In this document: positions 1 to 64,000 of the stretch, one piece after another
Layout of the letters: each line of letters opens with the position of its first letter
How positions within the stretch are numbered: the first letter of the stretch is position 1
Assembly: GCA_033065855.1 (NCBI GenBank)
Contig: JAVXUO010002005.1
Coordinates: 248,001-312,000, forward strand
Reading direction: 5' to 3'
DNA length: 64,000 bases
From: Escallonia rubra
Lineage: Eukaryota > Streptophyta > Magnoliopsida > Escalloniales > Escalloniaceae
The notes under the pieces: model-generated
Databases searched by the model: none
What the model was told of the DNA's origin: nothing
Seen by the model: the letters and a program-made list of their open reading frames with translations, nothing else
Position numbers and translations under genes: made by a program

Positions 1-505
1 TTGACCGTCAAAAGGATGCGTGGAGCACGTTACTGGAAGTATGGGGTGGTGGGAGTCAAAAATTAGACCATGGGGTGTTCCGTGTAAAAGACCCCAAAGT
101 ATGGGGTTTTATGTACATTTAATCCTTCGTTTTTATGTACCTTTTATAATTTGTGTTATTTTTTTATTTTTAATTGCACACGCATCGCTGTGCTGACGAC
201 ACTAGTGTGTTTTATTTTCGTTAGAAAGACTTATTCATACATACTCTTCTAAAGATTTATCTTACTTATTCACTATCATGATGTGGTTAGAAAAAAATTC
301 ACGTAATATTTATTTCGTTTAGGATTTTACTCATTACGCGATCCGCGTTAAACTCATCAGTTGACACTTGACTGTTCTACCGTAATGAGTTTGATTACCA
401 AATCCTGTAACATCTACATGTATATGCTGGCAGACCTAATTAAAGATTTGAGTCTTTGATGCTGAGAAATTCAATTGTTCAACTTCTGTTCTTCTTTGGT
501 TGCAG

Positions 506-1838
506 GTACCCAGGGTATGGACCCGGATATGTATACCCCCAGGTCAGTAAATTCAATCCACATTAGTCATTGACAATTTTATTTATTTATACAATGAAGC
601 ACTTGAGATGTTAAGCTATAGTTGATTGAGAAGTAATGTGCTTCAGGCTTGATTTGTTTTATCTATATTTTCCAGGGTATTTATGGTTCATATGTGGGCC
701 AGCATCACTCTCAGATGTATGGTGTCTCAAGCGAGGTTAACACAAACTTGTTGACTTATGGTCAGCCTCCTCCTGGCAACCTTGGGTATAGACCAATCCA
801 GGGTTTTGTGATGCCAGGTCCTCATGTTGTGCAATATGGCAGACCTAATGTCAGTGGAGCAACCACAGAAAGCATTCCTACAATTCAAACGCCATACCTT
901 ACAGGTAATACGTTGTTCCTTAGAACCCTTTGTTTCCCTCAAGTATCCAGGTAGTTATGGATGAATAGCTTCTTGTGGATCTTACACCCTGCTTGTGTGC
1001 ATAGATTTACGTGATTGTAATGACGTCACATTTTCATGTACTTGTTCTTGGCCTTGTGGACTTTTGACTTGACTAACCCAAAGTGTGTGCACTGTTCCTG
1101 AACTACCCTGACTTGATACTCTTTAAAGTGGCTACTGCATTTCATGAATAAAGCATTGAGGAGGAATGTTGCATGGTCTGGAAGAACGAGCGCAAAGAAA
1201 CAGACAAGTAAAAGATAGCCAGATGTTGGGTCTAGATCTGTATCTTTTATTAGGCAACTGTGCTACATCTTTGAATGTAGGAATATAACGCCTCTAACCA
1301 ATTCCTGCTCAAAATCAGTATTGGTAGCTTTAAATATCCACATACCCTTCAGGGCTGAAAAATAAAAGTTCAGTTAAATAACTAAATTGAAGGAGAGCTG
1401 GCGAAATGGTGCACCGCACCAATATTAGAACAAAAGATGACTGCTATAGCTCTTTTACATGATTCTTTACAGTTCTTGGGGCTTACAAGTATATGAAGGC
1501 ATAATGGCACAATTGTGTAAAGTTTGGTGCCTTGTGGATCATGTCAAGAACACATGCAGTCAGACAAATACGCACGCGCGTGTGTTTGTGAGTCTGTGTG
1601 TTATCCATGTCAGAATCTAGTAATTCTTTTGGTACATATGTGTCCTTGTTGTGGTGTGACCACAACAAAATGGTTCGAGCTCTGAAACATTTTCCTGATG
1701 AAACTACAAAAAACTTAAGCTAAAAATAAGAATGGTTCTTTGGTTTCCTCAGGTATGGTTGCACCGTCATTGGGACAGGCACGGAGTACAGTTGCTGCTC
1801 ATCCTCCCCAATTTCCGCAGAGTAGTGGTTCTGATTAA
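506..1838 (+). CDS. RRM RNA-binding protein, RBM24/RBM38-like, C-terminal exons (5' part outside window)
   Basis: Three exons can be read: 506-542, 676-904 and 1753-1838, each bounded by AG and GT, in consistent phase and ending at TAA 1836-1838. They encode a low-complexity tail rich in Tyr, Gly, Pro and Gln: YPGYGPGYVYPQ, then a stretch with GQHHSQMYGV and GYRPIQGFVMPGPHVVQYG, then SIPTIQTPYLTG, and a Ser-rich end. This resembles the region downstream of the single RRM in plant RBM24/RBM38-like (ARP1-related) proteins, which bind RNA. The RRM itself would lie upstream of position 1, so the family call rests only on the tail and on remembered family members. Bases 1-505 read as the preceding intron. 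Nothing looks broken. Another Tyr/Gly-rich RNA-binding family is the main alternative. Confidence 0.68.
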
Positions 1839-4800
1839 GCGGCATATGGAATAATCAAAGAAACAAGTGATGTCTGGAGGTATAACTTGTGGTTATTCCC
1901 AAAATTTCTACCTGGAGATTGTCACTTTTTCTCCAACAGTTAGTGGTCAAATGCAGGGCCAAGAGCACCCGCTACTTGAGTGGCAGACTTCGAATCCGAC
2001 CTTGCAAGTTATCATTGCTTGCATTCAAGAGGTAATCCTCAAATTCAAAGTAGGCAGTTCTAGATAGTTATATGTTACATACTGATAGAAAGCTGGATGT
2101 ATTCTTGACTTATCTCAAAGATTGGTCTCTCCAGGTCTATGGATTAGGTTTGTGGTTGTGAATCGGCTTATTGATTCATTACATGTTGGGAGCAAATTTG
2201 AAACAGCACCGAACTTGAAGCATCAGTAAGTTGTTCATATTGAGAGATTGGCCAATGGAGCATTTTATGTCCTCATTGCAAACTTGTCTCAAATCTTTTA
2301 TGTGATTTGAGTGCCACTAAAATTTTCTTGGACTTCGAAAATAAAACCACTTGGAGATATCTTTTCTCACAATCCTGAGTTGTCAATCCTTTTAAAAGGC
2401 ATGGGATGACCAAGGGAAATGCCATCAGGTCTGCCACGTTTATTAGGAGGAACACTTGTCTGTTGTAAGGAGTCTCATGTTCCCTCGTGCAGTTTGACCA
2501 TACCCCTCCTGGATTCAAAAATTTGTGGTTAAAGAAACCAGAATTCGCGCGAAGGTTGATACCTGTCTGGGGAGTTACTTGTTGTGTTGGGAATCTGGTA
2601 AGAAAAGATGCAGAAAAGATTACCTAAGTGGGACTGATTTGGGTGGCTGTGGAGCTACATATAGCTAGAGCCATGGAGGCTATTGAGCATTAGATAATCT
2701 TGAAACTGTAGGGTTTTGTAAAAGCATGAGCTACACAGGATAGCTGACTTTTAAAGCGGAGATAAGGATGATTTTGATTGCAAAGTGTCAGGATGCTTAA
2801 TTCTCGAACTTTGTTGTGAAAGAGAGTGACCTCAATATATATCTTCCATTTGGCTACTAGCTCATAAAAAAGAAACAGAATAGGTGAAGTGTTGTTGATG
2901 AGGACTTGGAGGGTGATGGTGCTACTGCGCCTTTTCTCTGAGGATATTGCAGCTAGGCCCTGCTATGGTGGAGTTGAGTTTGTGAGCAGGATTGTCTTGC
3001 GAGACCTTCCAAGAAATGTGAAGCTTTTGGAAGTCTGCATCATTCATTGATTTCAAGCTGATCAGCTTGGTGGTTAGGATGTAAAAGTTGGTAGCTGTGG
3101 TTCTTTTACCAAGAGTGGATTGTAAGATTTTGAAGTCCCAGGCTCTTCTGTCAGGCGGTGGCAAATTTTTGGCAGTGTCTTGGTAGCTGCAGTATATTAT
3201 TTCAAGCAATATAAACAGTGAGCATGGTATGTCTTTCAAGCTTGATGTCAAGCCTACAACCACGCCAATTTGGAATTTGTTGGTTACATGATGAAGAGTA
3301 TGGGTACTAGATGCGATGGTTAGAGGTTATTGTTTTCTTAATCTCATGAAAAGTTAGATTGGAGCAAGCAATGGTTAGGTGTCCATGGGTAGGGATGCAA
3401 ACAGTCCGAGATCTTTATGAGTAGGCTTGTTGGTCAGGCTCGTTAGTGCTTGTACCTTTAGCAAACTGACCGAGCTTTGGAATCTTTGGCTGGTTGCTTG
3501 AAACTTGTAGACTTGTTTGTGAGGAAACCACCAAGTGAGCCCTTGCCAACCTATGAAATGAGATCTCGACTCATACAAGCTCGTTTATGCTGTATATATT
3601 TGATGTTTACGTAACGCATCAAAAGTTCATCACATGCTTATATATTAAACGCATACGCTTGTAGGCATGCTTTACAGCATCTACTATCTAGCTTGCTCCA
3701 AGTTTGAACACGAGCTTGAACTGCCAGCCATCTTAAACGAGCAAGATGATCCGACAATGAGATCTCGTTGTCCTCATAAACTTGAGCTTGAACCTGTTTT
3801 TCATGGTCATCACAACAAGAAGCTGAGCCTGAGAGACACTAAACTTGAATGAGTCCAAGGGCCAGCCCGTCCATACATGCTGAAATCTCGACTTGTTTAT
3901 AGGAGTTATTACAATTTGGAGCTAGCTAGTTTCTTCTCTGATGGAGTGATGGAGATCACAGATGGATCAACATGCCACGGATGAGGATCGTGTTTACAAA
4001 AGGTTGAAAAGCGTAGCTAAAAGCCTGGGCACCAGTTTTCTGTACAGGGGTCAGAAATTAACCTTGATTAGGATGAGTCTGTCCAGTTTGCCCAGTCAAT
4101 ACTCGTCATTGTTCACAATTCATATGATAATGGACAAGACTTTGGGAAAGCTTTTGAGGGTGTTTATTATGCTGTTCTTTCTAGAGCAACTTCTTAAATA
4201 TATTTTCTAGAATTATATATCTTCCTGGCTGATTCTTGTTGGCTTTGGCCTTGCAGGTCATCTGTAGTCATGGTCACCAAGGATAACATGGACTTGCAGT
4301 TGCTCTGAAACCCGGAGTACAAAATGTGGAAGGCTGTGGACCGCTTTGTCACCACCATTTAACAGACATGTTCCACCAGGGCTTTATGTTACTGGTGGAG
4401 TACGTAGGATTGCGGGGATATGGTTTCCCACAATCATGTAGGAGGATCAACATCTGATTCCTCAATGATCTATACCCAGGGTTTGGGTCTGCGATCATAT
4501 CTAAGTGTGCCTGACTGCGTCTTTACATCAACTGTTCTAACATTCCTTGACAGCAAGGCATAGTTGACGAAGACTTTTAAACTACATTTGATGTTTCTTA
4601 GCTGAAGACTCTGGTTTCAGTGATTCTGGATCCAGGTCGATCAACAAAGGTTTATCAAGTGCTGGAAGATTCAACTTGCTCTTGGACTTTGGTCTTTTGG
4701 TGGCCAAGATCAAGAACTTGTAATATTGAAGGATCCGTCGGATGAAGGGAAGTAGGATTGTTATGTAGGAAAGATTCTTTGATTTGGTTAGTTTCCTGTC

Positions 4801-4849
4801 TCGTCTACTTGGAAGGAAGGATTGTGCACATGTTTTTGGATAGGAAATC
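1839..4849. other. 3' UTR and gene-free spacer
   Basis: The sequence after the TAA at 1838 should include the 3' UTR of the RRM gene; its end cannot be fixed. No open frame longer than about 110 codons occurs and none has a recognisable domain. About 3380-3880 holds repeated words of the type GAGCTTGAAC and AGGCTTGTTGG, which look like a decayed copy of a common plant dispersed repeat. I see no RNA gene here. Confidence 0.5.
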
Positions 4850-5915
4850 TGTTAAATGGGTAAGTTGTCCAAATATTTGGATGACACTGAAACGTTAGAA
4901 CAGTTTCAACCTTGTACTTTACGGTCTAACTCTCAACAAGGCTTTTCTCTCTCTAAAAACCTTTTTCTCTGCCTTCTCTCTAGAAGCTCATCACAAAAGG
5001 CTACCCTAGCCGCCCCACCGTGCTTCGGCGCGCGTGGGGCGGTGGCCGCTCCGGCGGCATAATATGTATTTTTGTCGTAACGTATGTGTGGTGGTACCAT
5101 TTCGAGGAGTGATCGGAATTTGGCCGGCGACATCACTGAAGGGAAGACGACATCGCGATGACGGCGCCTATCCTCTGATCTGATCGGAGATAGCGAACTT
5201 GCCGGCAAAGCTCAGATCTCGGTCGATCTTGCCACTGACCGGATGACGACGACGGCTCGACGAAGGGCACGTCTCCCCTGAACCGATCGGCAATAGCGCA
5301 TCACCGGAAGGCTGGCCGCGGCTCTCCTAAAATGATCGGAGATGGAGCCCTTTCCTGAAAATCTCCGTTCTTCTTTGCTCTAGCCTGATCTATGTAGATC
5401 GGCTAGATCTGCATCTTCTCTACTGCTCAGAGAATGTGACCGGATTCTTATCGGCGGTGGCCGGAATTCACCGACGGTGACCGAAAATTTTTTGACAGTG
5501 GTCGGAATGGCGTTTAACCAGATTTTCTGGATTACTTTCCTCCTTTTGCATCTTCCCTTTTTTGTCGTTCCTATTTTGTGGTAGTTGATCTTGGGTGTGG
5601 GGTTTGTATGGTTGGTTGTTTTCGGGTCTGTGAGACATTTTGGGCACTGTTTTGGCTAACGCCTGTTGTAGTAGGGTCCTAGCCCTTTTTTAGGCTTAAT
5701 TTGGGGTCCCCTGGTGTCTTGGGAGGGAGGGGTGGGGTAGAGGGCAGTTTGGGGTTGTTTTGGGGGGGTAGGGTGGGGGGGGGGGGGGGTTACGGGCTTG
5801 TAGGGGGGTATATTGACTCAATGGGGTCCAATCGGGTAATCCGGGGTATGGTCATTGGGGTGGGGAAGCTAGGAGTGGGTTTAAGCCAAAATTGGCTCAG
5901 AAAACAGCATTAGGC
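4850..5915. other. GC-rich noncoding stretch of unknown origin
   Basis: A pyrimidine-rich leader-like part (4920-4985) is followed by a CG-rich part (5005-5060) and several short repeats of the form GGTGGCCGGAA (about 5450-5510). It then becomes G/T-rich on the + strand to about 5900. The composition is unlike the AT-rich neighbours on both sides. It could be the 5' region of a decayed LINE or captured sequence. The open frames on both strands show no domain and appear to be composition effects. Confidence 0.35.
5755..5812 (+). repeat. G-tract cluster with quadruplex potential
   Basis: Runs of G occur at 5762-5768, 5771-5773, 5775-5789 and 5813-5818, separated by very short spacers. Four or more G-runs this close on one strand meet the usual pattern for an intramolecular G-quadruplex. 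Nothing shows that it forms or acts in vivo. Confidence 0.6.
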
Positions 5916-5937
5916 AACATCTAACTAGTAGTATAAG

Positions 5938-6265
5938 TCAATAGAGCCGATGAGCTTTTTGTAGAACGGTCAGCCGTTCTGAACCCATCAAAGAGATATT
6001 ATTAATGAATAACTTGATATAAAAAAAATTATTAGCTAAAGTCCAGAGAACAGTACAACTCAGAGTCATCACAGTTGTAAGCAAGCGATCAATACAAACA
6101 ACAAAGCATGCAAATGAAGCCATAGGTGACCCTAACTCATCTACGGCTTCCATACTGATACACGTGCGGAATTGCTCGTAAAACCGAACCATGTTACAAC
6201 ATAAAGAAATTGGCCGAACACCCAATACAAGAAAGAGACAGGAGTGCAGAAGTATTGTTTTATCT
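5938..6265 (-). mobile_element. Possible LINE 3' tail, left flank of E1
   Basis: Read on the minus strand, this stretch has the look of a plant LINE 3' untranslated end, with pyrimidine-rich text, a TTGATGGGTTCAG-like segment and AAAAGCTCATCGGC near its end. The LINE coding remnant on the other side of E1 (15849-16700, minus) would run directly into it if E1 were removed. I infer that E1 split one LINE copy in two. The sequence similarity is from memory and weak, so this remains a hypothesis. Confidence 0.3.
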
Positions 6266-6278
6266 GAAACATATATAC

Positions 6279-6333
<55 letters not shown>

Positions 6334-6338
6334 TATAT
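6266..6338. repeat. (AT)n microsatellite at the left border of E1
   Basis: An interrupted TA dinucleotide tract ends directly at the terminal inverted repeat of E1. The right flank of E1 (15849-15857) is also TA-repeat, so the element sits in a TA microsatellite. Confidence 0.85.
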
Positions 6339-6339
6339 G

Positions 6340-6600
6340 GAGTTGATCCGTTGAGAGCGCTAGCAAAATAAGAGATTTTGCTAGCGCGATTTGGGATGGA
6401 CGGCCCAGATCTTTTTTTTTTCAAAAGCTGTCAGCCGTCCGCGACACAGTGTCGCGAACAGGATTTTTTACCAGATTGCCCCTCCCCTCATCATCTACAC
6501 TGTGTAGCGGACGGCTTTTTTGTCCTAACAACCGTCAGTCAAAAAGTCGTCCGCGACACTATCTCGGGGACGACTTTTTGCCTGACGGTGGTCAAGTCAT
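6340..6600. repeat. E1 left terminal inverted repeat
   Basis: It pairs with about 15590-15848. It contains, in order, the outer GAGTTGATCCGTTGA, a perfect hairpin with 13-bp stem GCGCTAGCAAAAT (6357-6369 and 6375-6387, loop 6370-6374), the block GGATGGACGGCCCAGATC, a T tract, and subterminal palindromes at 6437-6459 (GTCCGCGACAC type), about 6491-6513 and about 6546-6568. Further decayed palindromes occur at about 6667 and 6706, just inside the repeat. Confidence 0.85.
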
Positions 6601-6732
6601 CCATATCCCCCCTGACAGTTGTCACATCAGTCATGTCGCCCCACGACTGTTACTTTGTCATTATCTCTCAGTCTGTGACACTATGTAGCGGACGGTTTTT
6701 ACTGTCTGTTACTCTATGTAGCGGACGTAAGA

Positions 6733-6739
6733 TATAAAA
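6733..6739 (+). promoter_or_regulatory. TATA box candidate for the E1 PMD-ULP gene
   Basis: TATAAAA lies just inside the left terminal repeat, followed by a pyrimidine-rich leader and a 5' UTR intron. The position is right for a promoter of the + strand gene starting at 7270. No transcript evidence is available. Confidence 0.45.
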
Positions 6740-6746
6740 CTTCGAA

Positions 6747-6838
6747 ACTCTCATTCATTCCTTCTTCTCACAAATTTATCTAGCAGCGTTGGCAAGCAAA
6801 ACTCTTATTCATTCCTTCTTCTCACAAATTTATCTAGC
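6747..6838 (+). repeat. 54-bp tandem duplication in the leader of the E1 PMD gene
   Basis: A segment running from ACTCTCATTCATTCC to ATTTATCTAGC (6747-6784) recurs at 6801-6838 with one substitution. It falls in the inferred 5' leader, just upstream of the 5' UTR intron donor near 6888 (CACGTAAGT). Confidence 0.8.
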
Positions 6839-6976
6839 GGCAACGCAATTTCTTCCCAAGAAATCCTTTAATCGTCTCATCAATCACGTAAGTTCACAAA
6901 CCAATCTGTTGTTCGTTCATAGTCATGAGTTGTTATGAGTATTGCGGCTCATGCATGGTTTTGAATATGTATTGAG

Positions 6977-7200
6977 CATGTGCTAGCGTTTGTCATGTAT
7001 TGAGCATGTGCTAGTTGTTATGAGTATTGCGGCTTATTTGATCATGTGCTAGCGTTCGTAAAAGCCGATTCCGTGTATGTATGTATGTATGTATATATAT
7101 ATATATATATATATACAACATGTGAACTTATGTAAGCACATGCTAGCGTTGTATATATTATGCACGTGCTAGCGTTGTATGTATTATGCATGTGCTAGCG
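6977..7200 (+). repeat. Six copies of a CATGTGCTAGCG motif in the 5' UTR intron of the E1 PMD gene
   Basis: The motif or a one- to two-base variant occurs at 6977, 7005, 7043, 7137, 7163 and 7189, around a (TA)n run at 7090-7117. The core GCTAGCG is shared with the terminal hairpin stem of E1. A related copy (CGCTAGCACATGC on the + strand, 25150-25162) sits at the equivalent place in E2, next to its own TA run. Confidence 0.7.
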
Positions 7201-7269
7201 TTGTATGTTTGAGAGAGTTTGATAAAAGCTTCCAACCTTGCCGTTTTTCCATAATTTCAGTTGAAAAAA

Positions 7270-8790
7270 ATGGATTTTAACTTTGGACCTGAAGATCCCT
7301 CCGTATTATACAACCAGGCAAACCATATCAGTACGCTCATATGGGATGGTGGAGTAAGATACTTTTTTTTTTTTATCAACTTTCTTATTCTTACGAACGT
7401 TGTATACAGTCTGTTTTGCTTAAATTGTATTTATTAATTCGTAGGAAATAGCACTTCTCAACATGGTATAATTTCAAAGCCTGGAAATTGAACAAATACC
7501 ACAAAAAATTACTGCGTGGGATTGGGTTTGATATTTTCACGCAAGGGCAGATCTTTCAACACCTTGACCGGCCCTTAATAGGTGCCCTTGTTGAAAGGTG
7601 GAGTACGTTTCACTTCCCTCTTAGAGAGATGACAATTACCCTAGAAGATGTAGGGTTCATCTTAAGGTTACCGATGATGGGGTGGCCGGTAATTGCTCCT
7701 CTGTCAGAAGTAACGAATAAGAGAACCGCCAGGGACTTCTTCACTTCAATACCTCAGGAACAATTTAGCATTGGTGGTATAAATTTAAAGTGGTTGGTAG
7801 ATACTACAAGGTTTTGCCGGAAAACTACACGGACGAGATGCTTGTGCTGTACACACAAGCCTTCAACTTGTGGGTGATGTGGGCAATTTTATTCTCAACG
7901 ACGTCGAAGAATACGGTCAGCGTGACATATTTACCGTTGTTGGGTAACCTGCGGGAGGTTGGGGATTATGCCTAGGGTGCAACAACTCTTGCGTACCTGT
8001 ACCGAGCATTGCACAAGGCAACGAGGCCCGACTCCAAAGCTATATGTGCATGTCTCTCGCTATTGCAGGTATATCATATAAATCTTGATTACGTGTTCGA
8101 TTTTTTTTGTTGAATCGACAATAAATTTTGACGATACTTTATATAATTTGTCTTTGCTCTCAGGTGTGGTCTTATGAACACCTTGCTACTGGCGCACCCA
8201 GGCGTAGGGACGGAACCTATAATGTATGGCCTCGGTTGTGTGCCTGAGAGTACAGCCGGAAGGACAACCACTACCCGAGGAGAGACGATCCCCATCACAA
8301 CATTACGTACTATCGAGGGGAGCTCGACTCGCTATCTCCAGGCCAGATGCGTTGGGCACCGTACAAACATTTGGAGCGACGGGTGGGAGAGTCGTTCGTC
8401 TTCACGCTCTCCAGGTTACAATGCACACCCCTGATCCATTTCGAGGTCGCAGAGTAGTAGCTGCCAGATCGCGTTATGCGTCATTTTGACTGCCTGCATG
8501 GGTTCCCAGCCGATGCCCCGAATATGAAGGTTAACTGGAACCCACCGGGTGTCGGACAGTTTTGTAAGGCGAATGCGCACGACTTGTGCGCACGAGAAAT
8601 TAAGGTTTGGAATTCCTGGTAGGAAACGCTGGCGGCCATTGTGTCAGAGCCTGACCCTGTGATCAGCACCGAACAGTACAATGAGTGGTACTACCGCATC
8701 ACTTGGAGGAGATTAGCCCCGGTAAGGTTTGAACGCGGAGAGAGGTACGCGTCTAGGGGTCAGATCGATGAGGGTATGTCATGCGATCTG
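7270..8790 (+). pseudogene. Plant mobile domain (PMD) part of the E1 PMD-ULP gene, broken
   Basis: Exon 1 (7270-7353, phase 0) starts MDFNFGPEDPSVLYNQANHI and is preceded by a 5' UTR intron ending TTTCAG at about 7260. A conserved start is supported by E2, whose copy begins MVFNPGPEDPSVLYDQANHI. Exon 2 begins near 7445 and encodes PMD hallmarks: LIGALVERWSTFHFPLREM, TITLEDVGFILRLPMMGWPV and TARDFFTSIP. It ends at the donor at 8069. A third exon from about 8162 carries WSYEHLATGAPRRRDGTYNV and SPGQMRWAPYKHLE, and the last part has NEWYYRITWRR. PMD (aminotransferase-like) proteins are found in MULEs and in host proteins such as MAIN/MAIL1. Breaks include indels near the start of exon 2, TGA in the third exon and TAG near 8620. 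A ULP protease part follows, probably as one fused gene. Confidence 0.8.
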
Positions 8791-8880
8791 GTAAGTTGCC
8801 CAACAACTGCTTTACATTGAATTTGAGGATTGTAAGTGTGTGTTTGAAGTTACTTATTTATTATCTCTTTGGGGATGTAG

Positions 8881-10357
8881 GTTAATGCCTCGCTCGCCTT
8901 CTTCTAGAATTTGAGTGAGCGGAGGGATCTAGTGGATGCAATGGGCAAGGAGCTTCGCCAACAGGCTGATGAGTTGGCGTTTGGCTGCGGGAATTTTTTG
9001 CGCCAAGCATCGAGACAGCCTTGGGGGCGTCAACTCGAGAATGGGTTATCCGGGGTGGCAGGCCTCTTATGTGAGCGAGGGATACGGTGATCCCTCGGGA
9101 CAGACTTCGGGGGTGAGCCAGGGATACGGTGGTCCCTCTGTACCGCCAATCACTATGGGACAGGCTCAAGCTCTGTGGGAAGATTACAGTGCACCCTCGT
9201 TCTCTTTGCTTTCTGACTCGGAACCCCAACCCCTCTCTCAGAGTCAAGTCACGCAGGACTGGGGTTTCAGAAACATCAGTCTATCCGAGACACTGCCCAT
9301 TGTCCCGTGGGCGGGACCATCTGTTGCCGAAGGAGGGCAATATCCCTGGTCGACCCCCGAAAAAGATATCGCAAAGGGCATCTATTGAGGCCCCTAAAGC
9401 GGCATAAACGCCAACTAATCCAAGAGCGTTATTTTAGTGCCCCCCCCCCTGAGACAAAGCGTCGTATAGTGTGGATCACCCGGAGGGCATGGATTACTGT
9501 TGCTCGTGGGGAGAAATGGCCTCGCTGGCTCCGGGGGATTGGTTAGACAACGGTGTCATCTCGACCTACGTGGAGATTCTGAATGATAGGGGTCGAGAGC
9601 GGCTGGACAAGTATCCACACGTTTTTATGGTGGATGCTTTTTTTCATAGCCTCATAGTATCTGAATGGCGTGAGTGGGTCGATCGAAGGCGGAAGAAAAA
9701 GTTGAGCGATTGGAGACCGTTCGCTAACCTACGAGCGTATCTTACTAAGGATAGTCCAGTGAGCACAAGGGTTGCCGACGTGTTTCTAATCCCATTTTTA
9801 GGGGAAAGCCACTGGTAATTGGTTTGCTATGAACCAACACAGAAGGTTGTATCAGTCATCGACAGTCTCCATGACGATACCATCCACATGTCTGTGTTGC
9901 AGATGTACAAAGCCCAGTTGGATGCTATGGTAATCTTACGATTGTTGTTTAATGCTTATTGTAACTTGCCAATTGTAAATGTTAACTCGTGTCTTACGCT
10001 GTTTTCTATTTCTCATAGAATCTACTTTGTGCCATGGTCCACTCTATCCGTGATGTAAGAGTACCGGCGTGGCCAAAGCTCCAATTTCGATTGAAGAAGG
10101 GGAGGCCCAAGCAACATAATACTTCGGACTGCGGTGTCTTCGTCTGCGTGTATATGGATTATATTTTTCAGTCTGAGAGCCTCAAGGCGGCCGTCTGGAA
10201 TCAAGAATACGCACAAGGCTTTAGATATAGGATAGCTTGGCAAATTATGAAAGGCCAGGCTAGATTAGGTTTATTGAAAATCCGTCTAAGGAAAAGAATC
10301 CGGCTCAACATAAGGACCTCAGTTGACATTGTAACATTCGAATCAATTTTTTTTTAA
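8881..10357 (+). pseudogene. Ulp1-like C48 cysteine protease part of the E1 PMD-ULP gene, broken
   Basis: After a low-complexity linker (about 8900-9480, with a C run at 9441), the sequence encodes a Ulp1 catalytic domain: GDWLDNGVISTYVEIL, FMVDAFFHSLIVSEWREW, VADVFLIPFLGESHW (catalytic His), then SVIDSLHDD (Asp). After an intron at about 9931-10018 come NLLCAMVHSIRDV and NTSDCGVFVCVYMDYI (catalytic Cys). The reading frame ends near 10357. C48 proteases remove SUMO or related modifiers; the role of MULE-borne copies is unknown. All three catalytic positions are still recognisable, but TAA follows the His-Trp at about 9818 and the linker holds several stops and frame changes. The intron position is shared with E2. 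The protease and PMD parts probably form one gene. Confidence 0.8.
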
Positions 10358-10589
10358 TAAATCTTGATTATTTTTATGAAAGTTGTCATTGATTTGATTT
10401 AATTTGTGTTGAGGATAAGTTGATTTGTGTTGAAGACGATTGATTTGACTATTTGTGTTGAAATCAGTTGACATTTGATTTGCGTTGCTTTGATTTGAGT
10501 TGACGTATATATATGGGTTTTTTTGCTCTCATTGAATGATTGAATGGTGGGAAACAAAACTAGGAAAAGTTCTAAAAATTATTTATGTT

Positions 10590-11235
10590 GCACCATCAGC
10601 TACACAGTGTAGCGGATGTATAGAAAGCAAAAAAATTTCTAAGTGGTGGAGTCAGAGTTACTGTTGCGCCGTCCGCTACACAGTGTAGCGGATGTATAGA
10701 AAACAAAAAAAATTCCAAGTGTTGGAATTCAGAGTTTCTGTTGCGCCGTTTGCTACACAGTGTGGTGGACGTAGAGAAAGCAAAAAAAATTCTAAGTGTT
10801 AGGGGTCAGAGTTTCAGTTGCCCCGTCCGCTACACAGTGTGGCGGACGTAGAGAAAGCAAAAAAATTTCTACGTGTAGGAGTTCAGAGATTTTGCTGCGC
10901 CGTCCGCTACACAGTGTAGTGGACGTATAGAAAGCAAAAAAAATTTCAAGTGTTGGAGTTAGAGTTTCTGCTACGCCGTACGCTACACAGTGTTGCGGAC
11001 GTATAGAAAGCAAAAAAAATTCTAAGTGTTGGAGTCATAGTTTCTGCTGCGCCGTCCGCTACACAGTGTAGCAGACGTATAAAAAGCAAAAAACATTTTA
11101 AGTGTTGGAGTCCAGAGTTTCTGCTGCACCGTCCGCTACACAGTGTAGCGGACGTATAGAAAGAAAAAAAATTCTAAGTGTTGGAGTTTTTAGACTTTGC
11201 AGATATGTCCGCTACATTGTGTAGCGGACATGGTT
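10590..11235. repeat. About nine tandem copies of a 77-bp unit, each with a palindrome (E1)
   Basis: Copies recur every 76-77 bp: the right palindrome arm starts at about 10608, 10684, 10761, 10838, 10915, 10991, 11067, 11144 and 11220. Each unit contains a near-palindrome with arms like GTCCGCTACAC around one base, then GTATAGAAAGCAAAAAA, TTCTAAGTGTTGGAGT and TTTCTGCTGCGCC. The array lies between the 3' ends of the two convergent E1 genes. E2 has a homologous array at 21290-21650 in the opposite orientation. Confidence 0.92.
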
Positions 11236-11239
11236 ATAA

Positions 11240-12250
11240 ATTAGCGACGAAATTTCTGTCCGTAATTCTCTTTTACGTATTTAATTTTTTTTGGAATTAT
11301 GAAATTAGCGACGGAATAAATATTTTAGCGACGGAATCAACAATCTCAATATCTCAAATGCACGATTAACAATCAAAAATCATCAATTAACAACCTAAAA
11401 TCATCGATCAATAATCACAATTCTCAAATGCACAATTAAGAACATAAAATTATCAAACATCAGTCTTTGTTCAAATAACACAAAATTGTTCAAATTGTAA
11501 AAATCCGATGCGATTAACTTGTTCAAATTGTTCAACATTGAGGGAAATTAACTTTTTCACAAGTGCTTCGATCAAACACCAACACGTGAAAACACATATG
11601 CCCCATGTGTTCAAAGATTACAAAGTCCCCTAGATGGAGGCCATGCTGCTACACGGATTTGTTCCAACCCTATTCGAAACAAATTTCCTCTTGGCCGCGC
11701 TTCTTCTCGTTTTTAACAAGCCGCGACCCCTTGCGACTGGTTAAAGTCGCTTCATCTGATCTCATTGTGGTAAGCAATCTGTAAAAGGCTACCAGTATGG
11801 CCTAACATATTCATAATACAGTAAGACATGTAAGTTTTTAACCAAATATAAAACTTTTAACACACACGAAAACACAGAGAAAGAGGGATGACATACAAGT
11901 TATGTATGAAAACCAGGAGCCATGACCTTGAAGAAGTGTCAGCCGACTGAAACATCACTGTTCAATGAAGCAGAAGCCATCAGGAGGGATCTGTCGCCGG
12001 GGGTGGCAACGCGTCGGGGGGAGGACGAGGATGTCGCTGGAGGCGTGTCGGTGTTGAGAGGAGGATGGGGTTGTCACCGGAGGTGGCGTGGCGTCGGGGG
12101 GAGAGAAGAGGTGTCACCGGAGATGTGGGACGTCGTAGAGGGGGTGGCGGGTGGGTGAGGTGTTTGAGACAGAAAGAGAAACGGGAGTAAGAAGAATGGC
12201 CAATCTGATTAATGTTTAACATGAGTTTTGGCGACGTGTTGGAGTTTTAA
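11240..12250. other. E1 internal spacer with a GC-rich patch
   Basis: The first part is AT-rich, with a few TTAGCGACGGAA-like words near 11240-11340 of the kind seen in plant non-autonomous DNA elements. Between about 11985 and 12160 there is a G-rich patch of repeated GTCGCCGG/GTCACCGGAGGTGGC phrases. That patch may be captured host sequence or a small minisatellite. It gives open frames on both strands without a recognisable domain. Confidence 0.4.
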
Positions 12251-12263
12251 ACTGTGCAGAGAT

Positions 12264-12516
12264 GTCCGCTACATTGTGTAGCGGACACAAAGAACACCAA
12301 AAGTTTTTTTTCTAATGAGCAGTCAGTTACATTGTGTAGCGGACAAAAAGAACACCAAAAAATTAGGACTCTGCAGAGCCGTCCGCTACATTGTGTAGCG
12401 GACATAAAGACCGCTAAAAAAAATTTGTTGATTAGCCCCGTCCGCTACATTGTGTAGCGGACATAAAGAACACTAAGATTCCAAATGCACTATGTCCGCT
12501 ACACTATGTAGCGGAT
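12264..12516. repeat. Five palindrome units at 54-59 bp spacing, downstream of the E1 transposase
   Basis: Palindromes start at 12264, 12322, 12381, 12440 and 12494. Most have left arm GTCCGCTACAT against right arm GTGTAGCGGAC; the copy at 12322 is decayed on its left arm. The spacers share the words CATAAAGA and AACAC(C/T)AA. This second array has a shorter period than the 77-bp array and lies just 3' of the minus-strand FAR1-like gene. Confidence 0.88.
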
Positions 12517-12663
12517 GGGACAAATCAACAAAAAAAAAAAACTTAAAACTTAGATTTGATGCCTCTCATAGGTCCATCAAAAATAAAATTCCACTCTTCG
12601 GTCGAAAGATTATTAGAAAAAAAATTACAAACGTCAAACAGACTTGATGGCTTATACAAAAAA

Positions 12664-14959
12664 TTAAAGGTCCATTGCAGCTTTTTCTTCCTCATCTTTG
12701 GCGTCATCTCTTTCCTCGTCTTGCAAACCCCCTGGACTTATCCCCAGTGCCTTGTAATGGTTCCGCTTGTCATGGTCGGTCATTTTGTTGCACAATGCAC
12801 ACTTTCTCAGCTTTTTAGGTTGAGTTGCTTTTTCAATAGAGCTATTCATCCGCGTGGATCCTTTACAGCCTTTCGTTTGCGATATAATTGGATCCAAAGG
12901 CCGGATATCATTGTCGTCTTCCTCCCTCGGCTCATCATCTTCTGATATCGTTTTAGGCTCGGTGTCAACCGCATTGCTGACTGAAGCTACTTCCAACTGG
13001 TCGACGATAAGCTCTTGCTGCTGAGCTACCTCGAGGAGATGTTTATATCCGGCCATTGTAGTAGCACCTTTTAAGGACAAACGGGTGAACATTGTCACCA
13101 AATGATTATACCACAATGTCTCTGATTCTTCAAAGTCAGTATACGGGTGCTCCGGAAAGACAATGGTACCGTGCAACCTATTTGCAACCTTCGTCCACCA
13201 TGACAAGACATATTTATTAGGGATTGCCTTGATATTCTTCTGGGTGAAAAAGTGCAGAATGTGTCTACACAGGATGCCATAGAACTCAAACTTCTTGCAA
13301 ACACATGTCACCGAGTCCGTCAATGTGACGTGGCTCACCGTATAAATTCTACGCAGCTTCTTAGGGACGAGGTCATTCACAAGCGAATAAACCTTGTACT
13401 CACGCGTAGACTTTTCTGCCACCTTGTTTGTACTGTATCGGCCCGATTTTCGCAGCTATACTTGGTATAGCATGAAGATCTCCTTCATATAGACTTTGGC
13501 ACCGTTCAGTTCTAGCGGGGTCTCAAGCAACCTTCTTCTTTGTTTGTACGTGGTTGCAAAGTCTGTAGCCCTTTCTTTCACGAATAACGACGCAACTGCT
13601 TTTTGTGCGAATGTGACGAAACTCTTCAATTTTCTATTTTTACCCACATAACTATCGAATGTGGCATTAATAGATTCACTCATGTCCGTCGTTTTCATGG
13701 CCGCAGAAAAATGCCTCCTCGTGTACACGCCAATCCATTGCTCTTTGAGCTCGTACAAGTGCTGGAGCCACTCGTTGTCTTACAATGAGTAATCCTCAAT
13801 AAGCTTTTCCCACCTTTCCTCAAATTTCTCAATCGTTAACCACTTGTTAACGCCCTTGTCAAAATCCTGTTTAAAGTCTGGATACTTTGTATACACGTGA
13901 TGCAGATGTTCAGGATATTTGTTTCTTATATGCCAAGTGCACAAGTTGTGTCGAGTGTCTGGGAAGACGGTAGCAATAACCTTCTTCATTGCCAAATATT
14001 GATCGGTGATTACAACTTTGAGTGCTTTATTGTTCATGGCCTCCAGCCACGCCCTAAACAACCATACAAAAGAACTCTAACTCTCGTCCCTTAACAAGGC
14101 GAACCCGAACATGATGGAGTGATAATGACGATTGACGCCCGTGAAAGGAGCAAAGAGCATTAAGTACTTGTTGTTACGGTATGTGGTGTCGAAAGTCACG
14201 ACATCCCCAAAATGCTTATAAGCTAGCCTCGAACGACCATCGACCAAAAAAATTGTGCTAACTTGATGCTCGTCGTCAAGTTTATAATTGAAGGTAACCT
14301 GCGGGTCCTCCATCTGCATCCGCTTCAATAGGCTCATTGTGGATTGAGCATCATTGAGGTCATATACGGCTCATCTTTGGGTTCGGACCGTGTTACAAAC
14401 GTCTGTCGTGTTAAAGTTTAGATTCTGAATTCCTCCAGCCTATTCAGCAAGAACATTAATCATGTCGATAGGTCCTAGTTGCGCATTGCTCATTGTCTGA
14501 ATCAGGCTCCTTGCGACCTTACCCATCTTCTTGTGTTGATGTATCTGACTCACCTTAGAAGGGGTTACTAACGGGTGATTGTGTTTTAATTTCAGACTAG
14601 TAATAAGCTAATGATCTTGTTTGAGTTTATAGCTTACGAACATCTTGACCTGGAAATTCGTGCGAGCCAAAGTAGTCACGTCTTCTACGCGAATATCCTA
14701 TTTCGTCATCACTGTCATCGTTGCCTATGCGTGTCTTATTTTGCACTGGGTTTCTGCCCCTATGACACTCGTATAAGCGAGAGCATATTTTTTTTGTTAT
14801 GTTGCTTGTTCTTATAGTCTTTATTCTAATGCCAAAATCAACCCTCAATAAATACGCTCGAAAAAATTCTTCGGCTTCTTCCAATGTTTGAAATGTTCGT
14901 CCTAGATACGGATCACTAGCATCTACGGGGGTGTTGGAGCTCGCCACGAAATCAAACGT
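12664..14959 (-). pseudogene. FAR1-like MULE transposase of E1, broken
   Basis: On the minus strand the following are seen in order: a FAR1-type DNA-binding region (YLGRTFQTLEEAEEFF, then a basic stretch and HNHPLVTPSKV), the MULE transposase core (DVVTFDTTYRNNKYLMLFAP with the first Asp, VVITDQYLAMKKVIATVFPD with the second, then LCTWHIRNKYPEHL), and a SWIM zinc finger (CVCKKFEFYGILCRHIL, 13315-13270). An acidic C-terminus follows, with CALCNKMTDHDKRNH. FAR1/FHY3 proteins derive from such transposases. Comparison with E2 shows three nonsense changes, near 14070 (Glu to TAG), 13770 (Gln to TAA) and 13455 (Glu to TAG), plus frame losses near 14400-14630. The E2 start codon corresponds to ACG here (14957-14959). 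The element is therefore not autonomous. Confidence 0.88.
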
Positions 14960-15480
14960 TGTGAAACAAGACCTATGTAGAAATAAATTACGCTTAACTA
15001 TCAAATGGCGTTTCTTGAACAATTTTCATGAATAGACCAATTTAGGATAACAAATATACCAAACATAATCTCAAAGGTGTCTCCAATTTAACAATTATTA
15101 ATTTATTGAAAATATCAAATTAAAATTACTAAGATAAATAGACAAATTCATCATGCCCAAACACAACACACATAATCTCCAAAAATTTGAATTTAACTAT
15201 AATAAATTTGTTGAAGTTAACGAATTTCAAGAAATTTGAATTTAACTATAATAAATTTGTTTGAAGTTAACAAATTAATTTCTTGAACATTACAGACTAA
15301 AACTACTTTGATGAATATAGTGATAAATCTCAAAGAAAACTATATATTCATCCAGAATACTTTATCAAGTGTTCACCATTCACAAACTTACCTTGCTTGA
15401 GAGAAGCTTGAAGCAAATGTTACTCGAAGCTTGAAGGGAGCTGAAAATGGAAGCAAGTGAATCTCAAAGAGATGAAAATG
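14960..15480 (-). other. 5' leader and 5' UTR intron of the E1 transposase gene
   Basis: On the minus strand a leader ending CAAG at 15392 meets a donor GTAAGTTT. The matching acceptor CTACATAG ends at 14973, giving an intron of about 419 bp. E2 has the same leader and donor (18065/18066) at the equivalent place, which supports a real conserved intron. The intron holds a tandem duplication of about 48 bp near 15184-15282. Confidence 0.6.
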
Positions 15481-15589
15481 CAGAAAAAAGAGCTAAGAAT
15501 TAGGTCACTTTTGGGTATAGGTGCAAGTTGTCCACGATACTGTACGGCGGACAGTGTTGGGGACAACTCTGACATGTATAGAAATAAAC

Positions 15590-15848
15590 TGACGTGTGTC
15601 AGCCGTCTGGCAAAAAGTCATCTGCGAAACAGTGTCACGGATGACTTTTTGACTGACATCAGGACAAAAAATCCATCCGCGACACAGTGTAGCGGACGAA
15701 GGGGAGGGGAAATCTGGTAAAAAATCCCGTCCGCGACACTGTGTCACGGACGACTGACAGCTTTTGAAAAAAAAAAGATCTGAGCCGTCCATCCTCGATC
15801 GCGCTAGCAAAATCTCCTATTTTGCTAGCGCTATCAACGGATCAGCTC
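15590..15848. repeat. E1 right terminal inverted repeat
   Basis: It is the reverse-complement partner of 6340-6600. The hairpin stem GCGCTAGCAAAAT is perfect here too (15801-15813 and 15819-15831), with loop CTCCT. Palindrome copies occur at about 15613, 15672 and 15727; a decayed one lies near 15527. The outer end is GGATCAGCTC at 15839-15848. Confidence 0.85.
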
Positions 15849-16700
15849 ATATATATAACTTGTTCATTGTACAACCAAGCCTTCACCTAGGTGCCGGGAA
15901 TCTTGTAATCTCCATCCACCTGCAAAGGCAGATAAACTTGAATGCCAAAGACTATATGACCGGTTACATTGACCGGGCATAATCTGGACTCGTGAAACAC
16001 CATTTGATTGCGTGCCAGCCATATGCACCAAAGGGTATAAGCAATAACATTTGAGGCCGGGACTATCTCGAGGACTCGGAGGTTTAAGAAGCCATGTCAC
16101 TAACCAAACGAAGAGAGAGAGCAATTTTGTGCATCAAGGCGTAAGCCTAGATTTTCCCTAAACCAGACCAGTCGCACAACCTCACATTGTAGGAACAGAT
16201 GTGAGGCACACTCCTCATGATGAAGACATAAAGGACAAGAGGTTGTCTCCATTAGGTGTCTACGTTGTAACCCTACCCGAATCGGAAGGCGGTCCCAAAG
16301 ACATTGCCGTAGGAAAAAAATGATCTTATTAAGGAATTTCAGCTTCCACAAGCGGGTGCCAAGCTGCCGCTGGGATAGCATGAAATGTAAGAGTCTGTCG
16401 GCTTTCTAGTTCCAAAATATGGTAAGCGGAGCTTACAGTAAATTCGCATGTTTCATAGGTGCACGATATTTCTGTTCCGAATAACCAACCTGAGACAGAT
16501 ACAAGCCATTGACGGCCTGAACTACGGGTACAGGAAGATGTACTGCTAACTTGCATATCAACCAACCCTGCTGATTATTTAGAACGTCTAAAAATGTCCA
16601 CTGCTGCGTAGAAGAGGATTGTAGGTGAGCGATAAATGGAGCTAAAAATCCGAGTACCCAATCAGCGTCCCAAAACTAAACGAGGAAGTAATCCTGACTT
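15849..16700 (-). mobile_element. LINE (non-LTR retrotransposon) remnant: zinc-binding reverse transcriptase C-terminus
   Basis: Minus-strand frames encode the zf-RVT region that follows reverse transcriptase in plant LINEs: a TFLDVLNNQQGWLI segment, LPVPVV, a CEFTVSSAYHIL segment, then LWDRLPIRVGLQRRHLME and CPLCLHHEECASHLFLQC, followed by LWCIWLARNQMVF. Frame changes separate these pieces, so the copy is dead. It is 5'-truncated, ending near 16700, and its 3' end abuts the TA tract next to E1. Confidence 0.8.
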
Positions 16701-17636
16701 GGCGCCGTAACCCCTTAATTAGTAGGTCTCGGCCATACCCGATACTTCTCTAGCAGTATGAGAGCTTCCATGTATGGTGGGTTCATGAAACTTGGAATTG
16801 TAATTGTAATTGTAATTTCTGGGTGTGGTCTTAAGAATTGCAACATGACTTCTTCTTCTTTTTTCATTCGGGAAGATCATCGTTAAAAAGAAAAACAACA
16901 TCACTCTCTTAAAAGAAGACCAAAAGAAGTAACTTATGGTGGATAATTACATCAAGTCACTTTCTCTCCAATTCCAATACCAAAGCAATTTAATTTTCTA
17001 CGAAAGAAGTAGGCAATAGCACACCAAAATCAATGATCTACAACATTATTTTTTCCAGATTCATCCTGCCTACCAAAGGAGATTAACAATTAACTCTCTG
17101 CTATCAAAGGAGATCAACAAACAACTCTTTGCTAGGAAGACTTCACAAAACCATGCAAACATCGCAAAGAGAGATCATCTTGAAGCTAACAACTATCTCT
17201 TTGAGAAAGACAAAAATAAGGAGAAGAAATAGGGTGACACAACCAGATCTAGTTATTATACAATAAAAGGAAGAGAAAAAGAACACATTGCGGTAGACGG
17301 AGACTAAAATTTTGCAAAGTTCTTTGAAAGGGGGAAGATGGCCTTCTTTTTAAGGGAAGTCCAAGAATTGCAATGTGACTCAAGCATCGAAAAAAATTCC
17401 ATGGAATTATGCTTGGATTTGAAATTTGAACTCTATGATGATAACACTGGTCAAGGGAATTTGAAATAAAATTGAACATTTGAGCACAAGACATTAGCAG
17501 TGCCATTGTTAACAAAATACTAAACACACCCTAAGTAATTACTCAGCCGTCGTGTTAAATATTTTTCATTTGATTTGCTTTAGACTTTAGGGTTAGAGTT
17601 GAAACTTGTTACATGTAAATGTTCTATTTATCATTT

Positions 17637-17668
<32 letters not shown>
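16701..17668. other. Spacer between E1/LINE and E2, with a (TG)n(AG)n microsatellite
   Basis: No coding potential is visible. The short frames on both strands are not conserved-looking. A TG repeat (17636-17661) passes into AG repeats that end at the left terminus of E2. Confidence 0.5.
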
Positions 17669-17671
<3 letters not shown>

Positions 17672-17945
17672 CTGATCCGTTGACCACGCGGGCAACTTCG
17701 GCTAAGCTGCCCACGCGATCTGGCCGTCCATCCTTTAAGGACAGACGCCTGCAGCAGACGAGAATTTCGTCCAAAATTAATGTCCCCACGTGCCCGTCCG
17801 CTACACAGTGTAGGGGGCTACTTTTTTACCCTGACATTTGTAAGGTTAAAGTTAGTCCGCTACACAGTGTAGCGGATTGCTTTTTGGATGACAAATGTCT
17901 CATATGTCCCCTCTTCGTCTGCTACACTATCTAGCAGACGGTGGA
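17669..17945. repeat. E2 left terminal inverted repeat
   Basis: The hairpin is at 17687-17717, with arms CGCGGGCAACTT and AAGCTGCCCACGCG pairing at 10 of 12 positions. Palindromes at 17796-17818, 17855-17877 and 17917-17939 are spaced 59 and 62 bp apart. The block GATCTGGCCGTCCA follows the hairpin as in E3. Confidence 0.82.
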
Positions 17946-18222
17946 GCAGATTTACCAAAAATGCTATAATTGCCAGCTCTTCTTCCTTTTTCAACCTCTT
18001 TAGCTCCACTTGCCTCCATTTTCAGCTCCCTTCAAGTTCCAAGCTTCAAGCTTCATTCAAGCAAGGTAAGTTTATGATCTCAAAAGTTTATGGGTAGAGT
18101 GGTGAAGTTTTTTTTAGATGTTTATATAAATTTTTTAAAGATTATGTTTCTTGCATTTGGCATGCTATGAGATTACGTTTGTTGAATTTGACATGTTATG
18201 AGATTAATTTTTTTTTGGATCT

Positions 18223-18647
18223 CAAAAGCTTATGAGATTATGTTTGTTGTATTAGTCTATTCATCAGAATAATTTTTATTTGTTATGTTCAAGAAATTAT
18301 ATTCTTGTAGTTAATTTATATGCCTAAAAATGTTACAATTGGATACTTAAACCTAATTTTTTTGAGATTATATTTGTTGTATTTGGCATGCTAAATTAGT
18401 CTATTCATTAAAGTAATTTTTATTTGTTATGTTCAAGATATTATATTTTTGTAATTAATTTCCATGCCTAAAAATTGTTACAATTTGATACTTAAACGTA
18501 AGTTTTGATTATGTTTGTCGTATTTGTCATGCTAAATTAGTTTATTCATCAAAGTAATTTTTATTTGTTATGTTTAAGAAATTATATTTTTGTAATTAAT
18601 TCCCATACCTAAAAAATGTTACAATTTGATACTTAAACGTAAGTTTT
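18223..18647 (+). repeat. About three tandem copies of a 142-bp unit in the E2 transposase 5' UTR intron
   Basis: The phrase AATTTTTATTTGTTATGTT recurs at about 18271, 18415 and 18556, followed each time by TTAATT..CCTAAAAA..TTACAATT and ACTTAAAC. The array fills most of the intron whose donor is at 18066. E1 does not show this array in its intron. Confidence 0.85.
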
Positions 18648-18670
18648 TTCTACATATGTCTTGTATCACA

Positions 18671-21074
18671 ATGTCTGCTTTCGTGTCAAACTCGAACACA
18701 CCAATAGATGCTAGTGACCCTTATATAGGGCGAACGTTTCAAATAATGGAAGAAGCCAAAGAATGTTTTCGAGCATAATCATTGAGGGTTGGTTTTGGCA
18801 TTAGAATCAGGACAACTAGAACAAGCAACATAACCAATATATATATGCTCACGGTTATATGAGTGTCATAAGAGCAAACACCCATTGCAAAATGAGAAAC
18901 ACGTCCGTAATGATTATAGTGATGACGAAATAGGATATACACTGCGAAGACGGGACTTCTTTGCACGTATGAATTACAAGGTCAAGATGTTCGTAAGCCA
19001 TAAATCCATATAAGATCATTGACTTATTATTAGCTTGGAATTGGCGCACAATCACCCGTTAGTAACGCCTTCGAAGCTAAGTCAGATGCATCAACACAAG
19101 AAGATGGGTAATGTCACAAGAAGCCTGATTCACACAATGAGTAACGCGCGGATATGACCTATCGACATTGTTAATGTTATTGCTGAACAGGTTAGGGGAA
19201 TTCAGAATCTGAATTGTAACACGACAAAACATTCCTAACGGGTCCGAACCCAAAGACGAGCCGCGTATGACATTAATGATGCTCAATCCACAATGAACCT
19301 ATTGAAGCGGATGCAAATGGAGGACTCGCAGCATACTTACGAGTATAATCTTGACGACAAGCACCGATTTACCACAATTTTTTGAGTCGACGGTCGTTCA
19401 AGACTTGTTTATCAATATTTTAGGGATGTCGTGACTTTCGACACTACCTACCGTACTAACAAGTACTCGATGCCTTTCGCACCTTTCACAGACGTTAATC
19501 ATCATTATCACTCCATCCTATTTTGGTTCGCATTGTTAAGGGATGAGAGCGAGAGTTATTTTGTATGGTTGTTTAAGATGTGACTGGAAGCCATGAACAA
19601 CAAAGTATTTAAAGTTATCATCACCGATCAAGATTTGACAATGAAGAAGGTTATTGTTGCCGTCTTCCTAGATACTTGACAGAACTTGTGCACTTGGCAC
19701 ATAAGCAACAAATACCCTAAACGTTTGCATCACGTGTATGCAAAGTATTCGGATTTTAAACAAGATTTTGACATGTGCATTAACAAGTCGTTAACAATTG
19801 AGAAATTTGAAGAGAGGTGGGAAAAACGTATTGAGAATTACTCGTTGCAAAATCACGAGTGGATCCAACACTTGTATGAGCTCAAAGAACAACTGATTGG
19901 CATTTACACGAAAAAAGGTATTTTTCTGCGGGCATGAAAACGAAGGGCAGGAGTGAATCTGTAAATGTCATGTTCGATAGCTATATAGGTACAACTACGA
20001 ATTCGAAGAGTTTCGTCATAAGTGCCCAAAAATCGGTTGCATAGATATTCGTGAAAGAAAGGGTTGCGGACTTTGCAAGCACATACAAACAAAGAAGAAT
20101 GTTGTTTGAGACCCCGCCGGAGGTGAATGATGCAAAAGTCTATATAAAAAGAGATGTTCAAGCAATACCAAGTAGAGCTGCAAAAATCGGGACAATACAA
20201 TATAAACAAGGTGGCGGAAAAGTCTACACGTGAATACAAGGCTTATTCATTGATGAATGACCAGTGTGTAGACTGTATACGGTGAGCCATGACACAGAGA
20301 CGAATACAGTGACATGTGTTTGCAAGAAGTTTGAGTTACATGGCATGTTGTGTCGACACATTCTGTGGTTTTTCACTCAAAAGAATATCAAGGCAATCCC
20401 CGATAAATACGTCTTGCCGCGGTGGACTAGGGTTGCAAACAGGTTGCATTGTACCATTACCTTTTCGGAGCATCTGTATACTGATTTTGAAGAATCAGAG
20501 ACGTTGCGGTATAATCATCTGGTGACAATGTTCACATGTTTATCTGTAAAGGACTCTGTTACAATGGCCGGATATAAATATCTATGCGATCTAGCAGAGC
20601 TGCAAGATCTCATTTGTCGACCAGTTTGAAGTAGCTTCAGTCAGCAATGCGGTTGACACTGAGCCTACATAGGAATCAGAAGATGATGAGCCGGTTGAGG
20701 AAGAAGACAATGATATTTGGCCTTTGGATCCAATTATATCGCAAATGAAAGGGAAAAATCCGTACTAATTGAAGGAGAGATGGATTGAAGTTTCAATCGG
20801 ATACCAATTGCTTAGATGCATGGCCAGAAATGTTGCAAGAAGGCGCTGAGCCATTCTACCTCATGCTAAGGCATGGGCCATACGCAAGAGATCTACACGG
20901 ATGAAAAGCTCTATTGAACAAGTAACCCAACCTAAAAAGCTTAGAAAGTATGCACCGTGCAGCAAAATGACCAACTATGACAAGCGGAACCATTACAAAG
21001 CACTGGGGATAAGTCCAGGGGGTTTGCAAGACAAGGAAGAAGATGATGCCGAAGAAGATGTAGTGGACCTTTAG
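18671..21074 (+). pseudogene. FAR1-like MULE transposase of E2, heavily mutated
   Basis: The copy is homologous to the E1 transposase. It starts MSAFVSNSNTPIDASDPYIG and includes the transposase core (FDTTYRTNKYSMPFAPF), then LCTWHISNKYPKRLHHVYAK, FEERWEKRIENYSLQNHEW and the SWIM finger CVCKKFELHGMLCRHIL (20309-20359). The end is acidic, with NHYKALGISPGG, and a stop at 21072-21074. Many stops interrupt it, for example near 18776, 18857 and 19582 (TGA replacing Trp). An insertion of about 130 bp occurs at about 20760-20895 relative to E1. The leader intron acceptor seen in E1 (CTACATAG) reads CTACATAT here (18650-18657), so splicing may also be damaged. It retains the ATG that E1 has lost. 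Confidence 0.85.
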
Positions 21075-21289
21075 TCTACGGACTTTGTAATAATATGTTA
21101 TGAGCCATCAAGTCTGTGGATGTTGTATTTGAATTATAGAGTTTGTAATAATCCTGTAATAATCTTAGATATTTATTCATACTCGAATTTGATTTACCAT
21201 TGGGTTAGTCATGAACTGTGTTTCTTAACCATCTGAACTTTAATGTACTCTTTCAGTGACCAATGCAGCTTTGCAAAAATATTGACATC

Positions 21290-21650
21290 CAACACTTAGA
21301 AAAAATTTGCTTATTTTCTCCATCCGCCAGATAGTTTAACGGATGGCCAAGCAGAAACATTGACTTCCAACACTTAGAAAAAATTTGTCCATTTTCGCCA
21401 TCCACTAGATAGTCTAGCGGACGGCCTAGCAAAAACATTGACCTCCAAAACTTAGAAAAATTTCGCCCATTTTCACCTCTGGTAGATGGTCTAGCGGATG
21501 GCCTAGCAGAAACATTGGCCTCCAACACTTAGAAGAAAAAAATCGCCCATTTTCACCTTCGACCAGATAGTCTAGTAGACGGTTTAGCAGTAAAATTAGT
21601 CTACTCAACCGTCCGCTACACTATGTGGCAGACCGTTGAGCAGACTAATT
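21290..21650. repeat. E2 copy of the 77-bp palindrome array
   Basis: About four units with a 77-bp period (starts near 21321, 21398, 21475 and 21553) plus a final palindrome at about 21611-21633. Each holds CAACACTTAGAA, the reverse complement of the E1 unit word TTCTAAGTGTTG, so the arrays are homologous. The palindromes are mostly of a different inner type, for example CATCCACTAGATAG against TCTAGCGGACGG. Confidence 0.88.
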
Positions 21651-21834
21651 AAAATCTTTGTTCCTTCATTTTCTTACCCACCACCAATGACCACAACACA
21701 CAAAATTCTCAAAAGAAATACTCAACCACAACACACAATATTCTCAGAAGAAAAACCATAAACACATAAAATTTCATAAACACACGAAATACTGAAATGC
21801 TTTTTTATTATATAAACACATAAAATATCCAATG

Positions 21835-22700
21835 TTATTCGACATCGTCTGTAGCCGGATTTACAATATCCCTAACTAGTATAGGCCGTCCTTGATCAAT
21901 TTGCCAAGCTATCATGTATCCAAAGTTTTCTATATCTTCTTGGCTTCAGACGGCCTTCTTGAGGCTCTCGGACCGACAAATGTAGTCCACGTACATAAGA
22001 CAAGGACGCCGCAGTCCGACTAATTATTTTGCATGGGCTTCTGTTTCTTCACTCGAACTTCGAGATTCGGCCTTAACGGTACTTTTTGCCCACTGAGAGA
22101 GTGAAGCATGGCACAAAACATATCCTGTGGAGGAATAAAAATAGCGTAAGCTACGAGAGTTGACTTACAATAAGCAAATTAAGAAATAGAAATACTGTAA
22201 CAAAAATGCAAAGATTACCATACTGTCAATTGTTCTCTTAAAAGGTCCTTCAGAGGCATCAAAGGGACATCGTTATGAAGACTGTCGTGGATTGAAATTA
22301 TCATAGCATGTGGTTCATAGCAAAGTAAATACCAGTGTGAGTGCTCTAAGAAGGGTACTAGAAAGACATCCGCCTCATGGAAGCTCACCGAATTCGCAGT
22401 ATTCGTGAAAAATGTAGTGAGCTCCCTAGGCTGACGCCAATACATCAATGTTTTCTTCCCCCTCATCAGACACCATCGTTGCCATTCTCCACAGAGCATT
22501 CTATGAAAAAGTGCATCCAACATAAAAACACGGGGATACGCATTTGCCCTATCCCTCTCTCAACACATCAGAAGCTTGATGTAGGCAATCATCACCGTAT
22601 CTTCCAACCAACGACTCACCCTGAGGGTGGACATTCCATCCTACGAGAAATAGTACTCAACGGCACGACAGTCTACACCACTTTTTTAGCGTAGCTGGGG
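21835..22700 (-). pseudogene. Ulp1-like C48 protease part of the E2 PMD-ULP gene, broken
   Basis: On the minus strand: RWLEDTVMIAYIKLL, VFMLDALFHRMLCGEWQRW, ADVFLVPFLEHSHWYLLCYE (catalytic His), IHDSLHNDVP (Asp), then an intron at the same position as in E1. Next comes DMFCAMLHSL, followed by SDCGV (catalytic Cys) and a frameshift. The tail continues with YVDYICRSESLKKAV and MIAWQIDQGRPILV, ending at TAA 21835-21837. In-frame stops lie before the Ser-Asp-Cys-Gly and upstream near 22560. The protease is not functional as encoded. Confidence 0.78.
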
Positions 22701-23380
22701 GAGCTCGCTAAAGTATCGTTGGTGGACTATGGCACGTTTTGCGACTTCAAAGGCTTCAACGGATGACCTTTAGGATAAGAGGGATTGATCGGGGGATATT
22801 GTCCTCCTCAAGGCTCTTCAGATATCCCAAGGCCGAAAGTGGAAAGTCCTGCCCCATGGACGAGTTGTAGTGACTCGGAGAGGTTGAAGTTCGCGAAGTC
22901 GAACTCTTGTGTGACTTGACTCTGAGGACCTGGTGTAACCTCTGATTCCCTAAGCAAAGCAAACAAGGGCTGACTCCACTCGTCCTAATAAGGCAGTCCC
23001 ATACCCGAAGGCGACCCTCAAGCATCATCCATGCCAGCTCCGGAGGGACCACCAACTCCCTCGCTCACCCCTGAAGTCTTCCCCGATAGATCACCCATTT
23101 CCTCGCTCACATGGGAAGGCTGCCACGAGAGATAATCCATTCTCGGGCTCACGCCCGAAGGCTGTCCCGTATAACGGCTCATAAACTCCCCGCAGCCATA
23201 TGCGAAGATCTCATCATAGGAGCGAAGATCCGCTCACATGGTATCTAGCAGATCCTTCCACTCACTCAGTTTCTGGAAGAAGGCAAGTGAGGCATCAACT
23301 TACATCCAATTAGATCATAAGTAACTTTAAACACGAACGAGATTGAATGCAAACTTACGATATCAAATTCAATTGAAAGT
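22701..23380 (-). other. Linker between the PMD and ULP parts of the E2 gene
   Basis: Low-complexity text matching the E1 linker only loosely. On the minus strand repeated phrases such as (T/C)CTCTCGTGGCAGCCTTCCC and GAGCGAGGG correspond to the GTGAGCGAGGGATACGG phrases of E1. It has stops in all frames. Confidence 0.45.
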
Positions 23381-25079
23381 CATTAGGAACTTATGAGCTC
23401 GAATGATCTACGCTCATCAATCTGACCACTAGGCTGATATTTCTTGCCTCTTGTCCACTGTATTGGGTTTATTCTCTTCCGGGTGATACGGTAGTACCAC
23501 CCCAGATAGTGCTCGATGTTGACCACATGGTCGGGCTCTGACACAATGGATGACAGCGTGTCGTGCCAAGAACCCCACATCTTAAGTTCGGCAGCGCACA
23601 ATTCGAGTGCATTCACCTACCCAGAGAAAGAGATGGTTGAATCAAAATAATTTCGTTTAAAGTTCTATTTTTGTCAGAGGGCAATATGAATGTTCTATCA
23701 TGTTCCATCAACACACTAAAAGGGTTATATGATATATCCGGTGTGGAAGTAGGCCAACATTTCTATTGGAAAATAGGGGACTATTGGACACCCGATGGGT
23801 TCCTGTTAACCCTCATGTCTGGGGCATCAGCTGGCAACCCCTGCAGGCACTCAAAATGGTGCATGGCGGGATCCGATAATTGCCACTCCGCGATCTCCTA
23901 ATGGATAAATAGAGTGCATTACAACCCAGAGAACGTAAACACGAACAAATCTGCCACCCGTCCCTCTAAATGTTTGTATGGCGCCCAACATATTTGGCTC
24001 GGAGACAGCAAGTCGAACTTCCCCCGATAGAATACAATGTTGTAATGGGGATCATTTCTCCTCTGGTAGTGGCTCTCCTTCTGACTGTACTCCCAAGCGC
24101 GCAACCGAGGCCACACATTATCGGTTCCCTCCCTACGGTTGGGTACGCCGACACTAAAGTGTTCATAAGACCATACCTGAGAAAAAAGACAAATCAGGGT
24201 TATATGGTTAAAATTTATTATGCATTGACTAATAAAAAATTATCGAAAAAAAAAATAAAATGAGTTATATGACATACTTGCAACAATAAGAGATATGCAC
24301 ATGTATCTTTGCAGTCAGACCTCATTGCCTTGTGCAATGCGCTATACAGGTATGCAAGTGGGGCTGCACCCCAAGCATACTCCCCAACCTCATGCAGGTT
24401 ACCCAACAGAGCTAAATATTTCTGGTGAACCGTGTTCTTTGTCGTCGTTGGGAATAAAATTGCCCCCCATCACCCACAACACGAAAGTCTTTGTGTGCAT
24501 TACAAGCATCTCCTCTGTGTAGTTTTCCGACAAAACCTTGAATTTTTCTACCAACCACCTCAATTTTATTCCACCATGTCCAAATTTGTTCTCGGGTATT
24601 GAATTGAAGAAGTCCCTAGCAACTCTCTTATTTGTTGTGGAAACCCTAGTAAAATTAACCGGTTGTCCCATCACGGGTAACCCTAAGATGTACCCTACAT
24701 CTTCTAAGGTTATTGTCATCTCTCCAAGAGGGAACTTCTCCACTGTTCAACAAGGGCACCTATTAAGGTCCGGTCAAGTTGCTGAAAGATATTACCATAA
24801 GTAAAAATCCCAAAACCCACTTCACACATTAATTTTTTTAGTGTTTTGTTCAACCTCCACTCTACGGATTGTTCGGTTACTTCTACTGTGATAAGTGTTG
24901 TTCTTTCCTACGAATTAACAAAGACTGTTTAAGTAAAGTAAAAGGTATACAATGTTCATGAAACTAAAAAAATAAACAAAAAATTAGTATCTTACTTGTC
25001 CATTCCAGATAGATGTACTAATATGGTTTGCTTGGTCGTACAATACGGAGGGATCTTCTGGTCCAGGGTTAAATACCAT
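23381..25079 (-). pseudogene. Plant mobile domain (PMD) part of the E2 PMD-ULP gene, broken
   Basis: The start at 25079 gives MVFNPGPEDPSVLYDQANHI, then an intron. Exon 2 (about 24922 down to 24287) carries FGIFTYGNIFQQLDRTLIG, TITLEDVGYILGLPVMGQPV and VARDFFNSIPENKFGHGG. A further exon (24176-23900) holds WSYEHFSVGVPNRREGTDNV, the pattern SPSQICWAPYKHLEG, and the last part LGWYYRITRKRINPIQW. A deletion of 7 bp relative to E1, near 24740, breaks the frame in exon 2. Comparison with E1 defines the shared exon structure. The TA repeat upstream of its leader intron is where E3 inserted. Confidence 0.8.
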
Positions 25080-25189
25080 TTTTTGCGACTGATATAATGC
25101 AAAAACATCAAGTTTGAAATTTTTTTACCAAACGTTGACAAATTGTCAACGCTAGCACATGCATTAATATATATATATATATATATATG

Positions 25190-26328
25190 GAGCTGATCCA
25201 TTGCTCGCGCTAGAAACTTGGGTTAAGTTGCCAGCGCGATCTGGCCGTCCACGCAAGATCTGTGGATGGTCCAGATCTTTTTTTTTTTTTTTACGTTTTT
25301 TTAAGTCTGTCCGCTACATGATGTAGTGGACGATACTTTTGACAAAAATACCCTTATGCACGTCCGCTACATAATGTAGCGGACGGTAGAAAACTGATCT
25401 TTGTCTTGCTGGGTTGTCATTTTGCTCTTTATTTCGTTGGTGATTATTCAGATTCCAAGTTCACGTATCTGATCTCCGGTAACGAAACCGTGTACCATCA
25501 CCCAACTTTACCACCACCTAGACCATCACGCCATCATCATCTACCATTACCACTGCAGGGATAGAGGACCTGGCTGGGAGAGAAAAAAGTCAGAAATCCT
25601 CATAAGCTAGCTACTTTTCCAGCTAGTTCTGTTAGTCGGTGGATGTTATAACACATCACTTTCAAAAGGCAAGGAAAGCCTAAACCTTATCCTTATCGGA
25701 AAGTAACAGATCTGGTAAGCAGCTCCACCATCTCACCCATTTTCCACCATTTTTGCCAAGGTCACCACCAACGAACACTTCCACCACCTCACCCATCGAT
25801 CCACCAAACAAACCCACCATCACCCTCCAAAGCTCCACGCAAGAGAAAAATACTAATTAAACAGATCTGAATTAGAGAAAAATCAGGAGAAAATACTAGA
25901 TGAATTAGAAAGAATTAGATCTATGATGTCACGCCGCCAAGGAAGCGCTGAGGAGGCCGCAAGCATGGCTTGCGATGTTGCTGAGGAGGCATCGACCGCG
26001 ACAGCTAAGCTGCAAAGCAGAGCTATCTTCTATCGTACTTCAGAGCATAGAGGGGGAGAGAGAGAGAAGTGAAATGTAATGTGAATGGGCTTTCTGCTTT
26101 TGTATATATATGTCCGCTACATAATGTAGCGGACAGACGCTTTTGTTGAACAGTCAACTGCGTGGGTGAGGGGTATTTTTGTCAAAAGTATCGTCCGCTA
26201 CACAATGTAGCTGACGTACTTAAAAAATACGTAAAAAAAAACATCTGGGCCATCCACAGAGCGCACGTGGACGGCCAGATCGGGCTGACAACTTCTCATA
26301 TTTTGCTAGCGCTATCAACGGATCAGCT

Positions 26329-26329
<1 letters not shown>
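25190..26329. mobile_element. E3: 1.14-kb non-autonomous MULE nested in E2
   Basis: The ends GAGCTGATCCATTGC and GGATCAGCTC form terminal inverted repeats similar over roughly 200 bp. Both flanks are TA repeat (25167-25188 and 26331-26359), so it inserted in the internal TA tract of E2. Subterminal palindromes at 25309-25331, 25362-25384, 26112-26134 and 26193-26215 carry ATA or ATG centres (arms GTCCGCTACAT). The interior (25400-26090) lacks transposase sequence. It is CCA-rich, and contains an open frame 25923-26072 (49 codons, starting MMSRRQGSAEEAASM) of unknown nature. It may be a Pack-MULE carrying captured sequence. Confidence 0.85.
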
Positions 26330-26330
<1 letters not shown>

Positions 26331-26377
<47 letters not shown>

Positions 26378-26378
26378 T
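26331..26378. repeat. (TA)n(CA)n microsatellite in the E2 PMD leader
   Basis: TA repeats from 26331 pass into CA repeats at about 26359-26376. Together with 25167-25188 this was one tract before E3 inserted. Confidence 0.9.
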
Positions 26379-26589
26379 CTACACATACATAATACATAAT
26401 CAAAATCACGCGCAATACTCACAAACTCTAGATTATACACAAATAAAGCATTAGTTTGTGGACTTACTTGATTAATTGGACGATTTAAGGAATTCTTGGG
26501 AAGATTATGCACAGATCTACTTGTTAGCGCCGCTGGGAAGATAGGAAAGAAAAAAGAAGGAAGAAGACTTTCGAAATAAGGGGTTTAGG

Positions 26590-27016
26590 CCATTTAACTA
26601 TAACGTCCGCTATATTATCTAGCAGACGAGTATAAGTTGAATAAGGACAAACTGCATCACCGTCCGCTAGATAATGTAGCAGATGATAAGAAGTTGGATA
26701 AGGACAATCTGCCCAATCGTCCTCCAGATAGTGTAGCGGACAGAAAATGGATAAATGAGACATTTGTCAGCCAAAAAGTAGTTCGCTACACAGTGTAGCA
26801 GACTACTTTTAGCCGGACAAATATCAGGGTCAAAAGGTAGTCCGCTATACTGTGTAGCGGACGGGCACGCTGGGGCATTTTGGACAAAATTTTCGTCCGC
26901 TATACAGTGTATCAGACGGCTAGTTTTTTTTTTTAAAAAAAAAATAAGATCTGGGTCGTCCATCAGTCGCACTGGCAACTTAGTCGAAGTTACCTGCGCG
27001 GTCAACGGATCAGGTC
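26590..27016. repeat. E2 right terminal inverted repeat and subterminal palindrome series
   Basis: Palindromes start at 26605, 26662, 26719, 26781, 26840 and 26895, at 55-62 bp spacing. The hairpin near 26969-27000 has arms GCACTGGCAACTT and AAGTTACCTGCGC (10 of 13 paired). The outer end is GGATCAGGTC. Confidence 0.82.
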
Positions 27017-28000
27017 CCTATAAAAGTACGAATGTTGTAAATCATTTATGAACTGTTATGTCCTCCGTTAATTACGTCAATAACAGTTTTACATTCCCTT
27101 TACAACTCTTTTATGGACGATTATGTCATATGTTAATTACATCAATAACACTCTTACCCTCCCTTTATGACTCCCTTTTAAGTTTGGTTGAAATTAAATG
27201 ATCATTGAGTATGAATTTATTCTAAACATTGGAAAATAAAAAGTGTGATGAGGAAAAAAATAAAATAAAGATATCCCTTTATTACTCCCTGTTTTATTTG
27301 GTAGAAATGAAATAAACATCATAATGAATTGGGTAGTAAGAACTGTGATTTTTTTCCTTGCATTTTTTGGTTAGTAAATAATTAACCAATTGAAAAACTG
27401 AAAAACAAAGGCAAAACAAAGACTCTGAAATACGTGAAAATCAGTTAAGAAACAAAAAATTGTTGGGGAAACAACAACAAAAACGAAAAAGGGTTAAATA
27501 TGCATCAAAAAAGGGGGAAAAAACAAGGCTTAAATATGGCGCCAATATGACTGAAAATCTGTTCAGTTATTACAGTTGAAGACCAGGTACTTTGTATATC
27601 ATATTGATGAAATGCTAAGTGTCTAGTCTTGAAAATTACAAATCTTAAGCGTATACCATTAACCAATTTAACAAATTACAAAACAAAGACGTAAATTCAT
27701 ACTTTTAATTTCTCCATTTTCTTTTCTTTTCAACGGTACCATCAAACAATTCTTCTATTCAGAAGCCTACAAAGAAGATTTTCAAATAATAAACTGATTA
27801 CAACTATGAACGTCAAATATGCATTTCTTCTAAAACAAGTCAAAAAGAAATTCTTCTAAAACAAGTAAAAAAAAAAAATTAAGAACGTAATTAAATTATA
27901 TTATTTTTAATCCTAAAAAAATTAATGATATCACCTTAAATATTATTCTCGATCAAAACGGACGTATTCCATATATTAGTTTAACAGAAAGTTGATGTTG
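27017..28000. other. AT-rich spacer upstream of TRAPPC11
   Basis: No gene is seen. A 65-bp-period duplication lies at 27055-27175 (GTTATGTCCTCCGTTAATTA against ATTATGTCATATGTTAATTA). The promoter and 5' UTR of TRAPPC11 must lie in the right part, about 27900-28282, but no clear TATA box can be assigned. Confidence 0.5.
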
Positions 28001-28282
28001 GAGTTAATTGAGTATTTACATTGCACGTGGTAGTAGCGGCTACTTGGCGTCTTCAAGTCACCTGGCCCGATTCAAGTCGTGGCCATCTGCAGAGTTCACG
28101 CTCTCGGAGTCAACTCGTTTGAGTTGGAACGTGACATACAAAAGATCCGTGACGAGTCCAGTGAGGCATCGAGATTTATCAAATCCCTCCCATTTCTCCG
28201 TCCAAAATTGCCGACAAGACGGCTCTTTGCAGCGCCAAACCCTAGCTTTATCCCTCTCAACAATCTCAATTGAAGAACAAAC

Positions 28283-31200
28283 ATGGAAGAATACCCCGAA
28301 GAGCTACGGAGGCCACCGGTCACTCTCGTATCCCTTGTCGGATGCCCGGAGCTCCACCCGACGATCTCGACTCACCTCCACTCGGAGCAGCCGCCGGTTA
28401 ACACGCTCGCATTGCCGGATTTCTCCAAGATCTCGATAATCGTTAAGGCTCCCAAGGAGAATCCGGCGAGCTCTGCTCCGCCGGCCGGCATCTTGAAGAG
28501 AGACTGGCTGCTGAAGCACCGCACCAAGGTCCCCGCAGTCGTCGCCGCCCTCTTCAGCTCCGATCACGTCTCTGGCGATCCCTCTCAGTGGCTTCAGGTC
28601 TGCACCGATCTCGAAAACCTCAAGTACGCCCTTTTTTATCCTTGTTAGTTCATTGCCAGCACTTCATAACAGACATTTCATGATTATTACCCTTTCGAGT
28701 TTTTGCAAATTCTACACGAATGCAAACATAGACTTTACTCGTTGTTTTTGCCCTATCGTAACACTATGCTATTTAACTATAATTATGAGTTAGATTTGAC
28801 CTTTTTATGTTTTTTATCTATCATAAACATTTGTGAAAGTCAACTGGGACAAAAATTTCTGAAATGGAGCCAACACTAACTAACGCATTCAGTACACACG
28901 AACACAAGCATATATGCGTATTGCGTTGCTTTTTTGCTATGGTTATTTTCTAATCAAGTTTGCTTATGTTGAAATGTTAAGTGATTGTGGTTTCGTTAAT
29001 ATGGACAGAGGTGTAATACGCGGAAGGAACATCAAATTGGTAGTGGTTGTGGTTGCGCAGTCAACTTCAAAGGGTACGTTTCCTTATTAGGGTAGCTGTC
29101 TACATATTTCTAATAGAACGTAGTTCAGGTTCATTTACTGGAAGCTGGAGCTTTGGAAGACGTCGAGATGATCCATGAGCTGGCTACTTTTGGGTCTATG
29201 TGTTTACATTCTTCGTGAACCATATGAATTTGAAGAGTATAGTAAAATCACATAAATATTTATCAGTATGAGGATTTCAAAGTGAAGCAACCGTTAACTT
29301 ATGATATGAATTATATTCTGCAAATTATCATCATTACTAGCACAATATGATGTATGCTTACCTATCTAAAGTCCAATTTATGCAATTATGCTGCTGAATG
29401 CGTTTCTGATATCATGGAAAAATTAGAAAAGTGATGAGAACTAAAAGGCACAGAATCTGTAATAGCACCTTATGCAATTTTGCCCATGTTTTGCCTCTCA
29501 TGATATTTTAATGTTGCTGGTGTTTAATAAGCTTTCTTATGTAGCTTCTTTTAAACTATCGATCTAATTTTCTTGTATGCAAGCTAAAATCACTTGTTTC
29601 TTCTCTCTCGGTATTTTCTGTTCATTATTACTTGAAACAACCCGAATTATTCGAAATGATTGGTAACATTATGAAGCTGTTTGGTGCAGATGACATCAGC
29701 GAAGATCGTATGATTGCTTTACGTAAGCGTGCCGAAGTAGATTCCAAGCACCTTATTGTGTTTGTCTCAAATGATGCTTCCGAGCTGAAACAATCCCTCA
29801 ACAGGCATGACATTATTTCTAATAGTCCAGATTAGAGAAAGTGCTGATGTTTGTTAAGTTTGTAGTGCTTACGAGCAACCTTGATGCAGGCTAGGGAACA
29901 CATTTGCGGAACTATCAAATTCATTTTACAGGGATGAGGGACGAAGGGTTAAAGCACGTCTTGAAAGAAAGAGCTTTAGTTCTATAGAGTTGAATATCCG
30001 CTATTGCTTTAAAGTGAGAGTCTCGTCCTATCAATTTGAATAGATAATACTTTCATAGATGCAGGGTGATCTTAACTTCTTCTCATTTTGGTCTTTATCT
30101 CCATGAATTGAATTATAATGTTTGTTTGGTAAGCAAGTGTTATTGGAAAACCAATTGCAACCTATAAGCTAAAGCAAACATAGCAGTCTCTCCCAAGACA
30201 TGCCTTGGGTTTTCATACCTGTATTGTAAGGTACAACCTCATTTGTCACATGATGCCCATGTTTCAGGGTTTCTAGCAATGGTCGGCCAAGAGCTAACTT
30301 TTCCTTGATTATAAGTTCCAATCACTTGCAAAACAATTCCAGGTGGCCTTTGCTGCTGCTTAAATGTTCTAAAATTTCTTTGCAGCCAGAGGTGATACAG
30401 CAAAGTAGAGAAAGCCAGTATCCTTAAGCATGCCTTGAGACTCTTGCCTTTGGAAAGCTGGACAGCATGTTCAAGTTCAGTGCCCCATTGTCCAAAGCTG
30501 TCTAGAATAACTGCACCCAAAGAAAAGATGATCCCTCATTTCTACAGAAGAGCAACAAAAGATGCAAATATCATCTTGAACAACCTGTCTCTGTACACAA
30601 CCTGTTCTTGCAAGTGAACCATTGCATAAACGAGAGCATGTATATATTGTCCTTGTACCACACAATTGTACACCAGTCGACTTTTGCTGCTAGGGATCGC
30701 AGTACTTCATAGGCAGATGCAGATGAATACAAATCTTGTGGTTGGAGACTCCAGAGGAGAGTGTCCTCAGCCTTGGGGTGGATGGAGATATTAGGCAAAA
30801 GGCTATTTATTGCAATCAGATCCTCAGAATTTGGGGGGATTGAATAATAACTATTTTTCAACGTATTCTCCATCACTTTCAGCTAATGGTTCTAGGGACT
30901 CCTACCGTGAAGGGTTCATAGCGGTTTACAATGTTTTTAGTGCTGGCTATAAGGGTGGGTTAGGTTGTTCTGTTCCTATCAATTACTATAATACTAGTTT
31001 TTTTGGTTACAAGTATGATACTTGTCAATGAAATTGGCCGTTATTCGTTTTAGTTTTTTGTTTCAGGGCCTGCATCAATAATGAAATCTACAAATGGTTA
31101 TGCAAATCAAGATTATTTGTTCAAGTGATTATTTAGGATCGAGCATGGTGCGACTTTGTTTTATTGTTGCCGTTTTAGTTCAGCTACTGTGTTATGTACT

Positions 31201-34200
31201 AGCCAAACCTTAAACAGAAGAAGATGCTTGCACAAATGTTCTGTTGACAAATTTTGAACAAAGTAATACATGCTTATGGTTCAATCATTTCGAATATGAA
31301 CATCCTAGCATTGTTTATTTGATATCTCTAATTGCCTTGTGCTCTATATGTATGTTTGCTGGGCTCATCTTTTTATCTAAACATTATGAATTGCTAGGTT
31401 GCTGTATATGCAGAATTTCGGAGAGACTGGGTTGAAGCTTTGAGGTTATATGAGGATGCATATCGTGCACTGCGGGAGGTACTCCTTACTTAAACCAGAA
31501 GTGCTTAAATGCTTTCTATTCCTCTAGTCTTATCCTCTGACTCTGAGGGCCTCTTTCGCACATTTGCTTGGTTTCTCTACAAGGCATGTTTACGGTGACA
31601 GTAAGATTGGTCCTATTCTGCAGAAAACATACTATCGTGAGAGCCATAAGTGTTGCTAGTTTACTTTTCGCACATAGAGGTGACAATGTCCCACTAGGCT
31701 GCTATCAGCAAGGTGAAATATTATATAGAGGAGTTCAAGTGAATGCTGACATAGCCCTAAGTTCTTTAATGAGATATTGAGGCAATGAACGCCAGTCATT
31801 ACAACGTCGACATACCTAATATCCTCACCTTCTCCAGTTCTTGAATATTTGTTGTGTCAAATGTTGAGCCTATTTGCTGGAATCATTCATTTTTACTAGA
31901 AATTGCAGCACCTCTGTCTGGTTAAGCACTTTGCGCAGCGTGAATTCTACCTGTGGCACCAATTTTGGTTCCATGTGTTCTTTTTTTTTCTTTTGACGAA
32001 TGTGCCAAAAAACCAAGTGGACTTAAATTATAATCCTTACTAGTAGTTGCGACAGTGGCGGGACAGAAGGAAGTGCAGTTTGTGCATAAGTTATCTGGGC
32101 TCTAGTTTTGGGAAAAATGGGCTTCATTTCCTTTTCTGACAATCTCTGTCACTAAGCTGGAATGTGATTTCTTAGCTGTGGGACACATTATAGCACTAGG
32201 CTAGCTTAAAGAGTATGGCAATGACACCGCTCTTTAACGACTGGGGGGCTTAACCAGGGAGGTCTTCCTATAATGTTGAAGAAGGTAGTTTGCCTTTAGT
32301 GCAGCAGTCAAACCAAACTAGAACGAAAGAATGTCTGACCGGTCTGTTAAGTCAATTTGCTTGTGCTAGCATTTCAAGTAAACTCAACTGCATAGGGCCA
32401 GAGGTGCAAGCGACAGTTAACTCTATAGTTTGACCAAACCACTCTACTTTGGGATCGACCAGATCATCATATTCTTGTTACTGACGTTCGTTCTGGCTTC
32501 AGCCTCTAGCAAGTAGGCAAGAACGCGACTTAGTAGCCTACATTTCCCCAATGGAGATCCTTGGTGGCCTTGGTCCACTTGTCTTTGTTGCAAAGAACGA
32601 GCATGAAGCAATAGTGGCTGCAAAGACATTGATCATTCTTAGCTATCTCCTTGCTCCAGTTAGGATTTTCTTTAGGTAAAACTGACTCGCTATGAAATAA
32701 TAATCTCGTTTAACTTGCTTCCTTAACTTTTAAAACCAATGCTTCCTTGTTCCCATCGTGGCAACTCAAATGACTGGGAAAGGTTCACGTCAACTAGTGA
32801 GAAGTCATGTTTTGTGCCTCAGATGAGGTATTACCGTGGTGCCTTGTTTGTCTTGTTTTCAACTGGTAACAGGTAGTGCGTGAAGTAGCCCATTCCCATC
32901 TTTCCCTCCTTCCATAATTCAGGTAAGAAATCCTTAATTTTGCGGGAGGAAGGGAGCGTATTAGCGGGCACCTGGGGAAAGTTCACCTCTGTCATGGTCA
33001 GAAGAACGGTAGCAACAAGTTTGTCTCAACTATCTAAGCTTGAGTTAGGCTCTGTTAATTTTCTTCATATCTACTCTTAGCCTCTCCCTTGAGGTGGACA
33101 CATGAACACATTGGTTGCTACCTACTTCATATCTACTAGTTGAATGTTAGAGCTGGTTGCTGCTTGATAAAAAGGAATCGGATCGTATGAAGTTGCTAAA
33201 GTAATTCCAGAGGCGAAGTTAGCTCCAAAGAATTTTTTGGCCTATAATAATGGCTTCTAGGCTGCAAAATGTTTAGTTGCTATATTTTTTTTGCTAAATT
33301 TTTAATTACAGCTTTTAACAACATAAACCACTTTTAGTGACAAACTTCATGTCTGCAGCTCCATATAATCACGTCTTGATTGAGGATACTAGGGAATGAT
33401 ATTTTCTTTTTCTAACGTAGTGTAGTTAAAAAAAACGCCTTGCTGATACTATGACAAAAACCTAACTAAAATTATTTTAAGCACCTCAAGTATAGCACTG
33501 CAGGGGGGGGGGGGCACTATTGGTGTAATTAGCCCTTATGGAGTTTTTTGTTGTAAATGTTCTGTCTTTCTAAGTGTTGAAATGACTGAACAGCATCTTA
33601 CAATATACTGTACAATACAGCATACGATGCTTGAAACTAATTTGGGATGTATGATACATATGTTGATTTTGCGACTATGCATTTAGTTCCTGCACCAGTT
33701 GAGTTCCCGACTCAGCACCATGTGTGCTCAAGAAGCTTTTAGCCTTTCCGAATATCCTGTTGGCGAAGGACCATTAGACTAATCCAAAAAGAGAAAGAAA
33801 GTTTAGGTTATAAGTTTCTGTCTAATGTATGTGCTATATTCTTTTAGCCTGAAACCTCACTTGCTCTTGTGGGGGGCTTCTTTTTCTGTTTATTTTAGGA
33901 GTTGGGGTGAGAAATCTATTCTGTTTAAGGTTGTTAGAAATGCATTTCTCTAATATCTTTGTCGTGGTGGAAGTTCTGTGCAACTCTTACCTGTCACAAA
34001 TAGCTTTTAATTCGAACCCGAATCTTTATACAGAGGGGAGGGGCGTTAATGTTGTATTGTCCCCCCTTCTCTTTATTTTCATGTAACCAGTTAAATTGCA
34101 AGAGACCTTAAGATTTGGTAGCTTAACTATCACAAAAGTAAAGCCAGATAGTACCATTCTTTACAAAGAAGATAGAATTCCTTCCCTCAAAAAATATGTA

Positions 34201-37200
34201 GGATTCCTGCTGGCAGGTCTGTGCAACTTCTAGTTGTTGCATACCTTACTTTATGTTCACACTTGAATCTGCATACAGATGATTGGGACATCAACAAGAT
34301 TGCCGGCAATCCAACGGTTAGTTGAGATCAAAATGGTTGCAGAGCAATTGCACTTTAAGATATCAACCTTACTACTGCATGGTGGGAAGTTCATAGAAGC
34401 AATCATATGGTTCCGCCAGCATTATGCTTCTTATAGGAGGCTCGTAGGATCTCCAGATGTCATTTTTTTGCATTGGGAATGGTTGAGCAGGCAGTTTCTG
34501 GTATTTGCTGAATTACTTGAAACAAGTTCCGCAACTACTCAAAACATTTCATCTCCAGCTTTAGGTACTGCAGACAGACCAACTGAGTGGGAATTGAACC
34601 CAGCTTATTATTATCAGGTGAAGATTCTTACCTTACCAGCCCCTACCATATTCAAGACGTATGTTATTTGAGGGAGAGTACTTTACCCTTCCTGCTCCAT
34701 GCATGTTTGTATATGTGTCATCAGATGGACTTGTGGTTGTGAGATGCTGGAGCCCTACTGTCAGATAGGATAGAATATCTGTAGGTGAAAACAGTAAAGT
34801 GGCAGAGCAAATAAATGATTCACCAAATACTTTATTCTCTTTGGGTGCTTGGTCTGTACCACTGATTAGGTACATTGAGCTAGGAGTTGCTTGGCTTATC
34901 TTCTAGCCACTGAGTATTAAAGCTTTTTGTTTGAGTACCTTTCTGATTTTTCTTGGCGTGAAGACTCCTAACTGGAGTCCATTGACTCGTTTTATGCTTT
35001 TGGCCGCGGTTACATTTGTATACAGATTGAGCAGCAAAGAGTTTGCACCCACTTTGGCTTTTTCTTGCTGACTAGCCTCCACCCTCCAGATGACACCTAT
35101 TTCTTTCCCATATAAGTGAACCTTTCCATTTTTATTCCCTTTTGTATTATTGCCAAGCACAACTGCTACACAGATTTTCTTTGGAGATTACTAACTTCGT
35201 ATGATCGAGTATATACTTATTTGCAAATCAAATTTATGTTTCATTGTGGAGCAGTTATCAGCCCAGCATTTGAAGGAGAAGAGATCGTGTTTGGAACTTG
35301 CATTGTCTATGTCGGACAGTGATAATGAGATTGATGTGAGGGCTGAGTCTGTGGTACCTTCCGTTTTTGTGGGTCAGTTTGCTCGCTTACTTGAGCATGG
35401 GGATGCATTTGTAATGCAACCGTAAGTATTTACAAAGTTTTAGAATGTCTATCCTTTCATTTTCTCTATAGTTTTCAACAATAGTAATCTATTTCATTTG
35501 GCTTTACAGTATTTCTGATGAGGATTATGTCCGCTATGCTCTAGCTGAAGGAAAGAGGTTCCAGGATTCATTTGAAATTGTTGCTCTACTGAAAAAATCT
35601 TTTGAGGCATACAATAAAGTCAAAGCCCAAAGGATGGCATCTTATTGTGGGCTGCAGATGGCCAGAGAATATTTTGGTCTGAGCGAACTCGCTAATGCAA
35701 AACAATTCTTTGATAAAGTGGCTAGTGTTTATAGGCAAGAGGGTTGGGTTGCTTTGTTATGGGAGGTCTTGGGTTACCTGCGAGAGTGCTCAAGGAGACT
35801 TGGTTCGGTGCAAGATTTTATAGAGTACTCACTTGAAATGGCAGCACTGCCAATATCATCTATCAATAATCTTGAATCTTTTAAGGATTGTGGCCCGGCT
35901 GGTCCTGCAAGTCTCCAACAGAGAGAGAGGATACATAATGAAGTATTTGGACTTCTTAGAGAAGGATCAGGGAACGAAGCAAATGAGGAAGACAGTAAGC
36001 TTAGTTTAACTGGTGATCGTCCCCTTCATCTTGAAATTGATCCCGTCAGTCCTCTTAGAGTGGTACTTCTTGCATCGGTTGCTTTTCACGACCAGATAGT
36101 TAAGCCCCATGCACCAACTCCTGTTACTCTGTCACTCCTATCGCAATTACCCTCTCCTGTTGAGATTGATCAGTTAGAAATCCAGTTCAATCAATCCGAG
36201 TGTAACTTTATCATTGTGAATGGTCAGAGGCCTCACTCAGCTGTAATTGCCAATGTCCAACCAGGTCGCAGAGTGGAGTTTGCTTCTGATCTGACACTTG
36301 TTACAGATAAATGGCTACGGTTGACTTACGACATAAAATCTGGTAACCTTGTTATTCTCATATGCAACTCTGATGTCTTCACTTGTTCATGTTTTTTCAC
36401 CTCTCTCAACGGCACCTAAAAAGTACAAAAGGAAAAAAGAACGGAAGGAAAAGAGTTGTAGTAGGCAGGATGGTACTTTTTGACGATTATTCATTTCCAG
36501 CATGTTGTTAAGAAGGATAGCCATAAAAAGGGCAGCCTTGTGCACAATGCTCCCACCATTGTGAGGTAATGCAGCCTTTCTCCATTTTGGTGAGCCTATC
36601 TCTGGGTTTAAAACCTGTCACCTGCTAACACAGTGATACCGGTATTTGATACCGAAACAACTCACAATTAGCTGCCGCCAGTCAAGCCTCTTCGCCATAG
36701 GACACTTAGTACTTCAATTGACATCTTTTAAACTCTGGAAGAGTATATTAAGATTTCTATGCCACGCAGTACCGGTGGCCTATTATTGAATCCAGGAGGG
36801 TTGAGATACCGCCACTGTGGTGGAGACTGAAGAGCCTGTATTTTTTTTACCTTAGGATGCAGTCATTCCATAAAATTTCTGTCACTTGAGGTTTGTGCTA
36901 AGTTTGTTGTATTTAAGGGGTAAATTACTTGCACCACTCCTGAGTTTAAGGCAAAAAGACACTAAGTGCGCCTCATTTGAGTAATTAGACTCGCTGTTAC
37001 TTGCTGTGGGAGGGCTTCTATCTTGGGTATGAAATAATTACTTTACCCACCATAATTTGTTAAAATCAGCGGGGACCACTTGCTGTGAGGGTGGCCTGGT
37101 GCATTTATCATATTGTGTTATACTTTTAGCAAAATCCACTTTATATACAGGTGTATGAAGCATCCAGTTTCAAACTCAAAATACACCTAGCATCTAAAAC

Positions 37201-40079
37201 TATGTAGGCCTAGCACCTAAATCCATGTAGGTTATGAATGGCCCAAAAATCCAAATTGGACTTGTAAGTTAGAAAGTCGCACGAACACACTAGATCATGG
37301 ACCATTTGTGAAGTACTCGTGTACAGGATACTCAGAAGCACAATCCTCATTTCTCCTCTTCTGCACCAATGAACTCAACTAGTCACCTCATTTTTTCCAT
37401 CAGCATTTATCAAATCTGAACTTTTCCCTCACTCATCGACTCCACATAGGCCATCACAATTTACCTTCACGAAATAGATTCATGACTCAGTCAGTCATCA
37501 TCACTTCACATCTTGTACTCCTCTCTTTTCATTTCCATTATCATCTCCATATCTGAATTCTGTTTTTCCTCTGTCTCCTTGTTTGGAGACAATGACTGAG
37601 ACAAGATAGATCTTAAACTTTTTGAACCTTCGGATTCAAGGTGCACTCTTTTGGGTAAGGTGGAGAATTGGTCATCATTACATGACCCGAGCTTACAAAA
37701 AATGGTTAAACAAGTCGCAAAATGAACATGAACTTGTCAAACACAAGCTGAGCCAGAGCAAGCCTGGAATGGTCTGAGCCCAGGCACACCCTGACAAGCT
37801 GAGTACTCAACTCGTCTATAGCCTCTCCAAGCCTCCCACCATTTTGTGGTCAAGCTTGGGTTGATGTGTGTGGACTGTGGAGAGGCTGTTTTCATCACTT
37901 TACCACGCGGTGAATCCACAAATTTGTTTGTCAACTGGAGGCTTGTGCTGACTTTGTTGTGTGTTTAAAGGGTGAATTACACTAACACCTCCCGCGTTTA
38001 AGGCAAACAAGTCACATTCGCGTATTACACTAGCACCCACTTGCCGTTGGATGGCTTTGGTTTTGCATATTGTATAACTAATTTACTCACTAAACTTGCA
38101 CAACTTTTTCGTAGAGAAATCCAAATTATTTTGACTCATTAGGGGCATTTTTGGTTTCATATATTTGTGTTGATTAAAGCGAAAGCGTTATGCAGACTAA
38201 AATGTGGAGGCATGTACCCAAATGTGGGGGTAGTGTAGTTTTCCTTGATTTATTTTAAATTGCATTTTTGTCCAAACTGGCATGGGTGTTTCTACTGAAC
38301 AGCAGATGTTACATTTGTGTCATGCACTAATGCTAATCAATGCTTCAAATTTGCCATGAGATTTTTACATACCATGCCGTTTTTCACGTTTGAATTTTAT
38401 TTCCCAGAAGAGTAATTGGGTGGTAATCACCATTGTTTTGGCGTTGTGCATTGTCTTCTAGGCCATATCGAAGTGTTCTTGTCATCCTTCACCCCTCATG
38501 CATGAAACTCCTTTGGATATAGCTTTCTTGTTTGATTCTGTGTTGTATTTATCATTCTGTAATATGTAAGACAACGTTTGTGCTTGATGCAGAACAAAGT
38601 GGAAAGCTCGAGTGCATATATGTAATTGCTAGGATCGGACCCAATTTTAGTTTATGTTGCAGAGCTGAAAGTCCTGCCTCTATGAACGATTTACCGCTTT
38701 GGAAATTTGAGGACAGAGCGGAAACTTTTCCAACCAAGGATCCTGCTCTTGCATTTTCTGGCCAAAGAGCTACCCAGGTTGAAGAACCTGAACCACAAGT
38801 AAACCTCAATTTGGGTTCTTCTGGCCCTGCATTAGTTGGAGAGAGCTTTATGGTGCCCGTTACTGTTGCCTCCAAGGGTCATGCCGTCTACTCTGGTGAA
38901 TTGAAAATTAACCTGGTGGATACAAGAGGTGGCGGATTGCTGAGTCCAAGGGAAGAAGATCCACTTTCTACAGACAGTCTTCATGTTGAACTTCTTGGGG
39001 TATCTGAACAAGAATGTGAAAATGAACCCCAAACTGGTATTGACAATATCAGAAAAATCCAGCACTCTTTTGGATTGATTTCTGTTCCTTTCCTCAAAGG
39101 GGGAGATTCGTGGTCTTGCAAATTAGAAATCAGATGGCATCGCCCCAAGCCGATCATGCTTTATGTGTCATTAGGTTATTCTCCACATAGTGAACCTAGT
39201 GCATCAAAAGTTCATGTTCACAAAAGCTTGCAAATTGAGGGCAAGATAGCTCTTTCAATTAGCCATCGCTTTATGTTGCCATTCCGACGTGAACCTCTGT
39301 TGCTCTCAAAAATTAAGCCAGCTGCTGATTCTGATCAGATCCCATCACTTCCTGCTAACGAAACAAGTATACTAGTTGTTAGTGCCAAGAACTGCACAGA
39401 GGTGCCATTGCGGTTAATTTCAATGTCGATTGAACCAGTGGATGAGGGCATTGGAAAGTTGTGCACTGTTCAACAGGGGAATCGACAAACTGCGGATAAT
39501 GCCCTCCTTGTGCCAGGTGAAGAGTTTAAGAATGTTTTCTCGGTCATTCCTGAGGCCAAATTTCTAAAGCTCAATACGGGGATACTGCTTTTGAGATGGA
39601 GAAGGGATTTCGGCCTGGAGGAGCACTCTCCTATTAGTACTACTGCAGCTGAGGTTTTGACCAGACACAGACTTCCTGATATAAACGTGGAGTCCTCTCC
39701 TTTGGTTGCGCGGTTGGAGTCTCCTCCCCATGCGATCCTTGGTAACCCCTTCACACACTGTGTTATAATTCATAATCACACACAATTGCTCCAGGAGATA
39801 AAAGTTTCCATTGCCGACTCACAAAGTTTTGTGTTATCTGGGCCGCACAATGACACGATTTTTGTTCTGCCAAAATTTGAGCATATCCTTGGTTACAAGC
39901 TTGTGCCACTGAGCTCAGGTTTGCAACAGCTTCCCAGAGTTACTTTAACGTCGGTGAGATATTCAGCTGCGTTTCAACCCTCAGTTGCGGCATCTACTGT
40001 ATTTGTCTTCCCCTCTAAGCCTCACTTTGAGATGACTGATAAAGAAGGTGGGAAAAATGCTGAAGTCTGTTGCAGCTGA
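28283..40079 (+). CDS. TRAPPC11: TRAPPC11 (TRAPP complex subunit 11, foie gras/gryzun protein)
   Basis: Nine exons in unbroken phase: 28283-28623, 29009-29073, 29690-29804, 29890-30013, 31398-31478, 34279-34617, 35255-35421, 35510-36342, 38593-40079. They give 1183 codons plus TGA, matching the usual plant length of about 1180. The protein starts MEEYPEELRRPPVTLVSLVG, as in plant TRAPPC11. Residues about 250-540 are the foie gras domain (WFRQHYASYRRLVGSP, YYYQLSAQHLKEKRSCLELA, YFGLSELANAKQFFDKVAS, WVALLWEVLGYLRECSRRLG). The rest is the Ig-like gryzun region (LVGESFMVPVTVASKGHAVY). TRAPPC11 belongs to TRAPPIII, a tether and Rab-activating complex acting at the Golgi/TGN and in autophagy. Intron 3 probably has a GC donor. 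Introns 4 and 8 hold repeats. No break is seen; it looks functional. Confidence 0.95.
29805..29889 (+). other. TRAPPC11 intron 3, probable GC-AG intron
   Basis: The conserved frame ...LKQSLN ends AACAG and must join GCTAGGGAACACA (LGNTFAEL) at 29890. The base after AACAG is G-C (GCATGA), not G-T, and reading on reaches TAG at 29833. Using GC as donor gives AG+G = Arg and keeps the frame; the intron is 85 bp and ends TTGATGCAG. Confidence 0.7.
30239..30880 (-). mobile_element. LINE fragment (zf-RVT region) inside TRAPPC11 intron 4, antisense
   Basis: Minus-strand frames encode plant LINE reverse-transcriptase C-terminal text: ISIHPKAEDTLLWSL, YSSASAYEVLRSLAAKVDW, NRLCTETGCSR continuing as CIFCCSSVEMRDHLFFGCSY, then LYHLWLQRNFRTFK. 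Frame changes separate the pieces. It lies opposite to the host gene's direction and away from its splice sites, so splicing need not be affected. Confidence 0.78.
31479..34278 (+). other. TRAPPC11 intron 5 (2.8 kb), no gene seen
   Basis: The intron starts GTACTCC and ends GCATACAG. Apart from short homopolymers (a G run at 33505-33517) I find no coding remnant or structured repeat. Confidence 0.6.
36885..38110 (+). repeat. Diverged direct repeats about 1.05 kb apart in TRAPPC11 intron 8
   Basis: The segment at 36885-37060 (AGGTTTGTGCTAAGTTTGTTG, GGGGTAAATTACTTGCACCA, AGTTTAAGGCAAAAAGACA) recurs at 37937-38110 (AGGCTTGTGCTGACTTTGTTG, GGGTGAATTACACTAACACC, CGTTTAAGGCAAACAAGTCA). Both continue with ACTTGC(T/C)GT and TTACT(T/C)AC(C/T). 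The GGGTAAATTAC phrase is a common plant dispersed repeat. These may be two independent copies or the ends of one small element. Confidence 0.55.
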
Positions 40080-41022
40080 GTAAATTTTGACATGTGATAC
40101 CTGGAAAGGCTGTGCATTTATCTTGTACATCTCTCACTCCAGATTGATGATTCATTTGGGTGATCCGACCTTTTAAAGAACCGGGGTGCTTTTGGGACAG
40201 CATCTGAACAAACTCACGCAGCCGCATAATACAAGATTTTTGGTGCACATAGGGTATTTTTTTGGGGAGGGGCAAAAGGGGTTCTAGGTGTATCGGACAA
40301 TGATTTCTTTAAAATTCCAGCCAGATTCACTGATCAAATTCTTGTCTCTAGGTATGTATTAATCTAACAGAAATTAGTTATGCCATGCTGATAAGAAGTT
40401 CATGAATACCAGTTAACACTGTAATTACGACCTAATACGGCATATGAAATCGCTTCTCATAATTCGGTGAATGATGGAGAAATTCAAACTATATGCTTGC
40501 AAGATATACAACTCAAACAGACTAGGCATTTCTTACTAGGAACCCTAATAATCTTCAGAGGGACGGTACGATGGGAACAAGTTACTGGGATGGCTGCTGC
40601 TTCTCTACTTGCTGAAGAAAGAGTAATGAGGGTAAAGCAGAATCTTTCATTGACTTGAAAGGACTAAGTTAGTGGATCATAAGTGGCTTAAGTCGATTCC
40701 TAGCCTTGACATTGTTCCAAGGTTTGCGCAAAGCATATGATGAGCTAATTGTCCCGCATTGATGAAAGGAGGCAGATTTTACGGTCCACTTATTGGATGC
40801 TTACAACGACACGTCGTGACAGTTTATTGGAACAGTCTCCAAAAAAATTCGTAGAATTCTACTATTAATTGTCTTGTAAAACTGTAGAGAATTGTATAGT
40901 AGTCAAATATATAAATGTCAAGATATTCTCAGCAATAATTCTAGAGACACATTGCACACTGTAGGATCGAATCAATCACCACCGTCTATTAAGAATGTGG
41001 ACATGTATAAATAGGTGAGGCC
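40080..41022. other. 3' flank of TRAPPC11
   Basis: It contains the 3' UTR of TRAPPC11, whose poly(A) site is not determinable, and otherwise no gene. The open frame at 40467-40658 has no recognisable feature. Confidence 0.5.
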
Positions 41023-42129
41023 ATCACTTGACCAAACCAAAAAAGACATGGTTATGGTTTGATAATTGGATGCCCATTACCAAAAATTCTTGGACATGGG
41101 GCAAGATTGTCAAGTTCAGAGCTTTAGTTCAGCAATTTGTGAGACATGAAATTGGTAATGGGCAAAAGACATGGTTATGGTTTGATAATTGGATGCCTAA
41201 GGGTAATTTAATTACTCAGTATGGCAATAGAATCAGTTATGACTCTGGATTGAGAGCAGATTCTAAGGTTGCAGATATAATAGAAGCTAAACAATGGCAA
41301 CTCCCACCTGCTAGATCCCAAGCAATCAGATTGTGGCATACAGACATGAGTTGTATTCCTCCACCTCAGGTTGATAGAGAAGACAAAATTCTTTGGAATT
41401 TGAACAAGAATGGGGAATTTACTGTGAATTCAGCCTGGCAAGCTATGAGAACAAAAAAAGAACAAGTGCCCTGGAGTAAAATGGTATGGTTCAGTGGTAA
41501 TATACCAAAGAGTGCTCTGACAATGTGGATGTTGTGTAAGGATGGGCTTAGAACTAAAGATAAGCTAAAGAAATGGAATCTCATTGTGGATGATACTTGC
41601 TCTTTATATAATAAGAGCAAGGAGGATATAAACCATTTATTCTGGAACTGTGAGTATTCACAAGGGATATGGAAGAAGGTGTTTGAGAAACTGTTGGTAT
41701 ACAGGCAATGGCAATCATGGCAGCAAATGACGGTATATGCTACTACACAGTTTAGAGGAAAAAGTTTACAAGCTAAACTTAGGAAACTAGGACTTGCAGT
41801 GACAGTATACATGCTCTGGGGGGAAACAAAATGCCTGTATATTCAAGCAGCAATCACAAACTATGGAAAGTACACTTCAGCAGATAAAACAATGGATACA
41901 AAGGAGGGTGAAAAGCTGGAAGAGAGCTCAATGCACCAGCAAGAACAGGACACTATGTGCTAACTGGGATATAGATAGGAGAATATTACTTGATTGAGAT
42001 ATTTTTGTAAATGTTTTCCAAGCTTGGTAGAATGAACAAAGTAGGATAGCACTATACATTTGTAAATATATGCTTTGATATCAATACAATTGACTTTCAC
42101 CACAAAAAAAAAATCACTTGGCCAAACCA
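41023..42129 (+). mobile_element. 5'-truncated LINE insertion with 17-bp target-site duplication
   Basis: The 17-base words ATCACTTGACCAAACCA (41023-41039) and ATCACTTGGCCAAACCA (42113-42129) flank the insert and differ at one base. The second directly follows an A-rich 3' tail (42103-42112). The insert (41040-42112) carries only the end of a LINE ORF2. Its first about 120 bp contain a rearrangement: a segment of about 34 bp beginning AAAAGACATGGTTATGGTTT at 41039 recurs at 41163. Confidence 0.88.
41028..41963 (+). pseudogene. LINE ORF2 C-terminal fragment (zinc-binding reverse transcriptase region), open frame
   Basis: An uninterrupted 311-codon frame. It encodes the plant LINE zf-RVT region: KTWLWFDNWMPKGNLITQYG, ILWNLNKNGEFTVNSAWQAM, PKSALTMWMLCKDGLRTKDK, DTCSLYNKSKEDINHLFWNC, and a Trp-rich end. 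The ATG and first codons come from the target site, so this is not a natural start. The reverse transcriptase and endonuclease domains are missing. The intact frame suggests a fairly recent insertion, in line with the near-perfect target duplication. Confidence 0.82.
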
Positions 42130-42618
42130 TCCAGGCATTCTTCAAGTATTGTATTGTCTCTTCGTGCTGTAGTGCAAGTATTCTCCCAAACACTTGTGTC
42201 CTTGTACTCTTTCTAGTTGTTGTCCTTCCCCAACCCAAGGAGTTAGGTAGGCTTAGCGTTCTAGCAGGGGCTTGAAAGTGCTTAGTTTGCACGGTTAACT
42301 TAGAATTGTCTAAGGTCGTGATATAATACTGCCTTCTTTCTTCATTATTTCCACCTCTTAAGCTTATCATAGTAGAAGATATTCTTTCTTAAAAACAACA
42401 CGAGGATAAGATTGTGGGGCTCAATCAATGGCACGAGCATATCCAACCTCCGGTGCTTCTTTTTCTTTTGTCGTGAGAAAATCGTGAATCTTGACTTCGC
42501 TCAAAGGAGCTGACAAGCGAGATTGACCGTGTGAATGAACAATGTGGCTTTAATAACCCAAATTTTTGCTATACATTTCCTTAATTTGATAGGCATCTCT
42601 GAAGGTGCCAATTAACCC

Positions 42619-42704
42619 GTCATCTATTACCTAAACCATTGACTTACCCAAACTGTCATCTATTACCTAAACCATTGACTTACCCAAACTGTCATCTATT
42701 ACGT
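42619..42704 (+). repeat. 36-bp tandem repeat, about 2.3 copies
   Basis: GTCATCTATTACCTAAACCA begins a 36-bp unit at 42619 and 42655; a partial third copy begins at 42691. The units are nearly identical, which suggests a recent duplication. Confidence 0.9.
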
Positions 42705-42963
42705 AATTGTGTTGGAATGTGACGTTGAGCATGAGCTTGTTTGACTATTTAATTTTAAAATAGAGAGGTTGAAATGTATTGTTTTGTTGGAATTTGATGT
42801 TGTATTGAGATTGAGAGGTGTAGCATGAGCTCGGGAGGTTGATCTTGGAATGTGATTTAGTTTTAAAATTGGGATGAGCTTGAAATGTACAGTTATTTAG
42901 CTATGTGAACTTCTAGTGTTGACAACTTGAGATATTGAGATTTTATTCCATTTTTTTTTCATA

Positions 42964-45287
42964 ATGGAAAAGTTTTTTAGAAAGAAAGGAAAATTCGCAG
43001 AATCCTCGCAATCTAATCAGATTGAGTGTAGAAATCAAGATAGTATTCTACAGTCTCCAATTCTAACAGTAATGGACAAGGCTCCTATTGTGCATCCGGA
43101 TGTTGATTTTGGGCGTTCAAGCAGAGTTCAACTCTGATGAGCTTATTGCGGATCCTGGGTTGCGTCCGAATCTTATGGATTATAGTCCTAATATTCGAGA
43201 TAAAGTTCAATGAGCGTATTGGTCGAAAAGTCCTTGCCAATCATAACCACAATTTTCCATTTACGCAATTCGGGGCTCAATCTCGTCATTTTGTTTCTTC
43301 TTGGTTTTTCCGTCATACGAGTTGGTTGAAGTATGGTGTAGCAAAAGATGAAGCATATTGCTTGTGTTGCTACTTATTCAAAAGTGCTCATGGGGAGCAA
43401 GAGGGTGGTGGTACTTATGTTGGAAAAGTCGATAGTGCAGACAACCTTGCTTTAAGTAAATGTCCAGCCTTTGATAACCCGAAGCAAAATATTGAAGTAG
43501 TTTTGTCCAAGCAAACAGATGAAAGTAATGTTCAATACCGTACTCGCTTGACTGCATCAATTGATGTCATTCTGTTACTCTTACATCGAGGTTCTGTGAG
43601 CATGATGAATCTAACGAATCTGAGAATCAGGAAAATTTTCTAGAACTTTTAGAGTTCCTTGCGGATTATAATGAGAGTGTGAAAAAAAATTCACGTTGTC
43701 AAATGCTCTTCAGAATTTCAAATTGACTTCACCAAAAGTCCAGAAAGAAGTTGTTAGTGTCATTGCTGGAGAAATAAGAGATGCAATTGTTGGAGACATG
43801 AAAATTGAATTATTTTTCATTTTAGTTGACAAGTGTCTTGATGTCTCAATCAAAAGAACAAATAGGAGTTGTCTTGAGATATGTGGACAAAAGAGGACTT
43901 GTCATTTAACGTTTTATTGGTATTGTCGATGTTGCTAATACCACTGCCTTATCACTGAAAAACGCGATTGGCGGTTTGTTTTCAATGCGTGAATTGAGCA
44001 TTTCAAGAGTTCGTGAACAAGGCTATGACATTGCAAGCAATATCCAAGGTGAATTCAATGTTCTTAAAACTTTAATTCAAATGGAGAATGAAAGTGCTTA
44101 TTATATTTATTGCTTTGCTCATCAACTTCAGCTAACTCTTGTAGCTGTTCAAAAAAATATTCTCATATTTCATTACTCTTTAATTTGGTTGCTAAGCTAG
44201 TAAACACCGTGGGAGTCTCTGCAAACGAAGAGACGCTCTTCGAGAAATCCATTAGACTTGCTCATGCCCTTGAGAGTGGTGATATCGCTAGTGGTGGGGG
44301 TCTAAACCGGGAAACTAGCATCACAAGAGCATGAGAGACTTGTTGGGATCACATTATCGTGCATTATTGAATTTGATTCATATTTTTGCTTCAGTGATAG
44401 AAGTGCTTAATTAGGTCATTGACAATGCTATAGATTACGATCAGAGACGTGAAGCATTGAGCCTTTTGAATTCGGTGCCAACTTATGATTTTACCTTTCA
44501 ACATGCATTTGATGAAAATCATTTTGGGGATGACGAATGAACTTTCACAAGCATTGAAAAAAAAAGATCAAAACATTGTGAATGCAATGAATTTGGTAAG
44601 AATAACAAAGTAACAATTGCAGAGCTTGAGATATGATGGGTGGGAAAACTTGCTGGAAGAGGTTTCAATATTTTGTGTAAAACACGAAATTGAAGTATTG
44701 GACATGGGTGCGATGTTTGTAGCCCTGGGGAGGCGAAAACGTAACGTTGAAGAAGGTACAAATCTTTACTAATATCGTGTTGATACTTTTTTAGCTGTTG
44801 TTGATTTACAAATGAGTGAGTTGAATAATCGGTTTAGTGAGGTAACTATAGAGTTGCTTATTTGTATGGCATGTCTCGATCCAAGTGATGATTTTTCTGC
44901 TTTCAGTAAGTAGAAACTGATACGCCATGCACAGTTTTATCCATATGACTTTTTCCTAATAAAGCTTAAGATACTTGAAAATTAGCTCGAGACTTATATT
45001 ATCGACGTGGTGAAGAACTTTATTATGTCAAGGAAATTGGTGAACTTGCTATGAAGTTAGTTGAGTTGAAAAAGGATGCGATATATCATTTGGTGTACTT
45101 GCTTATGAAATTGGTCTTACTCTTACTTGTTGCAACTGCTACTGTGGAAAGAGCTTTATTTTCAATGAAGATCATAAAGACTCGACTTCGGAATCGCATG
45201 GGAGATGAATGGATGAATGATAGTTTGATTTTGTCCATTGAGAAAAATGTCTTCAAAATTATTGGGAATGAGGCTATTATCAAGTAG
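42964..45287 (+). pseudogene. hAT-type transposase gene (TTF zinc finger, DUF4371-like, hAT dimerisation), decayed
   Basis: The gene starts MEKFFRKKGKFAESSQSNQ, then DELIADPGLRPN. After a frame change comes the TTF-type region (QSRHFVSSWFFRHTSWLKYG, AYCLCCYLFKS) and a part with ISRVREQGYDIASNIQGEF and YIYCFAHQLQLTLVAV. The end carries the hAT dimerisation signature (ATVERALFSMKIIKTRLRNR, MNDSLILSIEKNVF). These ZMYM1-like hAT proteins are common in plant genomes. Several frameshifts and stops (for example near 43134, 43640 and 43880) separate the frames, so no functional transposase remains. I could not place its terminal inverted repeats. Confidence 0.8.
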
Positions 45288-45483
45288 TACCAATATTTGA
45301 GGCCTCATCGAGTAGTGATTTAGTGCTTTGGTTATGCCACTGACTAGGAATACAGCTGGATGAAGACAACTTCACTTATAAAATTTTAACTTCTAAACCA
45401 AATCCGACTACTAGTTATATTCTTTTGGTAAGATTCTTATACTAGGCATTTTCCCCTCGTGTTTTATTATTCGGTCATAAAAG

Positions 45484-46335
45484 ATGGAGGATGATTGGTA
45501 TGAGGAAGAAGCCATGAGATACGTTATGCTCATGCAGGAAAAAAAATCCATACACAAAACAAAAGGCACATTAAGACCACCTTATCGTCGAGTCAATAGT
45601 CGTTTATCATCGAATGTGAAGATATTGTTAAAGTGGAACAACAATCTCACTTCAGAGTTTAATGTTTTCTTGTCAATAAAGCTCTAGAACACAGTTTGTG
45701 AAGATGAGAAGGATGATTGGAAGAATACTCTTCCTAAAGCCAACAACGATGTTTCAGTAATCAAAGCAGCTATTCACCAACAAGGTAAGACAACATTTCA
45801 TGGCGGATGATCTAGCTTACAAGACTTTTATGGACATCATGGCTAGGTATCACAAGAAGCTAATGAGTTTAGATAACGTAGATAATGAATTTAGACATTT
45901 CTTTAACGAGCATAAGGATTTGTTCATCGACTTTACAAAGTTTTTCCCTGATTCTTTAGAGATGAAATCTTAACTGCCAAAACAAGAAAAGAAAGTCACT
46001 GGAATTGCATGAATAAGGCAGATGGGGATATGGTACATGTAATATCAGAAAGACACATAAAAAACCTACATGAAAAGGCCCAACATGCTTGTGAAGAGAT
46101 GATATATGAAGTCAATACTATAGTCAAGTTGTTACAATCAACTGGCAAAATAGGGTAAAATTTGTTCACAACATAAATTTAGAAACGCCAATGAGGATTA
46201 AAGAGTACTTTTGTGCAATTACTTTAGGTGCATTAATATTTTTGTACCATGCACTTGGCTTGAGAGTGGTCAAAAAACTATGTGAAAGTCCAGTCAATGG
46301 TGTGTTGATTGTACTAACTTTCCAGGCAAAATTAT
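45484..46335 (+). pseudogene. SIN3-derived pseudogene, copy 1 (PAH plus start of HDAC-interaction region)
   Basis: The copy is homologous to 56813-57732. It begins MEDDWYEEEAMRYVMLMQEK in an open frame of 67 codons, then loses frame. Beyond that, translated pieces match copy 2: FMADDLAYKTFMDIMARYHK and KLMSLDN (paired amphipathic helix), HEKAQHACEEMIYEVNTIVK, then LETPMRIKEYFCAI followed by TTTAGGTGCATT. The last stretch reads Leu-Arg-Cys, as in SIN3 proteins; Cys is at 46229-46231, where copy 2 has TGA. Stops and frameshifts make this copy nonfunctional. SIN3 is the scaffold of histone deacetylase complexes. The unusual N-terminus is not one I recognise from SIN3. Confidence 0.7.
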
Positions 46336-47084
46336 TTGGAGGATTTAAAGTTTGATGCCAAGGAAATGGTTTCGCACTATCCATGGATGTGCCACAATAA
46401 AATATAGTTCAAGTCAATGACTAAGTTGATCATGTGGGACAGCGTAAATACGGAGAGAGGACAGACACCAAGGAAACCTAGACAAAGCCTGGGGAATAGC
46501 AAAGTTTCGAGGGCGAGGGCGCGGGACGAGTACGGAGTGACAGTCAAGAATCCAATCCTGAGGTCCAGAGTCAAGGTTAGGTGCCTAGTATCTATCTCTA
46601 AACCTCTTTAGCTTTGAAGTTTATAGATCGTGAAGTCAAAATGTGCAAATAAACTAAGTTATTTAATTGAGTTCTCAAAGTCCATTATTTATATGCAACT
46701 AAACTATGTTGTCATCAAGTGGCAGATGTCACTCTTTGACAAATTGCCGAGGGTGCCACATCTGTCGAGATAGCGTGGACTGTCAGATTGCATACTCACT
46801 CGGTCTGCTCCGCACAGCACAGCTTTGCTCTATCTGTCTAGGAAGACTAACACAATGTTAGTGTGGCGAGAAAATACTCTTGATTTAGCAACCAATCCAA
46901 ATCCCTTACAGAGTTCTACAGAGGCCCCAGCAGACAAAACACTAGGTAGTGATGGGAAGGCCTGATACCCGACTGCTAGGCGACTAGACACGATGCCCTC
47001 TACGTTGGCACCTTTCAGTGATCCGGGGTCATGGTCCTTAAAGATGCCGATGAAAAGCCTTTATGCCAGAATGTGTAAACTAGT
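46336..47084. other. Spacer, no gene seen
   Basis: There is no coding remnant. Around 46730-46790 a short inverted phrase (GTGGCAGATGTCAC, then GTGCCACATCTGTCG) suggests a decayed DNA transposon end, too little to assign. Confidence 0.4.
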
Positions 47085-47475
47085 CATGCAGTCGCCAAGG
47101 CAAAGATAGTATTTTGGAGGAGTTGTCTATCCCGTAGTGAGTCCTTGAGCCGAAGCACTCAGAGCGCGCCAAGGTAGTTTTTCGGAAGGAGTTGCCTACT
47201 TGACGCGACGACGTAGGGTCCAAGAATAGTCGCCTCCCTAGCGGAAAAGGAATCCTCATGCCAGAGCACTCGAAACTCCCAGATGGCGACAATGTTCCGG
47301 GGGAGTCGTCTATCTCACAAAGAGTCCCTGTGCCAGAGTACTCAAAGCACACCAAAGTAGTGTTCAGGGAAAGTCGCATATTCAATGCACCGAGGTGGTG
47401 TCACGGACGAGACGGCCACCTGACTAGTCAAAGTAGTGTCTTGGAGGAGTCACCTACCTAGTGAAACAGTAGTCC
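47085..47475 (+). repeat. Degenerate tandem repeat, about 72-75 bp period, about five units
   Basis: Phrases of the form GCCAAAGTAGTGTTC..GGAGTCGTCTATC..GAGTCC..GCC(A/G)GAG(C/T)ACTC recur at about 47096, 47170, 47282, 47352 and 47428. One unit is longer than the others. No protein reading is conserved across units, so I regard this as a decayed minisatellite. Confidence 0.6.
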
Positions 47476-47884
47476 TCATGACGGAGCACTAGGTCGTGTC
47501 GAGGAAGGCCCTGGGGGACGTTGCACACTCGGAATAGTGGGTCAAAGTATGTTCCACGACCAAGACGAGGTGCGCATAGTGTGGTGAAGAGATGAGCCAA
47601 CATGGTGCACGGTAGTATGACAGAGGGCAAGAGAATATTTTTATGAGTGGCGAGGCACGTGAGCAAGGAGGAATATGTGCGTTGATAGGGGCATGCTTAA
47701 TAGCAATGGCGCGAGGGCGAGGTCGATGAGTGTTGCACGAGGCACGTGACACGGAGTTGGTGCATGGGCTCGGCCAATGGATCTTCTGCCGGGGGCACGC
47801 AGCGTGGAGACGAAGCTTGGGAGCAGTCGGGCATCATTGCGCTTGTAAGCTTTGTTAGGAAGGTTTCTGAAAAGAAAGATGGTT
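47476..47884. other. GC-richer spacer left of the copia element
   Basis: The short frames on the minus strand show no domain. The stretch ends in TGGTT (47880-47884), the left copy of the copia target duplication. Confidence 0.45.
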
Positions 47885-48879
47885 TGTTGGGGTATAGATT
47901 CGGTATGATGGCTTTGTGACTGAAAGAATGATCGGCTTCGAGGCACGTTGTAAAACGCTCTCCTTAAGTTTATATTTGCCCCCACCAAAGAAAACGGTGT
48001 GTAGCGGGTTACCAGCAAATATCCTCCAAGATACAACAAAGCGCTTTAGTGAATATCGTTTGCACACACGATATTCACCCCACAGATATGTGTATGGAAT
48101 TCTGGATAATGGGATTTACAAGTAAGAAATTCTGCAGAAATTTCTTGTTGTAAAAGATCTGCAGAAAGGAAAAATGAAGAGAGTAGAGGCTTATTACTAG
48201 GTCCGAAAATCTGACCATTGTGCTCTATTTATAAAGCACTAGTGGTTGCTAATCAAGTGTCACACATTTTCATCATCACCGAAGCAATCTGGACCGTTGG
48301 ATCAGAAACCGTTAAGATCAATGGTACAGATCCGGACTGGTAACTAACCAGCTCCCAACAGTTGGGTCTATCCAACTTGGAACCACCCAGCTGCCCAACA
48401 GGTGCAACTATCCGGACTGGTAACTAACCAGCTCGCAACAGGTGCAACTATTCGGGTATAACCCGAGTGTAACCACCCAGCTGCACCGGGTAGGATCCGA
48501 CCCGGTCCGTTGAACCGGCGGTCTAGTTTTCGTCACGAAAACTTAAAGGCGTCTAATCGCGTCTCGCGACGATCGAAGTGCAAAGTGCGCCATCAAAGCG
48601 CCACATTGCGCCTCACAGCCCACTGCCACGCTCACGCGCGCGCGCGCGCGCGTGCGATTGTTCCTCGTATGGTGCTTCGCACCATACTCGGTGCACATGC
48701 ACACACCTTAGCATACCACATAAATAATAAAGTAAGTGGAGTACTTTATTATATACCCAGTTACCTTTTCAATTCCCTTCTATGTGGGATTCCTTCATTT
48801 TTACCTCTTCACATTCCTTTCATCATTTTGACAAAGAAAATGAACCAAACTTGACACTATATTTTGGAAAACACTAACA
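47885..48879 (-). repeat. Copia 3' LTR (left copy)
   Basis: It is 995 bp and pairs with 53331-54314. It holds internal short repeats around CGGACTGGTAACTAACCAGC (two copies near 48334 and 48416) and a CG dinucleotide run near 48636-48652. Compared with the other LTR it has 6 extra bases near its left end (GATTCG-type) and scattered substitutions. Confidence 0.92.
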
Positions 48880-49389
48880 ATCCCCACCATTTTACAAAAT
48901 ATAAAATAAAACAAACAAAAAACCAGATCTTATTATCCAGTGAAGTACATGCATAAATGAAGATGTCTTACGACTTGAATCTTCACTTAGTGATTACATA
49001 ACAAGACTAATCTGAAAAAGTGTGGTAGATAAACTTTGAACCACCTATCCTTGTTGACTAGCCGGTCACATATCACACATGAAACTCCTATCCATACACA
49101 AATCCAGAAAACTGCTTATACAATGACTGGCCATGTAATTTGTATCTTATTTTTCATGAGTGCTCTAAAGTTAAGCCCTTAAACTCGTGAGAAGCGACCC
49201 CTCTTCACATTCACTAGTCAGGTCTATCAAGAGTGTACCGTAACTAACACTCCAAAGAATGATCCTTTTATAGACCTATTAAGAGTATAATACTCACCCT
49301 ATTCCTTCATTACGGTTACCAAGCACATGACCTTGGGATGACTAAAATTTGTGCTTGCAACCACCATCATAATGTACTTTTGACTCGTT

Positions 49390-50893
49390 GAACTCAAGAC
49401 TTGGTGTTAGCAAGCGTTGAGTCGAGATTTCCATCATTGGTGATCCTTGACATGGGCTTGAGACCCATCCCTCGTGAGGTTCTAATAATCATTTCCCTTG
49501 GAAGCCCTGTGGTTAACGGATCCGCCAAATTTTCCAATGACCTCATATATTACAATGTGATTATTTCTTCGGTAATCAACTGTCTCACGTAGCTATGTTT
49601 AAGACCAATATGTCTAGACTTTCCATTATACACTTCGCTACATGCCCGTGATAGAGTTGATTGACTATCACACCTTATCGATATCGGAGCCATAGGCTTA
49701 GGCCATAAAGGAACCTCTAAAAGCAAATTCCTTAGCCATTCTGCCTCCTTGCCCCCTGCAGCTAAAGCAATAAACTCTGCTGCCATGGTAGAATCAGTAA
49801 TGCAAGTCTGTTTCTTCGAACCCCATGATATTGCTCCCCCACCAAGTGTGAAAATCCATCCACTTGTGGAAGCATAATCCTCCCGATTCGTAATCCAACT
49901 GGCATCTGTGTATCCTTCCAAAACAGAAGGATACCCATTATAACATATGCCGAAATCCATAGTTCTTTTAAGGTACTTAAAGACCCTATATATTGCATTC
50001 CAATGCATATTACTAGGACAACTAGTATATCTACTAAGTCTCCCTGTGGCATAAGCAATATCCACTCTAGTACAAGTCATGGCATACATTAAACAGCCTA
50101 TTGCACTCGCATATTCTAGTTGTCTCACAGCTCTACCATCATTAGGAGACAACTTAATACTCTCATCGAACGGAGTACTAACTGGTGTGCTGTCTAAATG
50201 GTCAAACCTTTTTAAGACCTTCTCAATATAATGAGATTGTGACAAGGTTATGTAACCATTATTTCTTAAGATTTTAATTCCTAAAATCACGTCAGCCACA
50301 CCCATGTCCTTCATATTCAAAATTATCGGATAATAATTTCTTTCTTTACAACTTGTTCCAAGTCAGTACCAAAAGTGAGCATATCATCTACGTATAAGCA
50401 AATGATAACTCTCTTACTGCCATTAAACTTGATACACACACTTATCCGATTCTTGAATTTTGAAACCATTAGACATCACAATTTGATCAACTTTTGATGC
50501 CGCTGTTTTGGGGTTTGCTTAAGACAATGACTTAATCAGTTTACAAACTTTTGTGTTTTTTCCCATGTACAACAAACCCTTCCAGTTGTTGCATGTACAC
50601 CTCATCTTCTAGTTCACCATTTAAAAATGTTGTTTTAACATCCATTTGATGAATTACTAGCTTATGGATAGAGCCAATGCTATAAGCACCCTGATAGTGG
50701 CTATCCTTGCAATTAGTGCATAAGTGTCAAAGTAATCGACACCTTCCTTTTGGGAAAATCCCTTAGCCACTAACCTTGCCTTAAATTTTTCAATCGATCC
50801 ATCAACCCTTAACTTTTTCTTGAAGATCCATTTACAACCAATGGGTTTAGAACCAGGTGGTAAATCCACCAATTTTCGTGTTTCATTTCCCAT
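49390..50893 (-). pseudogene. Copia reverse transcriptase and RNase H region, interrupted
   Basis: Minus-strand pieces: [20 protein letters not shown] and [19 protein letters not shown] (50893-50657) start the reverse transcriptase. The YVDD catalytic motif is readable in another frame at 50394-50383. The open frame 50320-49550 continues with GVADVILGIKILRNNGYITL, a YTDASWITNREDYASTSGWI segment and STMAAEFIALAAGGKEAEWL, the last two belonging to RNase H. A nonsense codon at about 50906 separates it from the upstream frame, and several frame changes lie between 50657 and 50320. Confidence 0.88.
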
Positions 50894-50905
50894 GATTAAA
50901 TCAAC

Positions 50906-52837
50906 TTATTCATTTATTGCTTTCTTCCAAAAGGAAGAATCTTGAGACTTCATAGCCTTATCATAAGTCCTAGGGTCATATTTCGCATTTAAGACAATCG
51001 GTATGGAGTTGTATACTGTCGTCCTAGTTCCTTCTACCAAATACATGTAGAAATCGGGTCCATAGGTTTTAGCAATTCTCATTCGTTTGCTCCTCCTAGG
51101 TTCCACTTCATTTTCATGGTTTTCCTCAACTTCACGTTGACCTTCCTTTTGCTCAACTTGCTTAGGAAGTGATTGGAACCTACTTTCGTCAAAGATGGCA
51201 TCTCTAGATTCAATGATAGTGTTTTTAGAATAATAATCATTATGTTCCACTACCATGAACCTATATGCTTTACTGTGTAAAGCATAACCAATGAAAATAC
51301 ATTCAATGCCTCTTTCACCCAATTTCTTTCTTTTTGGTTCCGGAACTCTTACAACGGCCCTACAACCCCAAACTTTAAAATAATTTAAATTAGGCTTCCT
51401 TTTCTTCCATAGCTCATAAGGAGTTACGTTATTTCCTTTAGTTGGAACTCTATTTAATATGTAGCAAGCCGTTAATAAAGCTTCCCCCCAAAATCCTTTT
51501 CCTAGACCCGAGTTGGAGAGCATGGCATTAACCATTTCGACTAATGTCCGATTCTTTCTTTCCGCTACACCATTCTGTTGTGGTGTATACGGTGCAGAAA
51601 GTTCATGTACTATGCCATTTTCTTCAAAAAATGGTGGCTCATAGTACTCTCCTCCCCTATCGGTTCTAAGCACTTTTATTTTGGCATCACAAAAATTTTC
51701 TACTTCATTTTTATATGTGACAAAACTAGGCATGGCATCATTTTTATTATGCAACAAATAAACATAGCAATACCTAGAATAGTTATCAATAAAAGTCACA
51801 TAATATGAGTTTCCTCCTAACGAAGGAGAGGAGTGACAATCTCCTAAATCACTATGTATTAAATCTAAAATCTTAGACTCTCTTTGTCCATTTTGAAAAG
51901 GAGCTCTAGTGATTTTAGTAAGCATACATGTCTTGCAAAATCCTTTATCTACATGCATACTAGGCAAAAGATTCAATTTAACCATGTCATTAATTTTCCT
52001 AGTATTAACATGTCCTAAACGATTATGCCAAAGAAAAGATTGTGACTCAATAATATAAGCAGAAATAATATTCTTATTATTAATATTGAGCTTGAACAAT
52101 CCATCACAAAAATATCCCTTGCCCACAAAAACCCCTCCCTTAGAGAGTACAAATTTATCAGCTTCAAAAACAAGTTTGAAACCAAACTTGTTAAGCATAC
52201 AACCCGAGACTAAATTCTTCCTAATTTCGGGCACATGACAGACATTAGTAAGAGTGACAACTTTTCCGGATGTAAATTCGAGCTCGACATTTCCTTTGCC
52301 CGCAATTTGCACAATTGACGAATTTCCCATGTAAAGAATGCTTCCATCCTTCACCGGTTCATAGGTTGTAAAAAACCTCTTGTCTTTGCACACATGCCTT
52401 GTTGCACCCGAATCAATCCACCAAGCATCGTCATCTTCAAGGACATTTACCTCACTGATTACCGCGACTAAATTATTTTCGGTCGCCTTTTTCTGTTTCT
52501 TCAAGGCACGGCAATCACGCTTATAGTGCCCTGGTTTGCCACAGTGAAAACACTTTCCTTTGTGTTTTTTCTTCTTGTCCTTGTCCTTGTCGTCGTCATC
52601 ATTTCCTTGAAGCTTCCTTCTCTTGTTCTCACGAGAGTTCTCCTTCTTCCACGGCCAAGATTTTAGAAACACCCTCGCTTTTAGACTTTTCTTCCTTGCG
52701 CAAGTCTTCCTCAATCCGAAGATGAGTACCCAACTCGTCAAGGTTGATGTCTTCCTTGCGATGCTTAAGGCTGTTTCTAAAATTCTTCCAAGAAGGAGGC
52801 AATTTATCAATGATAGATGTAAAAACAATAAACTCAT
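50906..52837 (-). pseudogene. Copia pol: nucleocapsid zinc knuckle, protease and integrase, open frame
   Basis: A 643-codon open frame. It carries the CCHC knuckle CFHCGKPGHYKRDC, the aspartic protease site WWIDSGATRHVC, the pre-integrase motif LWHNRLGHVNTRKI, integrase text FIDNYSRYCYVYLLHNKND and TPQQNGVAERKNRTLVEM, and a C-terminal region with KVWGCRAVVRVPEPKRKKLG. It ends at a stop where related elements read on into reverse transcriptase. Its frame differs from that of the gag ORF, with the junction near 52630-52680. Confidence 0.9.
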
Positions 52838-53306
52838 CCAAGGCTAACTTGTGTTGGGAATAACGATCAAGAATACTTTTAATCTCATTAAACTGTTCCA
52901 TAACCGATCTACCATCAACCATTTTGTAATCAAAAAATTTAGAAACGATGAACCTTTTACTGGTGGCATCCTCGGTGATGTAGCGACGCTCCAATTGGTT
53001 CCAAAGTTCCTTAGCGGTCTTGACAGTATGATAGGCATCGAACAGCGTGTTGGACATGCCATTCAGAATATGTCCTCGACATATCTCATCATCTTGATCC
53101 CACCTCAATCTTTCACGTGTCTTCGCAACACTTTCCTCCTCATTTTCACCGGGTTCCGGAGGTCTTGGATTCACGATCACGTAGTACACTTTCACTGTTA
53201 CTAGTAGAAAGTGCATCTTCCTTTGCCAACGAACAAAGTCCCCACCATCAAAACGCTCCAAGCGGTGGAAATCCGAGCCCATGTCTTTCAACGTCACGAA
53301 CGCCAT
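52629..53306 (-). pseudogene. Copia gag ORF
   Basis: A 225-codon frame beginning MAFVTLKDMGSDFHRLERFD, with the UBN2/gag features FDGGDFVRWQRKMHFLL, ELWNQLERRYITEDATSKRF, MEQFNEIKSILDRY and DKLPPSWKNFRNSLKH. It encodes the particle-forming capsid region. The knuckle and enzymes follow in a different frame, so a frameshift near 52650 separates gag from pol in this copy. I cannot tell whether that is a mutation or a programmed event; most plant copia elements use one continuous frame. Confidence 0.88.
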
Positions 53307-53330
53307 TGTTGCAAAATATAAACTTAAGAT

Positions 53331-54314
53331 TGTTGGGGTATACGGTATGATGGCTTTGTGACTGAAAGAATGATCGGCTTCGAGGCACGTTGTAAAACGC
53401 TCTCCTTAAGTTTATATTTGCCCCCACCAAAGAAAACGGTGTGCAGCGGGTTACCGGCAAATATCCTCCAAGATACAACGAAGCGCTTTAGTGAATAGCG
53501 TTTGCACACACGATATTCACCCCACAGATTTGTGTATGGAATTCTGAATAATGGGATTTACAAGTAAGAAATTCTGCAAAAATTTCTTGTTGTATAAGAT
53601 CTGCAGAGAGGAAAAATGAAGAGAGTATAGGCTTATTACTAGGTCCGAAAATTTGACCATTATGCTCTAGTTATAAAGCACTAGTGGTTGCTAATCAAGT
53701 GTCACACATTTTCATCATCACCGAAGCAATCTGGACCGTTGGATCAGAAACCGTTAAGATCAATGGTACAGATCCGGACTGGTAACTAACCAGCTCCCAA
53801 CAGTTGGGTCTATCCAACTTGGAACCACCCAGCTGCCCAACAGGTGCAACTATCCGGACTGGTAACTAACCAGCTCGCAACAGGTGCAACTATTCGGGTA
53901 TAACCCGAGTGTAACCACCCAGCTGCACCGGGTAGGATNCGAACCGGTCCATTGAACCGGCGGTCTAGTTTTCGTAACGAAAACTTAAAGGCGTATAATC
54001 GCGTCTCGCGACGATGCGCACGTGCGAACTGCGCCATCAAAGCGCCACATTGCACCTCACTGCCACGCTCACGCGCGCGCGCGTGCGTGCCATTGTTCCT
54101 CGTATGGTGCTTCGCACCATACTCGATGCACATGCACACACCTTAGCATACCACATAAGTAATAAAATAAGTGGAGTTCTTTATTATATACCTACTTACC
54201 TTTTCAATTCCCTTCTTTGTGGAATTCCTTCATTTTTACCTCTTCACATTCCTTTCATCATTTTGACAGAAAAAATGAACAAAACTTGACACTATATTTT
54301 GGAAAACACTAACA
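53331..54314 (-). repeat. Copia 5' LTR (right copy)
   Basis: It is 984 bp, highly similar to 47885-48879, and contains the only undetermined base of the window (53939). Reading on the minus strand it is TGTTAG...CCAACA, the usual TG..CA form. Confidence 0.92.
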
Positions 54315-56812
54315 TGGTTGAGTATAACTTTGTCAAGAGAGAAACCTAGCATAGCCATTGACTTTTACTCTGTCAAGCTCGAAGACTTGCGATTTAAGTT
54401 CGGAATGCACTATTAGGGAGCTGAACCACTATGGACCTTTGCTGCACCCTGGAAAAGCTTTTGGTAATATCACTCATATGAGAGGTTTTTTGAAGTTGAC
54501 AGTGCCAAAAAGATGGTTGTTACCGCGTGTTTAATTTTTCTTTTTCATTTATTAGATTGTGAAATACTGACTACTAGTGATTTGTGAATACCAGTGTTTG
54601 GTGTTAAAAATTGTTTGAAAAGCCGAGAAAATAGTTTTTTGTAACAGAAATCATTGGTCCAAATAATTTATAGACGTCGGCAGCGTTCTACTGCCAAAAT
54701 TAAAGGTCACTTTGCTTGCCCGCGTGTGCGCGTCCGCTTTTGTACGTATTACTTGTTGAGGTCCCTAAATCTTGCTTCTCTAGGGTAACAAACTAACGAT
54801 ATAGCTTCCAAACTGAAGCTGTTTGGAACCAAATTATTGGTGGTTGTTGCTAAGGTTACTGAAATAGTTGAGACGTGACCCAAAGATTAGCTAGTCACTT
54901 TAGATGAATTTCTGCTAGCCACATTGGTACTATCACGTGACAGTACCAATTAGGTGCCAAACCATTCAGACAGTTTGCCACCATATTATCAGCCAAGCTC
55001 AAACTCCACTGCATTATCCATCTAAAGCCTAGTCCAATGAAACAGGGGAGGTGTCTATCCTCCTAAAATTGGTCGGGAAGCTAGAGTCCCTTCATTTTTA
55101 TCAATAATTAAGGTTGATTAGTCGACAAGTAAGTTTAATTACTTCTAAATATTTAGGAAGCCAGACGTGACATGCATCTGTACAGTTTCATGGAGAGAGT
55201 CGAGGTGAGATTCCCCTTAGCTCCGTGAGGACCCCCCCGATCCAGTATTGTGGCTCCCTCGGTGGCGTACAAGGCATTCAAAGCCTTGCGGAGAGTTGCC
55301 CGAAAATGCGTCCAAGACTTTAGGCAAATGCATGAGAGATAAAAGGATCCAGTGGCAATAAAGAATGTATAGTTTTATATTGTCCACATTTCATGTCATC
55401 ACTAAACGATTACATAAAAATAAAAACAAATCGTCGGAACAAATACGGTACTTTCCAAACTTAATTAAAATAGTTAACTTCATGATGGGACCATATATAA
55501 TTCGTTGTTGTTAAGTGGTGAGGTTGATAAACATACAAAATGTTACTATAACGTTCTCATTAGTGATAAATAATTCACGGTAAGATGGTCAGACATACTT
55601 TTACAGACAGACACCTTCAATGATAAATTCATAGCGTCACTTATAAATACGAGAGACGATCAATTACTGCTATATGGGGAGGCTAAGCTTCATAAATTTT
55701 CTTGATAAATTTCAAGATTAGACTTCACATAATTTGGATCCTCCAAGTACTGCTGAGAGGTACAGCTCATTGCTATTCTTTTAATTCCTGGCATGTCCGT
55801 GGGGAGAAAGTTCAAGGTAATTATAGTTTCGCTAAAACTTCAAAAATAATCATATACAAATCACATGTCAAAATAGTTTAAAAACCTTCCCCCTTTTCTT
55901 GTCGGATTAGTTATACGTGATACCCGAGAGGCTTGTCAATGGTTTCACTTAGGACCCGAGGGTTATAATTCCATCAGATACCAACAATGGTTTACTTTCG
56001 GCTACAGTTGTATTCTTTTTCTTTTTCTTTTTGTTAATAAGAGAGTGACATAAATATAAACATAAAAGTATCGTTTACACACAGAGATCATCAAAGCCAT
56101 AGTCATGACAAGTCCATGACGCCAAATACACAAATAGGAAGTGCACGAAATTAGAAAAGCAGCATGCACATGTACAAATGCCCGGACAAAAGACTATTAA
56201 TAACCAGTGACTGAGCCACCAAAAGATTTTACTGAATCAGTCAACCGGTACCGACGTTGGGGCATGGCTACAGTTGTATTCAATCATGGTTAAGCCGCCT
56301 ATTTTTCTTCGGGTAAAATTTTTTACGTGCCTCTCACACGTTCGCCAGTGGAGCAATTTTGGCAAACCACCAAAGTGACAATGGTTTTTTATTGGAGAAC
56401 AATTTTCCCCACTCTCCAGGTATGTTAGAAACAATTTTCTCCACTCTCATTCTTACCCAGAAGTTAGAATGATCACAAAGATATCGTAACATACTAACAA
56501 ATACACAATGCCTAGATCCACACGTTAACATGGTTCTGTTTTAGTCCACGAATGGACCAAAAAGACGACATTTTGTCGCTATAAAAGATTGTGACCGAGG
56601 TGGACATAACCCTTTAGTAGCGGAAAGTCCGCTTTCATTAGGCTTTGCCAATTGCCACCTAATTAAAAGTGATAGCACGCAGGACCCAGTCTCCCTTCGC
56701 TAACGTGGTGGACGAAAGGAAAATTCCATGTCAAAAACGTATTCACTAGTAGGTTCGTTTGCAGGGCATGTATAGTAGGCCACTGCCTCTAGTTTTATGT
56801 TTCAGTCAAAAG
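54315..56812. other. Spacer between the copia element and SIN3 copy 2
   Basis: It starts with TGGTT, the right target duplication. No gene, domain or structured repeat can be supported. The minus-strand frames around 56237-56531 are short and featureless. The last about 40 bases resemble the sequence just upstream of SIN3 copy 1 (AGTTTTATGTTTCAGTCAAAAG against GTTTTATTATTCGGTCATAAAAG). Confidence 0.5.
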
Positions 56813-57732
56813 ATGGAGGGCGGTTGGTCTAAGGTGGAAGCCATTAGATACATCACGGTCACGCAAAAAGGGTTACATATACAAAGCCAAAGGTACCACA
56901 ATTTCGTCAAGCTTAAGACCTCATTTTAGGGTTTAACGTGTTCTCACTCAAAAAGGATCGGAAGAGTGGCCATCTGCGCAAAGCCAAAAACGACGTTTTT
57001 GTAGTCAAAGCTGCTATGGAATTCTCCAACAAGGTAAGACAACGTTTTGTAGCTGATGATCTAGCTTATAAAACATTTATGGACACCATGACTAGGTACC
57101 ACAAGAGGTTAATGAGCTTAGATCAGGTAGTTGATGAACTCAGATTTTTCTTCAAAGAGCATCCACATTTTTATATGGACTTCACAAGGCTTTTGACCGA
57201 TTCCTTAGAGATACAATCTAATCCGGTGCAAACGGGCAAAGAAAGTCACATGAATAACTTAAAAGGGAGTGGTGGTACATGTAATAATCTCAGAAAGCGA
57301 CAGAAAACCCTCCTTGAAAAGGCCCGACAGGTTTGTGAAGAGATGAGATACGAAGTCGATATGGTGGTCAAGTTGTTGCAATCAACGGGCGAGCAAGCCT
57401 CACAATTCGTGCACAGCATAACTCTGGAAGGTCCAGTGAGCATCGAACAGTACTTCAGTGCACTACACTCTAGGTGAATTGAACGTTTATACAACGAGCA
57501 CGGCTTGGACGTGCTGGACAAGATGCGGCAAAATCTGACAGTCATATTACTACGTCTCATGTGGCAGAAGTGTTCGGAAGGGCAAAAGTTCAGAGGAGAA
57601 GTCGATGCATATTGGAAAGAGAACGTTGAAGGTTGGTGTGGTGAAACAGGAGTGTTCGGTGCTGGTTCAGTCTCCAGATCAAAGGACGTGGATCGTGTCG
57701 TAGAGGAGGGGAGGAATATGGATATTGCTTGA
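56813..57732 (+). pseudogene. SIN3-derived copy 2: PAH and partial HDAC-interaction domain, one in-frame TGA
   Basis: It starts MEGGWSKVEAIRYITVTQKG, with a stop near 56925. A second open frame 56938-57477 encodes a paired amphipathic helix (VRQRFVADDLAYKTFMDTMT, LDQVVDELRFFFKEHPHFYM, DFTRLLTDSLE) and then CEEMRYEVDMVVKLLQSTGE and PVSIEQYFSALHSR. After TGA (57475-57477) the same frame continues as IERLYNEHGLDVLDKMRQNL to 57732. Plant SIN3-like (SNL) proteins have LRCIERLYGDHGLDV at this point, so TGA replaces the Cys codon. No introns are visible, and the HDAC-interaction region is cut off. SIN3 scaffolds histone deacetylase complexes. This copy most likely is a pseudogene; a short PAH protein ending at 57474 is possible. 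Confidence 0.72.
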
Positions 57733-58113
57733 GATCATTGCAAGTAATTGTTCGGTCGTTTCATCATCGAAAAACTTCAATTTTCTACCCATTTTTTTAT
57801 TCGTTTTACACGTATGTAAACACCTGTAAGATCTGTCAAGGTTGTGAAAAGAAAAATGGTTGATAGCATTAGCTTGTAAAGAAGATGATTGACAAAAACT
57901 ACCTGTTGTTACTATTTCAAATTGGACGTTTCATGAATACAAGCACTCTCTACCCTTTGACTGAAGTTTAAAGTCCTTGGGAGTAATGGCACATTACGCA
58001 TACAAAAAATATACAACAAAAGCAAAAAAAAAAAATCACTAACCCATCAAAAAGATGCGCCTCAGAATCCTGTCTTGTTTCTGTTGCAAGCCAATATTAA
58101 CTTAAACCTGATG
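57733..58113. other. Spacer and 3' UTR of WDR55
   Basis: It lies between the SIN3 copy and the WDR55 stop codon and probably includes the WDR55 3' UTR (minus strand). No gene is seen. Confidence 0.5.
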
Positions 58114-61100
58114 CTACAAATCTGCGAAAAACCTATTGGAACTACTAAGAGCCCCTTCACCATTTTTCCTCTTTGTGCCTGCAAAGATGGCGTACACAAC
58201 TACAATTAGATGAAAACATAACACTGCAACCAAGAATATCAAACTACAAACAATACTCCACACAATCAGACACCAATAGATGTTTCTTTGACTGAAACTG
58301 CCCATCTTCCTATAAACATTTTATGGAACCAAGATGTGTGGGATCATGAGAACATCCAGGTAGAATCAAGTGTCCCCAAGCACTATCCTGCGACCACTTG
58401 TAAAGCACAATGGAAAGGTTTTGTCTTACTAGAAGCGATAACACCATCAAAGCCGCATCGTAAACCTTAAATACAAATGACGACATTTAGCATAATATGA
58501 TCCAACTAAATAAATGATACCAGCCTAGGGGAGAAAAGAAAAAAAAAATTCACCATCAACCTTATTGTGATGAAAACTCTGTACCTGCTATCTGCTCAAA
58601 CCAGTTAGTACAGGTACAGATTCAGATCAACTAAGCTTCGTGAACACAAAAAACTGAACTTGGTGTGGTTGGAGCCACCCCCATTTTTGAACAAGTGAGC
58701 TTTGAACATCCGATGCAGGGGGCAGCGTTGTTCAAGGAATAAGCAGCACTTTCTCTAAAAGATTTCTTGAGAGATTTTGACAAATTTCAATTCTAGACTT
58801 CTACAAGCTAAACCAACGAAATAAGCTCACTAAAAAACAAAAGATATACATCATGGAAATGAACATATACAATCAGGTAGATTTGGTACGCACATACTTG
58901 ATAAACACTTCATTAAATCAACAGTCCTAGGGGAACATCAAGTATCCATATGCAATGCGCATATTGCAAGTTTGCAATTTGTAGGTTCTACTATCATACG
59001 CGCAATGCCAGCCGGTATATAAAGAAAATGATCACATATACTGAAATATAGGAAAATGTAAAGTTACTAATTCCACCTAAAAGGAGGTAACGCGTGTATC
59101 CAACCTGGATAGGCTCAAGACTTGGTTAAATTATTCCCGAAACGTGTTTGAAAGGTCTTGAAGCTAAGGGCTGAATTCTCAAGAAGAATGACAAAGCTGT
59201 GATATCAACAAGATCATCCAAACAAAATTGGATACAATGTCGCTCCCTCCACTCCACCCCCCTTCCCATCCAACCCTTTTTCCGAAGACCCTTTAGTTTA
59301 AAGAAGTTTTATCTGATTTATTGCTAATTGCTTATGTTGTTTCAGTTCAGTTTCTGTGTTAGATTTGTCAATTGGTGGTTCCTTCCCTTCTTAGTTCTGC
59401 TTTCATATTGTTCGGAGTTTTGACATTCTAAAAGTTTCCAGTCCAGATCATTATACTGAAGATCTCTAAACAGAGACTTCTTATCAAGCTGATTTTAGGT
59501 ATATCAAAAGCAGTTTTCTGCTCTTAAGCACTTAGACCTATGTGCTTGTGACTAAGATGAAAAAGATGGCAATAGTCTTTAATCAGCTTTAGGGGGATGC
59601 ACAGAGCTGCCTCATGTCAGAGGTGAACATGTAGAGAGATTGCAGAGAGTTGATTATGTCTCAGCTGAAACTCTGTGCTGCTTTTGACTCAACAAGTGCA
59701 TCAGGTATGGGATGATATGATGCTGTTTAGAGAGAAGCGTTAATATATACATTGTCTGCTTCAGGCTCTGCTTATAGCATGTTGATATCTAGCAGGTTGT
59801 ATTTTCCCAATGAGGGCCTCTCCACCATATTGGCATTTCTTATCCAAGAATTCTGAAGACACCGCATACCTTTGGAAGGTTTTGGAAGAGTAAGATCCAT
59901 GTCCATCTCGTCACTATCACTGTCTTGCACAGCCGAAGTCTTTGTAGTATTTCCAGAGTCTTCTAGTAAATTATCTAAATCCCATAGCTACACAAAGAAC
60001 AAGTACATAATGAGGCATAACTGGTATAGAAAAGAGCCATATACTCCCTGCATCCCTGAAAATAGTCCCTTTTGTATGTCCAAACAAAATTGTCCACTTC
60101 AGAAAGTTAGGCAAAATTTAACTCCTCGTTAACACCGATTTCCGAAATCCACCCATTTGTTTTAATTATCGCAATTGCAAATAAGAAATTGAGATTTGCA
60201 CTAACTGCAGTCGTAAAGCTCTCTCATGTCAGAAAGGACATTATAAGGCTCCGTTTGATCGGGTAGAAATTAATGGAAAGTGAAGGAAATAAAAAACTTT
60301 GAAACTTCTCAAGCTTTAAGTGATGGAAAAAATAATCTCCCAAAATAACCGATTCATTTTCTTACACAAAAAAAAAAAGGAAATGAGCGGCCCCGTACGT
60401 TTACCATATTCGTTTTCTGTTTTTAGCAATGATGATGAAAAAGATTATTTTTTTGCGTACTTTTACCATTTTCTGTTTTCGTTTTGGATAAAATTACTCA
60501 AATAGTAACAAAAAACTGAAAACACCTAAAAGGTGTTTTCACCTGTTTTTCACTCAAACTTAACCCAATATAAGAAAAAATAGCTAAATTTTTTTTTGTG
60601 AAAATGATAAAAGTACAGGAACATGTTTTCAAACTGAATATGAAAATCGTGAAAATGAAAACAGAAAACAAATATGGTAAGCGTACGGGGCCGAAGCTTC
60701 TCCAGGAAAGTAAGTGCACAAAAATATATTTTTTATAAGTTTCCATCTAAGCAAATGGAAATGAGGAAATTTGTATCCTTTTTCACTCTACTTTCTACTA
60801 ATTTGAGTTTACCATTTTTCCCTTCTATTCAAATCAACCCTAAGGGACTCAGGGAACATTTAGTTTTTGCATAGCACAAGGACGCATGTAGGGAGGGATC
60901 CACGCACCTTCAATGTCCAATCATGCGATATACTGCCAAGAATCTTTCTATCGTGAGAAAAGGCTACAACAACGTATAATACAACAAGTTAGACATGCTT
61001 ACGAAGTAACATATACGTCTATGCATGCCTAAGTATACGCAGGAAAGTACTCAATTTTTATAGGTCCATAAACTATCAGTCTGGTTAAAATTAACCTTGG

Positions 61101-63220
61101 TAGCAACCAGATGAAGGACTTCGCAACGCTCTTTTACAAAATGCAAATAAATTCAAATATGTCTCAAGCTTGACCAATGGAAACAACAAATGTCTAGATT
61201 TTACTCAGTAGAAAAGAGAGATACCAAGACGCTCAACAGGATAGTCTGAGTGCTCGGCAATTGGCTGGATTATCCTGTTGGGTAATATCCCTACGAGACT
61301 AAACATAAAGTAAGAGGTTAGTTAGAAACTGAACAAATTGACTTGGACAATTAAATGGAAGACCCCGCTCAAACCCACCATCAAAAAAAAAAATCACCTG
61401 ATGAGACCATTTTCAGATCCAGTAATAAGCCTTTCTTCATCAAGCTAATTAAAGATAGGAGGACAAATAAGTTGTTTGCAGTAGGAACAAGCTACACCAA
61501 CTTCAAATCTCGTCTAGACAAAATGCACGCACCTTCAATAAGGCATCGACGGAGTTTGGAGAGAGATCAACAAATCGATCACTAAAATCCAAACAGAGAA
61601 ATTCAGCAATATCCACCACAAAGAACACTAACACTCGCCATATTCTCTCCTTTTTATCAAGTTAAGTTAAATGACGAATTGTAAGACGATATTTACAGTA
61701 TCTCCCACCCACTCCCAAATATTTAGAAGCTAGAGCATCGTCTGCATTGAACTATGAGATACCTGCAATCCTTGAAACAGCCCCATGAATACAATAGGAG
61801 AGTCCCAGCTTGTGTCCCACATATAACTTTTCGACCATTCTAATTACAAAAAGATCAACAGTCAGTCGAAAACAATGCAAAGTATATCAACATGTAGAAA
61901 TTATGAAAATACCCCTTCTATGCGTCCTTGATAATCTTAATTAGCCTTTTGAAGAACCAAGGATGATCATGGTATCCTACAAAGACCACAGTTCCAAAAA
62001 CCTAGACAGCACGAAAAGGTAGTTGTGGACATTAATAAGCCCGTTAAAATGAAATGAAGATCCATTCTTGCGTATCCGCAACCTAATGTTTTGCACATTC
62101 ATATTCATGAATGGCCTGTGCATAGCACGGTGTTTATCCTAGTATATCTGTGATGTGATGTCTTGGAGTTGGAAGAGAATGTTAAGAAATTGAAAGATAT
62201 GCGGTTTTCTTTTTTAGGCGTAACCTTGTTCTTAACTCTGAAGATTTTCATCCCACCCTGAATGTAAGATCACGTTCCTAGTACAGAGCCAAACGGATCT
62301 CAATCAATTTGTGTTTTAACCCTGTGAAACGCCCCCACCCAACAAATAAAATATAAGCAACCAAACGCAGCGCAAGGACCGAAGAACATGTTATGTTAAG
62401 CATGATATACATTGTTGCACCTATTCTCTAATAGCCTGGGCTTACACAGCAGATGGTAACTGAATAGAGTATTAGAACTCTGTCTTGGCAAAGTCTCGGG
62501 TTCACGATTTCAAGCTTGCATTTTGTCCCACGTTATTTACTGCAATATGCACTCTATCTAGTTCTGCAGTTAATTGTGGTGCACCTTAATTTATTTCTCC
62601 GAGCGCAATTGCTTGTGTACGACCGAAGCATGATATACATTGTTGAGGAAATGGTAACTTGATGTGTTAAGTAGGACATATAAATGCGTAACCACGCAAA
62701 GTTGCTGGTAGCATACATCGCACACTATAATATCCAATTCCTCCGCCCACTCTACCCCCTCTACCTCCCCCATGCACTACATCTACCTGCCCAAACACCG
62801 AAGAAAAAAAATAAAAAGGAGAAATGAATAAACACCATCCAGATCTCCTCATATTCTTGTAAGATATAAACATCAATTGCTAAACAGCGGGGCACGTAAC
62901 ATGTGCAGCACATTACCCAAAGAGCATGTGGCTTGAATATCCATAGATGCATCGAGGATGAGGGAACAAACAGCACATCGTACTTTAAGATGTAGATTAC
63001 CTTCATTATCACTACAGAGAGCAGCTCATCTTCAGAAAACTCTGACCGCGTTTGAACCTATAAAGAACAGGGGAAAGATGTATTAGTTTGTATCTCAAGT
63101 CAGGAGAGAGGAGGGAAAAAGATACATAGCCGATAAGAGTGATAATCAATTGCAAGCAGCACAGAGAAAGAAGATACCTTGTTACTCCGTAGATTACAAA
63201 CAGAGAGAGTACCATCTCCA
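58114..63220 (-). CDS. WDR55: WDR55 WD40-repeat protein, C-terminal nine exons (5' part outside window)
   Basis: Minus-strand exons in unbroken phase: 63220-63178, 63057-63001, 61839-61763, 61581-61533, 61444-61398, 61298-61225, 60963-60908, 59987-59870, 58178-58114 (stop TAG). They give about 194 residues, just over half of a protein of about 350. Readable text includes GDGTLSVCNLRSNK, SEFSEDELLSVVIMKNGRKV, ICGTQAGTLLLYSWGCFKDC, DRFVDLSPNSVDALLKLDEE, RLITGSENGLISLVGILPNR, AFSHDRKILGSISHDWTLKL, an acidic DSDSDEMDMDL stretch and the end SSSNRFFADL. These are C-terminal WD40 blades and the tail typical of plant WDR55, a predicted DDB1-binding protein needed for gametophyte and embryo development. 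No defect is seen. Confidence 0.92.
60389..60692. repeat. MITE-like inverted-repeat element in a WDR55 intron
   Basis: GGCCCCGTACGTTTACCATA (60389-60408) and its reverse complement (60673-60692, one mismatch) bound a 304-bp AT-rich unit. The inverted similarity runs on through TTCGTTTTCTGTTTT. The size and ends suit a miniature DNA transposon. I could not find a clear target duplication (AAATGAGC left, GAAGCTTC right). Confidence 0.7.
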
Positions 63221-64000
63221 CTGAACAAAACAAACAAAAATTATCAGTACGAAAGAATTTCAAACACCTATACTTTTTCTTTTCTACTTTAATTTTATTT
63301 GTTTTTGGGAATAAAAGTCACTTAGCCTTCCCCCCTCCAACCTCCCCTCTCGCTCCCGAAAAAAAATTCAGCGAAACATTTCTAAACCAATCTCAATAAG
63401 AAAGAAAGCAATAACATAGTAAACTGTAATAGTGAAACCTAGAAGAAACTATGGCATGTCAGACTCTCATTACAGTATCATAATCATGCAATTTTCATTC
63501 AAAAGTAAGTTCCTTTGCGATGTCACATTCTGAATATATAGTGTTATGATCCCTCAATTTTCATTCCAAAAGTAAGTTGCATTGTAAGTTTGACTAAAAA
63601 TCAGTGAAATTTCTTGAATTACTAACAGGCAACTGTTCCTGAGATCTGTATGTTGATTTAAGAACACGGAACTACTAAGAAAACTTTCAATTACAAGCAG
63701 AGCAGTTATCTTTTATGCAGTAAACTCACAACAACAGACAGCAACTGATATTCTAATACTCTAGAAGAGCCAAAATAAGTATTCAAAACGATCCCTTTAC
63801 ACTATTATCTTGACCATCAAATCCGACTATATGAGGAGGAAACATCCAACTGACCTGACTGCATGAAGCTACCCCAACTAATTTGCTAATTGATTTAATT
63901 GGGAGTAATGTAAAACATCTTTTGAACGATATCTTCGTTGTAATCTACAACAGCATTTTTTAAGTTTGTAAATATACACAATGCGGGCATAAAAGGAGGT
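63221..64000. other. WDR55 intron, no further exon found
   Basis: The exon at 63220 needs an upstream exon ending one base short of a Gly or similar codon. I found no candidate before 64000, so this stretch reads as intron. It is AT-rich and without repeats of note, apart from a duplicated phrase TTTTCATTC(A/C)AAAGTAAGTT (63491 and 63558). Confidence 0.5.

Follow-up and report, generated by a model that had tools for sequence, protein, structure and literature searches.

In En/Spm, a member of the CACTA superfamily, the element protein TnpA reads a subterminal array of a non-palindromic 12-bp motif and acts in both transposition and promoter demethylation. To our knowledge, the recognition by a transposon protein of its own family, and the drift of that recognition, have been worked out best for VANC in Arabidopsis. 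The target words given for VANC in VANDAL MULEs are YAGTATTAY for VANC21 and AGTTGTCC/AGTTGTAC for VANC6 (PMC5735166; PMC10398659). Other MULEs carry an Ulp1 gene, which in grapevine is also described from Jittery-like families, downstream of the transposase (PMC13317346; PMC2528002), and the function of these genes in plant MULEs is called unknown in the accessible part of a recent review (PMC13317346). Here we describe three related elements in which some forty sites allow fixed and drifting letters to be read directly.

The three elements and their genes

The window, that is the whole stretch of DNA analysed, is 64 kb of Escallonia rubra contig JAVXUO010002005.1, and the elements occupy positions 6340-27016:

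6340-15848, no strand: E1, a decayed TIR-MULE carrying 23 palindromes and the remnants of two convergent genes
7226-10354, plus strand: second gene remnant of E1, with a plant mobile domain (PMD, 1e-13) and an Ulp1-type Peptidase_C48 domain (2.7e-6)
12547-15025, minus strand: transposase gene remnant of E1 (partial FAR1, MULE, SWIM), with in-frame stops between the pieces
17669-27016, no strand: E2, a sister MULE in the opposite orientation to E1, interrupted by E3, with 14 palindromes of its own
18623-21080, plus strand: transposase gene remnant of E2 (SWIM), 82.8% nucleotide identity to the E1 gene span
21876-25125, minus strand: second gene remnant of E2 (PMD, 1.7e-14 and 4.6e-14), 70.4% nucleotide identity to the E1 gene span
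25190-26329, no strand: E3, a 1.1-kb element inserted in (TA)n within E2, with two plus two palindromes

Long terminal inverted repeats, a MULE trait, are present: the E1 arms (6340-6488 and 15700-15848) align over 149 nt at 92% identity and those of E3 over 120 nt at 85%, the latter including some of the flanking TA repeat. The TIR 15-mers lie at 6340 and 15834 in E1, at 17669 and 27002 in E2, which has long inverted similarity to E1, and at 25190 and 26315 in E3. Stretches of (TA)n flank E3 on both sides and E1 on the left (long) and right (short), and E2 on neither side; the TA-repeat flanks of E1 and E3 would mask a target site duplication of 8-11 bp, and no match between the two flanks of E2 is visible by eye.

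The MULE domain PF10551 matched two E1 pieces above cut-off (7.8e-13 and 3.9e-8) and the SWIM zinc finger PF04434 was found in E1 (5.3e-6) and E2 (1.2e-4). A FAR1 fragment of 40 residues in E1 (0.0021) scored 19.1 bits against a Pfam cut-off of 28.1 and had no matches among solved structures. In the second gene the E1 Peptidase_C48 match, at 10019-10354, is above cut-off; E2 piece 22218-22559 gave no Peptidase_C48 match, the E2 counterpart of the E1 match being another piece that holds a stop, and DUF1985 reached only E 0.16, below cut-off. E3 has no long reading frame, the longest stop-free pieces wholly within it being 71-73 codons. With the transposase gene decayed in E1 at least, these copies are probably inactive.

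A 23-bp palindrome in non-coding DNA

A symmetric motif scan of the window found 41 copies of the 23-bp near-palindrome GTCCGC nAnAn N nTnTn GCGGAC, of which E1 holds 23, E2 14 and E3 4. This agrees with the initial annotation, which had reported about forty such sites and one common word in three sister MULEs, and had correctly placed those at 6437, 25309, 25362, 26112 and 26605; a further site, put at 21398, is real but starts at 21400. The sites are arranged as follows, none of the features having a strand:

6437-6726: E1 left subterminal series, sites 6437, 6490, 6549, 6671 and 6704
6527-6593: long dyad around site 6549, with counterparts around 15620, 17855 and 26781; a long dyad around 21611 is unrelated
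10595-11229: E1 76-77-bp array, sites 10595-11131, plus a TACAT-type site at 11207
12264-12516: E1 58-59-bp array, sites 12264, 12322, 12381 and 12440, plus 12494
15530-15751: E1 right subterminal series, sites 15530 (doubtful), 15620, 15675 and 15729
17796-17939: E2 left subterminal series, sites 17796, 17855 and 17917, which are 127, 186 and 248 bp from the end
21322-21633: E2 internal array, TAGA-type sites 21322, 21400, 21477 and 21558, plus 21611
25309-25384: E3 left sites 25309 and 25362, of TACAT/ATGTA type
26112-26215: E3 right sites 26112 and 26193
26605-26917: E2 right subterminal series, sites 26605, 26662, 26719, 26781, 26840 and 26895

With the threshold set, coarsely, to 0.05 random matches per 64 kb, the symmetrised motif gave 40 non-overlapping sites, 39 inside 6340-27016 and a single one elsewhere, 2726, which scored 16.5; when one random match per 64 kb was allowed, 41 were inside and the lone outside site was again 2726. 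Within the window the motif is dense in the non-coding DNA of the elements and rare elsewhere (41 versus 1). The lowest-scoring sites, 21477 (9.4) and 21558 (5.5), are both in register with the E2 78-bp array, and the doubtful site 15530 is part of a separate dyad whose register differs. The outer hexamers alone, GTCCGC-N11-GCGGAC, match 34 times when up to 2 mismatches are allowed in their 12 letters, always between 6437 and 26895 and nowhere in the rest of the window, and every other spacing from 3 to 20 bp gave at most 4 matches.

The E1 left sites lie 97, 150, 209, 331 and 364 bp from the element end, with TATAAAA following at 6734, and the right sites 296, 206, 151 and 97 bp, three being near-equidistant from both ends (97/97, 150/151, 209/206); for the E2 right series the distances are 389, 332, 275, 213, 154 and 99 bp. 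Subterminal spacing, previously put at 54-62 bp, is mostly 53-62 bp but also takes values of 33, 81, 90 and 122 bp. The internal arrays noticed earlier are real, with periods of 76-77, 58-59 and 77-81 bp, and the E2 internal array and the E1 77-bp array have in common a AAGTGTTGG block. Nineteen sites (14 in E1, 5 in E2) are internal, between the genes, and none of the 41 falls in the four drawn gene spans, which make up 60% of E1 and E2; with the seven E1/E2 clusters taken as units, such gene-free placement has a probability of 0.4^7, about 0.0016.

Among the 82 half-sites, arm letters 2, 8 and 10 are nearly fixed, with one change each, whereas letters 7, 9 and 11 changed 19, 19 and 27 times. 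These three slots take 65 of the 67 inner changes, against 2 at the other inner letters, or 21 against 2 when distinct events are counted (p 0.001, for a pattern spotted before testing and with some ten possible choices unallowed for). Independent events are few, because the copies are related through array growth and TIR duplication. The inner letters differ among the eight site clusters (within 0.828, between 0.733, p 0.0005), and much of this difference falls inside E1. The proposal that inner bases confer element specificity was not supported: when whole clusters are the units, the effect of element has p 0.27 for inner letters and p 0.18 for the slots (p 0.014 if sites are counted as independent), and the E1 arrays are closer in their inner letters to the E2 ends (0.811) and to E3 (0.836) than to the E1 ends (0.732).

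With all sites taken together, the arms are more alike than expected by chance (p 0.0008), but shuffling within site clusters leaves the symmetry slight (p 0.03 for all letters, p 0.28 for inner letters). It had been suggested that both arms often change together. This is borne out by the cells changed in both arms (18 against 9.5 +/- 2.5, reached in 0 of 500 shuffles) and by covariation (0.225 against 0.167, 0 of 500), but not by the pairs changed on both sides (6 against 4.9, 148 of 500) or by further pair types (17 against 14.7, 51 of 500). The covariation comes from pairs 7 and 9; pair 11, stressed in the initial annotation, carries no joint-change signal. Slot pairs that changed are symmetric in 13 cases and asymmetric in 36, of which 33 changed in one arm only and 3 differently in both.

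Possible readers of the palindromes

We give an even chance to the reading that the palindromes are cis-acting sites at which an element-encoded DNA-binding protein would bind as a dimer, their clustering serving avidity. A monomer would bind one 11-bp arm, reading the constant frame T2, C3, C6, A8 and A10 of GTCCGC-n-A-n-A-n together with looser slots 7, 9 and 11, which have drifted between site clusters. In favour of this reading are the near-confinement of the sites to the elements and their absence from the gene spans, the exact hexamer spacing, the fixed letters, the excess of jointly changed cells and of covariation, the matching distances from the E1 ends, the sites retained in E3 and those alignments in which palindromes are better conserved than spacers; against it are the alignments in which they are not, the two covariation measures that stay within the shuffles, the non-significant inner symmetry within clusters, the lack of an element effect and the small number of independent events. 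Sites lie upstream of both convergent genes, and hence at either end of the transposon, with more of them between the genes, so that a bound protein could act on promoters, chromatin and end pairing. Because the layout of the palindromes resembles that of Arabidopsis VANC targets, the PMD and Ulp1-protease gene becomes a candidate reader and, by analogy, its PMD plus C48 product, faster-diverging than the transposase, might tentatively be supposed to act like VANC; we consider it about as likely a reader as the FAR1-MULE-SWIM transposase.

The FAR1-like transposase, named at the outset as the simplest binder, was a guess only: its FAR1 fragment is below cut-off, the FHY3/FAR1 site is in no palindrome, and the second element gene, for which VANC offers a precedent, had been overlooked. 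That the FAR1-MULE-SWIM transposase is the only reader, the palindromes being its subterminal sites and the internal arrays stray copies, is a sub-case of the dimer-site reading and possible, if somewhat unlikely. It would fit the near-equal distances from both ends, although long TIRs alone would produce these, the retention of palindromes in E3, the subterminal repeats known in the MULE ends of Muta1 (PMC5225508) and the homo- and heterodimerization described for FHY3/FAR1 (PMC13306707). However, 19 of the 41 sites are internal, and the FHY3/FAR1 site CACGCGC (PMC13306707) has a single copy in the elements, at 26407, outside every palindrome, the shorter CACGCG sitting in the E2 left TIR itself (17685 and 17712). 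Both this site and the VANC6 word were rejected as the source of the palindromes, AGTTGTCC being found three times inside and twice outside the elements.

It is doubtful that there is no reader, and that an old palindrome multiplied as arrays expanded and TIRs were duplicated, with template-switch (quasi-palindrome) correction in replication keeping its arms alike and array homogenisation making its clusters different. Dyads that far exceed 23 bp at 6549, 15620, 21611 and 26781 (8-9 of 10 flank pairs; background probability of at least 8, 0.0012), and partly at 17855, are consistent with such a history, their flanks also showing both-sides changes (flank-only, E1 left against E2 right, p 0.018), as is the finding that differences lie between clusters and not elements. 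The palindrome is less conserved than its spacer in the E2 78-bp array (98/135 against 265/309) and, in a six-end alignment, between the E1 ends (55/69 against 165/188; about equal, 55/70 against 198/250, in a longer E1-only alignment), and outer letters do no better than spacer in the E1 77-bp array (272/336 against 1221/1487). The order is reversed in the E1 59-bp array (132/138 against 104/199), the E2 ends (58/69 against 148/207) and the E3 ends (41/46 against 117/156). Moreover, correction between arms does not predict fixed letters 2, 8 and 10 beside changing letters 7, 9 and 11; among the 13 copies whose slots changed symmetrically, 11 pair at no more than 5 of 10 flank positions and 11 retain one or more unpaired positions in the arms; and the gene spans are free of sites.

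It is unlikely that the elements captured sites read by a transcription factor or silencing factor of the host, as the 43 kb of window outside 6340-27016 gives only one weak comparable copy, and we know of no plant site that the motif resembles, although the positions upstream of both genes, with the E1 left series just before a TATA-like box, and one common word without element-level specificity would suit a single factor. An RNA hairpin or DNA cruciform as the functional form is very unlikely: the self-complementary word, the long dyads and the frequent breaking of the pair adjoining the centre (17/41), which a loop would permit, are offset by exact spacing and specific letters kept beyond mere pairing, by arm mismatches without strand bias (34 G-T against 26 A-C, p 0.37, unsorted by transcript direction) and by Rfam, which at gathering scores had 0 matches in the window.

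If an element protein does read the sites, slots 7, 9 and 11 offer natural variants for measuring how reader and site change together, and the Ulp1 genes of plant MULEs gain a testable role. A broader extension of the dimer-site reading, which we consider quite unlikely, is that TIR-MULEs beyond the VANDAL group own a sequence-specific anti-silencing system, in which a dimer of the PMD and Ulp1-protease protein would bind 23-bp dyads across the non-coding parts of its family; the fixed frame, with slots 7, 9 and 11 of each arm looser, would then permit stepwise drift of site and protein, array by array, until sisters diverge. As element-level specificity was tested and not found, we lowered our confidence in the dimer-site reading, from a little better than even, and in this extension, which had stood at merely unlikely.

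Comparison with described systems

We found no published description of the palindrome motif within a partial coverage of the literature; the 10-mers TGTAGCGGAC/GTCCGCTACA appear in published papers, none of them on transposons among the matches listed. Exact pattern scans of viral and prokaryotic contig collections gave 0 matches each, which has little bearing on plants, and searches of these collections for protein relatives with one MULE fragment gave 2 and 21 pattern matches, of which none could be confirmed. Plasmid-collection matches in four Acinetobacter records were judged to be chance (best places of 65 matching one 115-base stretch, 73.5%).

Like the elements described here, Muta1 has long TIRs and a short motif repeated near both ends and kept in non-autonomous copies, but its repeats are 12-bp tandem units with 3-4-bp spacers, its palindrome is a 10-bp terminal motif, and the accessible text mentions no internal arrays such as those of E1 and E2 (PMC5225508). 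MuTAnT (PMC4486113) and SaTar (PMC5907723) target TA microsatellites, and E3 and E1 are similarly TA-flanked; however, the E2 flanks are not (TA)n, the terminal sequence of E1-E3 differs from the MuTAnT search mask (PMC4486113), and the available parts of these accounts mention no dyad arrays (PMC4486113; PMC5907723). KIU/Kaonashi and other Ulp1-carrying MULEs have, as E1 does, an Ulp1 peptidase gene within the element, although the portions accessible to us mention neither palindromic repeats nor the PMD fusion of E1 (PMC13317346; PMC2528002).

The VANC system is alike in having a short word dense in non-coding regions, terminal and internal and often in tandem repeats, whose letters vary among related copies, and a second gene that diverges more than the transposase (PMC5735166; PMC10398659, in their accessible parts). 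It differs in that its words are 8-9 bp in same-orientation arrays, whereas ours are 23-bp dyads, and the string 'palindrom' does not occur in the available text (PMC5735166). The VANDAL elements are classed as non-TIR MULEs (PMC13317346), whereas TIRs are present in E1, E2 and E3; DUF1985 and DUF287 are the domains shown for VANC proteins, whereas the second gene here has PMD, plus C48 in E1; and VANC words differ between related families, giving family-specific action, whereas here the differences detected are between clusters. A further trait of the VANC system is an element protein that binds the word and removes DNA methylation.

Elements and placement of the palindromes

The palindrome GTCCGC nAnAn N nTnTn GCGGAC, two 11-base arms around one base, lies in three sister MULEs:

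6340-15848: E1, MULE in orientation opposite to E2
17669-27016: E2, sister MULE in orientation opposite to E1
25190-26329: E3, a 1.1-kb element sitting in TA repeats of E2

The initial annotation had counted about forty palindromes across these elements, a figure confirmed by a symmetrised motif scan (threshold of one random match per 64 kb) that found 41 sites within them and one match elsewhere in the window. The latter, at 2726-2748, is single and weak (score 16.5) and has no further similarity to E1 or E2 by blastn. In a strict scan, all 34 windows with at most two mismatches to GTCCGC-N11-GCGGAC fell within the elements; the hexamers were spaced by 11 bp in 34 cases, every other spacing from 3 to 20 bp occurring at most four times. 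Gene spans, as drawn from E1/E2 similarity, make up 60% of E1 plus E2 and contain none of the 41 sites, which form eight clusters:

E1, left: 5 sites
E1, 77-bp array: 8 sites
E1, 59-bp set: 6 sites (including 11207 and 12494)
E1, right: 4 sites
E2, left: 3 sites
E2, internal: 5 sites
E2, right: 6 sites
E3: 4 sites

The outer three sites of E1 lie 97, 150 and 209 bp from its left end and 97, 151 and 206 bp from its right end, and in the left series a TATA-like box lies no more than 20 bp past the final site. Distances in E2 are 127, 186 and 248 bp on the left and 99, 154, 213, 275, 332 and 389 bp on the right; those in E3 are 119 and 172 bp, and 114 and 195 bp. A second conserved word of the array unit, the 9-mer AAGTGTTGG, stands in the spacers of the E1 and E2 internal arrays, with nine copies in the elements (eight in arrays) and none elsewhere in the window:

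10717, 10948, 11024, 11100, 11176: plus strand, E1 array
21289, 21367, 21522: minus strand, E2 array
19865: minus strand, non-array copy

Both E1 and E2 retain two convergent gene remnants, a transposase and a plant mobile domain (PMD) gene. The E1 transposase has MULE and SWIM domains, plus a FAR1 match below threshold, and is interrupted by in-frame stops, one of them within the MULE domain; in E2 the SWIM domain was detected. The E1 PMD gene additionally carries a Ulp1-type Peptidase_C48 domain; the E2 piece at the corresponding place contains a stop codon. Between E1 and E2 the PMD gene diverges faster (70.4% identity over its spans, down to about 0.6 in a later part) than the transposase (82.8%). 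The stop-free pieces of the E1 transposase, in a single frame, are:

12667-13455
13459-13779
13783-14076
14080-14370

A 26-bp tandem repeat (GCACGTGCTAGCGTTGTATGTATTAT) occupies 7128-7209, immediately upstream of the E1 PMD gene, and TCAACGCTAGCACATGC occurs near 25146 in E2, at the corresponding flank of the PMD gene there. A short GC-rich 40/80-bp tandem repeat (11992-12141), possibly captured DNA, separates the two arrays of E1; the tandem-repeat listing gives no counterpart for it at the equivalent place in E2. The outermost 31 bases of the E3 right end (26299-26329) are identical to those of E1 (15818-15848), and in the end alignment the palindromes behind them belong to different types; element ends and palindromes thus look modular.

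The remainder of the window showed no similarity to E1 or E2 by blastn at E 1e-3. Judging by its gene and transposon families, the window appears to be of plant origin. Downstream of the elements are copia-type gag-pol frames, as well as frames with Foie-gras and Gryzun domains, which we take to be a TRAPPC11-like host gene. Minus-strand copia-type frames are bracketed by 40-bp-period repeats of one consensus (48330-48451 and 53772-53893), possibly the LTRs of a single retrotransposon.

Fixed letters and variable slots

Across 82 half-sites (both arms of the 41 sites), changes from GTCCGCTACAC at positions 1 to 11 numbered 16, 1, 4, 19, 11, 8, 19, 1, 19, 1 and 27, so that T2, A8 and A10 are near-fixed. 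Slots 7, 9 and 11 hold 65 of the 67 inner changes (positions 7-11), or 21 against 2 elsewhere when each combination of cluster, position and letter is counted once; the corresponding p-values, 1e-12 and 0.001, are too small, since the pattern was noticed before testing. Among the 59 outer changes (positions 1-6), 21 are transitions at CpG and a further 24 are transitions of other kinds, a pattern that decay of methylated elements would produce.

Conservation relative to the spacers is mixed. The palindrome is better conserved in the E1 59-bp array (132/138 vs 104/199, where spacers align poorly), the E2 ends (58/69 vs 148/207), the E3 ends (41/46 vs 117/156), the six ends pooled (553/715 vs 1497/2250) and the E1 77-bp array (563/644 vs 1221/1487; inner letters 291/308, outer only 272/336). 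It is roughly equal between the E1 and E2 arrays (31/46 vs 66/101) and for the E1 ends in a longer alignment (55/70 vs 198/250), and worse in the E2 78-bp array (98/135 vs 265/309) and for the E1 ends when all six ends are aligned (55/69 vs 165/188), where outer letters account for 11 of the 14 palindrome differences.

Inner slots vary from cluster to cluster: inner-letter likeness was 0.828 within and 0.733 between the eight clusters (p 0.0005), as against 0.800 and 0.789 for outer letters (p 0.18). Labelled by element, inner letters gave 0.772 vs 0.724, with p 0.014 when individual sites were shuffled and 0.27 when clusters were kept whole; slots alone gave 0.0065 and 0.18, respectively. Since, in addition, the E1 arrays are nearer to the E2 ends (0.811) and E3 (0.836) than to the E1 ends (0.732), the slots differ by cluster and not demonstrably by element. 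Inner letters do differ, but with three elements the proposal that they confer element specificity is not supported.

Symmetry of the arms and its extent

It had also been claimed that the arms often change together. Cells changed on both sides numbered 18 vs 9.5 +/- 2.5 in shuffles (0/500; 36 distinct rows), slid pairings yielding 2 to 7, and the covariation score was 0.225 vs 0.167 shuffled (0/500). However, the two measures least misled by relatedness of the copies were not exceptional: pairs changed on both sides (6 vs 4.9 shuffled; 148/500) and further pair types (17 vs 14.7; 51/500). Pairing was in excess at pairs 7 (p 0.004) and 9 (p 0.001), and weakly so at pair 1 (p 0.03); pair 11 showed no excess (p 0.47). 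Once the arrays were collapsed to 27 rows, the excess at pair 7 persisted (p 0.003), that at pair 9 became borderline (0.05) and that at pair 1 disappeared (0.14). Arm symmetry had p 0.0008 under a global shuffle and was weak under a within-cluster shuffle (all letters p 0.03, outer 0.04, inner 0.28). Changed slot pairs were symmetric in 13 cases and asymmetric in 36, 33 of these being altered in one arm only. Symmetric change is real, but is carried by a few shifts: position 7 goes from T to G in the E1 ends, position 9 from C to G in the E2 array, and position 11 from C to T in E3 and in a portion of E2; "often" was too strong.

A dyad of about 67 bp encloses sites 6549, 15620, 26781 and, less clearly, 17855, at an equivalent place in the E1 and E2 ends; a long dyad at 21611 is unrelated to it. 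At least 8 of 10 flank pairs match in 4 of the 41 copies, against a background rate of 0.0012, and flank pairs at offsets 12, 27, 28 and 29 are altered on both sides between E1 and E2. The shared-position excess is modest and depends on which ends are set against each other: four comparisons gave p values from 0.006 to 0.49, and the flanks by themselves gave p 0.018 for E1 left vs E2 right. These observations speak for symmetry maintained beyond 23 bp, whether by selection or by template switching; a mutational origin finds its strongest argument in them. An inverted pair of AGTTGTCC, a reported VANC6 word, flanks the doubtful site 15530 at 15526-15568, probably by chance or as a piece of a longer dyad.

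Candidate readers and known systems

Judged from sequence, there is about an even chance that the palindromes are binding sites of a dimeric reader encoded by the elements. Near-constant letters, a strict spacing and positions outside the gene spans are features that the sites of a dimer would show; they are not predicted by pairing of the arms alone (mismatches show no strand bias, 34 vs 26, p 0.37) or by arm correction alone. We found no description of the 23-bp motif in the partial collection of literature searched.

The transposase, proposed initially as a FAR1-like binder, would fit as this dimeric reader in view of the equal distances of sites from both ends, the retention of palindromes in E3, and the precedent of Muta1 with its subterminal repeats (PMC5225508). 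The FHY3/FAR1 word CACGCGC occurs in none of the 41 sites.

The product of the PMD gene may alternatively be the reader, in the manner of VANC. VANC proteins of Arabidopsis VANDAL MULEs bind short repeated words in the non-coding regions of their own family, where methylation is lost; these words vary by family, and VANC has diverged more than the transposase has (PMC5735166, PMC10398659). A review states that some VANC genes bear a Ulp1 domain (KIU) (PMC13317346), and a further paper links the PMD proteins MAIN and MAIL1 to TE silencing and, for a gene set, to a promoter motif (PMC7156037). Several features tell against a VANC-like reader: the dyad form of the sites, the TIRs of the elements, a search of the second gene that found no DUF1985, and an element effect of p 0.27 with clusters kept whole. 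The likeness is that the second gene of E1 combines PMD and Ulp1-type domains, diverges faster than the transposase and stands beside similarly laid-out sites.
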